Virus record (IMG/VR): IMGVR_UViG_3300031566_000031
Span: 1-59,261 of that record
Origin: a virus
DNA: 59,261 bases
Direction: 5' to 3' (one strand)
The notes beneath the pieces were generated by a model. That model was not told the DNA's origin. It worked only from the letters and a program-made list of their open reading frames with translations, and did no database searches. Position numbers and translations under genes: made by a program. Shown one piece after another: positions 1 through 59,261 of the stretch (the first letter of the stretch is position 1; each line of letters starts with the position of its first letter).

Positions 1-1008
1 ACCCCGATTGGCAAGGGCAAGGCCAAGACGACCAAGGGCAAGAGCGGGAAGGCTCATGTGGATGTGATGATGCCGGTGATCCCCATCTCCGATGGCGAAG
101 GTTACGAGCACTTTGGGTCGTTCCGATACGGGCGAGGGTTGACCGTGGAGAAGGGCGGGTCCTTTGATCGGATTTCGGCAGAGAACAACCCACTTGCTGG
201 CCTCACCGCGCCATCCGCCGAAGCCTTCCTGCAAGCGCTCACGTCGGTAACGAAGGCGACGCAGGCAAAGTCGGCCGAAGGCCAAGCTCTCAAGCAACAG
301 CTTGAAGCGGCCACCCAATCCTTGATCATGGCTCAGTTGGAGCAGGAAGATTTCGACACGGACCCCGCGACTGATGCCGCGGCTGACGATGCGATTCGAC
401 TCCGCGCGGATAGGCTTGCGAAATTGAAACTCGTGATCGCAGAGCTTGCCGCTTCCAACCCGGATGCGGTAGGTGAGCTTGCCGCTTCCGCCGGCATCGA
501 CCCCGACGTTCTGGTTCAAGATGCGACCGGAGAGGACGTGTCTCTTTTTGCGGCACGGTTCTCCAACTTCCCCGCGATCTTGACCACCGAAAGCAACTTT
601 TCCACGACGATCGTCAATGCCGCCTACAACCTCACCGACCTGTCGGCGCATCTTACCGACGAGGTGAATACCTCGTGCATCTGTCGGGGTTCCGACGCCT
701 CAGTGTTGTTGTCGGCTTACGGTCGGTCGGATTTCATCTCCTTGGACGGCATTGACCCGAAGGGCGACCCGGCTACCGCCTGGGTTTCCGAGGGTATTCT
801 AAGTCAGCTTCAGGATTTCCAATTCCAGAGGCAAGCGCTTCGGGGGCAGGTGCTTGAAACGGGAGGTTCCGATCTGTTCCAGAAATTCCGCAAGCTCAAG
901 GACATGCGCAACAACTTCAAGAACGCGGGCTCGCAGCTTCGCCAGCTTGGGAGTCAATTCAAACGCACCGCTCAGTCGATCGGTGACATTCAACTTGGAG
1001 GTGGGTAA
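1..1008 (+). CDS. Probable baseplate hub/structural protein, C-terminal part (5' truncated by window)
   Basis: The frame is open from the first base, so the real start lies upstream of the window. A GTG at 58 is the first start-like codon but is not a convincing start. The visible 335 residues begin with a Gly/Lys-rich stretch and then a segment with motif VMMPVIPISDGEGYEH..GSFRYGRGL. The rest is helical, with Ala/Gln/Leu-rich heptad-like stretches and two Cys (CIC) near residue 206 counted from the GTG. The stop overlaps the next start (TAATG at 1006-1010), so it is probably translated together with the spike gene. In contractile phages the gene before the spike usually encodes the hub (T4 gp27, P2 D). 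That position is the main basis for the call, because I cannot identify the fold from the sequence alone. It could instead be another tail-tip protein. Confidence 0.55.
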   Translation, partial: TPIGKGKAKTTKGKSGKAHVDVMMPVIPISDGEGYEHFGSFRYGRGLTVEKGGSFDRISAENNPLAGLTAPSAEAFLQALTSVTKATQAKSAEGQALKQQLEAATQSLIMAQLEQEDFDTDPATDAAADDAIRLRADRLAKLKLVIAELAASNPDAVGELAASAGIDPDVLVQDATGEDVSLFAARFSNFPAILTTESNFSTTIVNAAYNLTDLSAHLTDEVNTSCICRGSDASVLLSAYGRSDFISLDGIDPKGDPATAWVSEGILSQLQDFQFQRQALRGQVLETGGSDLFQKFRKLKDMRNNFKNAGSQLRQLGSQFKRTAQSIGDIQLGGG

Positions 1009-3467
1009 TGGGTAACGACAAATGGAAGGGCGATCCGTTTTCGGCTGTCTCCAACCTGCCGGCTGGGACAGTTTGGTCGGACACGCACGTCAAGCGAGAG
1101 CTTGACGAACGCTCACCAACCCGAGGGGCTCGACAATGGGCCTTGGGCATCGCTCGCGTTGCGCAGGTGGACTACAACCTCCACACCGTCTCGCTTCAGA
1201 TCTTGACGGGTGGGCTCAACACGGAGATCAAAGCCCCCATCCCGATCACGTATCCTGGCGGTGGGCCTCGTCACTTCCTCGGCGCGATGCCGACGGTTGG
1301 GGCCACCTGCGTCATCGGCTACCTGCCGACCCAACCGATGCGCAAGCCGGTGATCCTCTGCTGGGACATTGGCAACCCGTGGATGGGGCAAGACTGGATC
1401 CCAACGCAGGAACACCTGCCGACGGAATTCGACATGAACCCTCGGAAAGAGGCGGAGTATGAGGGACTCACGCATCGGACCCGCCACAAGCTCCGCCACA
1501 TGGTCCCCGGGAACATCGTGGCCTCCTCCGCCCAAGGTGCGGATCTGATCCTCGATGAGAGCGCGACGCTCATGGACCGCCGAGGCGATGAGATTCGCTT
1601 GCGCGATCAGGACTCCTCGATCGTGTTCCGGTCCCTCCAGCAGTTTCACGCCACAGGAGGCACCCGCTCGTATGTCGGCATGGTGCAGCGCGATGCGACC
1701 TTCTTGCTCAGCAACATGGTCAGCGATGGTCTGCTTTGGGACGGCCTGAATCAGACGGAGGACGGAGTGCCTCGTGGGCCCGGTGAGTTCGTGGACTCGG
1801 CCTCTCGTCCGGCTGGTGCGCTCAACCCTCACCGTGCCTTCTTCCGCACGGACCCCACCTTCCCCTTCGCGGACTCGTCACTATCGATCCAAGCGAGCGT
1901 TGACCCTTACGATTTTCTTCGCAAGGGCCTCTTCATCGGGGACAACGGGATCGTCCTCGACCCCTCGCTCACGATCCCTGACGCCGAGTACAACGGCAAA
2001 CCGATCTTTCGCGTGTCGGTGGACCCGAACGCGGACTCCCCTGACAGCCTGCCTGCCAACGCGACGATCCAGAACGGAGCGGAGAGCGAGACTCTCACCG
2101 AGCATCGGATCGAGGTCAACCACACCTGGGATGGCTCTCTCCCGGTCACGGAACAGACCGACGGCTTCGACGCCGACCGTCTGCCGACGAGCAACGGCGA
2201 GGAGAACGACGTGCTCGGCGGCGGGGACAAGCCCTTCATCGAGTGGGTGCTTGGGTCCTACGTGGGCAACGACCCCTATTCAGAGAAGGGGCGCAAGCTC
2301 TACGCCCAACCCATCGTCCCGCAGATCCTTGCCGACGATGGCAGCGTGTCCGCCGCGCTCATTTCCGGCGTCGGGCGCGACATGAATACTCACGCCGCGA
2401 CGATGTTCCGGTTGGAGCCGCCGCTGCGAACCGATTTCTCGCCAACGTGGCACTCGTTCACGAAGGACGGTCGGTTCAAGAGCTTCGTTTCCGGCCCGCG
2501 GGACCAGAACAGCATTGAGGTTTCGACGGCCGGAGGCATTCTCGTCAAAGCGGGTGGTGCCCTCGACCTCCGCACGGGCTCGCCGCTCAAGATCCAGGCC
2601 CCCTCGGGAGACGACGAGGAGAACATGGGCTTCTGCTTCGACTCGCCGACTGGGGCCATCTGCCTCACAGCGGGCGGAGCAACCACGAGGGGCAGCTTCA
2701 CGGCGCGGACCAACCCTGACGCCCTGGACGAGCTACAGCTTCCGGGGCTCATCCTAGAGGCCCCCACGTCGTCCGTGTGGGTGACGGCTGGGCGGACCAT
2801 AATGCTCGCTGCGGCTGACCAGATCCAGCTTGTGAACGCGAACGAGGTCAAGATCTCGCCGCGGAACAACGTCCAAATTCTCAGCGACAAGATCTCGCAG
2901 CAGTGCACGACTCTGGATCGGACCGTCACGGGTCAGGAAAGCACGTTCTACTCAGGGCCCAAGAATTTCCTGCCCACGAATCTCCCTCTCCGTCGCGTGA
3001 CGGTGGGTGGCACCCCGCTGACCGGGCATATTGGTGGCGACACCGACGTGTACAAGATGCTCCTCGGCAACCGTGTCGAGACCATCGTGATCGGAGGGCA
3101 CACGACCCGCGTGCTGGTCGGAAACATGGAGTATTCGACCGGCATCGGCACCCACACTGTCCGTACCGGGACAAATCAAACCATCCATGACCCGGTTGGG
3201 GGCATCACGTCTACGGCTACGACGGGTAGCATAACGATGACTGCGAACCTCGCCGCGACTGTTCGCGGAAACGCGGCTGTCACGATCAGTGCAGCCGGAC
3301 CTGCCGTGGTCAGCGGCAAACCCTCCGTCGTATTGGGCGGAGTTGGAAAGGTTGGGCAGATCCTTTCCAGTGTTGACCTCGACCCTCTTTCCGGCCTCCC
3401 TTACGCAGCCATCTTCGGCCCCGGCGCAGGCTCCACCGGACACCTCCTCGGACCCGCACTCCCGTAA
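1008..3467 (+). CDS. Baseplate central spike protein (gp5/gpV-like OB-fold plus beta-helix), 819 aa
   Basis: This is the likely membrane-puncturing spike at the centre of the baseplate. Residues about 40-125 resemble the N-terminal OB-fold of gp5/gpV proteins: alternating strands, then PGGGPRHFLGAMPTVG and VIGYLPTQ..KPVILCW. Residues about 170-210 carry the usual spike-neck pattern (G.DLILDESATLMDRRGDEIRL). The C-terminal 300 residues are short strand-turn repeats rich in Gly, Thr, Val and Ala, as expected for a trimeric beta-helix or needle. They end in a Gly-rich tip with GPAVVSGKPSVVLGG. I see no lysozyme domain such as T4 gp5 carries. At 819 aa it is much longer than P2 V (about 210 aa), with a large central beta-rich insertion. 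The start overlaps the stop of the upstream gene by one base. The spike role is well supported; the central part is unassigned. Confidence 0.82.
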   Translation: MGNDKWKGDPFSAVSNLPAGTVWSDTHVKRELDERSPTRGARQWALGIARVAQVDYNLHTVSLQILTGGLNTEIKAPIPITYPGGGPRHFLGAMPTVGATCVIGYLPTQPMRKPVILCWDIGNPWMGQDWIPTQEHLPTEFDMNPRKEAEYEGLTHRTRHKLRHMVPGNIVASSAQGADLILDESATLMDRRGDEIRLRDQDSSIVFRSLQQFHATGGTRSYVGMVQRDATFLLSNMVSDGLLWDGLNQTEDGVPRGPGEFVDSASRPAGALNPHRAFFRTDPTFPFADSSLSIQASVDPYDFLRKGLFIGDNGIVLDPSLTIPDAEYNGKPIFRVSVDPNADSPDSLPANATIQNGAESETLTEHRIEVNHTWDGSLPVTEQTDGFDADRLPTSNGEENDVLGGGDKPFIEWVLGSYVGNDPYSEKGRKLYAQPIVPQILADDGSVSAALISGVGRDMNTHAATMFRLEPPLRTDFSPTWHSFTKDGRFKSFVSGPRDQNSIEVSTAGGILVKAGGALDLRTGSPLKIQAPSGDDEENMGFCFDSPTGAICLTAGGATTRGSFTARTNPDALDELQLPGLILEAPTSSVWVTAGRTIMLAAADQIQLVNANEVKISPRNNVQILSDKISQQCTTLDRTVTGQESTFYSGPKNFLPTNLPLRRVTVGGTPLTGHIGGDTDVYKMLLGNRVETIVIGGHTTRVLVGNMEYSTGIGTHTVRTGTNQTIHDPVGGITSTATTGSITMTANLAATVRGNAAVTISAAGPAVVSGKPSVVLGGVGKVGQILSSVDLDPLSGLPYAAIFGPGAGSTGHLLGPALP

Positions 3468-4060
3468 TGGCACTCTCCGCCGCACTTCTGATTGGCGCGC
3501 TCAACGGCGCAGGGCAGGCATTCATGCCGGGCTCGACGCAATTTCCGAAGATCGCCACCGCGGTGGGAACGGCGGTCAAGAAATGGATTTCGACTGTGAC
3601 CGTTCAGGGGATCACGGCGGGGCAGGCTGGAGCGGGCACCGTCCAGGGCAAGATGATCTTCGTCCCCGCCCAACAGGTACTCGGCGGGCTGTCTTCCGCA
3701 GGCTTTGTCGGGCCGACCGCTCCCAAAATGGGTGCCGCGGTTCAATCAGCGATGGATGGCTACGTCAGCGCTTCGACACAGTATGCCGGGGTTTCGGCCG
3801 GGGTCGCCACGGGCACAGACGTGAGCAAGGTGTCCAAGGCCACCCCCGGAGCGATTGCTGTCCCCGGCACACTCGCCTTCTACATTTACACCTCTCTCAC
3901 AGCACAAGCTGTGACTGGCCCTAAGACGCCCCTTCTCGCCCAAGGGCTTGCCAACGGAATTGCACTTTTCGTTGCCACTGGCACAGGAGTCGGCGGTGTC
4001 GTTCCTGTAACCCCCGCTCCCGCCCCCGCTGCGGGCACCTCCATCTCTGCGATGTTCTGA
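3467..4060 (+). CDS. Small Gly/Ala-rich hydrophobic virion protein, 197 aa
   Basis: The protein is composed almost entirely of small and hydrophobic residues. It has several hydrophobic helical stretches (residues about 1-18, 75-105, 135-175) separated by GTG/GAG turns, including GVSAGVATGTDVSKV and ATGTGVGGVV, and a Pro/Ala-rich tail (PVTPAPAPAAGTS). It has no signal peptide. The ATG at 3467 overlaps the last base of the spike stop codon, which suggests coupled translation with the spike gene. I recall proteins of similar size and composition next to spike genes in other large myoviruses, but I cannot name a family with certainty. A role at the tail tip, for example binding the spike or inserting in a membrane, is an inference from position and composition. 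Confidence 0.7.
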   Translation: MALSAALLIGALNGAGQAFMPGSTQFPKIATAVGTAVKKWISTVTVQGITAGQAGAGTVQGKMIFVPAQQVLGGLSSAGFVGPTAPKMGAAVQSAMDGYVSASTQYAGVSAGVATGTDVSKVSKATPGAIAVPGTLAFYIYTSLTAQAVTGPKTPLLAQGLANGIALFVATGTGVGGVVPVTPAPAPAAGTSISAMF

Positions 4061-4061
4061 C

Positions 4062-7000
4062 ATGGGTTTTGATCTCTCAGGCTTTGTTCTTCGACCGATC
4101 CGTACTGCGCCAGCCAACGCGCTGACGACGGACGAGGCGGTCAATGGTGTGGCAACAGATTTCAAGCCGCTCCCCGAGGACTACACCATTCAGTCGAATG
4201 TGCCCGACCTCGTGGATGTGGCAGCGGAGCAGTACCGCGCCTCGACCCTGTATCGCACTGAAGATGGGCAGACCGAGTACATCCTTTGGGCCGCCAATAC
4301 ATCGAACACCTACGTCCGAGAGGGCCTCGCCGTTGAGGTAGGGAACCCCGAGAGCCAAGATGCGGCCGGCTCCAAAGTGGTGGTCGTGCTCTCGGGTTCC
4401 GAGAGCGTCTATGACGACAATGCGGGCGAGCCTGTCGTCCGTGAGGACGGGTCGATCCGATTCTCCGTCCGAGACGTGGCGGGTCAGAGTGTCTCGTCGG
4501 TCAGCAGTATCCTTGTCCGTCGAGGCGATGACGGGAGCGAGATCAGTTTCACGTCGAACGATCTGTCGTTCAACCCTACAACGGGCATCGCTGCGCTCAC
4601 CAACTCCACGAAGATCGGGCAGGCGGTGGCGAGCGCCGTCTCCCTTTCGGGCGGCATCTCCAAGCTGCGCGGGGACAAGATCACGGTGGTCTACTACACC
4701 TTGGCCTCCGTGCGTTTCTGGTGGTCGAGGAACGACCGCTACGAGACCCGGTTCCAATGGGATGGTCTGAACGAGCGATGGGCACCGCTTCGCGGCGGGG
4801 CACCTCGCAACCTTGGACGGCTCCTGCCCGATAGTGCCTACGTCCTGAGCCCGAATCCGAACGCCCAGATCGGATCCTACCTGACGGGCAACAGCGATGA
4901 CCCCGACGACTATTGCATGGTGCGTCTTGGAGTGCGGCCGGACGCCGCCTCCGTGCCCGTCGCCGAGCCTGTTGCGCCCTCCGGCTTCGGCGGGATTCTC
5001 GTGGTCACGGACGAGGAAGCCGAAGAGGAGTACGATTTCCTGACCCTCGCCCCAACGGCCTCCGCAGTCATGGGGCAGGCGACCGGCACACTCCAGTGGA
5101 ACCCGGCCTTCTTGGACGAGTACGCGGGGCAGGTCGTTTGGTACAGCTACCGCTCGTTCGGCACGGCGAACGAGTCTGTTTCGCTTGGGGGACTGGAGGG
5201 CGCCGACCTGGAGCCGCTGTTCCTCGCGCCGATCCCCGCTCCGACCGAGTACCCCTTCATCCGTATCGGCAACCGCAACCCCCTGGAAGCGGTGTTGGTT
5301 GACACCGACGCCCTGTTGTTCGTGAAGACGATCGAAGAAGGGCAAGTGGGCTTGTCGCTCTCGACTGGTCGTCTGAAGTTCAGCGCCGCGGACATTGCGA
5401 AATCGGACCCGGAGAGCGCCACGTTCAACGCCTCCTACTTGGGCTCTGTCGTGTTCTACACAGGCATCGCCATGACCCCGGTGCCCGTCGAAATGCGCGC
5501 TCCAGTGCGTCTCGTGGGCTCCTCGGGCACACCCTCGGACGTGTCGGAGGACAAGAAGCAAATCCTCTACGTCCCCGACGCCATTCCCCTCCCCTCGCCG
5601 GGGATCTCGGGGGTTCAACACATCCCTGACCGCACGGGCGGCATCCCCGATCCGAGCATCGACCCGAGCATCCGCGCTAATGGGTCGAACCTCATCCGTG
5701 AGGTGCGGGGCGATTGGGATCTGATCCTGTTCTCTGACGACGGGCGGGTGTTTCGTCGCGTCATTGTCGTTGACGACGACGAGGAAATCCCTCGCTTCCC
5801 CTTCCGACGAGCGAAGGGCGACGCCTACCTCAACCTCAATCTCGGCTCCGGCGGCTCTGCCGTCAAGATCGGCAAGGACGACCGCAAGCGATTCCAAGGC
5901 CAGAAGCTCTGGTTCCGGCAGTCCGCGGTTCAACCGGCCGTGTATGCACCCGACGCCCGCATTTACTCCCGTGTTCGGGACAACGTGACCCTCCTTGGCA
6001 CCGAGACCTTCCGCTTCGCGGTCAACGGCACTGAGTACGCGTGGGACGCTGCTTCGGATTTCGGAGGGGTCGCAACCTCGGCCGGGGGCACCTTTACCGT
6101 TGCCGAAATCGCCACGTCCCTCGCTGCTGCTTCGGACCCCGATGTGATCAAGGTGCGTGCGGCTCGGCTCGTGATCCAGAGCCCCGATGTGATCAACGGC
6201 GCCCATGTCGGGTCGGTTGAGATCGGATTCGGCCCCGACAGCGCCGAGACTCCGGTGGACCCCACCGGCACCTCAGCGTTGGGCTTCCTCCCAGCGTGGC
6301 GTGTCGTTGTGGACCTTCAGGACCCCTCCAATGACCGCCGCTGGCTCCCCGACTCGGGGATCCATGTCGGCATCCGGCGGAGTCCTTTGAATCTCGATGG
6401 TACGCAGGACATTCCTGACGTGAAGCACCGGGCCGCGATCTCGGATGTTCCACTGTCCGAGGACATTCCCGGCAACACGGTTGTCCTTCTCGACAAGATT
6501 CCGCTGGAGGACGAGCCCGGCTACGACGAGGACGTGTTCTTCCGCCTGGAGGCTGGACTGTCTCAGAAGAATCTTGAGCACTACGACGAGGTGCTTCACG
6601 AGTTTGGGTTGGGCCGCTTCATGTGGATCGACCAAGAGACCACCTTCCAATTGATCGAGCAGCCGGTCTTGGACCTGAACCTCGGCAAGCAGAGTGTCGT
6701 CCCCGACTCCTTCCGCCTTCCCGGTAAGGGCTTGTTTGTCTCCGCCTTTGGCGGACCCTTTGAACAACAAGCGCTTGGCACCGACTTCCTGCTCCCCTTT
6801 GCCGGGGCTCCAGGTTCCGCGAAGCTGATCGAGGTCATCAGTGGTCGCTCGACTCTCGGCGCGCTCGGGCAATTCACCGCCGGTCTCACGACCTTCCGTG
6901 ACCCGGGGGCTGACACCGATTTCGTTGCTCTCGGGGCGGGCGTTGGCTACCAACTGAAGATCACGACCGGGGACGCGCAAGGCACGTACATCGTGACGGC

Positions 7001-10000
7001 CGCGCCCACGGATCCGAAGGAGCTACAGATCACACCTGCCTTCCCGCGGACGGGCAACCGCGAGTCTTGGGAGCTTTACGAGGGTGTAGACAAGGAGACG
7101 AACGACCTATCGATCGTCGCCAGCGAGATCTTCACCGAATTCAATCATCTGCCGGAGGAGCCTTTCAAGATTCGTGTGCTCTCTCCACTCGGACCTCTTC
7201 CCGCCGATGCTGCGTCTCAGGACGCCGGCCGTCTTGTTGGCGTGTTTGGCGATGCACTCGCCAATTCCCGTCCGATCAGTATCCGATTCGGACTCCCTCC
7301 GGGGAGCCCCGAGGCTTCACTTGTGAGGTTGGGCCAGGAGTTCCTCGGTTCCCTTCAAAATGCGTTGGTCGTGCCGACCCCGACTGACGAGCGCTTCGTG
7401 AACGAGTCCTTCTCGATCAGGGTGGGGACCAAGACCTACACGTTTGCCGATGGCAACATCGTGAAAGTGCCCGGCGTGCTCACCATAGGGCTCGCGGGGG
7501 ACATTATCGAGGTGCAGGACATTTCGGGCATCTTGAATTTCGGATCCGAGGTGTTCACCCAGTTCCAAGGCGCCGACGTGTACTACGTCGAGGGGTTCTC
7601 CGACCCCGACCTTGCCCCCACCGACCTCCCTCCGGGCACGGTCGAATACCGTGCGGATGATGGTGTGTTGAACTTCAACGGCACCGACCTTGCGACCTAC
7701 GCAGGGATGGAGACCCACCTTGTCGAGCAGATGGTCACGGAGGCCGGGCTCGACGTGGCCCTCAACCCGCTCAATGGCTCTTTCCTATTCACGAAGCCGC
7801 TCCGTGAGCAGCAGATCGTGGAGGTCGAGTATTTTCAGGCAGCGCAAGGCACAGGTGAGCAGCTTCTTGTCCCTGACCCGAATTTCATCGCTCTCCAGGC
7901 AGGCGACGAGGCCCCTCTCGTCCCGGTCGAGGTGGTTGAGGTACTTCCCCTGTTCGTGCGGCAAGAGGTCGCTACGAAGCCGGAGGTTCCGCCAAACTCC
8001 ATCGTCCCGCAGGATTTCAAGAGGGTGTGGCGGTTCAACCCCACCGAACGCACTGTCCGCGACGATATTGAGCCGCAGGTCTACATCAACAACAACCTGT
8101 GCAACGTGGGAGGCTCCGCGTCTCCCGTCTGCACCTTCGACTACGTGAACAGCCGCATCCTGTTCCAAGAGACACAGCCCGATGACGCTGACGTTCTGAT
8201 CACCTACTCGGTGAACGAGGCTTTTGGTGGTGAGGCTTCGTACACCGTCTCGACCTTCCCGGTGTACCGGCCCCCATTCTTCATCGAAGCGAACAAGACC
8301 GAATTCGTCTTGGAGTCCGACCGCACCGACGATGTGGTGCCCGGCAAGATCATGCGGGTCGGGGCTGCCCCGCTCTACATTACGGGTTCGACCTTCGACG
8401 GCGAAAACACCACCGTTGAATTCTTCCCCGAGACTGAAACCGAGATCGGTAGCCGCGCCCCCGGCAACGACACGCTGTCGCTGCTGTCGGACAGGCCCAT
8501 CGTCAAGGCCCACAACCCTGCGGCCGGCGACGGTTACTGGCGTGTGATCGACGTGCCTTACGAGCCCGTGAACAAGGGCTTCACCTCGATCACCTTCTCA
8601 GGTGATCTTACGGCGCTCGCGGTCCCGGGCTATCTGCTGGAGATGGCGGGATATCCCTTCATCGTCTCCGGGTCGAGTCTCACGGAAGATGGTCTGCGGA
8701 CCGTCATCAATATGACGACGCCTTCTCCAACCGGGTTCTTCTCCGGTCAGGACGAGGCACGTCTTTCGATCCGTCCCGTGTACCCCCCGAGCCCGGCCCT
8801 CTTCGTCGGAGTGGGCGCGGTCCTTCCTGAAGAGGAGTTTGAGGCGGTTCTATTTGGGGAGAAGGATACGGAAGGCAACGACGCTCCTGGTCGCACCCTT
8901 CGACTCACCCTCGACTACGCCCTCGACTTCAACACGGGGGCTATTGAGTTCCTCGCGCCGACGCAGGCTCCTCTTGGGCCGCTTCAGACGCTCTATTTTA
9001 GGCGTACTCAGGTCGATGTGTTGGCGCCTTTCATCGCGGACAACGCCATCGTTAACCCGCGATTCCTCGCACGCTTCGTCCACGCTATCGCCCCCTCTGA
9101 GGACAATGGGCTTCGCGGCAAGATCCTCCGCGCGAGCTATACCTACTCGGCCCCCGACACCTTCTACTGGCGCACCCTGCCTTTGACGGACTACATGGGT
9201 GAGATCGCCTCCGAAATCTCGGCGGATGTGGCGAACCAGCTTCCGAGCAACGGGGCCTCGCCGTCCATCCCGCCCGCGATCCGAAACGAGACCCAGGGAA
9301 CACTTGGGCTTCGTGCGCAGATCGAGAGCCTCTACGATGAGGACCGGGCCGCTCGCGTCTTCATCGACTTTTACAACAACGTCGTGCTGGCCTTTGAGCA
9401 GGTACAGGAGACGATCAGCGGCGGGATCATTGGCGACCGCGACGGCAAATTCAAGTTCTTCGTTGGTCGTGGGATCAACATTCCGCCACCCGGCTACGAG
9501 GATGCCATCTCGGGGCGGGTGAATACGCGGAACATTTTCAGCGAGCTTTTCTTCGCCTACAACCACAAGCTGATCTTCTTGACCCGCGACCCCCTGGTCG
9601 AGCCTGACTCCGCCTCGTTGAACGTGGACAAGATCGAAGGTCGTTTCATGGACCCCGATTTCTTGGGGGAGCTTGCTCGCCAACAACGGGAGTTCGCTCA
9701 GAACGACATTGACGATCTGGTACTGGTCAAGCGGAATCGGATCCGCATCGTCAGCCTGATCCCCTTCCGTATCGAGGCGACAGGACGGTACGAGCGGCTC
9801 GGAGACCCCAACCGTTTCTCCCGTCTGTTCCCGCAACGCGCCGAAGCCTTCTTCTTGACCGCACCGGGCATCGGCTCGGACCTGGATGCCACCCCGGTTG
9901 AACCCGGCGTCTACGCCTTCCGTAAGCGCGTGAGCCGTCTGTCTTTCAAGGGTGGCCTTCAGTTGCCCAAGCGTGCGTCCACGTTCCGCAAGACGATTGC

Positions 10001-13000
10001 CGAGGTATCCAACCCGGTCCTCGGCTCCCTGGAGGGCATCAGTCGCTTTACGCTCCGTGAGCGGCTCCCCCGAGCCCGTGTGTTCCGTTACTCGGAGACA
10101 GGCTTCCCTGAGCTTGACGATGACCTCAACGCGGCCGGGTTTGACAACTTCACGGACAACCCTCGACCGGCGGTCATCGCTTCCATCCTTCCGCTCCACG
10201 AATTCCCTCTGCGCGCAGATGGGATGCCTGATATCAAACAACTGATCGCACAGGGGGGTGGTCTTCCCGACCTCACGACTGGCGACGCGGACCTAGTGAC
10301 GCCCCCCTTTGAGGGCATCGTGACGGACAATGGCAGCTATCCGATGCTCGCCTTCGGCCGTCCGAACGGGGACATTATTGACGTTGGGATCACGGATACC
10401 CTCGACATAGCGTTCTTGACCTTCTCGTCCCCCGTGTTCAAGAAAATGTTCGTGGGCGAGGTCATGCTGGGGTGTGTGATCACCTTCTCGGATGACAAGG
10501 GCGAGGTGGTCACGGAGGCCGGCGACGTGATTCAGCTTGGCGAGGAGCCCGAGGACGGGGAACCGCTCGTTCTCTCTCGCGGGGACACCATCTTCGTCAC
10601 TCCGCCTGACGTGGACCTGGAGCCTGCGGACCCGCCAGACAACGAGACGACGGCTGTGAGCGCGGAGGGGTTGCCCGGCTACCGTATTGGCTTCGACGTG
10701 AAGCTCGATCGCGGCGATGGGGAGGTCGTGGACATTACCTTCCCATCCTTCAAGGACCCGAGCATCTTCGGGCTCAAGGAAATGTTCGGCCAGAAACCGC
10801 CGAAGCCTCTCGACCACATGGAGGCGGATGTGTCGTTCCGCAACTCCCTCGTTTCTCCAGCACCGCTCCCCGCGCTCTTGGGCCAGCCGCTCAACGACTC
10901 GGGCGACTACACCTTGCCGTACCTCGTCGCAGGCAACACTGAGATCGACCGGCTCGGTGAAGTCGCCAGGGCGTTTGATCTTCTTCTCGCGCTCGATACC
11001 CCGAACCCTTCAGCGGTGTACCCCGATGAGGTTCTTGGGAACGATGGCGCGGTGATCGGCACCTACGTCGATGGGGGCCTCCAGGCGGGCGCTTTGATCA
11101 CGACACAGGACGCGACCCCGGTGCTTACGGCAGGAGGGGCCTACACCCCGCACTCCGGCATTGGCGACGTAGAGAGCTTCGATTTCCTATTCATCCAGAC
11201 CGGACAGGCTGGGATCCTGCCGGACGCCCAGGGGATGCTGTCGGTTGGGTCGGTCGAAAGCGACGGCGTGACGAGTGTGATCGAGCCTCCCCGGTTTGTT
11301 ACTCCGACCGGACCGGCCACACGGTTCCGCTACGTTTTCAACAACGCGCTCTCGTACATTCTCCAGCCGGCCACTCCCGCCCCTCCTGGCATGAGGGTCC
11401 AGCGAATCGGCACGGACACCATTTTCGACTGCACCTCGATCTCTCCGGGGTTCCTCGTGTTCAACGATGGCACCGCACCTCCCTCCGTGACAGGCGGGCT
11501 CAACGACATTATCAATCCCCCTGACGCCGGCTTTGCGTACCCCGCTAACGGCAACGTGATCCGCATCCATCTGTGGACCGCAGACGACGGAGTGAACCCG
11601 GTCACGTTCCTCCAGACGATCACGATTGCGATGAACGGCGCCCTCGCCCCCACCGTGGACGGCGACCTGGGCACTCCTGTTATCGGGCCTGGAGGCGTAA
11701 CCTTCGACCAACAGGTGCTCACCATCGACTCGGCTGCTTTCGTCACGCTGGGTGCTGGCGGCCTTCCTCTTGACCCGACCAACCCCCCGTACACCGTGCC
11801 GCTTTGGTTCACCATCGACGTGGACACGAGTGCGGCTGGCGGTGCCGGCGTGGGGGGTGCTTCCTTCACTGGGCACATTGACAGGGATCGGTTGAGCTTT
11901 GTCGAGAGCTACGATCTACGCTCCGTTCGGAGCCGTAACGATGGTCCCGTGGATGCCGTTTCGGTCGTCAGCGAGCTTTCGGTAACGGCCGTCTCGGGGC
12001 CCGGCGGCGCCGAAGACATCACTGTGAATGCTCCTGTGGAGGTGAATGGTGGTGCACCCTTCACTTGGAATGACCGAGCCAATATCTTCCCGTTCACCGG
12101 GGGAGAATTCGACTTCACCTTGGGCGAGGGACGCATCAAGGTCATGGCCTTTGAGGGACATGGCAACGTCGAGATCGAAGCCGCCGAACCCCTCATTTTC
12201 TCAGCGCTGCCCTCCAGTCTCTCCGACGAGAACGGTGTGATCGCAACGGGTAGCGGGTTGTGCGAAGGAGGTCTCACGGATTTCGACAACCGCCTCCAAA
12301 CGAGCATCGTGGGGATCACCGGAGGAAGTCTGGATAACGTCGAACCGGGGGACGTTTGCCATATCACCCGTGCAGCGGACCCTTCGGCACACGCCACGGC
12401 GAAGGCCGGCACGTATCTCGTCAAGCACGCGATCCAGCCCGACCCTGCATCGTCTCTGAAAGAGTTCGCGTTCAGGGCCAAGACTCTGCCGATGAATTCG
12501 ACGGCGAGCTTCATCGCCTTCACCTTCCCGAAGATCACTGAATTCCAAGCACTTGCTTTCAAGATCTTCGTGGACGTGGCGGAGCTTTCCAATGGGGATC
12601 CCATGTGGCTACCCCCCGCAGCCGGCACGCGCATTTACGTGCTCCCCGACCTCGGGGATATCACGAAGGTCATCTCCGTCGAGTACACCTTCTACGATGC
12701 CGCCGCTGGCGAGTTCCACTTTGACCCCTTGACGATCGAGGATGCGGACGGCGGCGGACTCGGCATCGCGGACCTGCTCAACGCAGCGCAGGTGGGGGCG
12801 TACGTCTCTGGCTTCTCCTTCGCTGAAGTCCGCCCCGACCGCGGGACCGGCCAGCCTCGGAACCTTGTGGGCTGGAGGCAGCAAGGGGCTGTCCCGTCTC
12901 ACGCTGCCTATGGTTTCAAGTTCGTCTCCCTCTTCAACCCGAAGCTGGATCCGCCGGCCATCTCTGGAGAATTCCCAGGCGGAACCAAGACGTTTGATTT

Positions 13001-15104
13001 TGCCGCGGCGCTTGACGGACCCATCTTGGAGAGCGCGGGGGATCCTCTCGCTGACGAGATTCGGATCATCGACGCAACGCCGATTGCAAATACGACCTTC
13101 GATCCCGACCCTGATGCCGTGGTCTACGAGAGCGTGCCGGGACGCTTTGCGTTCAACCTCAGTCAACCGAATTGGGATGACATTCACGGCAACACCGCAG
13201 GTGCCTCCGAGGTCAACTGTCTGTTCCCCAGCGACGAGATTATGACCGTGGATGGCTCAGGTGGCGGGGCCATTTCCGGGGCTCCTCCGGGGTTCAGCGC
13301 CCAGGCCGGTGTGTTTTTTGAGCCGTCGGTCCCGCGACCCACTCTGGACCTCGCAACAGGTGGGGCGAAGGTCGTGGACGCCACGCACTCCCTGGCAGCC
13401 GGCCAGATTGGCATGCGGCCCAGCGGCGCTTTCGGAATCGTGGTTTCGCCCGAGTTTGTGACCTTTGCGGTCCGGCGTCCGCGTCGCTACCACGTCGCAC
13501 AGGACAACATCGGCGAACTACTTACGCCGCTTCGGTTCGCCTACGAGATTCGCAAGGGCACGATTGACGCCTTCGGCCCCGACACCCTCCCCCCGCAGAA
13601 CGAGGAGTGGCCTTACGTGATCGAGGCGGCAGGCGCGACGCAGCTTGGCGCATTTGACGACGAGGACGTGAACGTCAACCCCGGGGATTTCTTCCGCCTG
13701 CTCGATGCGAATGGCACGGTGGAGCAAGAGGTTGAGATCGGGGCGGTGGTGGATTCGACGCGACTCGCCCTCAAGGCCCCAGGGCTGTTTCCTGTTGTGG
13801 GTGGCTTCGCCGGTCGGTCCTTTGAGATCTACCTGCGCAAACCTCCGGTTCCGCATCTCCAGTCGAACCAACAGCTTCTCGACCTGCTCACCGACGAGGT
13901 GGTGTTGGAGCGGACTGCGGACTACTCGATGCAGGATGGCGGCTGGGTTCCTACCGAGTCGGACCCGCAGGCTCCCCGTCGCCTCAAGGACACGGACACC
14001 TCGATCAACTTCGCGGCAATCGTGCAGGAGGGGGACATTGTGATCATCGACCCCGCAGGCGATGTAGAGGGCCCCGGCGGGCTTCCGGCGACAGGGCAGG
14101 AGCGAGGCACCCGGCCTTTCGGGGACCGCTCTGTGCCCACACGGCTCGTTGCACAGCCGGGTCAAGAGGTGCCCTACCTTGCGGGCGGGCCTGCCGAGCT
14201 TGACGACAACCGTGGCTGGTATCGTGTCTCCACCGTCTCGACAACGGACGTGGAGGTCGAGGCGAATAACGTCTACGCAGGCCCCGCTGGGGGACCTGTC
14301 ACTTTCGGCACTGACGCCGAATACGCGGTCTACCCGACGATCACAGGGTCCACCGCGCACTTTGCCGACCCGCCCGGATTCGGAAACGAGGGGCAGAATG
14401 ACCTTCGACCGACCGGCTTTGCAGGGGAGTTCGGCTCACCTCCCGACTCGTACCAGGGCAACCTGTTCTCTATCGGACCCTTCAGCTATCGGATCATTCG
14501 ACCCTCGGCCCTGTTTTCAGACGAGGCGGTGGACCTGATTCTGATGATGCGCGAGCGGATGTTGAGCTTCGTTGAGGAATTCGATTCGCTGCTCACAGGC
14601 CGCAAGTTCGGATCCTATTTCGTGTTCCAGCGCGACTCGCACATCGCCGATCTCGGGAATCCTCTTATCCCTGACGATGGGTTAGGGGTTATGTCGAACG
14701 CGCTGATCAGAGGGATCCAGGGGGAAACCCAAATTTCGCCCTATGCGAACACCTCCGACAGCTTGTCGGTGCTGGGCCGCCGCTTTTGGGTCAACGATTA
14801 CCGGCTCGACGGTGAGACACCCCCCTTCCAGGCTGGGGTCCCGACCTACGCGACGCTGGAGAGCAACGACGGGAACCCCGTGGCAGACGAAGGCGACGGC
14901 CGCCCGGTCCTCCCCGATCAGATTGATGAGATTCTGAATACCAACGACCAATTCCGACCTCTCCGCCTTGCTTGGATCGACTACCGGGTGAACCGGGAGG
15001 ACGGAAAACTGGCGGAGATCCGCTTCAACGAACGGCGCCTGCCGAAGAACCTTGCCCGACAACGCCGCGCGTTGCGGCAGAAGAAAACGACGGATTCAAT
15101 CTGA
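4062..15104 (+). CDS. Giant baseplate-associated structural protein, 3680 aa
   Basis: An 11-kb uninterrupted frame starts one base after the previous stop. The protein is beta-rich and acidic, with many Pro, Gly, Asp and Thr and few Cys, as expected for a multi-domain extracellular virion protein. Residues about 640-750 form a module ending TSALGFLPAW that resembles a segment of the W-like protein at 19062. A 'GD.l.i..g...G.Y.v' module occurs near residues 940-1010, 3205-3260 and 3315-3430. A helical region lies near residues 1700-1900. The last 190 residues begin with a helix (VDLILMMRERMLSFVEEF) and end in a basic tail. It lies between the spike and the W/J/I genes, so it is probably a baseplate or baseplate-periphery scaffold. 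No enzymatic motif was recognised. The continuous frame and position make the gene certain; its function is not. Confidence 0.85.
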   Translation: MGFDLSGFVLRPIRTAPANALTTDEAVNGVATDFKPLPEDYTIQSNVPDLVDVAAEQYRASTLYRTEDGQTEYILWAANTSNTYVREGLAVEVGNPESQDAAGSKVVVVLSGSESVYDDNAGEPVVREDGSIRFSVRDVAGQSVSSVSSILVRRGDDGSEISFTSNDLSFNPTTGIAALTNSTKIGQAVASAVSLSGGISKLRGDKITVVYYTLASVRFWWSRNDRYETRFQWDGLNERWAPLRGGAPRNLGRLLPDSAYVLSPNPNAQIGSYLTGNSDDPDDYCMVRLGVRPDAASVPVAEPVAPSGFGGILVVTDEEAEEEYDFLTLAPTASAVMGQATGTLQWNPAFLDEYAGQVVWYSYRSFGTANESVSLGGLEGADLEPLFLAPIPAPTEYPFIRIGNRNPLEAVLVDTDALLFVKTIEEGQVGLSLSTGRLKFSAADIAKSDPESATFNASYLGSVVFYTGIAMTPVPVEMRAPVRLVGSSGTPSDVSEDKKQILYVPDAIPLPSPGISGVQHIPDRTGGIPDPSIDPSIRANGSNLIREVRGDWDLILFSDDGRVFRRVIVVDDDEEIPRFPFRRAKGDAYLNLNLGSGGSAVKIGKDDRKRFQGQKLWFRQSAVQPAVYAPDARIYSRVRDNVTLLGTETFRFAVNGTEYAWDAASDFGGVATSAGGTFTVAEIATSLAAASDPDVIKVRAARLVIQSPDVINGAHVGSVEIGFGPDSAETPVDPTGTSALGFLPAWRVVVDLQDPSNDRRWLPDSGIHVGIRRSPLNLDGTQDIPDVKHRAAISDVPLSEDIPGNTVVLLDKIPLEDEPGYDEDVFFRLEAGLSQKNLEHYDEVLHEFGLGRFMWIDQETTFQLIEQPVLDLNLGKQSVVPDSFRLPGKGLFVSAFGGPFEQQALGTDFLLPFAGAPGSAKLIEVISGRSTLGALGQFTAGLTTFRDPGADTDFVALGAGVGYQLKITTGDAQGTYIVTAAPTDPKELQITPAFPRTGNRESWELYEGVDKETNDLSIVASEIFTEFNHLPEEPFKIRVLSPLGPLPADAASQDAGRLVGVFGDALANSRPISIRFGLPPGSPEASLVRLGQEFLGSLQNALVVPTPTDERFVNESFSIRVGTKTYTFADGNIVKVPGVLTIGLAGDIIEVQDISGILNFGSEVFTQFQGADVYYVEGFSDPDLAPTDLPPGTVEYRADDGVLNFNGTDLATYAGMETHLVEQMVTEAGLDVALNPLNGSFLFTKPLREQQIVEVEYFQAAQGTGEQLLVPDPNFIALQAGDEAPLVPVEVVEVLPLFVRQEVATKPEVPPNSIVPQDFKRVWRFNPTERTVRDDIEPQVYINNNLCNVGGSASPVCTFDYVNSRILFQETQPDDADVLITYSVNEAFGGEASYTVSTFPVYRPPFFIEANKTEFVLESDRTDDVVPGKIMRVGAAPLYITGSTFDGENTTVEFFPETETEIGSRAPGNDTLSLLSDRPIVKAHNPAAGDGYWRVIDVPYEPVNKGFTSITFSGDLTALAVPGYLLEMAGYPFIVSGSSLTEDGLRTVINMTTPSPTGFFSGQDEARLSIRPVYPPSPALFVGVGAVLPEEEFEAVLFGEKDTEGNDAPGRTLRLTLDYALDFNTGAIEFLAPTQAPLGPLQTLYFRRTQVDVLAPFIADNAIVNPRFLARFVHAIAPSEDNGLRGKILRASYTYSAPDTFYWRTLPLTDYMGEIASEISADVANQLPSNGASPSIPPAIRNETQGTLGLRAQIESLYDEDRAARVFIDFYNNVVLAFEQVQETISGGIIGDRDGKFKFFVGRGINIPPPGYEDAISGRVNTRNIFSELFFAYNHKLIFLTRDPLVEPDSASLNVDKIEGRFMDPDFLGELARQQREFAQNDIDDLVLVKRNRIRIVSLIPFRIEATGRYERLGDPNRFSRLFPQRAEAFFLTAPGIGSDLDATPVEPGVYAFRKRVSRLSFKGGLQLPKRASTFRKTIAEVSNPVLGSLEGISRFTLRERLPRARVFRYSETGFPELDDDLNAAGFDNFTDNPRPAVIASILPLHEFPLRADGMPDIKQLIAQGGGLPDLTTGDADLVTPPFEGIVTDNGSYPMLAFGRPNGDIIDVGITDTLDIAFLTFSSPVFKKMFVGEVMLGCVITFSDDKGEVVTEAGDVIQLGEEPEDGEPLVLSRGDTIFVTPPDVDLEPADPPDNETTAVSAEGLPGYRIGFDVKLDRGDGEVVDITFPSFKDPSIFGLKEMFGQKPPKPLDHMEADVSFRNSLVSPAPLPALLGQPLNDSGDYTLPYLVAGNTEIDRLGEVARAFDLLLALDTPNPSAVYPDEVLGNDGAVIGTYVDGGLQAGALITTQDATPVLTAGGAYTPHSGIGDVESFDFLFIQTGQAGILPDAQGMLSVGSVESDGVTSVIEPPRFVTPTGPATRFRYVFNNALSYILQPATPAPPGMRVQRIGTDTIFDCTSISPGFLVFNDGTAPPSVTGGLNDIINPPDAGFAYPANGNVIRIHLWTADDGVNPVTFLQTITIAMNGALAPTVDGDLGTPVIGPGGVTFDQQVLTIDSAAFVTLGAGGLPLDPTNPPYTVPLWFTIDVDTSAAGGAGVGGASFTGHIDRDRLSFVESYDLRSVRSRNDGPVDAVSVVSELSVTAVSGPGGAEDITVNAPVEVNGGAPFTWNDRANIFPFTGGEFDFTLGEGRIKVMAFEGHGNVEIEAAEPLIFSALPSSLSDENGVIATGSGLCEGGLTDFDNRLQTSIVGITGGSLDNVEPGDVCHITRAADPSAHATAKAGTYLVKHAIQPDPASSLKEFAFRAKTLPMNSTASFIAFTFPKITEFQALAFKIFVDVAELSNGDPMWLPPAAGTRIYVLPDLGDITKVISVEYTFYDAAAGEFHFDPLTIEDADGGGLGIADLLNAAQVGAYVSGFSFAEVRPDRGTGQPRNLVGWRQQGAVPSHAAYGFKFVSLFNPKLDPPAISGEFPGGTKTFDFAAALDGPILESAGDPLADEIRIIDATPIANTTFDPDPDAVVYESVPGRFAFNLSQPNWDDIHGNTAGASEVNCLFPSDEIMTVDGSGGGAISGAPPGFSAQAGVFFEPSVPRPTLDLATGGAKVVDATHSLAAGQIGMRPSGAFGIVVSPEFVTFAVRRPRRYHVAQDNIGELLTPLRFAYEIRKGTIDAFGPDTLPPQNEEWPYVIEAAGATQLGAFDDEDVNVNPGDFFRLLDANGTVEQEVEIGAVVDSTRLALKAPGLFPVVGGFAGRSFEIYLRKPPVPHLQSNQQLLDLLTDEVVLERTADYSMQDGGWVPTESDPQAPRRLKDTDTSINFAAIVQEGDIVIIDPAGDVEGPGGLPATGQERGTRPFGDRSVPTRLVAQPGQEVPYLAGGPAELDDNRGWYRVSTVSTTDVEVEANNVYAGPAGGPVTFGTDAEYAVYPTITGSTAHFADPPGFGNEGQNDLRPTGFAGEFGSPPDSYQGNLFSIGPFSYRIIRPSALFSDEAVDLILMMRERMLSFVEEFDSLLTGRKFGSYFVFQRDSHIADLGNPLIPDDGLGVMSNALIRGIQGETQISPYANTSDSLSVLGRRFWVNDYRLDGETPPFQAGVPTYATLESNDGNPVADEGDGRPVLPDQIDEILNTNDQFRPLRLAWIDYRVNREDGKLAEIRFNERRLPKNLARQRRALRQKKTTDSI

Positions 15105-15361
15105 TGGACTGGGACGAGAACATTACAGTCGAAGAGGCCCGCCAGAAGCTCAAGGACATGGGGTTGCCCGTGGACGAGTGGGAAGGCGACGCGGAGTCCG
15201 ACAAGGACTCTCCCGCCTTCACCCTTCCGACCTTCAGGCGGTTGGCTGAAGGGGCACAGGTGTTGGCTGAGATGCTGGAGAAGCGCATCGTGGAGGACCA
15301 AGCCACCATCGCGCACCTCAAGGAAAAGGAGGCCCGTTTGCTTCACGGCGGCGGCAGGTAG
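15104..15361 (+). CDS. Small acidic coiled-coil protein, 85 aa
   Basis: The ATG at 15104 shares one base with the TGA of the giant gene (TGATG), so translation is probably coupled. The protein starts MDWDENITVEEARQKLKDMG. Its first half is acidic. Its second half, from about residue 45 (LPTFRRLAEGAQVLAEMLEK...), is a strongly predicted amphipathic helix or coiled coil ending in HGGGR. It is too small for a baseplate scaffold and may be a clamp or an assembly factor for the neighbouring large proteins. No family was recognised. The longer reading that starts at 14972 in the same frame lies inside the giant gene, and I reject it because the overlap-coupled ATG is the natural start. Confidence 0.75.
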   Translation: MDWDENITVEEARQKLKDMGLPVDEWEGDAESDKDSPAFTLPTFRRLAEGAQVLAEMLEKRIVEDQATIAHLKEKEARLLHGGGR

Positions 15362-15364
15362 GCG

Positions 15365-18136
15365 ATGCCGAATCCCGAATCAGGTGGTGGGGCGCAGGGC
15401 GCTATTGGCAAATGGCAGACGGTCAATCTTGCCATTCCCGATTTCTTGGCGGAGATCCGTCAAGCGATCAACGCCTTCTTCTCCGCCATCATTCAGCTAC
15501 TCAACATCCTCCTTGCGATCTTGGAGGTGTTGAAAACGCTGATGTTCGGGTTCCTCGATCCGATCATTGCGCTCATCGAAGCGCTGCTCACGGCCATCGA
15601 GAATTTCCTACGCGACCTACGGAACGCGGGGTTGTATATCCACGGGGATTTCTACATCCTTGAGGGCCCTGAATTCAAGGATCTGCTCGGTGGCTACAAC
15701 GCCTACGAGACTCGGATGGTCACGCGGCTCGTAGACCGCCGCGATCCAAACCGTCCCGATCTTTCGCCACGCTCGGCATGTCTGGCGGTGTTCCTCTACG
15801 TGTCGGTGGACCTCACGTCCTTCCACCGTCTCATGCGGCTGTTGCGAGGCATCCTCGCGCTATTCAACCGCAAGGTTCCCAACCTCCCCGCCGTCGGGCA
15901 GGTCACGGCAGTGAACGCGCAGTTCGGTTTGGAAGGCGCGTCCATCTTCTCGTACAAGAAATCGTTCTTCCCCGACTTTCGATTCAAGGACCCCGACGAC
16001 GATCCATTTGAGCCAGCCGCGATCAACACAGTCAATTTGACGTGGCGGATGGCCCCCGCGCCGGGCAACTTCTTGACGCTGTTCGCCCAACTTCCACCGC
16101 GGGGGTTCTTGGTTGAGATCAGCACCATCTACCAACCTCTCAAGCTCGCCTACGAGAAGCCCCCGAAGGGTGCGGACCAAGCAAACACCGCAGACCCCTC
16201 CCTTCCTGCACCAAAGCGTGAAGCTGGATTCATCGTGGACGAAGATGGCGTGCCCATCTCACTCACAGGTGGTGCTGATTGGATCAGCCCCACTACACGA
16301 GCCAACTTTCGGTTCAACAGCGTGGCAGGTTTCGGCCCGACGCTTCAGCCGAAGATCTACGGGATCAAGACCCTCGCCGATGCGGTGCCTGTGCCTCTTG
16401 AGGATCTGAAGCAGGGCAGCAAATACTATCTCCAAAAGACCTTCTTTGTCCCCACGGCACAGAGTTTGTTTTTCCCCGGCAAGGGTTACGGCGTCTCGCT
16501 TCAGTTTGACGACATGCCTTTCGGCGCCGAATGGGAGTTCAACAACGGCAAGGCCAAGCGTATCGCCGATGACGAGCAGCCCCTTCGCTACTTCGTCCGT
16601 GTCCGCGCGGTCACGAAGAACATCGGCGACGTGGGTGTCTACCAGTACGAGCTTGACTCCGCGGATTTTGAGCGACCCGCCCCCATTCAGGCTCGCCTCC
16701 CCGAAGGGATCGACTTCAACAACGTGGGTCCGCCCTCGGCTCCCTTTGAGCTTGTGTGGCCCTCGGCCAACACGGTCTCCTACCTGAATTGCATTGCGAA
16801 CGCACTCGCTCTCATGGTGCTCTCGCGGTCTGACCTTGCCGCCAAGCTGAACGTGGGCGACCCGCCCGAGGATGGCTCGGCGGCTGCGGAGACGATTGCG
16901 AATTTCCCGTCCGATCCATGGGTCCCTTGGTCCGCATTTGATGGCAGCGTCCGTCAACGTACCGGCCTGGAGGACGCTGCCAAGATCCTATTGCCCCGTC
17001 TCATCGGCCGGTCGCGTGCGGTGTCCAAATACTACGAGGGGGCGAAGGGGGACAACGTTGCCAAGTGGAGGTTGAACCTCCACAAGCGCTGCGTAAACCT
17101 CGCCAACTTCATCTACCGGCAAAACCGTCCGACGGCGACGATCGAGAAGCTGGTCGTGGATTCGTGCCAAGACCTCCTCGATTTCGATTTCGCCGACCTC
17201 CAAGGGTACGACGACGAGGGGTCGAACAAGAGCAGCCCTTTGAACCTGGAAGGCGGGTTCCTGTCCATGCTGTTGGATACACGAGAGCGTGCAGGCATCG
17301 CCCCAAATATCGACTCGACGGGACTGCCAAACCCTCTGGAGGCGAGGAACCGTGCGGAGGATCTAAACTTCCTGTTGCGTCTCCCTCACTTTTTCCAGGC
17401 TGACAACAACGGCCGGAACCCCCCAGCCCCAGACCCCGAGCCGGAGCTTGACGATCGCCGCATTATGTCTGAGGGGCTTGACGCGGCCCTCGGGAATGAC
17501 CCCGTGATCGGGGTATCAGAGTTGACAGTGCGGGCGGACGACGTGAACGCGCCGGTATTCGGCAAGGGCTCCCGTGACGGAGACGTTCCGATCATCTACC
17601 AGCGGAACCACCGGACGATCCTACGGATGGATTTCATCCGCAATGTGGTGCCTGACAACGTGTACGAGCAGGCCGCCCTGGCGCTTCGACTCGGGATGGG
17701 TCCGCTCGTTCGCCCGCAGGAGAAGGGCTGGATTGCCATCCGCCTCTTTCCGCAGGGCATCCCCGATATCGACCGTTTCCTTGAGGAGCTTCTTGCTCTG
17801 CTCAAATCGATCAAGGCGGCGCTTCAGTCCATCGCCGATCTCATCCGTCGCTTCATCGAGTTCCTCCAAGCACGCATCATCGAGCTTCAGGCTCTCCTCA
17901 ATCGGATCAACGCGGTGATTCAGAACCTTCTCCGCTTGTTCGGTGGGCTTCCCGCCGTCGCGGGTTTGATCACGATTGCTGACGGCACAGACGGCGTGTT
18001 GGCTTCGCTGGTGAGTGCGCAGAACAAGCCCTTCGACTCGCCCGCCGCTTATGGTGGTGGGGTCGTCCTGCTGGCGGGTGGTATCCCGACCATCGCCTTG
18101 GACATTTTCAAGGCGCTCGTACAAGGAGACGGCTGA
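15365..18136 (+). CDS. Helix-rich virion protein with amphipathic N- and C-terminal helices, 923 aa
   Basis: The ATG lies three bases after the previous stop. Residues about 20-75 are a long, very hydrophobic helical segment (FLAEIRQAINAFFSAIIQLL and onward). Residues about 800-865 are a second Leu/Ile-rich helical array (LLALLKSIKAALQSIADLIR and onward), followed by a Gly-rich hydrophobic tail. The middle is mixed alpha/beta with many Asp, Pro and Arg and no recognisable catalytic motif. The two hydrophobic helical arrays could pack against each other, pair with the neighbouring coiled-coil protein, or interact with a membrane during injection. It is too short and too beta-rich in its centre to be an obvious tape measure. 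It belongs to the extra block between spike and W, so a baseplate role is the best inference. Its stop overlaps the next start (TGATG). Confidence 0.75.
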   Translation: MPNPESGGGAQGAIGKWQTVNLAIPDFLAEIRQAINAFFSAIIQLLNILLAILEVLKTLMFGFLDPIIALIEALLTAIENFLRDLRNAGLYIHGDFYILEGPEFKDLLGGYNAYETRMVTRLVDRRDPNRPDLSPRSACLAVFLYVSVDLTSFHRLMRLLRGILALFNRKVPNLPAVGQVTAVNAQFGLEGASIFSYKKSFFPDFRFKDPDDDPFEPAAINTVNLTWRMAPAPGNFLTLFAQLPPRGFLVEISTIYQPLKLAYEKPPKGADQANTADPSLPAPKREAGFIVDEDGVPISLTGGADWISPTTRANFRFNSVAGFGPTLQPKIYGIKTLADAVPVPLEDLKQGSKYYLQKTFFVPTAQSLFFPGKGYGVSLQFDDMPFGAEWEFNNGKAKRIADDEQPLRYFVRVRAVTKNIGDVGVYQYELDSADFERPAPIQARLPEGIDFNNVGPPSAPFELVWPSANTVSYLNCIANALALMVLSRSDLAAKLNVGDPPEDGSAAAETIANFPSDPWVPWSAFDGSVRQRTGLEDAAKILLPRLIGRSRAVSKYYEGAKGDNVAKWRLNLHKRCVNLANFIYRQNRPTATIEKLVVDSCQDLLDFDFADLQGYDDEGSNKSSPLNLEGGFLSMLLDTRERAGIAPNIDSTGLPNPLEARNRAEDLNFLLRLPHFFQADNNGRNPPAPDPEPELDDRRIMSEGLDAALGNDPVIGVSELTVRADDVNAPVFGKGSRDGDVPIIYQRNHRTILRMDFIRNVVPDNVYEQAALALRLGMGPLVRPQEKGWIAIRLFPQGIPDIDRFLEELLALLKSIKAALQSIADLIRRFIEFLQARIIELQALLNRINAVIQNLLRLFGGLPAVAGLITIADGTDGVLASLVSAQNKPFDSPAAYGGGVVLLAGGIPTIALDIFKALVQGDG

Positions 18137-19032
18137 TGCACGGTTTCCTCGGCGCCTTCCGGCAAACGCAATGGCTCAACTTTCGCCGCTACATCCTCAA
18201 CGAGAGGCGGGCGGTTGATGCTCGTGTTGCGGTGATCGACGCGGAGCTTGGGCGCATCGGCGAGATCAAGATCTCGTACCTCCAGAGGGAGCGCACGATC
18301 GCCCGGGACGATGGGAGCACCCAGTCAGTCTCGGTTACGACGGAGCGCCGTAGGGGCTTCCATGTCACCGACGGTTCCTCGCTCCACAAGCTCTGTCAGG
18401 CGTTCATCGCTCAGGGTGGGTCGCCCCTCGACATTTCGATGTTCCTTCAACCCGACGCGGTTGAGTTTGCCAACGATGTGGACCCCGACCAGGACCCGGA
18501 TGACGACCCGGGTGCAGTTTTCAACCAAGAAGAGGTGTCGGGGGTGGTCAATGCGCAGCCGCACTTTGGTGTTATCGGGCATATTGGCGACAGTCCTGGC
18601 ATCGGTGGGGGTGACAAAAGTGGGTGGCCAACCTGGGGCCGTTTCTCCTGGGCGCGCATTGGTCGAAACGCGGATACCGCGGAAGCCTCCCGCGACCATG
18701 CGATCAAGATGGACTGGGCCCGAAGGTGGGCGAGCCAGAGTCTCGACGCGTTGAATCACATCGAGTGGAAGATTATTAAGCTCATGGACCTCCGTGAGCA
18801 GTTGATCAAAGAGCGGGACAACCTTCTCCGTCAGTCCGTGGGTGGTTCGGTGGACAGTCTCCCCCTGCCGGACGAGACCCGCTACCACTCGTCCCTGCAC
18901 GTCACGGCCATCGTCCAGTTCTTCGATTCGATTTTCTACAATGGGAGCTTCGACTCGCCGAATTTCGACAATCTCTCGCAGTTTGACACCCTCTGGCGCG
19001 ACCGCCCTGAAGACGACCCCTACCACACCTAA
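18136..19032 (+). CDS. Unknown structural-module protein, 298 aa
   Basis: Start and stop are clear: the ATG overlaps the previous TGA by one base. The N-terminal 80 residues are helical and basic (FRQTQWLNFRRYILNERRAV). A central acidic stretch near residues 113-135 has DPDQDPDDDP. The region from about residue 185 to 245 is helical (HAIKMDWARRWASQSLDALN, then a Lys/Arg/Asp-rich helix). The C-terminal part is aromatic and acidic (FFDSIFYNGSFDSPNFDNL). I recognise no family. Its position just before the W-like wedge gene suggests a baseplate component or a connector for the large upstream proteins. A candidate promoter motif follows in the 29-bp gap downstream. Confidence 0.7.
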   Translation: MHGFLGAFRQTQWLNFRRYILNERRAVDARVAVIDAELGRIGEIKISYLQRERTIARDDGSTQSVSVTTERRRGFHVTDGSSLHKLCQAFIAQGGSPLDISMFLQPDAVEFANDVDPDQDPDDDPGAVFNQEEVSGVVNAQPHFGVIGHIGDSPGIGGGDKSGWPTWGRFSWARIGRNADTAEASRDHAIKMDWARRWASQSLDALNHIEWKIIKLMDLREQLIKERDNLLRQSVGGSVDSLPLPDETRYHSSLHVTAIVQFFDSIFYNGSFDSPNFDNLSQFDTLWRDRPEDDPYHT

Positions 19033-19034
19033 TT

Positions 19035-19061
19035 CGCCTATAGACGGCCATCTACGAAGCT
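19035..19061 (+). promoter_or_regulatory. Candidate phage promoter motif upstream of the W-like gene
   Basis: The 29-bp gap holds GCCTATAGACGG (19036-19047). It matches the GCCTATAGG.CGG core found before the genes at 45060 and 46992. The downstream GTAGG box of the other copies is missing here, so this is the weakest of the four main copies. It is 17 nt from the start codon. Confidence 0.4.
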
Positions 19062-20207
19062 ATGACTACCGATTTCCAGCTTGGATACGCGTGCCCCCAC
19101 CTGACGGTGGAGGAGCGTGTACTTCTGGGCAGCGACCGCCGCTCGCTGGAGACGCGTCAGCCCGTCTCGTCGGAGGATTTCGTTCAGATCTCAGTCAACA
19201 ACGGCGTGAATATCCCCAGGGAGGGCCTTCTCTCGCCTGCACAGGTCACGGGTGCCGTTTCGGGCCCCTTTATGATCCGGCAGAATGAGAACACGATCAC
19301 CTTGCGCAACAGCCAGGGCTTGATCTCGGATTTCGCCCTGCCTGTAGGCACCCGTGTGACCGCGGATCGGATCGTGGAGTTGCTCAACGCGCAGAGACTC
19401 AACCAGGGCATCGGAATCGTCGCTGAGAGCTTGAAGGGATTTCTGCGATTCAGCGACATTGATGTGCTCGGGCCCGCGTCCCGGATCGAGATTCGTGGTC
19501 CGGCGGCGGCGGCGATAGGGTTCGTGAATCAAATTGCCGCGAAGGGGGCGACGGTGTTCCCGGGCTGGGAGATGGCCGCGCGCGAGGATCTCGTCAACAC
19601 GATCAATCTGAACCAACTCATCGTGGTGACGAATCGGTTTCCCAAGTTCGTCAAGCCGATTAAGTCGGACCCTGTGATCAAAGTGACCTACGCAACGCTC
19701 CAGTCGCGGTGCCGCAGGTGTCGAACCGTCGGGTTTGAGAACGACATGCGCTTCGACATTCAGGGTGAGCCCATCCAGATCAGGAACGAGGATCTGCTCA
19801 ATCAATCTCTGCTCAAGCTGATCACGACGGAGAAGGGCTCCAACCCCTTCCACAACTTTTATGGCACCGACCTCCACGCCCGCATCGGCATGAAGGCGCA
19901 GGGGGCAGCCGTCACCACAATCACCGAGGACGTTCTTCGCGCCGTAGACAACTTCAAACGGCTTCAGCAGATCGCAGGGCAATTTCAGAGCGTCTCCGCA
20001 AAAGAGCGTCTGTTCCAAGTTCTGTCGGTCAACGTCTCCGCGAGCCCGGTGGACCCGACCGTGTTCCTTGTGGAGATCGTGGGGTCCAACGCCTCGGGTC
20101 AACAGGTCAACGTCAGCACGGTGTTCGCTGCACCAGGATCCGCTGCGCTTGTCGGAAGCAACGGTCAGTCCCTCGGCCTCGCGCCGGATCCCAACGAGGA
20201 AAATTAG
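19062..20207 (+). CDS. Baseplate wedge protein, gp25/gpW-like with N-terminal extension, 381 aa
   Basis: Residues about 235-350 fit the GPW/gp25 fold: an initial helix (EDLLNQSLLKLITTEKGSNP), then FYGTDLHARIG, a helix, a KERL segment at the place where EPR is common, and terminal beta strands (FLVEIVGS). T4 gp25 is about 130 aa, so two-thirds of this protein is extra. Residues about 75-165 form a small alpha/beta module ending AAAIGFVNQ, which resembles a module in the giant protein. A CRRC pair (C217, C220), with C11 and H13 near the N-terminus, could bind zinc. The gene directly precedes Baseplate_J, as W precedes J in P2, which supports a role as a sheath-nucleating wedge subunit. The ATG has only a weak GAAG upstream. 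Confidence 0.8.
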   Translation: MTTDFQLGYACPHLTVEERVLLGSDRRSLETRQPVSSEDFVQISVNNGVNIPREGLLSPAQVTGAVSGPFMIRQNENTITLRNSQGLISDFALPVGTRVTADRIVELLNAQRLNQGIGIVAESLKGFLRFSDIDVLGPASRIEIRGPAAAAIGFVNQIAAKGATVFPGWEMAAREDLVNTINLNQLIVVTNRFPKFVKPIKSDPVIKVTYATLQSRCRRCRTVGFENDMRFDIQGEPIQIRNEDLLNQSLLKLITTEKGSNPFHNFYGTDLHARIGMKAQGAAVTTITEDVLRAVDNFKRLQQIAGQFQSVSAKERLFQVLSVNVSASPVDPTVFLVEIVGSNASGQQVNVSTVFAAPGSAALVGSNGQSLGLAPDPNEEN

Positions 20208-20210
20208 CGC

Positions 20211-23200
20211 ATGACCACCACGCCTAAGATCATCGGACCAGACGGGGTAGCCCGCGAGGATTCGGAATTCTCCACGACTCTGCCGGAGCGGTTCTTCTAC
20301 GGGGTCATTGACGAGCAAACCGTGGACATGCAGATCAGCATCCGCGGCGGCTCCTTCGTGTCGAACCCGGACCTGATCGTGTTTGAGGGGACGAGCTTCA
20401 CGGTTCCCAACCCTTCCGTGTTCCCTGATGGCCTCGACCTCGCCGCAGGTACGAATGAGATCCTGGTCCGGTCCGTTGCGACGAGCGGCTCGGTATCCAG
20501 CCCTGCCCGCATCTCTGTGGTGCTGGTGCAGGAAGCCGATTTGGGAAGCATCGGGCAGCCTCCGTCGAACATTACGGTCGAGAGGCTGGACAATGCGGTT
20601 GTGATCACCGCCGAGGCACTCGATGACACGAACGTCACGGGCTACAACTTTCACGCGTCCCGCTTCACGGGCGGTGGGGCTACCGGATATCGTCGGGTGA
20701 ACCTCAACCCGATCAGCGATACCACGACCAAAGCGGAGACTGAGGTTTTGCAGGTGATCGAGGCGGACTCTAATGTCGCTACGAATCCTGATGGCACCCA
20801 CGCTGCCGACCCTCTGTACGTCCAACTGAAGCAGACACAGACGCGAGGCGGGGACGTGATCGAGCGTCTGGAGGACGTGACCCTCACCGACGACCTCGCC
20901 TCGGCTATCACGTACCAAGAGCAGGCCAGTCTGCTCCAGTCCGACTTCACCGACGTGACGGAGGTTCCTGAGACGGCATTCAAGCTCCGCACGACGATCA
21001 CGGTCGAGACCGTGCGCGAGCGGCAGTTCGTCAGCTTCGTCCACAACCGCTTGGCGGGCTCCACGAGCAACCCCGCGACCGTCCCGGTAGGGGAATTCAC
21101 AGCGACCCCTATCGCCGAAGATCTGTTCTACGTCGTCACGGCTGTCACCTTCGACCCCGAGCTTCGGATCGAGTTTGAATCCCCGTTCTCCATCGAGGTG
21201 GCCGGCAATCCTGTCACGGTTCGACAAACGCTCGGCAACTTCCCTGTCGTCACTCGCCAGGATCTCCAGCAGCAGACGATCACTTCCATCCTTCGGACGA
21301 ACCCCACGATTGCGCTCCAGCCCGGGGCCGTCATCCGTGACATTTTCGTGGACCCCTTCGCCGGAGAGGCCGAACGCGTCCGGTTCATCATAGATTTCTT
21401 CCACCGCACCCAGTCGTTCGACACCCTGCTTCGCATCGACGGCGTGGACGAAGACGGAAACCCGACGGCGGTTCAGAACAGCGCCTACAAGACTGCCCTC
21501 CAACGTGCGTTCAATCTACAGCGTGCAGGGGACGTGCAGGCGGTCATCGACCAAGCATTTGAGCAGCTTGCCGCGAAGCTCGGGCAAGCCCGCCTGCCTG
21601 GAATCCGTGCCGCAGGCGAGGTGACGTTCTTTACCTCGACCCGGCCCACGCAGACGATCCCGATCCCGTTGGGTACGCGTCTTTCAGCGGGCAGCACCCA
21701 ATACACGACGACCCAGGAATCCGGCATCCCCTTTGAGTCGGTCGCCTCCTTCTTCGACCCTGTATCGGGCTTGTTCTCCGTGGACGTTCCAGTTCGTGCT
21801 GAGATCGTGGGCACGACCGGCAACGTGGCACGGGGTCAGATCCGTTCGGTTGTTTCGGGTGTATCGGGCTTGCAGGTGATCAACGCCAGTGAGACGTTCG
21901 GCGGTGAAAACCTTGAGACGAATTTCGATCTCGCGGTCCGGTCCAAGAACGCGATTGCGTCCGTGGACTCGGGCACCGAGGCGGGATACCGCCGCACCTT
22001 GGCGGCCGTCCCCGGTGTGTTGGAGGTTGTGATCGTCACGCCCGGCGACGCGCTCATGCAGCGTGATTTCGACACCGACTACAACAAGCACGCCTTGGGC
22101 AAGGTGGACATTTACATCCGCGGCGAGAACCTCGCCACGGTGACGGACACCTTTGCGTTTTCGTTTGAAACGAGCAACGACGCTCAATTCAAGATCAAGG
22201 GCAACCCCGACAATCTTGTCTTTGAGTCCTTGGACACGAGGCTCACGCCCGACAACCCGATCGCGGAGATGCTCGACTTCCCCGAGATCGGGCTCGGGTT
22301 CCGTAACGCCACACGCGGTTCGGACTTCAATCTGACCGGTGTGACCATCCTTGACTACAAGACTATCCAGCTTGACGACTCGCTGAGCCAACCCGCTTCA
22401 GCGCTGGGCGATGTGCTGCTGGGCGATTTCCGGTTCCTGAGCACCAACGATTTCATCTTGCCTCGTCAGCCCGTGGGTTCGGTGCAGGGCGTTACGGGCC
22501 AGATTGCAGGCGGATTGTCCGACGATCAGTTTGCACTGTGGCGCACCGACAATCCCTTGCTCGATGGGCGCTCAACAGAAGCGCGGTCTTTCGTTCGTGT
22601 CAGTCCTGCGAGCGGGGTGCCCACCGGCAACTTGATCACGGTGCAGAACGAGTCGCACATCGTCATCGGCGAGTTTACCGAGACGATGAACAACCTCGGC
22701 GTGAACACCCTGACGATTGCGGTTTTTAATCAGGACCGCACCATCGAGTATCGTGGGCCGAACCACCCTTCGGGCGTCTCCGACTACACGATCATCTCAG
22801 GCTCGGCCACGGCCCCTGCTGCCATCGTTAGGATCCCTTCCGGCGCTATCCTGTCGGGGGAGCGTCTTCTCGTGGACTACCAGCACAACGAGAATTTCAC
22901 TGTGGAGTACACGGTGAATCTCGCAGTGAGTACGGCCCAGCGTGCGATCAATGGTCGCAAGGGCAAGCACATCACCGCCGACGTGCTTGCCAAACAAGCG
23001 GTCGGAGTACCTGTGGACATTTCCGCCACGATCATCCGCAAGCCGGGCTTCCCGGTGAACGCGGTGGACCGTGGCGTCCGCACTAACCTGACCCAGTTCT
23101 TCAACTCCTTGCCGATGGGAACCCCGGTTCGACAGTCGGACCTTGACGCTGTTATCGAACGCACGGACGGCGTGTCCTTTGTGGACCTGCCTTTCACGAA

Positions 23201-23753
23201 GCTCGTCCGCGCCCCAAGTTCTTGTGTGATCCGCGAGTCTCTCCGTTCCAGTCAGACGGGGGACACAACGTTGCTAGAAGGCACCCAGAACCAGCCCCTC
23301 GGAAGCGAGAGCGTCCTCGTGTGGCTGATCGAGGACCCCTTGAATAGCGCGACCAACCAGGGTGGTGGTCCTGTGACCGAATTCCGTGGCGTGACCAAGG
23401 ACGACCGAGACCTTGATCTCCAAACGGTCAACTTCCAAGCACTCGGCGAAGGTCCCGGCCGGGCTTTCATCATCGGCAACGCAGGGCTTTCGATTCCCGG
23501 CTTCTCCGACAATGACACGCTGGAGGAGTTGTACCCGACCGCGAACGCTTCGGAGCTTGAGGCCCAGCGCCAGAAGCTCACGTCCAACCGCGTCGCAGTC
23601 TCCTTGCCTGTGGGGGAATCCCCAACCGCGAGCGTCTTCACTGTGACGTACGTGGTGAGTGCGGTTAACTCCGGCACGAAAAACCTCGATGCCTTCGACA
23701 TTGAATTCTTCACCGTCGGCACCCTCGACTTCACCCATGCCGAGGACGGATAG
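20211..23753 (+). CDS. Baseplate J-like wedge protein, 1180 aa
   Basis: The core of the Baseplate_J family is clear. Residues about 480-600 contain IPLGTRLSAGSTQY, then GNVARGQIRSV.SGV.GLQVIN, then ETFGGENLETNFDLAVRSKN, then GTEAGYRRTLAAVPGVLEVVIV. Residues about 920-1000 give the typical C-terminal part (VGVPVDISATI..KPG...D..V...L..FF). Family members form the wedge ring around the hub and rearrange on host contact. P2 J is about 300 aa and T4 gp6 about 660 aa. Here there is an N-terminal extension of Ig-like or FN3-like beta domains (residues 1-200) and a beta-rich insertion at about 620-900. The ATG starts three bases after the previous stop, and the stop overlaps the next GTG start. Confidence 0.93.
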   Translation: MTTTPKIIGPDGVAREDSEFSTTLPERFFYGVIDEQTVDMQISIRGGSFVSNPDLIVFEGTSFTVPNPSVFPDGLDLAAGTNEILVRSVATSGSVSSPARISVVLVQEADLGSIGQPPSNITVERLDNAVVITAEALDDTNVTGYNFHASRFTGGGATGYRRVNLNPISDTTTKAETEVLQVIEADSNVATNPDGTHAADPLYVQLKQTQTRGGDVIERLEDVTLTDDLASAITYQEQASLLQSDFTDVTEVPETAFKLRTTITVETVRERQFVSFVHNRLAGSTSNPATVPVGEFTATPIAEDLFYVVTAVTFDPELRIEFESPFSIEVAGNPVTVRQTLGNFPVVTRQDLQQQTITSILRTNPTIALQPGAVIRDIFVDPFAGEAERVRFIIDFFHRTQSFDTLLRIDGVDEDGNPTAVQNSAYKTALQRAFNLQRAGDVQAVIDQAFEQLAAKLGQARLPGIRAAGEVTFFTSTRPTQTIPIPLGTRLSAGSTQYTTTQESGIPFESVASFFDPVSGLFSVDVPVRAEIVGTTGNVARGQIRSVVSGVSGLQVINASETFGGENLETNFDLAVRSKNAIASVDSGTEAGYRRTLAAVPGVLEVVIVTPGDALMQRDFDTDYNKHALGKVDIYIRGENLATVTDTFAFSFETSNDAQFKIKGNPDNLVFESLDTRLTPDNPIAEMLDFPEIGLGFRNATRGSDFNLTGVTILDYKTIQLDDSLSQPASALGDVLLGDFRFLSTNDFILPRQPVGSVQGVTGQIAGGLSDDQFALWRTDNPLLDGRSTEARSFVRVSPASGVPTGNLITVQNESHIVIGEFTETMNNLGVNTLTIAVFNQDRTIEYRGPNHPSGVSDYTIISGSATAPAAIVRIPSGAILSGERLLVDYQHNENFTVEYTVNLAVSTAQRAINGRKGKHITADVLAKQAVGVPVDISATIIRKPGFPVNAVDRGVRTNLTQFFNSLPMGTPVRQSDLDAVIERTDGVSFVDLPFTKLVRAPSSCVIRESLRSSQTGDTTLLEGTQNQPLGSESVLVWLIEDPLNSATNQGGGPVTEFRGVTKDDRDLDLQTVNFQALGEGPGRAFIIGNAGLSIPGFSDNDTLEELYPTANASELEAQRQKLTSNRVAVSLPVGESPTASVFTVTYVVSAVNSGTKNLDAFDIEFFTVGTLDFTHAEDG

Positions 23754-25141
23754 TGGCTGAAGACACCAAGGACCGCGAAAAGAGTCTGATCCCGTATGTG
23801 GTGGATCAGAACCCAGCGCCCGTAGCCCTTCGGGGGCAGCAGGCGGCGACCCAGGTACGTGCGCTGACCGAGGCCATCCTGGGAACGTTCTCGCGTGTCC
23901 TGCCTTCCAACTACGTCAGCCAGATCAGTGGCCCCTTCTACACGACTCAGTTTCAAGCCATCGCTGAGGTGCTGGCTCGCATCCAGATTGAGGCGTCCGA
24001 GGCAGCCCTCGATCCTGCGATCGATTTCACACGCCCCGAGTTCCTCTGGCAAATGTGCGGGTCGCTCGTCTTCCCCGATGTGGGTCCGAACGGTATCCCC
24101 ACGATCCCCGGCGACATTTCGTACCGTTGTTTCTTGAAGCGCATGATCGACCTGCTCCTCCGAGGTGCGAGGGCCGACGTGCAGAAGGAGGGCATCGAGC
24201 TACTGACCGATGCCGTCGTCACCGTGCTGGAGAAGGTTGCCTTCGCTCGTGACCCGAACACGGCCTGGGGCTTCGCGGAGCAGTTTGAGTTTGAGGTCAA
24301 CGTCGCCGACATTTCGATCTGGACCGACCCGGCAACGGGCGAGTTGATCGAGGGCGTCGTCGGCACAGGCTTCCCCGACGACCCCTTCCGTCTCCAGAAG
24401 AACGTCGCCATCGTCCTGCGTGCCCTCAAGCCGGCGCACACCCTCTACGACTACCGTCACCTGTTCAGCGAGGCATTCGCCGACCTGTTCGTAGACGAAA
24501 TGTCGTGGGACATGACGACGTACTTCTACGACGACTTTCGCAAGTTCTGTGACGGCGCGAAGAACATCGTAGGCCAGGGGGACACCCTGGAGGACCGGGG
24601 TCTGTTTACAGATCCGAACCTCGATTTCAGATCTGTTTGCCCAGGAGCGGTACTGGAGATCCTGAGTGGGCCGAACATCCCTCCCTCCCAGGGCGGGGTG
24701 GATGAATTCAACCTGGGCCGCTACCTCGTCCGCGAGGTGCTCCGAATGCCCATCGGCGCTGAGAGCACACCTCGTGCTTACACCACCTCCCCCACCGGGC
24801 TGGCTGGATCCGGCACGATTGGCGACAACGGGGAGGTCACAGACGGGGCCCAGGATTGGAGCAACGTGGTCGAGGGAGAGATCTTGACGATCTTGGGGGG
24901 CTCCAACGCCGGGGAGTATCGGATCGATACGCTTTTGGGCACAAACGGCGGAGAACCCGGGTTTGTAAGCCCTGGGGCCGGCATTGTGTCAATTCGGGTC
25001 GCCCCGAGCCTGTTGCGCTTGAACCGAGTCATGCCGCGCACCGCAGCCGATCAGGACTATCGGGTCGGGGTGGATCGCCTTGGCTGCCGGGAGCCTCAAA
25101 ACGTTTCCCTGGAGGACGCTAGCGCCCAATTCTACCTGTGA
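23753..25141 (+). CDS. Tail protein I-like baseplate wedge protein, 462 aa
   Basis: The GTG at 23753 overlaps the last base of the J stop codon (TAGTGG), so I chose it over later starts. The N-terminal 290 residues are mainly helical and include ALKPAHTLYDYRHLF near residue 225. That is the PAHT-type segment seen in P2 I-like and related tail proteins. Position directly after J, as in P2 (J-I), supports the call. The C-terminal 130 residues are a beta module with GEILTILGGSNAGEYRIDTL, similar to modules in the giant protein and in the protein at 29029, and may anchor fibres. P2 I is about 176 aa, so this version is much enlarged. It closes the baseplate module. Confidence 0.72.
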   Translation: MAEDTKDREKSLIPYVVDQNPAPVALRGQQAATQVRALTEAILGTFSRVLPSNYVSQISGPFYTTQFQAIAEVLARIQIEASEAALDPAIDFTRPEFLWQMCGSLVFPDVGPNGIPTIPGDISYRCFLKRMIDLLLRGARADVQKEGIELLTDAVVTVLEKVAFARDPNTAWGFAEQFEFEVNVADISIWTDPATGELIEGVVGTGFPDDPFRLQKNVAIVLRALKPAHTLYDYRHLFSEAFADLFVDEMSWDMTTYFYDDFRKFCDGAKNIVGQGDTLEDRGLFTDPNLDFRSVCPGAVLEILSGPNIPPSQGGVDEFNLGRYLVREVLRMPIGAESTPRAYTTSPTGLAGSGTIGDNGEVTDGAQDWSNVVEGEILTILGGSNAGEYRIDTLLGTNGGEPGFVSPGAGIVSIRVAPSLLRLNRVMPRTAADQDYRVGVDRLGCREPQNVSLEDASAQFYL

Positions 25142-25154
25142 CCCGCCTTCGGTT

Positions 25155-25183
25155 GCGCGCCTATAGGCGCGCCCAGGTAGGAC
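25155..25183 (+). promoter_or_regulatory. Candidate promoter motif with perfect 18-bp palindrome before the fibre module
   Basis: GCGCGCCTATAGGCGCGC (25155-25172) is a perfect palindrome that contains the shared GCCTATAGG core (25159-25167). GTAGGAC follows at 25177-25183, nine bases after the core. The start codon at 25201 is 33 nt after the core, nearly the same distance as for the copy before 45060. It could also form a short hairpin with a TATA loop and act as a terminator of the baseplate operon. Confidence 0.5.
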
Positions 25184-25200
25184 GCGCATGAGGAGCACAA

Positions 25201-28200
25201 ATGGCCGCTAGCATCGAAAGCCGACGAAACGGCATCGACCCCCTGGTTGGCGTGAGCCGCGAGGACTTGCGCGCTGGGGACGTTGTTACTCTCACCCACG
25301 TGGGGGCACCCGCGACCACCTACGGGTGGGCGCTCCTGTTTACCCCTGACCAACCTGACGGTACGCCCTCGACGGCGGTGTTGTCGGCGACTGTCGGGCC
25401 CGGTCCGATCACGTTCACCGTGGACAACGAGGGCGCGTACCTCGTCCAGTTGATCGTGGATTTTGGTCTTGGTACGGAATCCAAGCAGACAATTCGGATC
25501 CGTTACCAGACGGTATTCGGAGATCTGAAGCTCGTTGCAGGCGGTGAAAAGCGCGACACCACCGAAGCGATTCCTGTCGATGCCAGTGTTGAGGGTTGGG
25601 CCGACGACCAGAACATGAACCTCCAGACGTTGCTCGGTCTGGTGGAGCACGTCTCGTCCTCCGGTCGCATTCTCTACATCGACGCCAACCGCTCCAAGAA
25701 TTACACGAACCCCGCCGACGACCCGACCATTGCAGAGGGCTTCGCTGACGGTTCAACCTACGCCGAAGCTGCGGCCCTCGCCAACAACCCGGTCTGGAAC
25801 GAAGGCATCCCTCCGACCAAGAACACTCCCGTCATCGTGGCGGCGCGCCCCGGTCTCTACATCGAGAACCTGACCCTTGCGCCACACATTCACTTGGTCG
25901 CGTGGCCTTCAACTGGTGGCTTCCAGGCCGAGCCGGTTGAGACCACGGCGGACAACAGCGTCGTGTTCCGTGCCGCCAACGGCGGCGGCGTGCCGGCCCT
26001 GACCCACACCGCATCCACCCCGCTTGTCGCGGATAGCGTACATGTCCACGGGATCGTGTTTGAAAACGTCGGCACGACGACCAATGCTGCGATCCGAAAG
26101 ACGGGCCTCGGCGCGCTTCACCTGACGCAGTGCCGTGTCCTCCAGAGGGGCAACGGCGCAGGCCAGGGCGCAACCTTCTCCGCGGAGAACGGCTCGACCT
26201 ACATGAGCCGCACCCGGCTCATCCAGCAATCGACGTTTGACGATCTCCGTCTCTCTCTCGATGTTGCTCCTTCGGCTGCGAACGTGGCGAAGGTTCACCT
26301 CGACAACTGCTGGGTCGAAGGCACCTCAGTTCTGTCCGTGGACCCCAACCTCACGGGGGCAGGAACGGAGCTTTTCGCCAAGGGCACCACCTTCCGACAG
26401 GTCGGCATCGGCCCTCTCAGCTTCAACACCCGCACTTGGGCCAACCTTGCGCAGTTCGATGACTGCCGCTTCTCCAACGGGAACGGCGCGACCGAGGCCA
26501 TCGAAGCCAACGTAGGCCCGCTGGCACCCCCAGACGATCTCGTCGTTGAGGTCTGGAATTGCCTGCTTGGTCCGATCCCCGCTCCCCTTGGCATCTCGAT
26601 GGATGGCACCGGAGTTGTGGGTCCGATCAAGACGGTTCGGATCGGGCATTCCCGGTACGCAGAGCCCTTGATCTTGGCCGGCGCAGCCACCCAAGAAGCA
26701 CTCACCATCTCCAAGAGCCTGTTCTACGACAGCACGGTTTCCGGCATCGCTGCCGACAACGTGCAAGACGCCATCGATCAGGTATTCGATGCGGCGGACT
26801 CCATCGCCAACTTGGACGACGCCTACGACGGCTTCGATTTCTCGACAACGCCCGCGACTCGACTCGTTGGCGGCGGCCGGATCATCCTGGCGGATGCCGG
26901 TGCGGTTGAGGTGCATGGCGCGGGCATCAGCACTGACCCGCCCTTGATCGATGACCTCAGTGGCGACGGCTCCCTGCGCTTGAATCAGGCGTTGGAGGTT
27001 GGAGCGATCAATGCCCCCGAGGTGGTGATCAATTCCAATCTGTTCGGCAACGGGCCCTTCATGTCGATGGGCCAACTCGTTTGGTCGGACAGCCCCCTTG
27101 GAGCGTCGGCGTACATCGTCGGCAACGTGACGGGGGATACGGGCGGCACGGACGAGTACCGCAACTTCAATCTTCGCCTTCAAACGCAGAGTGGCTACGG
27201 GCACACGATGGCCGGGCCAATGCTCACCGAGATGGGCGCCCTCGTCCTTCAAGGCGGGTCTGCTTACGCCATCGGTGGGATCAACTCCCCGGCCGGCGGC
27301 TCCGTTTTCGTCATGGCCGGAAACGTGGACACGGCGGCCATCGCCCCCGCAGGAGACCCCGGCAACGTCTGGGTCATCCCTGGTGTCTCGGAGTCTGGTG
27401 GCACCCCAACGGTCGGCACGATGAAGCTGACCGATATGGACAGCGCGACCCCGGCGACTCTTGTCCCGCCTGCGAACTTCGGGGACAGTGGTGCCCCAGC
27501 GGGCACCATCACGTTCGCTACCGATACGGGTCCGGTCACAGTTACCTTCGTCGGCGGAGAGTTCTTCGCAGGGCCCGGAGGCATCCAAGAGTTGCTTCAA
27601 TTGGCGACGGGCATCGTTGCCACATGGCCTGGAGGCGCGACCCCGATCACTCTGACCTCGACGGGTCGTGGTCCGACTGCCGAGCTTTTGTACACAGCCG
27701 ACACAGGCGGCGTGAACGCTTTCCTTGGGGATTTCTCCCTTGGCGGCGGCGCTCTCTTTACGGCGGGCACCTTCCCGGCGTTCGTGGACCTCTGGTCGAA
27801 TGGCTCGTCCGAGCTTGTCGTAGGCCCTGTGGGTGGCGCGTTCAACATGGTCTACAGCCCTTCGACGGGCAAACTCACCGTGCCGGGTCTGATCGACCCG
27901 ACCGGCATGATCTTCACGAACTTCGACGTGGCTTCGATCCTCGCGGCTGCGGGAACCGATGGCGCCATTTTCGTGTCAGATGGTTCAGGCGCAGCCCCGA
28001 ACGTTGACCACCTGTATTTCCGTCGAGGATCGGATGGGGTCTTGTTTGACCTTCTTGCGGCCGGTGGTGGCGGTGCTCCGCTCGGTTCGCGGTACGTTCT
28101 GTCACCAGGAGCTTTCGATGGCTCCCTCACCGACGAGCGTGTCCTCGATGACGCGGAGATTGAATGGACTGACGGCGGAGGTGGTGGCCTTCTCACCGCG

Positions 28201-29022
28201 AACCTTGCGGTTCAAGGTGGTGTCACTCCCGGCGCGTACACAAACAGCGATATCACGGTCAACTCCAAGGGCCTTATCACTGCGGTCGCCAACGGCACTA
28301 CCGGCGGTGCTCCTTTGGCCGCCGAGTACGTCACGATCTCCAACGATGGAACCCTCACTTCAGAGCGCGTTTTGTCTGGTGACGGTGGCGTGTCCCCACC
28401 TGACCCCGGTGGCAACACGAATATCTTCTTCGCCGACCTCGGCGCAGGCAATCCCGTTCGCGCCGATCTGGTAGACACAGCAGTCACGGCAGGTCCCTAC
28501 GGCGGCACAGGCTCCGCCACTTCGTTCACTGTGGACGACAAGGGCCGCCTTACGGCTGCCGCGACTGTGGCCGGGCCCTTCCCGGCGGTCGATGTGATCT
28601 CCGAACAGATGACGATTCCGATCGGTGTCGGCCCGGTAACGATCAACGAATTCCACGCTCTCGCGGTCCCAACAACCTTTACGCCTGTCGCCGTCCCTGG
28701 CGGCGGTGGGCCCGCAGCGGCCTACGTCTACATCGACGTGGCGATGGGGATGGCCCCCGGCACCGCGATGTTGGAAATCTTCGCAGGGCCCCCGACCCCG
28801 GGTACACCTGCTGCCGGCACCTTGCCGGGCGCACATCCCTCGTTTGTCTCACTTGCACCGCCAACGGACGTGGGAGTCTTGACTTCGGCCACCCAGCTTG
28901 CGATTCCGATCGCTCTCGCTGCCATTCCGGCGGGTAGTCTGCTTGTGTTCAACATCGTCTACTCGGCGGTGGTCCCAGCGGGGGACGGCCTTGTCGTTTC
29001 TGTAACTGGTGTGACGGCCTGA
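25201..29022 (+). CDS. Tail fibre-like protein with beta-helix and fibre repeats, 1273 aa
   Basis: A good ribosome-binding site (GAGGAG, 25190-25195) precedes the ATG. An N-terminal Ig-like domain (residues 1-105) is followed by a right-handed beta-helix-like region (about 150-490; VIVAARPGLYIENLTLAPHI, then repeated short strands). Then comes TVSGIAADNVQDAIDQV (about 510-530), a motif typical of phage fibre shafts. Residues about 760-860 form a small alpha/beta module shared with other proteins here. Two tandem fibre repeats lie at about 960-1035 and 1040-1125, each with a 'YV.(S/L)...LT.ERVL' strand, then G.Y, then a V(N/D).KG.(L)TA strand. The C-terminal 130 residues are a hydrophobic, Pro/Gly-rich beta domain, possibly receptor-binding. 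The role is probably host recognition. Confidence 0.8.
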   Translation: MAASIESRRNGIDPLVGVSREDLRAGDVVTLTHVGAPATTYGWALLFTPDQPDGTPSTAVLSATVGPGPITFTVDNEGAYLVQLIVDFGLGTESKQTIRIRYQTVFGDLKLVAGGEKRDTTEAIPVDASVEGWADDQNMNLQTLLGLVEHVSSSGRILYIDANRSKNYTNPADDPTIAEGFADGSTYAEAAALANNPVWNEGIPPTKNTPVIVAARPGLYIENLTLAPHIHLVAWPSTGGFQAEPVETTADNSVVFRAANGGGVPALTHTASTPLVADSVHVHGIVFENVGTTTNAAIRKTGLGALHLTQCRVLQRGNGAGQGATFSAENGSTYMSRTRLIQQSTFDDLRLSLDVAPSAANVAKVHLDNCWVEGTSVLSVDPNLTGAGTELFAKGTTFRQVGIGPLSFNTRTWANLAQFDDCRFSNGNGATEAIEANVGPLAPPDDLVVEVWNCLLGPIPAPLGISMDGTGVVGPIKTVRIGHSRYAEPLILAGAATQEALTISKSLFYDSTVSGIAADNVQDAIDQVFDAADSIANLDDAYDGFDFSTTPATRLVGGGRIILADAGAVEVHGAGISTDPPLIDDLSGDGSLRLNQALEVGAINAPEVVINSNLFGNGPFMSMGQLVWSDSPLGASAYIVGNVTGDTGGTDEYRNFNLRLQTQSGYGHTMAGPMLTEMGALVLQGGSAYAIGGINSPAGGSVFVMAGNVDTAAIAPAGDPGNVWVIPGVSESGGTPTVGTMKLTDMDSATPATLVPPANFGDSGAPAGTITFATDTGPVTVTFVGGEFFAGPGGIQELLQLATGIVATWPGGATPITLTSTGRGPTAELLYTADTGGVNAFLGDFSLGGGALFTAGTFPAFVDLWSNGSSELVVGPVGGAFNMVYSPSTGKLTVPGLIDPTGMIFTNFDVASILAAAGTDGAIFVSDGSGAAPNVDHLYFRRGSDGVLFDLLAAGGGGAPLGSRYVLSPGAFDGSLTDERVLDDAEIEWTDGGGGGLLTANLAVQGGVTPGAYTNSDITVNSKGLITAVANGTTGGAPLAAEYVTISNDGTLTSERVLSGDGGVSPPDPGGNTNIFFADLGAGNPVRADLVDTAVTAGPYGGTGSATSFTVDDKGRLTAAATVAGPFPAVDVISEQMTIPIGVGPVTINEFHALAVPTTFTPVAVPGGGGPAAAYVYIDVAMGMAPGTAMLEIFAGPPTPGTPAAGTLPGAHPSFVSLAPPTDVGVLTSATQLAIPIALAAIPAGSLLVFNIVYSAVVPAGDGLVVSVTGVTA

Positions 29023-29028
29023 TGATCC

Positions 29029-32000
29029 ATGACGAACGGGTACGGTTCAGATCCCTTCGGCGAAGGGCCTTACGGCTCGGTCGGAGGCGTCCTCATCCCA
29101 CCAGCCCACCCTCCGGGTGGGGGCTACGGAACGATGCCCTACGGCACGGGACCGTATGGTGGAATCTCGTACCCTCCTCCGACTCCTCCGGTCACTAGCG
29201 GATACGGCGGCTACGCCTACGGGCACGGGCCCTACGGATCTCTCGCCCTCACCACGAGTGAGGTCACAGGCGCGACCTCGATCTCGGGCTTTCAGCTTGA
29301 GATCCTGTTCTCCGCTTCGATGCAGATCAATGCGGCGCTGCTCGACCCGGCCTCGTACACGGTCACGGATATTGCGGGAGCCGCCCCTACCGCTGTGGTC
29401 AGCGTGGCTGTCGGAGTCACGGACGACTACGGGGCAACCTCCGTCATCCTGACGACGACGGGAACCACGCTGGGCGGCACCTACGACGTGACGGTCGTTG
29501 GCCCGAAGAACATTTCAGGCACTCCGATTGAGGCCAGCGCCCCGAACAACACGACAACAGTGCTGACACGCGGCGAGCCGCCGGACTACACCATCGATCC
29601 CTCGGCTGTGGTCGGGAATGAGATCACGATCTCGTTCGACACCGACATGCTGCCGGAAGCCGGCTTCTCGCCGGGTATCGAGGATCCGACCGCGTACAAA
29701 TTCGTCCAGCCCGCCGGAGTGGACCCCTACCCTGTTGAGCTTACGGTCCTTGCCGTCGAGCACCCGTATCTCGGCGATCTGTCGAAGGTGAAGCTGACGG
29801 TCCAGGGCATGACCTCGGTCGCCTACCAGTCGATCATTAGCCCCGCCGATTCGGTACGTTTCACGGGCGACATACTGCCGTCGGCGAGCACCGAGTACAT
29901 CGGAACGGAGATCGGAACAGGGTCGTCCATCCCGACCCCCTCCAACGGACTCCTGCTTTCCAAGGGCTTCGGCCCCGACTACGGCTGGTCCTTTGCTGAC
30001 ACCACCGGCAAGGTGTTGCCCGGCTCCTCCTACCGTGCGGAGGTGACGATTGATGTTGCGAGCGCGGTGATCATGCCTGCGCTGCTCGACACCGTGTTCG
30101 CTACGTGGACGGTCTCGGACGGAGCCATCGAAGCCACGATCAGCCTCACGCGTGTCGGAGGCATGGATTTCCTTGAGGTGAGCAGTGGTGCCTTCTTCGT
30201 GACGGGCGCCCTGGCATGGAGCACAGGGCCCGTCACCATCTCTCTCGTCCGCAACCAGAAGGCCGACACGTACACGGTCGTCGTCAACGACAACCCGTTT
30301 GTCGCCTCACCAACGGCCAGCTACACGGGAGCACCCACTATCGCGCCGGGTGCTCGGTTCCTTCTCGACCCCGGCGGGGTCTATCAGGTCACGTCGTTGC
30401 CCGTGACGGCGGTGACATACACCAGTAGCCAGACCGTGTTCTCGGGCGCCTGGAACTTCCTTCACGGCACCGGCTCGGTGTTCCAGGGAAACGCACTCCT
30501 CACTCGTGACAACCTCCTCACGGACAAAGGCCCTTTGGTCAAGGGCTGGGGCGACGCAACCCCGGCCACGAAGCAGGATGTAACGGTCTATGTCAACGGC
30601 GTGCCGGTCGGGGTCGATTCGGTCAACCCCTACATCGGCAAGATCTTTCCGACCATCCCGATCCCGCTCATGCCGGCCGGTGCGATGACGGTCGAGGTGG
30701 ACTACATTTGGTTCTGCTCGCCCCCGATGGCGCTCGCCGGATTGAACACGCTCGGTCTCGTACTCAACAAGTACGACCTCGACCCGGGCAACAACATCGT
30801 GTTCTCGTCCGGTGTCGGGCTCCCCGGCGGAGGTTCGACGGAAGGCGCTCGGTTTGAATTTGGCGTGGTGCTCGGACCCCGAGAGGCACGCAAGCCTCTT
30901 CAGATCTCGCACCGTTACATCGCCTACGAGAAGGGGTACACGGCTTCGCTCAACTCCCCAACGACGCTGTTGCTGAACCGAAGCAACCACACGGTCGCCC
31001 TCCCTGACAAGCAGAAGGTCCCCGAGTCTATCGTGGTCGCCTTCCTCGGGGACGAAGCCCCGACGGCTGCCAATCCAGCGTGGGTGTTGACAGGCGTAGA
31101 CGCGAACCCTGACCCCGACGCTAGCCAACTCTCGTCTGTCTACACCATCGTGGACGACCAAGCTGGGTCGTTTGGGACGGGAGACGTGGCGATGTACTCC
31201 CGCGAGGAGGATTTCTCCCTCCCTTCGACTATCACCCTCGTCACTCGGTTCCAGGGTGACAAGGACACCGCGACGTTCGACGGCGTGTTCTCAGGCATCG
31301 GCTTCGGAGTGCACGACAACGAGTACCTGTACCTCGTCGGATCGTTGCTCGTGAACGACGTGCAGCACGTTGGCATGTTGGTCGAGCCGACACGCTGGGA
31401 GGACGTTGCGTCTTGGACATTGGCCTACACGGCGGCGGTGCAGATCGAGACGGTCAACACCTTCTCGATCGCTTCTGAGAACATTCCCGCCCTGGTCCGT
31501 TCTGAGACGATTCTGGACCAGCTACCACGGTTCCAGATCTTGACCGGGACACAGGCAGGGGTCTACGCCGTGGAGGAGATCGTGGACCACCGCGACGGCA
31601 CCTCGACGGTGAGAGTGTCCACGGACAATCTGTTCCCTGCCAACCCTGGTGTATTCGGCAACGCCTTCTTTGACATTCACTTTGAATCGAAGTGGGATGA
31701 CGGGGACAACGGTGTCCGTCCCTCGACCTACCGGCTCGTCGTCAAATCGGATGTGAAGGGCACCCCGAACGGGCGCGCCGAGCTTTACATCGGGGGCACG
31801 CTGGATGGCCTCGCGCTCACCTTGGAAGGTGTGCCGCGTTTCGCCCGACCCCCAGACATTCCGCTTGTCCTCCCTGCGAGTGACAAGGGCCAAGTGTTCT
31901 TCGGCTCCTTGAGCCGGCACGCAACCAACACCTCCGACTGGTCTTTCCTACGCTACGGCGTGGAGCCCGACCGTTCCACGTTCCATTTCCGAGGCATCGT

Positions 32001-34491
32001 CGCAGCGGCAGAGATGAATGATCTGCCCGAGGACGACCCGAATAATATCTGGTTCTTTACGCAGCGCTTCGGGTACACAGAGATCGACTCCACGGCAGAC
32101 ACACTGCTGCTCAAGGCCACCTCGTCTGAGCTACAACCGGAGCTTTCCGGTCTCGACCTGAGCATGGGATACGGCCGCATCGAGCCGTTCCTGACGCGGC
32201 GCATGAACATTGACGTGGACCTGAAGCTCCGCGTCGATTCAGGCATCCTGGGGGCAGGCGACGCAGAGGTCATTGTCCGCGACGACCAGCGTGAGGTACG
32301 GCTTTCCACCCTGCTCTACGAGGAGACGGCGACGGAGAGGGCACTCGTTGGCCCCCTTCCCTCCACCAGCGTCTCTGGGCTGCTGCTGCCTGAAAACCAG
32401 GGGTACACCAAGACCGGCTCCGTCACGACTGAGCGAGTCCAGGGGCAGATCATCCAGTGGGTTCAGGCTACGGGTGAAGCGGTTTCGTACATCGAGAACT
32501 TCTCCGATCTAACCCCTGATCCGTTGCCGGGCAGGGGCCGGGTCATGGAGGCGCGCCTGGCTGTCCTGTCTCTGACCACAGGTTCGGTCACAGGAGATAC
32601 GGGCATCATCTTCGGTACAGACGCGGACGACGGGGCCCTGACCCGTGGGGTAGGCATGGCCCTTCGCGCCCCTGCTGGCGGCGACCCGGCTCGCGTGGTT
32701 CTGTTCTCGGTCGATACGGGAGTAGACGTAACCACCTACGATTTCGACTGGCAGGATGGCGAACAGCACACGTACCGCATCCTCATCGATCCCGACCTGG
32801 ACGCTGTGACGACCGTGTTGGATGACGTGGTGCAAGGCGTCGCGCTTTTCACCTCGTTCGCCTTCACCTCAACCGTCGATCAGGTTGTGACTGGCCTGCT
32901 CGGACCCACGACCGTCGCGTCCGTCGAGCTTGAGTCCTTCTCCGTTGTCGTCACACCTCCGCCGACGGTGAAGCGCACGTTGGGTGTGTGGCTTGGCGGC
33001 GACCCCGACGAGATCAACAACTGGAAGATCCCCAGGACAGATGGCGTCTCCGTTTTCTTGAATAGCGACCTCTCCGCTGTGGTCGAGGAGATGGATTGGC
33101 GTGCGGACATGGTGGTCCGCATCCACCGCGACGTGACCTGGGGCGTCACGATCTTGCGGCCGGACCTTCCGCCTCCGCCGTTCTTCACAGGCAACTTCGC
33201 CACGCAGATCACAGAGCCGAGCGCGGGCTGGATCAACGTCGAGTACCGCAACCTGCCCCTGCTCAACAGCCCACTCCTTCAGGGCACGAAAATCTCCACT
33301 CTCCAATCGAACACCCCGCCGCCTCTCGGCTTTGTGGGCTTCGGCGCACTCGATTCGCGTTCCATCTCCCAGCAGCGCTGGGGTCAGGTCCGCTACCGCA
33401 TCTACGAGTACCCGAGCGAGGACATTATTGCCCCGCACCACATGGTTCTGAACCAGTACAACGTGATCAACAGCGGTGAGCTTACCGCCGACATTACGAT
33501 TGAGGAGGTGGAGGTTGTCTCGGTCAACAACTACACCGTGTCGTTGCGCCCGTCGAATATCACGGCCGACCGGGTGTTCAACATCCAGTACGAGGACGTT
33601 GACGGGAACACAGTCGTCCTCAACTGCGACCAATTCACCTTCGACAAGAAGACGCAGACTCTTTTCCTCAAGGACGACCTCACGTTCCGTCCTTTGATCT
33701 TCGTAGGGGGTCCTCCCGATATCACGATCGAGGACGACACGATCGAGGAGTCGGGCGAAACCACAGACAGCTACCTTCTGACGACCGGGCTCGCCCTTAG
33801 CAGCGATGCCATCAAGATTCCGGTGGTCGTCCGGTTCAACCCTGGCAAGCCTGTCACGAAAACGTACCTGTGCTCGCAGCCGTTGGAGAACGGCGTGACC
33901 ATCTTGAACGAGGGGACGCCGCCATACCCCAAGGACAAGACGGGCAGCGAGCCGGGGACGGTCACATTTGGGTCGAAGATCAACGACCCGAACGACACGC
34001 TGACCAACGACCCCGACTTCATTCTCAACGACCCGTACCGTTCCATCGAATTCGATCCGAGAGATCCGAACGACCTCTACGAGTGCCTTGAGTTCTGTGA
34101 GGTCACGAATGATGGGCAGACGCACCTTCTCTCGCCTATTTGTGACGCCAAGGGCCTGATCGAATTCGCCCTGGAGGGCGTGGCCTTCCAAGAGACGCAG
34201 CCTTTCCTCTTGTTCGATGGTCCAAATGGGGGCGCAGGAGGCAATGGCACCCCGAATGCGGGAGTCCCCAACACTTTCCTCTACACGATGGGCGGCACTG
34301 CGCCCTCACCTGGGGGGCTTTTGAATCAGACCCTCCTGTTCCCCGCGACCCCTGCCGGTGGTGGCGGGGCAGGGCCTCCTGTCGGCGGTCCTGGCGGTAC
34401 TGTGCAGTGGAGTGTGATCGGCACGCTCTACGACACGATTTCGGGGACCACAACAACCCTCTATTTCGACAAGCAGGCCCCTTTCCCGTAG
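29029..34491 (+). CDS. Giant fibre/virion protein with GYG-repeat N-terminus, 1820 aa
   Basis: The first 75 residues are low-complexity repeats of the form GYG..PYG.GPYG with Pro-rich spacers. This pattern occurs at the N-termini of other phage tail proteins and may be a flexible or oligomerising anchor. The rest is a chain of beta-sandwich-like domains: Ig-like segments at about 80-260, and lectin/concanavalin-like segments at about 350-440, 700-820 and 1080-1300. A 'FQILTGTQAGVYAVEEIVDH' module near 826-880 is shared with the giant baseplate protein and the I-like protein. The C-terminal 100 residues are Gly/Pro-rich (GGGGAGPPVGGPGGTV), then a strand-rich end. No hydrolase motif was recognised. 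A structural or receptor-binding role is inferred from composition and location. Confidence 0.75.
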   Translation: MTNGYGSDPFGEGPYGSVGGVLIPPAHPPGGGYGTMPYGTGPYGGISYPPPTPPVTSGYGGYAYGHGPYGSLALTTSEVTGATSISGFQLEILFSASMQINAALLDPASYTVTDIAGAAPTAVVSVAVGVTDDYGATSVILTTTGTTLGGTYDVTVVGPKNISGTPIEASAPNNTTTVLTRGEPPDYTIDPSAVVGNEITISFDTDMLPEAGFSPGIEDPTAYKFVQPAGVDPYPVELTVLAVEHPYLGDLSKVKLTVQGMTSVAYQSIISPADSVRFTGDILPSASTEYIGTEIGTGSSIPTPSNGLLLSKGFGPDYGWSFADTTGKVLPGSSYRAEVTIDVASAVIMPALLDTVFATWTVSDGAIEATISLTRVGGMDFLEVSSGAFFVTGALAWSTGPVTISLVRNQKADTYTVVVNDNPFVASPTASYTGAPTIAPGARFLLDPGGVYQVTSLPVTAVTYTSSQTVFSGAWNFLHGTGSVFQGNALLTRDNLLTDKGPLVKGWGDATPATKQDVTVYVNGVPVGVDSVNPYIGKIFPTIPIPLMPAGAMTVEVDYIWFCSPPMALAGLNTLGLVLNKYDLDPGNNIVFSSGVGLPGGGSTEGARFEFGVVLGPREARKPLQISHRYIAYEKGYTASLNSPTTLLLNRSNHTVALPDKQKVPESIVVAFLGDEAPTAANPAWVLTGVDANPDPDASQLSSVYTIVDDQAGSFGTGDVAMYSREEDFSLPSTITLVTRFQGDKDTATFDGVFSGIGFGVHDNEYLYLVGSLLVNDVQHVGMLVEPTRWEDVASWTLAYTAAVQIETVNTFSIASENIPALVRSETILDQLPRFQILTGTQAGVYAVEEIVDHRDGTSTVRVSTDNLFPANPGVFGNAFFDIHFESKWDDGDNGVRPSTYRLVVKSDVKGTPNGRAELYIGGTLDGLALTLEGVPRFARPPDIPLVLPASDKGQVFFGSLSRHATNTSDWSFLRYGVEPDRSTFHFRGIVAAAEMNDLPEDDPNNIWFFTQRFGYTEIDSTADTLLLKATSSELQPELSGLDLSMGYGRIEPFLTRRMNIDVDLKLRVDSGILGAGDAEVIVRDDQREVRLSTLLYEETATERALVGPLPSTSVSGLLLPENQGYTKTGSVTTERVQGQIIQWVQATGEAVSYIENFSDLTPDPLPGRGRVMEARLAVLSLTTGSVTGDTGIIFGTDADDGALTRGVGMALRAPAGGDPARVVLFSVDTGVDVTTYDFDWQDGEQHTYRILIDPDLDAVTTVLDDVVQGVALFTSFAFTSTVDQVVTGLLGPTTVASVELESFSVVVTPPPTVKRTLGVWLGGDPDEINNWKIPRTDGVSVFLNSDLSAVVEEMDWRADMVVRIHRDVTWGVTILRPDLPPPPFFTGNFATQITEPSAGWINVEYRNLPLLNSPLLQGTKISTLQSNTPPPLGFVGFGALDSRSISQQRWGQVRYRIYEYPSEDIIAPHHMVLNQYNVINSGELTADITIEEVEVVSVNNYTVSLRPSNITADRVFNIQYEDVDGNTVVLNCDQFTFDKKTQTLFLKDDLTFRPLIFVGGPPDITIEDDTIEESGETTDSYLLTTGLALSSDAIKIPVVVRFNPGKPVTKTYLCSQPLENGVTILNEGTPPYPKDKTGSEPGTVTFGSKINDPNDTLTNDPDFILNDPYRSIEFDPRDPNDLYECLEFCEVTNDGQTHLLSPICDAKGLIEFALEGVAFQETQPFLLFDGPNGGAGGNGTPNAGVPNTFLYTMGGTAPSPGGLLNQTLLFPATPAGGGGAGPPVGGPGGTVQWSVIGTLYDTISGTTTTLYFDKQAPFP

Positions 34492-34500
34492 CGGATCTGA

Positions 34501-34520
34501 GCCGGTAGCTGGCCTATGGA
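34501..34520 (+). promoter_or_regulatory. Degenerate copy of the CCTATAGG-type motif with small hairpin
   Basis: The 55-bp gap before 34547 contains GGCCTATGGA (34511-34520), one base short of the CCTATAGG core, preceded by a possible GCCGG-TAG-CTGGC hairpin (34501-34513, one G-T pair). It may be a decayed copy or chance. Confidence 0.2.
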
Positions 34521-34546
34521 ACACCCACTCACGAAGGCGGTACGCC

Positions 34547-35251
34547 ATGTCTGAACGCGAAACGAAGATCTTGGTCCCAGACCAAATGGGAGCCCCTATC
34601 CGCAGGGCGGGGGTCAAGTGGGGTGCTGGCATCTCCCACGAGGAGGATTTCGATTTCGATCGCGCCCCCAACCCGTCTTTCAAAGTGAAAGGGCGCGTCA
34701 TTTTCGACATGCGCGATGCCCGTACTGGCGAGCCCATCGAGTATTGGGAGAAGGACAACGTGATCACCTTTGACGCCGGCCTCCTGGTGGCTCGGCTGTG
34801 CAAGGACCCGTTGGAACCGAATTTCGGGATCAATATGCTTGGGATCGGAACGGGCGCCCTCGGCTCGCTCCTCAACCCCGACGCCCCGAGCAAGCAGCAG
34901 CGGCGGCTCAACAACGAGATCGCCCGCAAGACCTTCTCCTCGACCACCTTCCGTGACTCCAATGGCGCCGCTGTTGGCATCCCGACCAACGTGGTCGATT
35001 TCACCGCGACCTTTGGAGAGTCCGAAGCGGTCGGCGCGCTGAATGAGATGGGCCTTCTGTCCACCGTTTCGGCGAACGAGGCGATCACGAACGACAACAC
35101 CAACTTTGCAGGACAAGGCGGCGCAGCCTACGACCCGACCGTAGACGTTGTTCCTTTCGACATGCAGGTCAACCACCTCACTTTCGGAGTGATCGTCAAG
35201 CCCGCCACCGCGATCCTGACGATAACTTGGCGATTGACGTTTGGAGGGTAA
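34547..35251 (+). CDS. Phage structural protein of unknown role, 234 aa
   Basis: The N-terminal 40 residues are charged and probably flexible. Then follow strand-rich segments (SFKVKGRVIFDMRDARTGEP), a segment with DNVITFDAGLLVARL, and a Gly-rich turn (LGIGTGALGSL). Next is a short basic helix (SKQQRRLNNEIARK) and several strands ending VKPATAILTITWRLTF. I have seen this arrangement, 'N.(I/V)T..AG...(A)RL ... (A/G)IGTG ... L..E..RK', in small virion proteins encoded among tail-fibre genes of large phages, but cannot give a firm family name. It is the shortest gene in the fibre block and could be a fibre attachment or chaperone protein. The start has only a weak AAGG upstream. Confidence 0.65.
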   Translation: MSERETKILVPDQMGAPIRRAGVKWGAGISHEEDFDFDRAPNPSFKVKGRVIFDMRDARTGEPIEYWEKDNVITFDAGLLVARLCKDPLEPNFGINMLGIGTGALGSLLNPDAPSKQQRRLNNEIARKTFSSTTFRDSNGAAVGIPTNVVDFTATFGESEAVGALNEMGLLSTVSANEAITNDNTNFAGQGGAAYDPTVDVVPFDMQVNHLTFGVIVKPATAILTITWRLTFGG

Positions 35252-35258
35252 CTAGCTA

Positions 35259-38200
35259 GTGGCCCGCCACGACAAATACTTTCCCGGTTCCGCTGTCTCC
35301 CGCTATCTCAAGCCAGGGGAGACGGGGTTCTCGCAAGTCGTCCATCAGGCGGCCCGGCCGGTCTTGGACTCCGAGCTAAACCTCGACCAAGAGCTTCGCA
35401 CACACCTTCAGTCCGTGCTGGCCCAACGGCGCATCCCGAGCGGATGGCTGCGCGGCCAGTCGCGCGCGGATGCTTACGCTGATTTCTCGTTCGACCCCCC
35501 GTGGCTTGCAGGCCCGACCCTCAACCCCGCGTTCACTGCTGACAGCTTCCACCTGCGGAAGCTCCAGGCGATTGTGGCGGGGCATCTGGTCGATGTGGAG
35601 TACACGAACACCGACGCCGAGGGTGACAACCTGATCATTCTCGACCCGGCGTCTCGCTTCGACGGCACCCCTCCAACGTTCAAGCGCACGGATTTCGTGT
35701 GGCTGGAGGTCTGGCTCAAGCTCATCTCTGACAGCGCGAACGCAGAGGCGACACTCACCGTCGTCTCTCCGGTCACTGCGATCGTGGGCGACACCGTGAC
35801 CGTGGCGGGGTTTGTATTGACGGGGATCGCCCCCGGCCCTCCTCCGCTGCCGACCGAATTCACCATCGACCCGGCGAGCGCAACGATCACGGCTGCCTCT
35901 TTGGCGGCTCAGATCATCGCGTCGGTTCCGGCCGTCACTGTCCAGGTGACAGGCAACAGTCTTCGGGTCATCGCGGCGACCTCCGGCACAGCCGGCAACG
36001 CGATCACGATCTCCTCTACGGGCGTGGGTCTGCCGATTTCCCCGGGCACCGGATTCCTCGCCGGAGGCGTGGACGAGCCGGGCAAGCCCAGCGAAGATCT
36101 GATCTACCGCCACGGCAACATTCAATCATCTACCACGGTCGCTCTGCCTGACGACATTGCTGACCCCGCGTTGAGCGCCGAAACCTCCAAGCGGGTGCAG
36201 GTGCAGTATTGCATCCGGCACTCAGGCGTTGCGGAGGGGATCAACTTCAAGATCGATGCCGACGGGTTCTCAAACCCCGCTGTGTTGGCCCAAGGCCCGC
36301 AGCCCGCCCCTGTTGCGTTGTACCCCTTCGTCCCGGCCGATCTGAAATCGACGCGGGACAACAGCGATGCCCGCGACCAAGTGGCGGGCACCGGCATTGG
36401 CTACGGCGTCGAGGATACGGGCCTGTGGATTGCTGGCGACGGCACCCTGGCCTCCGCCACGGACCTGGGCACGGTCGATGGCTATGTCTACGCGCTTCCG
36501 ATCTGCTTTGCATTCCGTCGCAACGATGCCGAAGGTGGGGCAGGCTTCGCCCCTCTGGCGAACACGAACGGGGCCCTCGCACACGACCATGCCCCCTTTG
36601 TGAACCCGGCGCTCTACTCCGTCGTGGACACCGCTGAATCGGATCGACCCGACAAAGCCTTCCACGACGCGATTCGGGACAACGACCTTCTCGACCTTCG
36701 CCGACACACCAGTTTCCAGGGAGCGGACCTCGCCGCTGAGTTGCAGCACCAGATGAAATCCCTGCTCGATGGGAATTTTCGTACCTGGGCTATCGACGCT
36801 GCTGACAAGAACGAGCTTGGAGCGGGCTCTGGCGACGTGTCCACGCGTTTCTTGGTCTGCAACCAAGTGGGTCGTACCGAGACGAACCCACCCGGCCTCA
36901 ACGGCGTTGCGCCGTTGTCGGGTGACACGACCCGCGGTGACACGATCCGAAACTTCGACCACGTTGCGCGTCGCTTCGGCGACCAGTCGGTAGTCGAGCG
37001 GTTCGTGATCTCCTTCGTCCCCGGCGACGATTTCGCTACCAACCCTGGCCGCTACGTGACCCGTGCCGGCTTCGCAGCCGCTTTCGCAGGTTGGGCTGAG
37101 GGTGACGTGCTTGAGCTTGACCTCGCCGCACTCAACGCCACTACGCTTGGAGATTTCGACGTGGCCTTCGCTTCCTTGGCGACGGGCAACGTGTTCGATT
37201 TCATGCCGGCCGGAACTCAGATCACGGACGTGCTATCGGTCTTTCACGACGACGGCAACTACGACTCGGTGGAGGACCAGACCGTCAAGCCGACCCTGAT
37301 CGCTGGTCTCGGCACAGAGCACGTCAGTATCACGCTCGACGCAAACGCGACCCAAGTGAACGCCGGCCTTGATACGGCCGGGGTCTATCACGACATGGTG
37401 GGCACGTTGATCTCGGGCGACGTGGGCTCCTCTCGCCGCATCTTCTTGGAGGTCGAGGTCACGTACCCGCTTGGCGTAGGTACGACCGATACTCCCGACC
37501 TTGAGGTGGTGCAGGACGCAGATCCTTACCCCTACGGCCCGCTGATCGAGAACGACATTACGTTGGCTCAGCGTCCGCCGGACATGGAGAATCCCCTGGC
37601 GCCGAATTTCCGCTCTGGCTTCCGTGAGGTGCACCTTGAGTACATCGCCCGTGACGCCACTGGTGGTGTCGCCAACGCGGGTGCGCCAGTGGGAGCTATC
37701 ACGACAGAGACACTTGTCTCGCGCAACGACCTGGAGCTTGTGCTCGGACGACGCGCCTTCGGCTCGACGGTCTCGACCATCGGAGTCACTGATCAACAGG
37801 ACGCGGGTGGTCGTACCATCAACACGAACCTGACCGATTACGGCTCCTCGTCACGTCTCGTCACGCTGCTCAACAGCGGAGGAGGCTCTGCCGTTCCCTT
37901 GTCGGGTGCAGGCCAGACCCAAGTGGCTGTCACCTTCTTCGCCCAAGATGCGGTGCCGAACTACGGTCCTGCGGGAGCGGGCTATCAGGTCGGTGTCTAC
38001 TACCGCTCCAACGCCCCGCAGACCGCAGGTGTGAAGGAAGGAACCATGACTACGGGTGGCGTCAGCGACTTCCCGTACACGGGTGCTACCGGGCCGCTTC
38101 CAGAGGAGCTTCTGATCGAGCCTCTCGTCATGGCTGGCGAGTTGTGGACAGGCACCGTCGGCATGGGCAGCGTGGAGCTTCCGTTCCCGTATTTCGCCCC

Positions 38201-38720
38201 GCTGGACCAGATCCCGATCAACGATGGGTCCACCTCTCCGGTGCCTCCCGCCCCCGGCGATGAATTCCCCGGCGAGTGGTATTTCGCTGCGACGGCGAAC
38301 ATTTCGATCGATGATTTCGACGCACAGACTGGCCTGCTCGCGCTGCATCCTTTCGTTCAGGCGGATGGGACGCAGGAGTACCAGATGGGTGGCGTGAACA
38401 TTGACGAGGTGCCTTTCAAGGATGCCGAGTTCCGAGCGGCATATCCCGTGATCAACAAGGACGCATACCGTCCCACGGTGTTCTCCCAGCCTCTCAGCGG
38501 GGTCGTCCGCCATAAGGTTTTCATGCCCTTTTTGGCGAAGGCGCGGGCTGACTCCGTGCTGTATCGCAAGGACGAGCTTTTGCTTGTCGTGATCTCTCGC
38601 TGGGCTGCGTTGGACGAGAACAACACGGTGCGCTTCGTGGACACCGACTCCGGCAACCGAACCTGTGCCGGGGTGTACCGCACACGGAGCCTTCTGCTGA
38701 CGGCAGGGAACGGAGAATAA
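35259..38720 (+). CDS. Large fibre-like virion protein, 1153 aa; paralogue of the gene at 47802
   Basis: A GTG start lies seven bases after the previous stop. The N-terminal 45 residues contain FSQVVHQAARPVLDSELNLDQ, matched by FQLVVYQRGKPPLDSEHNLLQ in the 1870-aa protein. Further shared blocks follow in the same order: D(F)V(W/F)LEVW, Y..GN(I/V), a DD..DPA....T..RVQ(V/L)QY.IR block, A.GPQ/AQGPL, (D)(L/F)GT(V/I)DGYV(Y/W)A(L/I)P, and D(L)(L)D(L)RR..(S/N)F. The two clearly arose by duplication. An extra module at about residues 165-272 (GTAGNAITIS to GFLAGGVD) resembles a module near the C-terminus of the paralogue. The C-terminal half is beta-rich without a recognised motif. It is probably part of a host-recognition appendage or the outer baseplate. 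Confidence 0.75.
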   Translation: MARHDKYFPGSAVSRYLKPGETGFSQVVHQAARPVLDSELNLDQELRTHLQSVLAQRRIPSGWLRGQSRADAYADFSFDPPWLAGPTLNPAFTADSFHLRKLQAIVAGHLVDVEYTNTDAEGDNLIILDPASRFDGTPPTFKRTDFVWLEVWLKLISDSANAEATLTVVSPVTAIVGDTVTVAGFVLTGIAPGPPPLPTEFTIDPASATITAASLAAQIIASVPAVTVQVTGNSLRVIAATSGTAGNAITISSTGVGLPISPGTGFLAGGVDEPGKPSEDLIYRHGNIQSSTTVALPDDIADPALSAETSKRVQVQYCIRHSGVAEGINFKIDADGFSNPAVLAQGPQPAPVALYPFVPADLKSTRDNSDARDQVAGTGIGYGVEDTGLWIAGDGTLASATDLGTVDGYVYALPICFAFRRNDAEGGAGFAPLANTNGALAHDHAPFVNPALYSVVDTAESDRPDKAFHDAIRDNDLLDLRRHTSFQGADLAAELQHQMKSLLDGNFRTWAIDAADKNELGAGSGDVSTRFLVCNQVGRTETNPPGLNGVAPLSGDTTRGDTIRNFDHVARRFGDQSVVERFVISFVPGDDFATNPGRYVTRAGFAAAFAGWAEGDVLELDLAALNATTLGDFDVAFASLATGNVFDFMPAGTQITDVLSVFHDDGNYDSVEDQTVKPTLIAGLGTEHVSITLDANATQVNAGLDTAGVYHDMVGTLISGDVGSSRRIFLEVEVTYPLGVGTTDTPDLEVVQDADPYPYGPLIENDITLAQRPPDMENPLAPNFRSGFREVHLEYIARDATGGVANAGAPVGAITTETLVSRNDLELVLGRRAFGSTVSTIGVTDQQDAGGRTINTNLTDYGSSSRLVTLLNSGGGSAVPLSGAGQTQVAVTFFAQDAVPNYGPAGAGYQVGVYYRSNAPQTAGVKEGTMTTGGVSDFPYTGATGPLPEELLIEPLVMAGELWTGTVGMGSVELPFPYFAPLDQIPINDGSTSPVPPAPGDEFPGEWYFAATANISIDDFDAQTGLLALHPFVQADGTQEYQMGGVNIDEVPFKDAEFRAAYPVINKDAYRPTVFSQPLSGVVRHKVFMPFLAKARADSVLYRKDELLLVVISRWAALDENNTVRFVDTDSGNRTCAGVYRTRSLLLTAGNGE

Positions 38721-38722
38721 CG

Positions 38723-41700
38723 ATGCCTCGCAGCGGAGATCCCAAGGACATTAAGGTCGGTACTGGTAAGGCGAACCAGGGCAGCGTTGACGCTAATTCG
38801 TTCACGCCTGACCTCGCGTCGGGCATCGGGGGCAAGCATGGGATCAAGGCTCACGTTGACGACCCGCAGGACGCTCACCCAGCTTCCGCGATCGGCACGA
38901 CCACGACTCAGGGCTTCTACGACGGAGACGACGTGCAGTCGGATTTGGATGAGCTTTCGGGCCTCATCCCGCCCCGGCCCCCCTACGTCGGCACGTACCT
39001 GACCAACCTCGGCACAATGCTGACCGGCTCGTTGCTCAGCGGCATCCCTGACTGGGGCCACCTCAAGCTGAACGACGCCGGCCACATCAATCGGGGCAAC
39101 GTCATCCCGCCCGTTCCCGCTACACCGAACGCCGATGCGGACGTGTACCCCTACTATCACTTTGCTCCGGCATTCGCCGACGACGCGCCTCCTTTCGATC
39201 TGCCGGGCAACGACCCGCACCACGATGCGACGTTCAATCTGAACCCCGCAGGGACAGGCGACCCCACGTACAAGGGTGGTGGTCTCGGACTCGCCCACGC
39301 AGGTGGCTTCACCCGAGGGGTGGCCGGCGGAATCGGGTCGGACGGCCCGGTGATCGAGACGGCACGACTCATGCCCACGGCTGGTGGAGCGTTCCGGCCC
39401 ATCGTGCTTTCGGGCATGGTGTACCCATCCGATCGAGGAGTGCTGGCCTTGATCCACTGGCCGGCAGACGGTGACATTGGCGATTTCCTCGCCCAAGACC
39501 TGACCGACCGCTGCCCCGCCGCCCTTCGTCTAGGCCAGGGCCTTTTGGACAACTGCGATGGCGCTCCGGGTGGCATCTTCAGCGAAGGCGACCCTGACAT
39601 TCTCGCGTACCCGGGACGAGCCAGCGGCCAGTACGATCTGGTCGAGCTTCACACGGGTCTTGTCGGAGGCACGGGCCCTGTCCTTCCGCCGCCCTTCGAT
39701 GTGGGGGTTCCGAGCGCGGGTCAGGTTCGACTCGGGCAAGACCCCGGCGCAGGCGTGCCCGTAGTGACAGGCGGGATCCCGATCCTCGGTGGTACGACCA
39801 ACGCGTTGGGCCAGGACGGCGACCCCTACGCCCCTGCGGGCAACGACAACAACTTTTTCCGCTACCGTCTCCCCTACTTGGAGGACTACACGGCAGGGTC
39901 GGGTCCGACGTTCACGCCGGATGCCGAGAAGCCTCGTTACTTCTCCAAGCCTCTCGTTGCCCTCGACTACCTGACCGATCTGACTCAGGCGGGTGACTAC
40001 CCGAATCTCCCTGACGACTACTGGCATTTCCAGATCGCCCGTTACCGTCACCAATTCCTGTTTCCGCAGAACGCTCCGCTCCCGCCTGACCCTATCGACC
40101 AAGGAGCGTGGATCCTGTTTCACTTCAAGCGCGAAGCGGATTTTGAAGCGTTCGTTCGTGACGGTATTGCACCTGACGATCCGACTTTTGGATACGAGAC
40201 GTGGAGTAAGCCGGTTCTCTTGTTCGCATCGAGCCCTGAGAGCACCGACAACATCGCGGACCCTGGCACACCTTTCGATACGGCCGAGGGCTACCACGTC
40301 ATCCGTGCGGCGACGATGGAGGACCCCACTGCGAACCTGATCACCTCCACCGCGAAGGAGTACACGTTCACTGCAACGTCGGACGAGGTAATGATCATCT
40401 CGGGCGTCCAGTATTTCGTGCCCGGCACCGCCGGCTCCGAGTGGACGATCGACTCGATGAGTTTGATCATTGATCCCGGCGTCTGGACCTACAACTACAA
40501 CCTTGGTCGCTTGGCCGCCTCGCCCGCCGAGATCACGACGGGGATGGCGGGGCAGTATCCGTTGTTCGTTTACCTCGGCATGTTCGCCGCGGAGACTGGG
40601 AACATTGTGGAGCCCTCGGCGACGACCTCCTTCGACGGAGACGAGTTCGCCCAGCGGCTTGAATTCCGCTACGACACTCTCGACGTTGCTAGCGGCCACG
40701 GTCCCTTCGACCTGACCAACGGCCCCACGATTGCGGACAACATGACCCTCGCCCTGTTCCCGGGCGACCCCATGACGTTCCTCGGCGATGTGTCGGTGCC
40801 CCACTTCACCACCGACGCTCGGATCCGATCCTTCGTTCGCAAGCCGCTCGGCCACGAGGTCCCTGCGGAGACGGCTTTGGAGACTCTGTTCGACCGCCCG
40901 GCAGGCGACGGCATCCTATTCCACACGACCGACCACAACCCCACTGGTGGCACGGGAGCCTACGGCAACTTCCTGACTGGCGCCCTGTTTACGCCCGTCC
41001 GACCAAGCCTGGAGACGGCCCTCAAGGACGTTCAGGAGCGGTTCTTGGACGAGGTGTACCGATACTGGCCGAGCAACCTGTTCTCCGTCCACGACCCCAC
41101 CTGGGACGGCACACGGGGCAACATTTCGGGCCCAGGGCTGCCTTTCGCATCCGCGCCGATTGACCTCCCCGTTCGGATTGGGTCGGACGCTCCGACGCAA
41201 ACCGCATCGTGGGTTCAGGCCCACATTCACCTTCTCGATGTGGGGTCAGATCCGCTCGTCACACCAGACGCTCAGGTAGCGGGGTTGCCGGATCGTAACC
41301 CTCCGATCACGGACGGCGTGGTGGGTCCCGTTCCCTCAACAGGCATCCTGCTCTACCCGCAAACCGACTACACCGCCGGGTTCCGTCCGCGTCTCGGGGT
41401 GGACATTACGACCCCACAATTCGACTACACCGTGGCTTCCGAGCCCTCGCGCCGGTACATCCGTATCTTCGACGCGGGGTACACCCGCGACGCGTCGCCC
41501 GAAGCAATCGCCGGAACAAAGCTGGTGCGCTTCCGCATCCGCGGCCTCCGTCTTGTCGATTTCGCATGGAAACCGAATCCCGCAGGGACTCCCCCCGGAG
41601 GTTCCGACGAGATTGCGATCTTCTGCAAGGTGCCCGGCCTCACCTCTTGGATGGACATGGGGCGTACCGATGGTGCGGGCCCTTCCAAGCAAGACGCGCT

Positions 41701-41968
41701 CAATGATGGCGCGGGTTGCAAGGTGATCGGCCCGACGACCCGGGACGCCCGCGACCCTGTGACGGGAGTTTGGTATAGCGAGGTGCTGATCAATGTTGGG
41801 CCGGCAGCCTCCTTCTTCCAGAGCAGCTTCGGCGAAGTGCCCGTCATGGTGAAGGTCGTTATGAAGGCGGCAGGGGCCTCGCTGAATTTCCAGCAGGGCG
41901 GCACCGACGGGACCACCAATGATGTACGCGGTCTGATCGGCATCGAGGTACTGCGAGGAGTTTCCTGA
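38723..41968 (+). CDS. Tail fibre-like protein with C-terminal beta-sandwich domain, 1081 aa
   Basis: The N-terminus carries DDPQDAHPASAIGTTTTQGF followed by D(D)VQSDLDELSG. This 'DAH.ASAI ... dVq..LdeL' arrangement is common at the start of phage fibre proteins. Residues 60-400 are Gly/Pro/Asp-rich with many aromatic residues. Residues 400-900 are beta-rich. The last 175 residues (about 905-1080) look like a compact beta-sandwich with RYIRIFDAGYTRD, FCKVPGLTSWMDMGRTDGAG and SKQDALNDGAGC. That region is a good candidate for the receptor-binding tip. The gene starts two bases after the previous stop, and its own stop overlaps the next ATG (TGATG), so it is cotranscribed and probably coupled with both neighbours. 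Confidence 0.75.
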   Translation: MPRSGDPKDIKVGTGKANQGSVDANSFTPDLASGIGGKHGIKAHVDDPQDAHPASAIGTTTTQGFYDGDDVQSDLDELSGLIPPRPPYVGTYLTNLGTMLTGSLLSGIPDWGHLKLNDAGHINRGNVIPPVPATPNADADVYPYYHFAPAFADDAPPFDLPGNDPHHDATFNLNPAGTGDPTYKGGGLGLAHAGGFTRGVAGGIGSDGPVIETARLMPTAGGAFRPIVLSGMVYPSDRGVLALIHWPADGDIGDFLAQDLTDRCPAALRLGQGLLDNCDGAPGGIFSEGDPDILAYPGRASGQYDLVELHTGLVGGTGPVLPPPFDVGVPSAGQVRLGQDPGAGVPVVTGGIPILGGTTNALGQDGDPYAPAGNDNNFFRYRLPYLEDYTAGSGPTFTPDAEKPRYFSKPLVALDYLTDLTQAGDYPNLPDDYWHFQIARYRHQFLFPQNAPLPPDPIDQGAWILFHFKREADFEAFVRDGIAPDDPTFGYETWSKPVLLFASSPESTDNIADPGTPFDTAEGYHVIRAATMEDPTANLITSTAKEYTFTATSDEVMIISGVQYFVPGTAGSEWTIDSMSLIIDPGVWTYNYNLGRLAASPAEITTGMAGQYPLFVYLGMFAAETGNIVEPSATTSFDGDEFAQRLEFRYDTLDVASGHGPFDLTNGPTIADNMTLALFPGDPMTFLGDVSVPHFTTDARIRSFVRKPLGHEVPAETALETLFDRPAGDGILFHTTDHNPTGGTGAYGNFLTGALFTPVRPSLETALKDVQERFLDEVYRYWPSNLFSVHDPTWDGTRGNISGPGLPFASAPIDLPVRIGSDAPTQTASWVQAHIHLLDVGSDPLVTPDAQVAGLPDRNPPITDGVVGPVPSTGILLYPQTDYTAGFRPRLGVDITTPQFDYTVASEPSRRYIRIFDAGYTRDASPEAIAGTKLVRFRIRGLRLVDFAWKPNPAGTPPGGSDEIAIFCKVPGLTSWMDMGRTDGAGPSKQDALNDGAGCKVIGPTTRDARDPVTGVWYSEVLINVGPAASFFQSSFGEVPVMVKVVMKAAGASLNFQQGGTDGTTNDVRGLIGIEVLRGVS

Positions 41969-44900
41969 TGGCTGATTTTGAAGATTTCGATGAAGAGACC
42001 TTGGAGCGTCTACGCAAGGCGCTGGCAAAGCGATCTGACACTGGTACGGGTCTTGACCCGTGGCAGGAGCACTTTGATCGCGGCCAATCGACCTACAGCG
42101 AGCAGGTTCTCAGCAACGACATTATCCAGGGGCTTTCGGGCTCTTGGGCCGCGTCCTACGATTTCGGCTGGGGGGCCGGCATCCGCCCCGAGTCGTTGGG
42201 TCTCCAATCCCAAGACCCCTCGTTCCCGACCAAGACGCGTCCCCGCACGTCCAAGTTTGGTCGCCGTGGTGTTCCCGACATTGATTTCGTCCCCTACAAC
42301 TGGAGGACCAACCGCTTCTCGATCAAGGGACCGGCCCTTGTTGGCAACCCGATCGTGTTTGAGCCCTACGGCCCGACGCTCAAATCGGATGCGATGGATT
42401 GGACCTGGGAGATTCTGCCCGGTGGTGGGCCCAACGGCGGCGACCTTCTGCTCCAAGCGCCTCGCCCCGACGGTGCGACAGCGACAGCACTGACCATCGA
42501 GGAGATCTGGAACACCCCACCGTGGTCGATCGGAGACGCCGACGAGCCCAACGGTGGGCTGTACCTCATGGTGACGGATTACGGGGAGATGGACGGTTCC
42601 CTCGACCCCGCGACCTCGGCCTCGATGACGCCCCTCGCTGCTCACGCGGACACGGCACGCACTGAAATCTTCCGCGTCGCCTCCCTCTTCAACCTTCACG
42701 GCGGCCCCTACGCGCCGCACGAAGCTCGGATCGAACTTCATCCGAACAAGCCTCTCTCGGACTACTTCGACCTTCCGGCCGCTCGCTCCGTCCGAGGCGT
42801 CACACTGTTTACTCCGTACGCGGCACGTCTTGCCGCCATCCCTGAATCGGGCGCAGGGCCGGGACGCGAGCGGGTGTTCCAGGTCATTTCGCCGATGAAT
42901 TCGGCGGCTTCTGACTACTACCCCCCTTACGATGGGGGGACCGGCGGAGACGGCACATGGCTTCAGGGCGGTTTTCCGTCGCACGACCCCGCTGCCCCTG
43001 TGGGCACCGGGGCGACATGGATGGGCAAGGCAACTCTGCCTATCCCCCTCCCGATCCGCGAGACCGGGGGCATCATCGAGAAGCTCGGATTTCCCGGCCC
43101 TTCGGCTGCGGACGCGGGCACGTCTCTGATCCAAGCCGTTCTCGCACCCGACCCGACTGATGTTGGTCGGATCATTCGGATTTACCACGTGGACCGCGCT
43201 GACGCGGCGTCCTTCACAACAGGAGACACCACCAAGATCCTGGGGTGGTTTGAGGTCTTGGACGTGACGGGGAGCGACTACACGATCCGGCACGTCCCTG
43301 ACGTTCCGCCGTTGACCGGGCAAGTGTTCCACGGGCAGGTCACGATGGTGGCTGCGGGCGACCCCACGATCATGGTGGGGTTTACGATCCACGACCCTGT
43401 GTCTGAGATCTTCCGTGGGGATTTTGATCACGACAAGGTGGAGTCCGCACGGCTCAAGAACCTGATCGATCCCCATTTGGTTGAGCGGTTTGCCAAGAAG
43501 CGTCTTGGTTCCGCGGCTCCACAATCTTCGGGAGCCTCTCCCGGCCGCGCGGATCGGGCAGCCATCCCGACTGCTTCTGTTGCAGGGGGCCCTGCTCCTG
43601 GGGTTCAGTGCGAGAACCCGGGCAATCTTCTTGACCTCGGCTTCCGCATGGTCCTGTATCCGGCGAAGGGCAACCTTGCGGGAAACCCGGTGCCCGATTT
43701 TGATCGGCCCATCGACTCGCTGGAAGCAGTCATCGACGGATCGATTACGGAGAAGCAGTACATCGAGGTCGATTACTCCAACGGTGTCGTCACGCTCAGC
43801 CATCCTCCGCCGGCCGGGGTAGACAGTCAGATCGTGCCGAACGGCGTGCTCCTCGGGCCGAACAACCCACGTGGCGAGGTGATCCTGTACGCCTCTTGCG
43901 TGCCCTACAGCCGTGAGCCGCAGTCCAACGCTCCGGGTATTAGAGCGGCTGTCCACAATCCTGATGGCAACGACGAACACGTGGATGTGTTCTCCAACAG
44001 GATCACGTCCACCATCGATCTCATCTCCACGGCTTTCCTCGGGGGCCCTCCTTGGATCGATGAGGCTACGGGCCTTGTTCTGACGACGACATGGGGAGGC
44101 CCACAGACAGGCATCGTTGAAATTCTGGACGGGGGCATCGGGTCCACCTCCATCGGGCGGTGGTCTTACTCCAAGGTCGAGTCTTTCGCGCCGGGGCAGG
44201 ACACCCTCAAGCTGGTCGCGTCCCTGACGGGTTCGGGCCCCCCTGCCGTCTTCGGCCCAACGATGACGGTCGTGTTGCGCCGAGAGGTTCGGACGGTAGC
44301 AACCGCCTCTCTCGACAACAGTTTCTTCATTGACGACTACCGCTTCGATACGACCTACGGAAGCACGGCGCGGTTCAACACGCTCCGGTTCGGCTCTACG
44401 ATCACGCCTTTCATCGACGGCTCGGCACAGATCACCTCTGGCAGTGGTGGTTCGGGACGACTCCGCTGGGACGAGGCCCTCGACAACGGGCCAAACAGCA
44501 ACGCGAATAACGCTTACATCAGCTTGCTCGATGGTCTGTTCTGGGATACCTCGGAGACGACTCCATTGGCGGGTCCCGCGTTCGCTCCGACCCCCGAGTC
44601 TCCTTTTCATGGCGGACCTTTGTACGGCAAGTTTGCCCGTAAGGGGACAGTCTCGCCCATCGACGGCTTGACGTGGACGAACATCGGCGCTCCGATCTAC
44701 ACGTGGGGAGCCTCGGCCAACGGCGGCGGGAACCAGATCATCGTTGAGGCCCGTATTTCGCGGAAACGCTTTTCCCCAACCGGGACTACGCAGGTTGCCA
44801 TACTGAAAGAGGTGTGGACCTACAGCTTTGGAACGTGGGCAAAGGCTGAGACGATCTTGGCAACGACGCAATCGACCGTGTTCCGTTTCTTTGGATCAGG

Positions 44901-45000
44901 GGCATCGATCTCCTTGCAGGCGATCGATGATGCGACCTTCACCCAAGGGGTTGAGGCTGTGGTGGAGTATTTCGCCGTTCCTGGGTATGCAGCTAGCTAA
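41968..45000 (+). CDS. Large beta-rich virion protein, 1010 aa
   Basis: An acidic helical N-terminus (DFEDFDEETLERLRKALAKR) is followed by a DPWQEHFDRGQSTYSEQVLS segment that could be an attachment motif. Most of the rest is strand-rich, with many Pro, Gly, Asp and aromatic residues. A Ser/Ala/Pro-rich linker near residues 520-545 (APQSSGASPGRADRA) divides the protein into an N-terminal part of about 510 and a C-terminal part of about 460 residues. I recognise no catalytic signature. The overlap of its start with the previous stop places it in the same translational unit as the fibre gene at 38723, so the two may be partners in one appendage. Function is inferred from context only. Confidence 0.7.
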   Translation: MADFEDFDEETLERLRKALAKRSDTGTGLDPWQEHFDRGQSTYSEQVLSNDIIQGLSGSWAASYDFGWGAGIRPESLGLQSQDPSFPTKTRPRTSKFGRRGVPDIDFVPYNWRTNRFSIKGPALVGNPIVFEPYGPTLKSDAMDWTWEILPGGGPNGGDLLLQAPRPDGATATALTIEEIWNTPPWSIGDADEPNGGLYLMVTDYGEMDGSLDPATSASMTPLAAHADTARTEIFRVASLFNLHGGPYAPHEARIELHPNKPLSDYFDLPAARSVRGVTLFTPYAARLAAIPESGAGPGRERVFQVISPMNSAASDYYPPYDGGTGGDGTWLQGGFPSHDPAAPVGTGATWMGKATLPIPLPIRETGGIIEKLGFPGPSAADAGTSLIQAVLAPDPTDVGRIIRIYHVDRADAASFTTGDTTKILGWFEVLDVTGSDYTIRHVPDVPPLTGQVFHGQVTMVAAGDPTIMVGFTIHDPVSEIFRGDFDHDKVESARLKNLIDPHLVERFAKKRLGSAAPQSSGASPGRADRAAIPTASVAGGPAPGVQCENPGNLLDLGFRMVLYPAKGNLAGNPVPDFDRPIDSLEAVIDGSITEKQYIEVDYSNGVVTLSHPPPAGVDSQIVPNGVLLGPNNPRGEVILYASCVPYSREPQSNAPGIRAAVHNPDGNDEHVDVFSNRITSTIDLISTAFLGGPPWIDEATGLVLTTTWGGPQTGIVEILDGGIGSTSIGRWSYSKVESFAPGQDTLKLVASLTGSGPPAVFGPTMTVVLRREVRTVATASLDNSFFIDDYRFDTTYGSTARFNTLRFGSTITPFIDGSAQITSGSGGSGRLRWDEALDNGPNSNANNAYISLLDGLFWDTSETTPLAGPAFAPTPESPFHGGPLYGKFARKGTVSPIDGLTWTNIGAPIYTWGASANGGGNQIIVEARISRKRFSPTGTTQVAILKEVWTYSFGTWAKAETILATTQSTVFRFFGSGASISLQAIDDATFTQGVEAVVEYFAVPGYAAS

Positions 45001-45041
45001 TTCGCTGCGTTTTCCTGCCTATAGGTCGGTCCGAGTAGGGC
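44989..45041 (+). promoter_or_regulatory. Hairpin plus candidate promoter motif before the Gly-rich fibre gene
   Basis: A GCAGC/GCTGC stem (44989-44993 with 45004-45008, overlapping the upstream stop codon) leads into GTTTTCC. One base later comes GCCTATAGG (45017-45025), then nine bases, then GTAGGG (45035-45040). The same order, hairpin then GCGTTTTCC then core then GTAGG, occurs before 46992. The core is 34 nt from the start codon at 45060. The hairpin with T-run could end the upstream transcript and the core could start the next one. Confidence 0.5.
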
Positions 45042-45059
45042 CTTCCTGGCAGGAGAAGC

Positions 45060-46904
45060 ATGGCAACGAAGCGTACAAAATGGACCTTTGCGGACGCAAC
45101 TGAGCGGGACACGCACGTCGGTTTTGGGTCGGGTGTCAACGACGGCGACTGCTGTATTCTCCTGAGCGACTATTCGATGTGGGCCTACAACGGCACCGCT
45201 TGGATCCAATCTCCGGCCACCGCCTCAAGCCTGTCCGCGGTCCTCCTTGTCGGGAACACCTCGGGAGCCAGCGACATTGAGGTGTCCGCGGCCCAGGCCG
45301 TGCGCGGCGTCGATGGGGGAACGGGCGCGGGGCTGACCGTCCGCGGTGGCGCAGGGTCTACCTCGCTCGGAGGGCCGCTCACCCTTCAAGGCGGAAGCGC
45401 GGCCGGCACAGGGAACGGTGGCGACTTGATCTTGGCGGGGGGGATCGCGGCGGGCACAGGCACCGATGGCACTGTGAGCGTGACGGGTTCCACCGCCTCC
45501 GTCACCTCTTCCGACGCTGACCTCTCCCTAAACGTTTTGGGTGGGAACAACTTGGTCGTCAATGCTGATGGCACGTTTTTCCAATCCGATTCGGGAGCGT
45601 TTGTCGTCATCGGGAAATCCCCCTTCGCAAACACGGTCAGTCTCGACCTCGCAAGCTCGGCGACAGGAACTTTGGAGAACAGCCTCGCGGGTGGTGTCCT
45701 TGAGCTTCGGACCTTCACGACCGGAGCGGCAACGAACACCGGAAACCTGACGGTCAACACCGGAGCCAACGCCAACGCTGTCTCGGGTGACACCGGGGAC
45801 CTGATCCTTGGCACGGGGTCGGTCACGAATGCTGCGTCGGCGGGCACTTCGGGGGACGTAGCGCTTATTGCGGGTACGGCGGCGGGAAGCGGAAACGGCG
45901 GCAACATCCTCCTGACGCCCGGAAGCACTGGAAGCGGCACCGAAGGGACGGTTCGGATCACGGGCAAAGGCCAGTCGCTCCACGGTGGAAATGCGACCCG
46001 ACGATTCCAGATCCTTGGCGGCACTCAGACCGCCATCACAGGCGATTCAACAGGTCCCAGTGTTTACTTGGAAGCCCAGGGGACGGCGGCACGGGACGGA
46101 GCCCAGGTCACAGTTAGCAACTCGGTTGTAGGCAATGGCTCTTTTGTTGCTCGTGGAGGCAACGCTCTTTCGGGCACCACTGCTGGGGGAAGCGCCGACC
46201 TCATCGCTGGAATCGGTTTCGGAGCAGGAGCCGGGGCCCAATCTTCGATTCAAGCGGGTAACGGCGGCGCCACTGGCAACGGGGGCTACGCCTTCGTTCT
46301 GGCGGGCAACGCGGGGGCGACCTCCGGTAACGGCGGTGGCGTAGTGATCACGGCCAAGGACGCAACCGGATCCGGCCTCGGTGGTCCCGTCAACATTACG
46401 GCGGGTGGGTCTCCCACAGGGACCCCGGGCGATATTAACCTCACGACGGATGGTGGTCTGGTTAAGATTCGCACGACGAGCGGGTTCGCGGGCTCTGAGA
46501 GGGTGAGTCAGACCTACGGTGTCCAGTTCACTTCGCCCTCCGGTGGCGGGGTTCTCGACATGGTGACGCTCGGCACGCTGGATACCAACGGTCGGAACCT
46601 CAAGGTCAAGCTCCATGTGACGGCGCAGAACAGCGTCGTGGACGACGACTTCATCAGCGCCGTGATCCAAACTGCGGCCTACCGTGCGGGAGGGACCGTC
46701 TCAGTTGTGACCACCCCCGCGCTGACGAGCCACGAAGGCAACTCCTCGGGGACCAACCCCACGTTTGTCGCGGATCTCTTCTTCGCGGTCGCCGCTACCG
46801 GCAACGACATTCGGCTGACTCTCCGAAATTCAAGCAGCACGACGACCTACACCCTCAACACGGCTGTAGAGTGGTCCGTCCAAGAAGGTGGCTTCTCCTC
46901 CTAA
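45060..46904 (+). CDS. Gly-rich beta-helical tail fibre-like protein, 614 aa
   Basis: The N-terminus has the fibre-start pattern W(T)F..ATERD and MWAYNGTAWIQ (about residue 40). Residues about 80-480 are Gly/Thr/Ser/Ala-rich tandem repeats of short strands. The best pair is at about 107-145 and 270-307: GTGNGGDLILAGG...GTGTDGTVSVTG and GSGNGGNILLTPG...GSGTEGTVRITG. This is typical of a trimeric Gly-rich beta-helix shaft. The last 130 residues form a conventional beta domain (NLKVKLHVTAQNSVVDDDFI to the C-terminus) that may be the distal or trimerisation domain. A candidate promoter lies upstream and GGAG (45051-45054) is a good ribosome-binding site. Probably part of a host-recognition fibre. 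Confidence 0.8.
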   Translation: MATKRTKWTFADATERDTHVGFGSGVNDGDCCILLSDYSMWAYNGTAWIQSPATASSLSAVLLVGNTSGASDIEVSAAQAVRGVDGGTGAGLTVRGGAGSTSLGGPLTLQGGSAAGTGNGGDLILAGGIAAGTGTDGTVSVTGSTASVTSSDADLSLNVLGGNNLVVNADGTFFQSDSGAFVVIGKSPFANTVSLDLASSATGTLENSLAGGVLELRTFTTGAATNTGNLTVNTGANANAVSGDTGDLILGTGSVTNAASAGTSGDVALIAGTAAGSGNGGNILLTPGSTGSGTEGTVRITGKGQSLHGGNATRRFQILGGTQTAITGDSTGPSVYLEAQGTAARDGAQVTVSNSVVGNGSFVARGGNALSGTTAGGSADLIAGIGFGAGAGAQSSIQAGNGGATGNGGYAFVLAGNAGATSGNGGGVVITAKDATGSGLGGPVNITAGGSPTGTPGDINLTTDGGLVKIRTTSGFAGSERVSQTYGVQFTSPSGGGVLDMVTLGTLDTNGRNLKVKLHVTAQNSVVDDDFISAVIQTAAYRAGGTVSVVTTPALTSHEGNSSGTNPTFVADLFFAVAATGNDIRLTLRNSSSTTTYTLNTAVEWSVQEGGFSS

Positions 46905-46909
46905 TTCGG

Positions 46910-46979
46910 GCTGCTAGCGCAGCGTTTTCCCGCCTATAGGACGGCTCCAAGTAGGACACCTGTGCCACAGGCGCAGGTA
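46910..46979 (+). promoter_or_regulatory. Hairpin plus candidate promoter motif before the 266-aa gene
   Basis: A GCTGC-TAGC-GCAGC hairpin (46910-46923) is followed by GTTTTCC (46924-46930), one base, GCCTATAGG (46932-46940), ten bases and GTAGGAC (46951-46957). This is the best second copy of the arrangement before 45060, including the GCGTTTTCC box. A further short inverted repeat, CCTGTG-C-CACAGG (46959-46971), lies before the ribosome-binding region and is not present at the other sites. Confidence 0.5.
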
Positions 46980-46991
46980 GAGTGAACCGCG

Positions 46992-47792
46992 ATGCGCGTC
47001 CTGATCGATTACCCCTCAAACAAGATCCTACAGGTGGAGAAAACCCCGCTTGTTGGTGAGGGGGAGCCCGTTAACGGCAAATACTCGGTTCCGATCCCAG
47101 AGGCCGTGACGGTCTACGTGAATTCGGATTCTTTTGTGGTGCCTGCTTCCAACCCGGGATCGGTTGTGGCGCAGTCCTACGCCGGCCTGCTGGCCCAATT
47201 CCCGCAGTACGAGAATATCCTGTTCAACCCCCTGATCACGGCTGCGGACGTGGACGACCTCGATTTGACCGCTGTGTTGGTCGAAGGGATGCCTCCCACG
47301 GAGGAACACGTTACTCGCGCGCAGGTGGGCCGCCAGACCGGAGGACCCTTTACGAGCGGACAAGCCGCCAACACCACGGCCGTGCTCCCCGCCAACACGA
47401 GCGTGACCCCCACCCGCCCGGGTGTCCTGGTCACGGACACTATCGACATTGGCCCGCTGACGGTTGATCCGATCAGTGGGCTCGTGGTTGGCGCCGACGA
47501 ATTCGTTGTCTACTGGTATCTCTACGAGTTTGAGACGACCGAGGACATACGATCTGATTTTGGCGCGCAGGCGGGGACGAACGCCCCTGCACTTCGCCGT
47601 CTGATCGAAACAGATCAGGAACCCGCGGACCTACAGGTGTTCCTGTCGATCAACGATGGCGCGACCTACACGGAGGTCCAACGGCTTGTGCCCATCGCCT
47701 TCTGCGAGCCGGGCACCCTGCTTCGGATTGCGTTCAAGAACAACAACCCCACCGGAAAAAAGTACGTGGCTGCTTACTCGGTGATGTTTTGA
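46992..47792 (+). CDS. Putative virion appendage protein, 266 aa
   Basis: The N-terminal half contains VLIDYPSNKILQVEK and a helical stretch with FPQYENILFNPLI. The second half is beta-rich: FVVYWYLYEFETTEDIRSDF near residues 173-192, then DLQVFLSINDGATYTEVQRL, ending TGKKYVAAYSVMF. The last 100 residues look like a small lectin-like or fibre-tip beta-sandwich ('lSindGatytev...lriaFkNn...YvaaYsv.F'). The gene has its own candidate promoter and lies between a fibre shaft gene and the 1870-aa protein. It may be a fibre tip or adaptor. No family name can be given with certainty. Confidence 0.65.
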   Translation: MRVLIDYPSNKILQVEKTPLVGEGEPVNGKYSVPIPEAVTVYVNSDSFVVPASNPGSVVAQSYAGLLAQFPQYENILFNPLITAADVDDLDLTAVLVEGMPPTEEHVTRAQVGRQTGGPFTSGQAANTTAVLPANTSVTPTRPGVLVTDTIDIGPLTVDPISGLVVGADEFVVYWYLYEFETTEDIRSDFGAQAGTNAPALRRLIETDQEPADLQVFLSINDGATYTEVQRLVPIAFCEPGTLLRIAFKNNNPTGKKYVAAYSVMF

Positions 47793-47801
47793 GGAACCCA
47801 A

Positions 47802-50800
47802 ATGGCTGATCTTGGCAACGGTACATCGCGCACCCTATCCGCAGCAATGCGGCAGTTTCAGCTTGTCGTCTACCAGCGCGGCAAGCCTCCGCTCGACTCG
47901 GAGCACAACCTGCTTCAGCAGATCCAGAACGAGACTGTGGCGCAGTGGGTTCGCAGCCAAATGTCATCGGGGTTCTTCCTTGACCCCACTCGTCCGCTCG
48001 ACGCCTTCGTTACGGACCCCCTCAACGCGAACCAGTTTCGCTACGGACAGCAGAAGCGCTTGGACACGAGTGTCGAGGAGCTTGCACCGATCGAATGGGC
48101 CAACGTCAACGGTTGGCTCGTCCCGGTTGTCGGAACCAACAACGCCGAGTCAGGTGCGACGGACAACATCGTCGCCCTCAATCCTCCCCCCGATTCCGAT
48201 TCGCGGATCGATTTCGTGTTCCTTGAGGTGTGGAGGGTCAACGTCGCCCCCAACGACTCCACGGCAAACAAGCCAAGCGCCGACAAGATCTACACCTACG
48301 GCAACGTCGAATTCGGTCAAACGAACATTAACGACGACCTGACCGACCCGGCCATCGGCTTTGAGACGACCGAGCGGGTTCAGCTTCAGTACCGCATCCG
48401 TGTCGTCGGACAGGGCTCAGGAGCCGGTGTGAGTCCGGCCCTCGATGTATACCCCGACGGTCTGGACGACCCGAACGTTCGCGCTCAGGGCCCCTTGACG
48501 GGACCTTCGGCCCAAGCCTACGCGGTGTGGGAGAACATGCGCGAGGAGCTTGGCGACCCAAGCCTGTGGCGTGCAGGCGACGGCGACCCTGCTAACGATT
48601 TCGGCACGATCGATGGCTACGTTTGGGCCATCCCCATGTGCGGCATCTTCCGCCGGAACAACCAGCCCTACGTCGCGGTGAATCAAGCGGGCAACCCGAA
48701 CCAGAACGGCGCGTTCAACCGCACGCCCTCGTCGGCGCTCCTCACGGACCCCCGGGACGGTGCGCGGCTACTGACGACCGCCGCTCTTGTGGACGATATG
48801 CCCGGCGAGCAATTCTCCGTGCTCACTGAGGTCGAGGTTGATGGCCTTGTGGGGTCCGGCTTTGACGACGACGGTATTTCCTTCACCAACACCTTCATGG
48901 TCATTGACGATGAGGTGATCGCCATCGACTCCATCGACACGACGGTGAACCCCGCTCGTGTCCGCGTCCCGGCCAACGGTCGTGGACAATGGGGTTCCGA
49001 TCCCACCTTCCACTCGGGCCGAGAAGCTCCCGTGACCCCTGGCACGGGCACCTCGATCACGTTCTTCAATACGCGACCCGACGGCAAGTTTGCCGACGAG
49101 ATCCACCTGGACGACGTGTTCGACATGCGCCGCGGTGTGAACTTCGGCGACTGGGACTACGAACGTCTCCTCCTCCACAACGTCAGCGCGCTCATGCAGA
49201 ACCGCCTGCGCTCGACGTGGAAGCAGACCGGCGTGCCCTCGGGCGACACTGAGGGTGTCACGGTCCATGAGGTTGACTACCTGCTCCAAGATGGGGCAAC
49301 GGCGGTGCCGAATGGCACCGAAGCGATGGACGGGCCCGATGGGATCCGTACCATCTTCTCCGATGCTGCCACGATGCAGTCGGACGTGACGACGTTGCTC
49401 GATAACGACGGCACGATGAATGACGGGTTCATCCAGACCTTCGATGATCTGGTGTTCTGGGACGCTGGGGCTGATTTCAAGCCCGGCGGCTTTATGAACA
49501 ACCTCAACAACACGACGCCCGGCTTCAAGAACGGCACGACGATCTTCCAGTACATCGGAGGAGACTCGGGCAACGTGGGCGCGCGCAAGACCTTCCGTGA
49601 CGGGTCCACCCGTGCGGTTCGGTTCCTTATGCCGAAGGAGCATTTCGTTGCGCGACAGGACGACCCCGACACGGGCCGCCAGCGCCCTGTGACCCTGCGC
49701 TGGGTCAGCAGCGACAACGCCAACACCGGCACGGTAACGGGCGGTGCGGGTCTCCAGGCGCTCACCCCAGCAGCTTTTGGAGAGGCACCTTCTGAGCACC
49801 CGGGTCCGATGTACCCGCTCAGCTTCCTCAATTTTGAGAAGCCCTTCATCGTGCTCGGCGGCATAGTCGAGTCCTCGCTGAACCTGTCAGGCATCGCCTC
49901 GGCGACGCTCCACGACAACATCACTGACGCAGGCACTATCCCTCCTGGCGAGGGTGAGATCGAGCTTCCAGGCTTCGACTTCGACGCACTCAATGACTGG
50001 TTCACGCTCGACTCCAATGGCGAGTTTGAGCTTGCCCCAGAGCCTCCGCTCTCGTTCCCGCTCCTTCGCGGACAGCGGACGCTCTACGACATGATCACCG
50101 CAGGTGGGCGTGACCGCACGGGTTCGTCCTCCGAGTTGTACTTGATCCTGTACGGGGACATCGAAGCCGAGGCCAACAACGGTGCCTTCCAAGTGATCGG
50201 TGCAGGCACGGGCGGCATGACTCAGGCCACCGCGGGTGGGTCCAACCGACTCCGTGTGCGGTTCCTGAGCCAAGGCGTCACCACCTTCGACACCACCTCG
50301 ACCGACGCGGTGAGCTTGCAGGTCCGCTCCATGTACTCCAATGCGGAGGATGGCTTGGGACAAGCCGGTGGCCCATCGGCCATGACGATCACGTTGACCG
50401 ATATCGAGGCGTTGGAAGGTGGGGCCGCGAACCCGTGGAACGAAGCCAACATCAATCCCTTCACGATTGCGGGGCGGACCCTCGCGGCTCCTTTCAACGA
50501 GAAGTGTGTCGCTAATCTGACGCTCCAATACCACCCTGGCCGGGGTGCGACGGCTCGCGTTCCCGATCAGATCGAACGCGTGGCGATTCAGCAGCCCAAC
50601 GTGTCCTTGCTTCGCCAATCCGCGGCGAACCTTGACACAGATTTCCCGAACGCGACGGGCGCCCCGGGTGCCCCTCCCGAGGTGGATTTCACGCCGACCC
50701 ACATCCAGGTGTGGAACCGGCTGGCGGCCCTTGGACAACACGAGCCTTACGCCCCCAACTATGGCGGCAATGTGGTCCTGTTCTCCGAGATCGACCGCGA

Positions 50801-53414
50801 GAACGAGGCGTTCATCGACCGCGGGTCCAAGACGCTCCTTCTGCGTCCGTACCAAGACCTTGGCATGACCATGCAGGGGTTCACGACGTTCGCGTCTCCC
50901 TCGCTGTTGGGTCCGACCGGCTACCCGGCGGTGGCCTTGATCCCGAACGGCTGGGACGGCCCGAAGGACGACGCCGCCATCTTCACGCCGGGTCTGGCGA
51001 TGGGCTACGTCGTGCCACAGGAATTTATGCCGCGCTTCGGCCGGCAGGACATTCCGTTCTACCAAGACCAAGGGCCGACCTTCGGGACGGGCCGTTTCTT
51101 GGCGGGTATCAATCACCTGTTCACGGACGGCACCGACCTCACCAATCCGGTATTCAACGTGATCGGTGGTGGGGACAACTCGACGGGTGGCACCTTGGTC
51201 ACGCGCTTCTTGGCGCAGACGGGCTCGACCAGTGGCTTCCTGTTCGGCCAGTATGGGACCGTCACAGGCCCCACGACCCCGGCCTACCAGGGACGCCTCC
51301 TTTCGGCTATCGGAACGACCACGGCACTTGCTGAGGAAATCACGAATCGGATCGATTCCGTCGTGTCCTCCGATTTCGGGGTTGGTATCGACGGCATCCA
51401 GCTTCCCCCGTATATCGGAATCTCTCGTCTCGTCGCGGTCTACGACCGTCGGGACTACGTGGGCAAGGGTGGGGTCTCCTTCGATACGGATCGCGTGACG
51501 CCGTTGGCAAACCGCGCGGTCAACCTGCTCCGCAAGGATGCCGACAAGCAGACCTTGTTCATCCTTCAGGACGGCGCTCGGGATCTGACGGGCGGGGACG
51601 ACGACCACACTTATGTCGTGCCGTCGAACGCCATCGACATTACACGGTCTCCGAACTATGTCGCGGACGAGGAGTTCTCGGATCTGGAGTACGTTGTCGA
51701 GTTTACGGCCTTCGGGTTCGCCCGAGGCTTCATCAACAAGAACAACTTCGTCATGGCTCGTCGCCACAACGGCGTGGGCGCCACGATCGCGGACGGGGAT
51801 AACCCCGAGCTTGAGAACATCCGCATGACGATCCCGCACGCGGCCCCTGACTCCTCTCGGGTCTACATCGCGTACAACAGGACCGTCTATCAGGGCGACC
51901 CTTACATGAGTCGTGCGGGCTCCGTGCGGACGAACAGCGACTACGAACACCGCTACGGTCAAATCGCTGTCTCTGATGCCTTCGCCGTGGGCGACGACAT
52001 TCAGCAGTACGACGGCGAAGGGGCGCAGATTCCCGAACGTCCGAACGCGCGTTCCTTTGAGGTCATGGCGTCGCTGGACTTCTACATGACGCTCGGCACC
52101 GGGAACATCGGCGGACGCCTGTACCCCGGCACCGTGACCGACGTGGGCTACACCGAGGACAACCCTGTCAGCGCGACGCGCATTCCGTTGGAGATTGGCT
52201 CACCCGCCAACCGGGTTCTTGCTCGTGCCTTCAGTGAAGGCCAGAAGGAAAACACCAGCCGCGGCTTCATCGACCTTCGGATCGATGGCACGGCCATGAC
52301 GTACTTCCCCGCAGCCGACGCTACGACGGTGACGATCAAGAAGCTCAACGGCGACCTCGTGTCTTTCATCGCCAACAACGGTGTGACTGTGGACGAGGAC
52401 AAGTTCGATGCGTCCTCGCCCGATGAGGTTGTGATCGCCAAGGAGCTTACCGACAAGATCGCCGCCCGCACCGGACTCGCGGACACCTTGGTCGCTCGGA
52501 ATGACATTGACGATCAAGTCATTCGTCTCGTCTCGCGGGTCGTCGGTGCCGAAGGCAACGGCATCCGCGTCTCGATCACCGACACGGTGAACATGAGCCT
52601 CCGCAAGCCTGTGGCGGGCGAGGTCGGTCTTGACGCGACCTTCACCGACTGCTTCCTGGCTGGTGGGTTTGACCTCCCTGTCAATGGTGGCAACGGCACG
52701 ACGCAGATCCATCTGACGGGCATGACCGAGCGCTTCCCGCTCGGCATCCTTTTCCAAGACTCGGACTTCATCGGGGAGAACCCGCTCGGCGACAATGCGA
52801 GTGCGGTCCAAACCACCCTCGGCGGTATCCGTCCGGTCCAGAACCTCCTGCCCCTCACCCGGAGTGGTGGCGAGGAATTCACCCGGTTTGCCGGAGCCCC
52901 TGGCGATCTGATCGGCATGGGGGACGGGGCCATCCTCCAGTACAGCGCCTTCGATGAGGATCTCAACCCTGGAGGCTCCAAGCGCTTCCGTCTGTTCCGC
53001 GGTGGCGGCTCCCTGTTCGTACTCGGCGGTCGCAACCCCGGTGGTCCGGTGGACTACGTGTCTGGCTCCCTGGAGAAACCGTTGAACCCGGTCCTCAAGG
53101 GCGGCCTGCTCGCATGCAAGGCTCTGCTCGTTCGCAACCTCACCGAGCGCGCCTTCACGACTGCTGATGTGACCACGGAAGGTGACGAGCTTCAGATGGT
53201 CGTCGTCACCACGGGCATCTTGGGAGACGGCCGCACCCGCGAGAACGGCGTCACCCTCGACGGCGTGATCAGCCCGACGGGCTTCGGCGAAGGCGAAGCC
53301 GCCTCCGACCGCTACCGCCTCAACGGCAAGCCCATGTGGAAGGGGCGCACACGCGTCACCCCAGACCCCGCAACGGTGCCTCTTGCCCCGTTCCCGGGCC
53401 GCGACAGCGAGTAG
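47802..53414 (+). CDS. Giant fibre-like virion protein, 1870 aa; paralogue of the gene at 35259
   Basis: The first 450 residues align block by block with the 1153-aa protein: FQLVVYQRGKPPLDSEHNLL, IDFVFLEVWRV, FETTERVQLQYRIRVVG, FGTIDGYVWAIPMCGIFRRN, then LDDVFDMRRGVNF. Beyond that it is about 700 aa longer, with beta-rich domains. A 'PNGWDGPKDDAAIFTPGLAM' segment lies near residue 1050. Residues about 1505-1626 form a module (VTIKKLNGDLVSF to VVGAEGNGIRVS to CFLAGGFD) that its paralogue carries near its N-terminus, which indicates domain relocation or separate gain. The C-terminal 230 residues are Gly-rich beta. A GGAAC-type weak ribosome-binding site precedes the ATG. It probably belongs to a second, longer appendage built on the same anchor. 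Confidence 0.77.
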   Translation: MADLGNGTSRTLSAAMRQFQLVVYQRGKPPLDSEHNLLQQIQNETVAQWVRSQMSSGFFLDPTRPLDAFVTDPLNANQFRYGQQKRLDTSVEELAPIEWANVNGWLVPVVGTNNAESGATDNIVALNPPPDSDSRIDFVFLEVWRVNVAPNDSTANKPSADKIYTYGNVEFGQTNINDDLTDPAIGFETTERVQLQYRIRVVGQGSGAGVSPALDVYPDGLDDPNVRAQGPLTGPSAQAYAVWENMREELGDPSLWRAGDGDPANDFGTIDGYVWAIPMCGIFRRNNQPYVAVNQAGNPNQNGAFNRTPSSALLTDPRDGARLLTTAALVDDMPGEQFSVLTEVEVDGLVGSGFDDDGISFTNTFMVIDDEVIAIDSIDTTVNPARVRVPANGRGQWGSDPTFHSGREAPVTPGTGTSITFFNTRPDGKFADEIHLDDVFDMRRGVNFGDWDYERLLLHNVSALMQNRLRSTWKQTGVPSGDTEGVTVHEVDYLLQDGATAVPNGTEAMDGPDGIRTIFSDAATMQSDVTTLLDNDGTMNDGFIQTFDDLVFWDAGADFKPGGFMNNLNNTTPGFKNGTTIFQYIGGDSGNVGARKTFRDGSTRAVRFLMPKEHFVARQDDPDTGRQRPVTLRWVSSDNANTGTVTGGAGLQALTPAAFGEAPSEHPGPMYPLSFLNFEKPFIVLGGIVESSLNLSGIASATLHDNITDAGTIPPGEGEIELPGFDFDALNDWFTLDSNGEFELAPEPPLSFPLLRGQRTLYDMITAGGRDRTGSSSELYLILYGDIEAEANNGAFQVIGAGTGGMTQATAGGSNRLRVRFLSQGVTTFDTTSTDAVSLQVRSMYSNAEDGLGQAGGPSAMTITLTDIEALEGGAANPWNEANINPFTIAGRTLAAPFNEKCVANLTLQYHPGRGATARVPDQIERVAIQQPNVSLLRQSAANLDTDFPNATGAPGAPPEVDFTPTHIQVWNRLAALGQHEPYAPNYGGNVVLFSEIDRENEAFIDRGSKTLLLRPYQDLGMTMQGFTTFASPSLLGPTGYPAVALIPNGWDGPKDDAAIFTPGLAMGYVVPQEFMPRFGRQDIPFYQDQGPTFGTGRFLAGINHLFTDGTDLTNPVFNVIGGGDNSTGGTLVTRFLAQTGSTSGFLFGQYGTVTGPTTPAYQGRLLSAIGTTTALAEEITNRIDSVVSSDFGVGIDGIQLPPYIGISRLVAVYDRRDYVGKGGVSFDTDRVTPLANRAVNLLRKDADKQTLFILQDGARDLTGGDDDHTYVVPSNAIDITRSPNYVADEEFSDLEYVVEFTAFGFARGFINKNNFVMARRHNGVGATIADGDNPELENIRMTIPHAAPDSSRVYIAYNRTVYQGDPYMSRAGSVRTNSDYEHRYGQIAVSDAFAVGDDIQQYDGEGAQIPERPNARSFEVMASLDFYMTLGTGNIGGRLYPGTVTDVGYTEDNPVSATRIPLEIGSPANRVLARAFSEGQKENTSRGFIDLRIDGTAMTYFPAADATTVTIKKLNGDLVSFIANNGVTVDEDKFDASSPDEVVIAKELTDKIAARTGLADTLVARNDIDDQVIRLVSRVVGAEGNGIRVSITDTVNMSLRKPVAGEVGLDATFTDCFLAGGFDLPVNGGNGTTQIHLTGMTERFPLGILFQDSDFIGENPLGDNASAVQTTLGGIRPVQNLLPLTRSGGEEFTRFAGAPGDLIGMGDGAILQYSAFDEDLNPGGSKRFRLFRGGGSLFVLGGRNPGGPVDYVSGSLEKPLNPVLKGGLLACKALLVRNLTERAFTTADVTTEGDELQMVVVTTGILGDGRTRENGVTLDGVISPTGFGEGEAASDRYRLNGKPMWKGRTRVTPDPATVPLAPFPGRDSE

Positions 53415-53417
53415 CCT

Positions 53418-53582
53418 GTGACCCCGCGAGACCTTACTCAACTTGCTCTCCGTATCGAGAAGCTGGAGAAGCTGCGGACGAACGGGTGGCCGCCGTCGGC
53501 CCGGCTTGATTTCAAGAACAAGCTCCCCGGCGGGCGAGACACCCGACGCAGCCTCCCTTCTCCGAAGGAGCTAGAATCTTGA
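53418..53582 (+). CDS. Possible small protein, 54 aa
   Basis: A GTG three bases after the stop of the 1870-aa gene opens a 54-codon frame starting MTPRDLTQLALRIEKLEKLR. This is an amphipathic helix followed by a basic, Pro-rich tail (NKLPGGRDTRRSLPSPKELES). The close packing and the helix-plus-basic-tail pattern make it a plausible small phage gene. Its stop overlaps a TTG that has a good ribosome-binding site, so it may be coupled to the next small frame. No family was recognised. Confidence 0.5.
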   Translation: MTPRDLTQLALRIEKLEKLRTNGWPPSARLDFKNKLPGGRDTRRSLPSPKELES

Positions 53583-53707
53583 GGGCATTGCGTCTCAAAA
53601 TGACCCCCGGCACCCGAAGCGGATGCTACGGGACCGGATGCGTGGTCGTCGCGCCTCGATCAAACGGGTGGCTGCCCGTTTCACCTCGCGCGGCGGGTAG
53701 GATCTGA
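53579..53707 (+). CDS. Uncertain small frame, 42 aa (alternative frame possible)
   Basis: TTG at 53579 overlaps the preceding stop (TTGA) and sits eight bases after AAGGAG (53565-53570). The frame reads LRALRLKMTPGTRSGCYGTG and onward for 42 codons and ends four bases before the next ATG. A competing frame in the same DNA is open from 53575 to a TAG at 53698-53700. It has an internal ATG at 53623 and encodes a very basic peptide (RMRGRRASIKRVAARF), which looks at least as protein-like but lacks a good start. I cannot decide between them; one of the two may be real. Confidence 0.25.
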   Translation: MRALRLKMTPGTRSGCYGTGCVVVAPRSNGWLPVSPRAAGRI

Positions 53708-53711
53708 CCTG

Positions 53712-54104
53712 ATGCACCACCTGTCGCAACAGCACATCGACATGAAGGTTCGCCGGCCGTATCTTGTGCGATACAAGGCACAGTTGGTCGAGGCACTAAG
53801 GGATCCGGGGCTTTCCGAGGCTCAGGTCGGAAGAGTCCGAAACAGCCTCACAAGGCTCGGAAAGCCCAAAATCTACAGTGCAGAGGCCATTTCGCCGCGT
53901 GGCGCGGTCAATCCTGGGCCTATACCGAAACGATCACTACAGGCGCGCGTCGAAATCCACTCTTTTGACCGTGAGTACCTATTCGGGCTCCCGGCATCCA
54001 CCCTTGCACTCTACGCAAAACAAGAGCGGTTGGAGATCAAGGCTTCCGATCCGAAGGCAACTCTCGTCGCCGCCATTCTGCAAAACAGGGGAGACAACCA
54101 ATGA
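53712..54104 (+). CDS. Small basic protein with possible SAP/HeH-like C-terminal motif, 130 aa
   Basis: A basic N-terminal half (KVRRPYLVRYKAQLVEALRD, RVRNSLTRLGKP) is followed by a linker with Pro. The C-terminal 40 residues have the pattern LPASTLALYAKQERLEIKAS and then DPKATLVAAIL. This resembles the two-helix SAP/HeH class ('L..yak...le....K..Lv.aI') that binds DNA or occurs in phage accessory proteins. The resemblance is short and only suggestive. The ATG at 53712 follows AGGA at a suitable distance; a second in-frame ATG lies ten codons later. The stop overlaps the holin-like gene start (ATGA), so the two are coupled, and it may be a lysis or regulatory partner. Confidence 0.55.
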   Translation: MHHLSQQHIDMKVRRPYLVRYKAQLVEALRDPGLSEAQVGRVRNSLTRLGKPKIYSAEAISPRGAVNPGPIPKRSLQARVEIHSFDREYLFGLPASTLALYAKQERLEIKASDPKATLVAAILQNRGDNQ

Positions 54105-54706
54105 CCAAACGATTCTCGTTCCTCATCGCCTTCGTGGCGGCATTCCTATTCACCGCACCTCTGGCTCTCGCGGCACCGCCCGACGCTGGAACTGCACCCG
54201 CCGCCGCGGCTGCTGACGATGCAAAGGCAGATGCCCCCGCACCCGAGGCCAAGGCCGAGGAGAAGGCTGAAGCCAAGGCTGAAGCCAAGGCTGAAGCCAA
54301 GGCTGAAGCCAAGGCTGAAGAAGCTGGTACTGAAGGTGGCACCGATGGCACCGATGGTGGAGACACCGACGGCGCAGCCGCAGACGAGAAGCTCGGCGAT
54401 CATGTCGAAGCTGCTGTCTCGGCCGCTCGCTCTGGCGAGTGGGCTCTGATGGTGTCCGCGATCATCATGCTTCTGCTTGGAGCCGGCCGAAAGTTCGGCG
54501 TCATGGACAAGGTGCCTTCGTCCGCGGTCCCGTGGGTCTCGATGGTGCTCGGCGTTATCGCTGTGGTCGGGGACACCCTCGCCTCTGGCGGGGAGATCAC
54601 GATGGAGCGTGTGCTCGCAGGCGTCATGGCCGGTGCTGCCGCCTCGGGTCTGTGGGGGATGCTTGGAAAGCACATCCTCGGGCCGAAGAAGGAAAAGAGC
54701 GAGTAG
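54101..54706 (+). CDS. Holin-like membrane protein with signal peptide and AKAE-repeat spacer, 201 aa
   Basis: Residues 1-25 are a typical signal peptide (MTKRFSFLIAFVAAFLF... ALA-A). Next come about 75 residues of low-complexity Ala/Lys/Glu/Gly/Asp, including four perfect tandem EAKA units. Then come three hydrophobic segments: about 114-130 (WALMVSAIIMLLLGAG), 142-160 (VPWVSMVLGVIAVVG) and 170-190 (VLAGVMAGAAASGLWG), with a charged C-terminal tail (GPKKEKSE). Multiple short transmembrane helices and a charged C-terminus fit a holin that makes membrane pores at lysis. The cleavable leader and the long spacer are unusual for holins, so another inner-membrane lysis or superinfection-exclusion function is possible. 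It overlaps the 130-aa gene by 4 bp and is followed by a terminator-like hairpin. Confidence 0.6.
   Translation: MTKRFSFLIAFVAAFLFTAPLALAAPPDAGTAPAAAAADDAKADAPAPEAKAEEKAEAKAEAKAEAKAEAKAEEAGTEGGTDGTDGGDTDGAAADEKLGDHVEAAVSAARSGEWALMVSAIIMLLLGAGRKFGVMDKVPSSAVPWVSMVLGVIAVVGDTLASGGEITMERVLAGVMAGAAASGLWGMLGKHILGPKKEKSE
54263..54320 (+). repeat. 12-bp tandem repeat (AAGGCTGAAGCC), about 4.8 copies
   Basis: Four identical 12-bp units (54263-54310) and a partial fifth encode the KAEA repeat of the holin-like protein. Identity between units at the DNA level, including third codon positions, points to recent expansion by slippage and to possible length variation among relatives. Confidence 0.95.
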
Positions 54707-54721
54707 CTACCACGGTAGCTA
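54704..54721 (+). repeat. Short palindrome overlapping the stop codon of the holin-like gene
   Basis: TAGCTACC-AC-GGTAGCTA is an 18-base inverted repeat with a two-base centre. Its first three bases are the TAG stop. It may bind a regulator or fold in RNA just before the terminator-like hairpin; chance cannot be excluded. Confidence 0.6.
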
Positions 54722-54726
54722 GCCAA

Positions 54727-54759
54727 GGAAGGCCGTTCCCGAAGTGGGGGCGGCCTTCC
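54727..54759 (+). terminator. Terminator-like hairpin after the holin-like gene
   Basis: GGAAGGCCG (54727-54735) and CGGCCTTCC (54751-54759) form a perfect 9-bp, GC-rich stem around a 15-base loop. No T-run follows, so it is not a textbook intrinsic terminator. The 108-bp gap, large for this window, and its place between the structural/lysis genes and the next block support a transcript end or mRNA-stabilising structure. Confidence 0.6.
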
Positions 54760-54794
54760 GCAATTCGCGCGGTGTCGATTGCCTCTCGGCCAAC

Positions 54795-54812
54795 GTCCTC
54801 GATAGCGAGGAC
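54795..54812 (+). promoter_or_regulatory. Hairpin covering the ribosome-binding site of the 236-aa gene
   Basis: GTCCTCG-ATAG-CGAGGAC is a perfect 7-bp stem with a 4-base loop, ending two bases before the ATG at 54815. The only good ribosome-binding sequence (GAGGA, 54807-54811) lies in its 3' arm, so the folded RNA would hide it. This predicts translation control of the downstream gene, by RNA remodelling, coupling or a binding protein. Confidence 0.5.
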
Positions 54813-54814
54813 AC

Positions 54815-55525
54815 ATGGGGATCTACATTTACACAGTTCGCAAGACGGTCAAACAGTGCAGCATGGGCGGCATCGCCACCCCGGTCGCGCTTCTCAAGTT
54901 CCTGCAACGGCTTCCCCGCGACCCTGACGACTCGCTGACCTCGGCTCGTCTTGAGCGCGCGCGGCAGTGCTGGAACAGCCTCGATGTGAAGCCGGGTTAT
55001 GTCGCCCTTGGCGATAAATTTGAGGACCGCGCGCACGTCTACGAGTGGCCGGCGGATGCGTACCACTGGTACGACTGCGAGGATAAACCGCTCGGCAAGC
55101 TCGTTGGTTTCATCCGTCGTGTCCGCAACGGCCGCCGTGTTGAGTACGCTGTCGCCCCACGCTATTACGAGGTGGTGGCGAAGTACCGCCCGCCTGGGAA
55201 GGGCCTACACAGCACTCGTGAGTACGCCTGGGATGCGGAGACGGCGAGGAAGAAGGCCGGAGCCTTGCTTCACATGCTGCACGACGTGGAATCGATCACC
55301 ATCCAGTGTTACGAGGCCGACACCTCCTGCACCAACGAGATCTATTTTGAGACCGCGGATGTGGGATTCGATCGCAAGCTCCGCGAGAGCGCGCACAAGG
55401 CTGGCATTGACTGGCGCGAGGTTTCGGACGCCCTGACCCCGACCAAGGTCGAGGTCGAGCCCGGAGTTTCGCCTCCGAAGCTCACAATCGAGGAGCTTGC
55501 ACGTTTCCAAGCGCCTTTGGCGTAA
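54815..55525 (+). CDS. Unknown protein, 236 aa
   Basis: The protein starts MGIYIYTVRKTVKQCSMGGI. It has mixed alpha/beta content with many Tyr, Trp and Arg in the middle (VYEWPADAYHWYDCEDKPLG, GFIRRVRNGRRVEYAVAPRY). A helical segment near residues 135-160 (AETARKKAGALLHMLHDVES) follows, and Cys at about 16, 52, 90, 169 and 176. No signal peptide or membrane segment is visible, so it is probably cytoplasmic. I recognise no family. It is the first gene after the terminator-like hairpin and begins right after a ribosome-site hairpin. The following gene starts nine bases after its stop, so they probably share a transcript. Confidence 0.65.
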   Translation: MGIYIYTVRKTVKQCSMGGIATPVALLKFLQRLPRDPDDSLTSARLERARQCWNSLDVKPGYVALGDKFEDRAHVYEWPADAYHWYDCEDKPLGKLVGFIRRVRNGRRVEYAVAPRYYEVVAKYRPPGKGLHSTREYAWDAETARKKAGALLHMLHDVESITIQCYEADTSCTNEIYFETADVGFDRKLRESAHKAGIDWREVSDALTPTKVEVEPGVSPPKLTIEELARFQAPLA

Positions 55526-55533
55526 GGGAAGCC

Positions 55534-56115
55534 GTGTACGTCCGCAATGTAGAGGCCCTGACGGCAGCCCGCGGAACCCCCTTGAGTGTGTTGGACCCGG
55601 GGTGGGGTGTATTTCTCCACCAGAACGGGCATTTTCTCTGGGCCATCGTGACGCCCAAGGAGTCCATCGTGCTCCCGGGCTGGACCGCCACACTGCGTGA
55701 GGGGCACATACGCGAGCATCCGCCATCCATCTTCATCGAACGCCCGCTCGATGAGGTCAACGAGTCCCTCGACTGCGCGATCCGTGACGGCTATGCCTTC
55801 GGGGAACCCCCGTCGGCAGAGGTTGTCTCCAGCGTGACCCGCTCCAGCCTCAAACGGGAGGCCGCCTGGAAGGGGACTCTCGTAGGCCCTCCACCGAATT
55901 CAGACGCGCCTGTAGACCCGTATGATCGAATTCGATACATCACCCGTCAAGAGAGCGATGGCTGGACCGCATGGTCTGGCGAGGGCAAGCCGATCATGCA
56001 CTTTGACGACGCAGGGGCCGAGGCCATGTACAACGAAAGGCCCGGCGAAAAGGTGAAGGACCGTAAGGGGCGCGTTATCGGCTACCGCCTGGGAGAAGTT
56101 GAGACACTCCCATGA
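55534..56115 (+). CDS. Unknown protein, 193 aa
   Basis: The GTG start at 55534 is supported by AAGGGA at 55524-55529, five to ten bases upstream. The N-terminal half is strand-rich (GWGVFLHQNGHFLWAIVTPK, SIVLPGWTATL). A middle segment reads FIERPLDEVNESLDCAIRDG. The C-terminal part is charged and ends DRKGRVIGYRLGEVETLP, possibly a small SH3-like or beta-barrel end. No membrane segment or catalytic motif was recognised. Its stop overlaps an ATG of a 26-codon frame that leads into the chaperonin gene, so it is probably cotranscribed with the chaperonin. Confidence 0.65.
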   Translation: MYVRNVEALTAARGTPLSVLDPGWGVFLHQNGHFLWAIVTPKESIVLPGWTATLREGHIREHPPSIFIERPLDEVNESLDCAIRDGYAFGEPPSAEVVSSVTRSSLKREAAWKGTLVGPPPNSDAPVDPYDRIRYITRQESDGWTAWSGEGKPIMHFDDAGAEAMYNERPGEKVKDRKGRVIGYRLGEVETLP

Positions 56116-56192
56116 ACCAGGCGCAAGATGCTGCTACTCGGGTAGAATCCCAAGGTGAAGCGATTGCGGCGCGGCACGTCAAGCTCCTCTAA
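56112..56192 (+). CDS. Possible 26-codon leader frame overlapping the chaperonin start
   Basis: ATG at 56112 overlaps the TGA of the upstream gene (ATGA) and opens a short frame, MNQAQDAATRVESQGEAIAA and six more residues, ending at 56192. That end is 38 bases inside the chaperonin gene, which starts with GTG at 56155 and has only a weak AAGG before it. It may deliver ribosomes to the chaperonin start rather than make a functional peptide, or it may be chance. Confidence 0.3.
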   Translation: MNQAQDAATRVESQGEAIAARHVKLL

Positions 56193-57753
56193 GATCGCTA
56201 CTGGAGCGGAGGCGCGAGAACGTCTAGTCCGAGGTGCGCGAGAATTATCGCGGGTCGTCCGTGTCACTTACGGGCCGACCGGCGGGGTCGTCATGCTCGA
56301 CCGATCCTTCGGGATGCTAGCGACACGAGATGGCGTTACGGTTGCGTGCGAGGTCAGTCCGGCGAACCCCGTCGCACGCCTCGGAGCGCAGATGCTCCGA
56401 CGTGCGTGCATCACCGTCAATGAAGAGGTCGGGGACGGTACGTCCACCGCGGCCTTGCTCGCAGGCGCGATGATCAACGAGGGGCATAAACGGATCACGG
56501 CCGGTGCGGACCCCGGTGAGCTTGCCAAGGGGATGCAGCACGCGGCAGCTATCGCGTCGGAGGTAGTAGGGCAGCTTGTGGTGCCTGTGGAAGATGAGGA
56601 CACGCTTCAGCAGGTGGCACTTCACACGACCAAGCGAGACGTGGAGATTGCTGACGCGTTGGCCGAGGCGACCATGCTTGTCGGGTCGAAGGGGATGATC
56701 GTGATCGAGGACGGCAAGGGCGTAGGCATTGAGCTTGTGTCGAAGCACGGGGTCGAGATCAGTCAAGGGTGGGTGTCGATGGAATTCGGGGACGAGTGGA
56801 AAGCGGACGTGTGTCTCGTCGCCGTCGTTGCGGAACCCTTGATGAAATTCAGCGAGGTCGTTCCGATGATGGAAGCCGCGTCGCAGGTTCCTGGCAACCT
56901 TCCTTTGCTCGTCGTGTGTGAAGGCGTCTACGGAGAAGCTCTCGCCACGATGGTGACGAACAACGGGAAAGACGTGCTCAAGTGTTGCGCGATCAAGGGC
57001 CCGGGGAGGGGGCCTTTCCAGATGGACCACCTCCAAGACATTGCCGCGCTCAGCCAAGCGGTCGTCGTGGACACGAACGCCGGCATGTCCTTGGCCAAGT
57101 TTGAGTCGGCATGGCTCGGGTCGTTGCAGCAGGTTCGGGTTGGCGCACACAAGAGCACGCTTGTCGCTTTCGATGACGCCCTCCCTGCGATCCAAGATCG
57201 GATCCGAACGTTGGAGGTCCGACGTGACCGAACCGAGCACAACCATGACCGAGATCGGCTGTCCGAACGGATCGCAAAGCTCGCCGATGGGTTTTGTGTC
57301 CTCCGTGTTGGCGGAGTGACCGAGGCAGCGGCCAAGGAGCGCCGTGGGCGGATCGAGGATGCGTTGCACGCGGTTCGCGCTGCATTGGACGAGGGCGTGG
57401 TTCCCGGCGCGGGAATGGCGTACCTCGCGGCGGCGGAGGTGCTGGAGGAGATCGGGTTCTCAGATGGCGATTTCGGGCAGGGCGAGAGGGTCGTCGTCAA
57501 GGCGCTCAGGGAGCCCGTGAGGGCGCTCGTCTCCAACGCGGGCGAGGAGCCGGCCGTGGTCCTGAACGCGCTGAGAGAGGCGGGAGATGGCTCGTACTGG
57601 CTCGGATACGATGCTATGGCCGGAACCATCCGAGATCTGCTAGAGAAGCCACTTTTGGCCGACCCTTTGCGCGTTGTCCGCTCCACAATTGAGGTCGCCG
57701 CGTCCGCGGCCTCGACATTGTTGACCGTAGAGGTCGCCATTACGAGTAAGTAG
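56155..57753 (+). CDS. groEL: Phage-encoded GroEL-type (group I) chaperonin, 532 aa
   Basis: This is a full-length Hsp60-type ATP-driven folding machine. The ATP site is complete: VTYGPTGGVVMLD (37-49), DGVTVA with D59 (E. coli D52), GDGTSTA with D94 (D87), the catalytic-type D402 in IEDALHAVRAALDEG (D398), and GVVPGAG (414-420). Apical-domain landmarks are also present (GEALATMV; GPGRGPFQ..HLQDIAALSQA). Differences by hand alignment: E210 stands where E. coli has Y203 in the polypeptide-binding surface (GWVSMEF against GYLSPYF). The apical loop after it is several residues shorter. The C-terminal GGM repeat tail is absent. No GroES-like gene is visible nearby. Phage chaperonins are known (Pseudomonas phage EL). 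It may fold the very large virion proteins encoded upstream. Confidence 0.97.
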   Translation: MKRLRRGTSSSSKIATGAEARERLVRGARELSRVVRVTYGPTGGVVMLDRSFGMLATRDGVTVACEVSPANPVARLGAQMLRRACITVNEEVGDGTSTAALLAGAMINEGHKRITAGADPGELAKGMQHAAAIASEVVGQLVVPVEDEDTLQQVALHTTKRDVEIADALAEATMLVGSKGMIVIEDGKGVGIELVSKHGVEISQGWVSMEFGDEWKADVCLVAVVAEPLMKFSEVVPMMEAASQVPGNLPLLVVCEGVYGEALATMVTNNGKDVLKCCAIKGPGRGPFQMDHLQDIAALSQAVVVDTNAGMSLAKFESAWLGSLQQVRVGAHKSTLVAFDDALPAIQDRIRTLEVRRDRTEHNHDRDRLSERIAKLADGFCVLRVGGVTEAAAKERRGRIEDALHAVRAALDEGVVPGAGMAYLAAAEVLEEIGFSDGDFGQGERVVVKALREPVRALVSNAGEEPAVVLNALREAGDGSYWLGYDAMAGTIRDLLEKPLLADPLRVVRSTIEVAASAASTLLTVEVAITSK

Positions 57754-57758
57754 AACCG

Positions 57759-58562
57759 ATGAAGAGACTCAGCCTAGTCCATGCACGCGGAGGTTCGATC
57801 ACGGCGGACACCGCAGAGGCCCTTCGTCAGCTTGAGATGCGCTGTGCCGACCGCGGCAACCTCCGCTTGCTCGTGAAAACCGTCCCCCTCGGCGGCGTGG
57901 ACGACCTGCAATGGAGGGAGCGCTTCTCCGAATGGTCGATGAAGCACACGGGACGTTGGGTGAACCTCGTCCTTGAATTCGATGAGCCCGAGGTCGAGAA
58001 GGAGAAGGAAGCGATGCACGCTCTCGCCGTGCTCTGGGCTCTCGCCATCCCCTGTGGGTTCACCCCACAACAGCGCTATCCGATCCTCACGCTTGGGGAG
58101 TCCATCTTCCACTGTCTCGGACCGTGGCAGATCCTCTACGATCACCTCATGGGCGAGGGTCGGGGCGAGGAGGCGTGGCCCTCGATGTGCGCTGCTGCTC
58201 AGGCCGATGTGGGGACGTGGAAGGGCGATCGGGCGACGGAGCGCTTTGTCCAGGCACAGCTTCACCGTGTCGGTGTTAACGTCGGCCCCATCGACGGCCA
58301 ATTGGCGCACCGTAGCCTGACCGGACTGAAGCGTCTGGGATTGGATTCGATGCCTTTGACCGATGCCGCCGTGCGGCTCGCTGAGATGGGGACGACTCAG
58401 CCGAAGCCCCAGGACCGCGCTATTGGCCACATCGTCGTCCCAGGGCAGAATTTGGCTATAGTCTGCTCTGGGCAGGTGTACTCGACCAAGACAGCTACCG
58501 GCGCGGCCCTCACAATTGATGGGCCTGGACGAGCCGTCCTCGATCTTACTCCAAAGGGCTGA
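57759..58562 (+). CDS. Protein with possible peptidoglycan-binding-like repeat, 267 aa
   Basis: The N-terminal 100 residues are alpha/beta (GRWVNLVLEFDEPEVEKEKE). A conserved-looking central region (residues about 110-155) has CLGPWQILYDHLMGEGRG and AWPSMCAAAQADVGTW. Residues about 165-200 (RFVQAQLHRVGVNVGPIDGQ, then a helix with LTGLKRLGL) resemble the PG_binding_1 pattern 'vQ..L...G...GpiDG.....t..al...gl', although the fit is partial. The C-terminal 45 residues are strand-rich (IGHIVVPGQNLAIVCSGQVY, then DGPGRAVLDL). No signal peptide or catalytic wall-hydrolase motif is seen. It could be a virion or lysis protein that binds cell wall, or a regulatory phage protein. The ATG is five bases after the chaperonin stop. 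Confidence 0.6.
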   Translation: MKRLSLVHARGGSITADTAEALRQLEMRCADRGNLRLLVKTVPLGGVDDLQWRERFSEWSMKHTGRWVNLVLEFDEPEVEKEKEAMHALAVLWALAIPCGFTPQQRYPILTLGESIFHCLGPWQILYDHLMGEGRGEEAWPSMCAAAQADVGTWKGDRATERFVQAQLHRVGVNVGPIDGQLAHRSLTGLKRLGLDSMPLTDAAVRLAEMGTTQPKPQDRAIGHIVVPGQNLAIVCSGQVYSTKTATGAALTIDGPGRAVLDLTPKG

Positions 58563-58564
58563 AG

Positions 58565-59164
58565 ATGACCGACAAGAACGCGATGGCAAACCCTGCCCTG
58601 AAGCTCCCCATTGACCTTCGGGCGCAGATGATGGCGGCGATGAACGACGGAGCGCGTGAGTTGTTTCGTCTCTACATGCCTCGGGTACTTGACACCGCGC
58701 CCCTCATCGAACGGCAGATCGACAAGGCGTCGAAAGATGCGGGGATCGATCCGAAATACACACGCTGGCTGCTTGGGCGTCCGCACTTGTGGCCCTCTAT
58801 CGTGGCCTCAGACAAGGGTGTTCTTCTCCTTGCCGCTCGGATTCTGACCAAGGCAGGGGTCACTGTCCCCTACGAGGTCATGGAGCCGTCCACCAACGAT
58901 CTCGCACAGGACATGGTGTTGTCCGATCTCGCTGACTGGAGTAAGCGCAACCTCCTCCCTCTTTTGCAGAAACACTACATCAAGGCGGGTTGGCCGGTGG
59001 CGCGGAAGCACGCGGACACTCTACGGCTTCCGAACGACAGCACACCGGATGCGCAACAAGCTGTTTCCAAGATCAGCCGCTACCTTGAGTACCTGCTGAC
59101 CGAGAAGCGCATCGGGTCCCCAAACGGGGGCCTTGTGCTGTCTGTCCTCGGTTTCATCATATAG
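58565..59164 (+). CDS. Unknown mostly helical protein, 199 aa
   Basis: The ATG starts two bases after the previous stop. The protein is predominantly helical (DLRAQMMAAMNDGARELFRL; DLAQDMVLSDLADWSKRNLL) and ends in a hydrophobic tail (GGLVLSVLGFII). It has no transmembrane segment long enough to call, no signal peptide and no catalytic motif that I recognise. It forms an operon-like run with the chaperonin and the protein at 57759. The following gene begins after a 37-bp gap with a small hairpin. Confidence 0.65.
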   Translation: MTDKNAMANPALKLPIDLRAQMMAAMNDGARELFRLYMPRVLDTAPLIERQIDKASKDAGIDPKYTRWLLGRPHLWPSIVASDKGVLLLAARILTKAGVTVPYEVMEPSTNDLAQDMVLSDLADWSKRNLLPLLQKHYIKAGWPVARKHADTLRLPNDSTPDAQQAVSKISRYLEYLLTEKRIGSPNGGLVLSVLGFII

Positions 59165-59174
59165 GCGTTCCAAA

Positions 59175-59201
59175 ACCCGGTGGCCGGGGTAAGGGAAGTG
59201 C
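59175..59201 (+). promoter_or_regulatory. Small hairpin and ribosome-binding site before the last gene
   Basis: CCCGG-TGG-CCGGG (59176-59188) can form a 5-bp stem, directly followed by AAGGGA (59191-59196), six to eleven bases before the ATG at 59202. The ribosome-binding site is clear; a function for the hairpin is only possible. Confidence 0.35.
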
Positions 59202-59261
59202 ATGGACGACGCGCTCAAGGCGACCTACGAGAAGCTCAAGGGCTATCGCACGGATACCGAT
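59202..59261 (+). CDS. Start of an unknown gene, truncated by the window end
   Basis: The first 20 codons are visible and are charged and helical (MDDALKATYEKLKG...). AAGGGA lies upstream at a good distance, which supports the start. Nothing can be said about function. Confidence 0.55.
   Translation, partial: MDDALKATYEKLKGYRTDTD

Follow-up and report, generated by a model that had tools for sequence, protein, structure and literature searches.

A three-box sequence element recurs in the short gaps between genes of a jumbo phage and its relatives, where it probably serves as a phage-specific promoter, mainly for late genes, that host RNA polymerase uses together with a phage sigma-type factor. 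The window, by which we mean the whole stretch of DNA analysed, is a 59,261-base IMG/VR virus record (GC ~62%) with nearly all genes on one strand and small gaps that account for 1.9% of its bases. Because baseplate proteins, a holin and a GroEL are among its PHROG matches, we take it to be part of a large-phage tail/baseplate cluster. Relatives were found via the baseplate protein and other window proteins, and two alignment-based scans yielded about a hundred loci on contigs of up to 618,736 bases. Among the relatives, the IMG/VR contigs G003 (40 kb), G001 (116 kb) and G002 (152 kb) are ~100% (a near-identical contig), ~79% and ~53% identical to the window proteins, respectively, and LR745208.1 (485 kb) is ~41% identical. 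G001–G003 are fragments, as is the window; for G004 (497 kb), G005 (619 kb) and LR745208 the complete sequence was read. The window contig belongs to the jumbo phage clade that carries the element.

The element and its five sites

The consensus was built by expectation maximisation on 76 upstream regions, taken from orthologs of three window genes (those starting at 46992, 25201 and 34547). The alignment reads C-G-(G/T)-T-(A/T), then, at a fixed distance, G-Y-C-T-A-T-(A/G/C)-(G/A), and an estimated 67 of the 76 regions carry a site, in relatives of widely differing identity. Box 1 is CG(G/T)T(A/T); from its first C to the Y of YCTAT the distance is exactly 10 bp. The core is YCTAT(A/G/C)G, in which the base after CTAT varies among A, G and C, and it is separated by a C-rich stretch from a third box, RTRRG, that starts 12–14 nt after YCTAT in most of 71 pooled gap sites. 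Perfect RTRRR occurred at offsets 11–15 in 33 of these 71 sites, against 1–7 in other windows of equal width. A de novo search with all gaps pooled picked up mainly other repeats and failed to recover the element cleanly, whereas the orthologous gaps did; the same search seeded on LR745208 drifted to a different motif.

All five sites in the window lie on the plus strand and fit the consensus from orthologous gaps. An earlier sequence-only reading of this DNA had given the core as GCCTATAGA at 19036 and GCCTATAGG at 25159, 45017 and 46932, and these are the sequences present. Shared by the last three, CCTATAGG occurs 3 times in the window, each time in a short gap, against a mean of 0.05 and a maximum of 1 in 100 dinucleotide shuffles; it is followed by GTAGG 9, 9 and 10 nt after the copies at 25160, 45018 and 46933, as had been described. 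The same reading had listed a fifth, degenerate copy at 34511. That copy is real, reads GCCTATGGA and lies at 34512, and it is the best conserved of all, its 20.4 bits being the window maximum. Above 12 bits the matrix found exactly 4 sites in the 59-kb window, all of at least 17 bits and all in gaps. Box 1, the non-fixed base after CTAT and the conservation of the site at 34512 had no place in the sequence-only reading.

Site 1 (19027–19043) is the weakest, at 11.5 bits, with a poor box 1 (CCTAA) and the YCTAT core at 19037–19041; the orthologous gap in G001 carries ACGTAATTCTGCCTATACC. Site 2 (25150–25181; 19.8 bits) consists of CGGTT (25150–25154), CCTAT (25160–25164) and GTAGG (25177–25181). 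It is kept in the orthologous gap of G001, G002 and many IMG/VR relatives, down to ~45% protein identity; CTATAGG and GRTAGGAC are retained before the orthologs of gene 25201 in G001 and G002, the flanking proteins of G002 being ~45–53% identical. Site 3 (34503–34519), with the sequence CCGGTAGCTGGCCTATGG, has CGGTA at 34503–34507 and CCTAT at 34513–34517, and is present in most of 39 orthologous upstream regions. Site 4 (45008–45039; 19.2 bits) comprises CGTTT (45008–45012), CCTAT (45018–45022) and GTAGG (45035–45039), and occurs also in G003. Site 5 (46923–46955; 20.0 bits) comprises CGTTT (46923–46927), CCTAT (46933–46937) and GTAGG (46951–46955), and is retained in the corresponding gap of G001 and of many other relatives. 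A clear third box is missing from two of the five sites, sites 1 and 3. A possible sixth site near 59157 (CATATAGGCG) scored below 10 bits and was rejected.

Just 3′ of the third box of site 5, in the presumed leader, an inverted repeat can be read from the sequence, ACCTGTGCC-ACA-GGCGCAGGT (46958–46978, plus strand). G001 has the same inverted repeat with another loop, ACCTGTGCC-ATG-GGCGCAGGT.

Each site stands at the head of one or more genes on the plus strand. Site 1 precedes a baseplate protein gene (19062–20207; phrog_975, E 3.6e-6; phrog_43, E 1.2e-4). Site 2 precedes two genes inside the tail/baseplate cluster (25201–29022 and 29029–34491), separated by a 6-nt gap and with no PHROG match. 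Site 3 is followed by four genes (34547–35251, 35259–38720, 38723–41968 and 41968–45000) with gaps of at most 7 nt, a presumed operon whose first gene belongs to phrog_5417. Site 4 precedes a single gene for a 614-aa protein of no assigned function (45060–46904), an ortholog of which was not detected in G001 or G002, and site 5 precedes two genes (46992–47792 and 47802–53414) that are syntenic in relatives. A distance of 33–34 nt from core to start codon had been noted; it is right for the genes at 25201 and 45060 and is no rule, being 51 nt at 46992.

Conservation and enrichment across relatives

The position matrix was scanned for sense-strand hits of at least 13 bits lying 12–75 nt upstream of predicted starts. 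The window had 4 such hits against 0.1 expected, G001 6 against 0.1, G002 9 against 0.4, G004 18 against 1.2 and G005 26 against 1.7, a minority of the hits in G001, G002, G004 and G005 being non-independent because the loci that trained the matrix include their sites. Antisense hits numbered 0, 2, 3, 4 and 6 in the same order, and reversed or permuted matrices gave 0–2 hits. Enrichment in LR745208 was weak with this matrix (3 hits against 0.7 expected). A matrix-free count of CG[GTA]T[AT] exactly 10 bp before YCTAT, which also includes the training-locus sites of both genomes, found the pair at 9 of 47 gap occurrences against 1 of 425 coding occurrences in G004, and at 15 of 65 against 0 of 409 in G005. 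The intergenic enrichment on which the sequence-only reading had staked its motif is therefore borne out genome-wide in relatives.

Nearly all of the 71 sites in relatives lie with the core 15–98 nt before the called start, as called by a home-made gene caller that may misplace the start codons of short genes. A first, crude caller, which extended every gene to its longest possible start, placed some sites within genes; a coding-potential caller shifted most such near-start sites into gaps. Where the start codon comes immediately after the third box, as it does at several sites, the box cannot act as a Shine-Dalgarno sequence; at others the start codon is ~8 nt away, and there the box could be one.

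The strand preference bears on a different kind of explanation, in which the element is an operator or another protein-binding site (for a repressor, for replication or for packaging) close to promoters of a different type. In the three window copies with CCTATAGG the core is palindromic, as such a site might be. The palindrome, however, is not the conserved part, since A, G or C may follow CTAT, and hits favour the sense over the antisense strand, with 26 against 6 in G005 and 18 against 4 in G004. We consider an operator very unlikely.

The sequence-only reading had also allowed for a processing signal. At the RNA level, CCTAT could base-pair with GTAGG further downstream, giving a hairpin that acts in processing or translation, and some sites keep the pairing with changed bases (TCTAT/GTAGA at locus L104). 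Many third boxes are instead ATGAG or GTGAG, which by eye are not complementary to CCTAT; box 1 lacks anything to pair with, and no Rfam family reaches its gathering score in the window. With the third box often unable to pair with the core, and box 1 left unpaired, an RNA signal is less likely than a promoter, and we judge it quite improbable. A promoter is the reading favoured by the same data: the element is strand-specific, lies upstream of starts and is kept at orthologous gaps, all of which support the phage-specific late promoter first suggested from the window.

How strictly "late" applies can be judged from gene content. In relatives the element precedes an endolysin gene and genes for many proteins without a match; together with the window genes this points to mostly late use, for virion and lysis genes. 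Some sites in relatives precede ribonucleotide reductase and tRNA nucleotidyltransferase genes, so "late only" is too strong.

Comparison with known promoters and signals

The core had been described as unlike a sigma70 promoter and unlike the T4 late box, and both statements hold. TTGACA and TATAAT at 16–18 nt gave 1 and 3 matches in two stretches, at or below roughly the shuffle mean and none of them at the sites, and the consensus of the 71 sites is YCTAT(A/G/C)G, not TATAAATA. Nor does the element have the sigma54 pattern (GG at −24 and GC at −12; TGGCAC-N5-TTGCW), its second box, YCTAT, being without the GC.

T4 late promoters lack a −35 element and consist of an 8-bp TATA box lying roughly one helical turn ahead of the start; their factors are gp55, related to sigma domain 2, and the coactivator gp33, with activation via the clamp gp45 (PMC2988020). 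The element resembles them in placing a TATA-like box before late genes without a classical −35, and in the proposed use of host polymerase with phage sigma-type factors. In the large relatives a double region-4 gene follows a clamp-loader gene, a possible parallel to the T4 coactivator and clamp. The element differs in sequence, with CGKTA / YCTAT in place of TATAAATA, and in carrying one more box upstream as well as a third box. The sigma candidates differ as well, being a sigma-H-like and a double region-4 protein, and the gp55 family (phrog_234) was not found in G004–G008 by a search that detected the T4 control. With its own consensus and layout, the element is therefore not filed as a T4-type late promoter.

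Jumbo phages without an RNA polymerase of their own often encode sigma factors (PMC7824862; PMC13282480), and these sigma homologs likely act on phage-specific promoters (PMC13282480). The large relatives here are similar, having sigma-like genes and no polymerase that we could find, and the element fits this expectation. Promoters read by phage sigma factors are thus already expected as a kind; the two boxes at 10-bp spacing and the third box are described here. A limited search of the literature returned no description of the element.

Promoters of phiKZ and AR9 are also jumbo-phage promoters and fall into separate early and late classes, but are served by a multisubunit polymerase. A search for the beta-subunit family PF00562 detected the phiKZ and AR9 controls and nothing in G004, G005 or G007; PF00623 was not found either. 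A single-subunit phage RNA polymerase starting at the GG of TATAGG would make the element a T7-type promoter; the conserved stretch is short and some copies contain TATAGG, which is like the end of T7-class promoters. Yet PF00940, the T7-type polymerase family, was not found in G001, G004–G011 or LR745208, which include relatives of up to 619 kb, and T7 itself was detected. The bases after YCTAT are often not GG, and the box layout is different, with the third box downstream at a fixed distance. Given that no such polymerase was found in these relatives, and given the fixed upstream box and the third box downstream, we regard a T7-like promoter as extremely unlikely.

The core of the RfaH ops element is GGCGGTAG, which box 1, CGGTA and often CGGTAG, resembles. 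The element might accordingly be an ops-like recruitment or antitermination site, where a phage NusG-like protein binds at a polymerase pause in each gap, and a NusG-like/KOW gene does precede the double region-4 gene in relatives. An ops-type sequence is not the whole conserved element, however: conservation is strongest in YCTAT, and neither this core nor the third box has a counterpart in ops. Each genome also has many copies of the site, placed where gene units begin, and no host-type promoter was found upstream of them, sigma70-like matches not rising above chance. Such a site strikes us as improbable.

Candidate sigma-type factors and a proposed mechanism

The sequence-only reading had suggested looking for a phage RNA polymerase or sigma factor encoded elsewhere in the genome. 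In the large relatives the polymerase did not appear, but sigma-like proteins did. One, common to G004, G005 and LR745208, has sigma region-4 domains: PF04545 matches its G004/G006 version in two stretches (E 7.5e-13), and its profile matches the solved region 4 of SigF at 1e-6. Its structural model contains two predicted three-helix HTH units, and Foldseek returned sigma region-4 domains at high probability, with no E-value below 0.001. In large relatives the gene directly follows NusG-like (KOW) and clamp-loader genes. A second protein has weak Pfam similarity to sigma region 2, and a search with its profile hits sigma-H in the PDB at 1.7e-6; it has relatives in G004 and G005 and, over region 2, in LR745208, and its predicted structure is of low confidence (mean pLDDT 55.7). 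The window and G001–G003, all of them fragments, yielded no sigma-like gene. Judging from the large relatives, the window's own phage may encode such proteins.

In the promoter that we favour, the two upstream boxes, one helical turn apart, would be read by a phage-encoded sigma-type factor that redirects host RNA polymerase to phage genes. YCTAT would act like a −10 box, and transcripts would start at or just before the RTRRG box, the third box thereby marking the start region. Candidates for the factor are the sigma-H-like protein and the double region-4 protein, the latter from the operon that reads clamp loader, NusG-like, double region-4. If the start lies inside the third box, its distance from YCTAT is greater than the textbook distance from −10 to start.

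A more specific arrangement, in which the tandem region-4 protein grips both boxes and a separate sigma-H-like subunit opens the DNA, would be a new architecture; we offer it tentatively and think it doubtful. Were it true, late transcription would be tied to replication through the operon, which also encodes a clamp loader and a NusG-like factor. The promoter reading itself supplies a testable rule by which transcription units and late genes could be predicted from sequence alone in these very large phages, a widespread clade represented here mostly by metagenome contigs of up to 619 kb. It would also single out the two conserved sigma-like proteins as candidates for the early-to-late switch in transcription. 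In G004 (at 432852) and in G005 (at 277506), a copy of the element immediately follows the double region-4 gene.

Further repeated elements in the large relatives

In LR745208.1, a more distant relative of 485 kb, a long repeated element distinct from the three-part putative promoter recurs at ~41 sites (loci L004-L013). Its 3' end reads CGTRCCGATAGGG, often preceded by CTAAAAATT, and the genes directly downstream are mostly small, with example sites upstream of genes 12998-13183, 349778-350065, and 1660-1944. This repeat looks like a second promoter class, perhaps an early one. The 497-kb IMG/VR relative G004 (loci L152-L176) carries GTAAACTT, a ~20 nt spacer, and CGCGTAGAGG at ~20 gap sites, including those upstream of the genes at 160096, 248753, 323341, and 352285. 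These sites represent another promoter-like class. The G004 clamp-loader gene at 428777 has CGCGTAGAGG upstream, without GTAAACTT.

Possible insertions in two G004 genes

The clamp-loader gene itself (428777-431717) seems to be split up in G004, where a short ORF (430166-430525) separates the pieces, whereas the gene is whole in LR745208 and in G005, a 619-kb relative; an inserted element is possible. The ribonucleotide reductase large subunit of G004 (405580-410460; 1,626 aa) has matches to an HNH endonuclease and to other families between its reductase matches, a possible intein or similar insert. Upstream of this gene lies a copy of the three-part putative promoter.

Related N termini and a chaperonin gene

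Otherwise different proteins of G004 and LR745208 (examples: G004 290220-290513; LR745208 274678-275658 and 351543-351824) have in common an N-terminal stretch like MTLRSKLIRLAHENPELRPQLLPLLKEA. A simple pattern search found 14 such N termini in G004, 6 in LR745208, and 1 in G005. Such a stretch might act as a leader that targets proteins to the virion or is processed. Within the window, two large proteins (35259-38720 and 47802-53414) have related N-terminal regions (~39% identity over ~148 residues), a relationship that suggests duplication. Close to the window end, a GroEL-type chaperonin gene (56155-57753; phrog_5725) has relatives in LR745208 and in the IMG/VR fragments G001 and G002.
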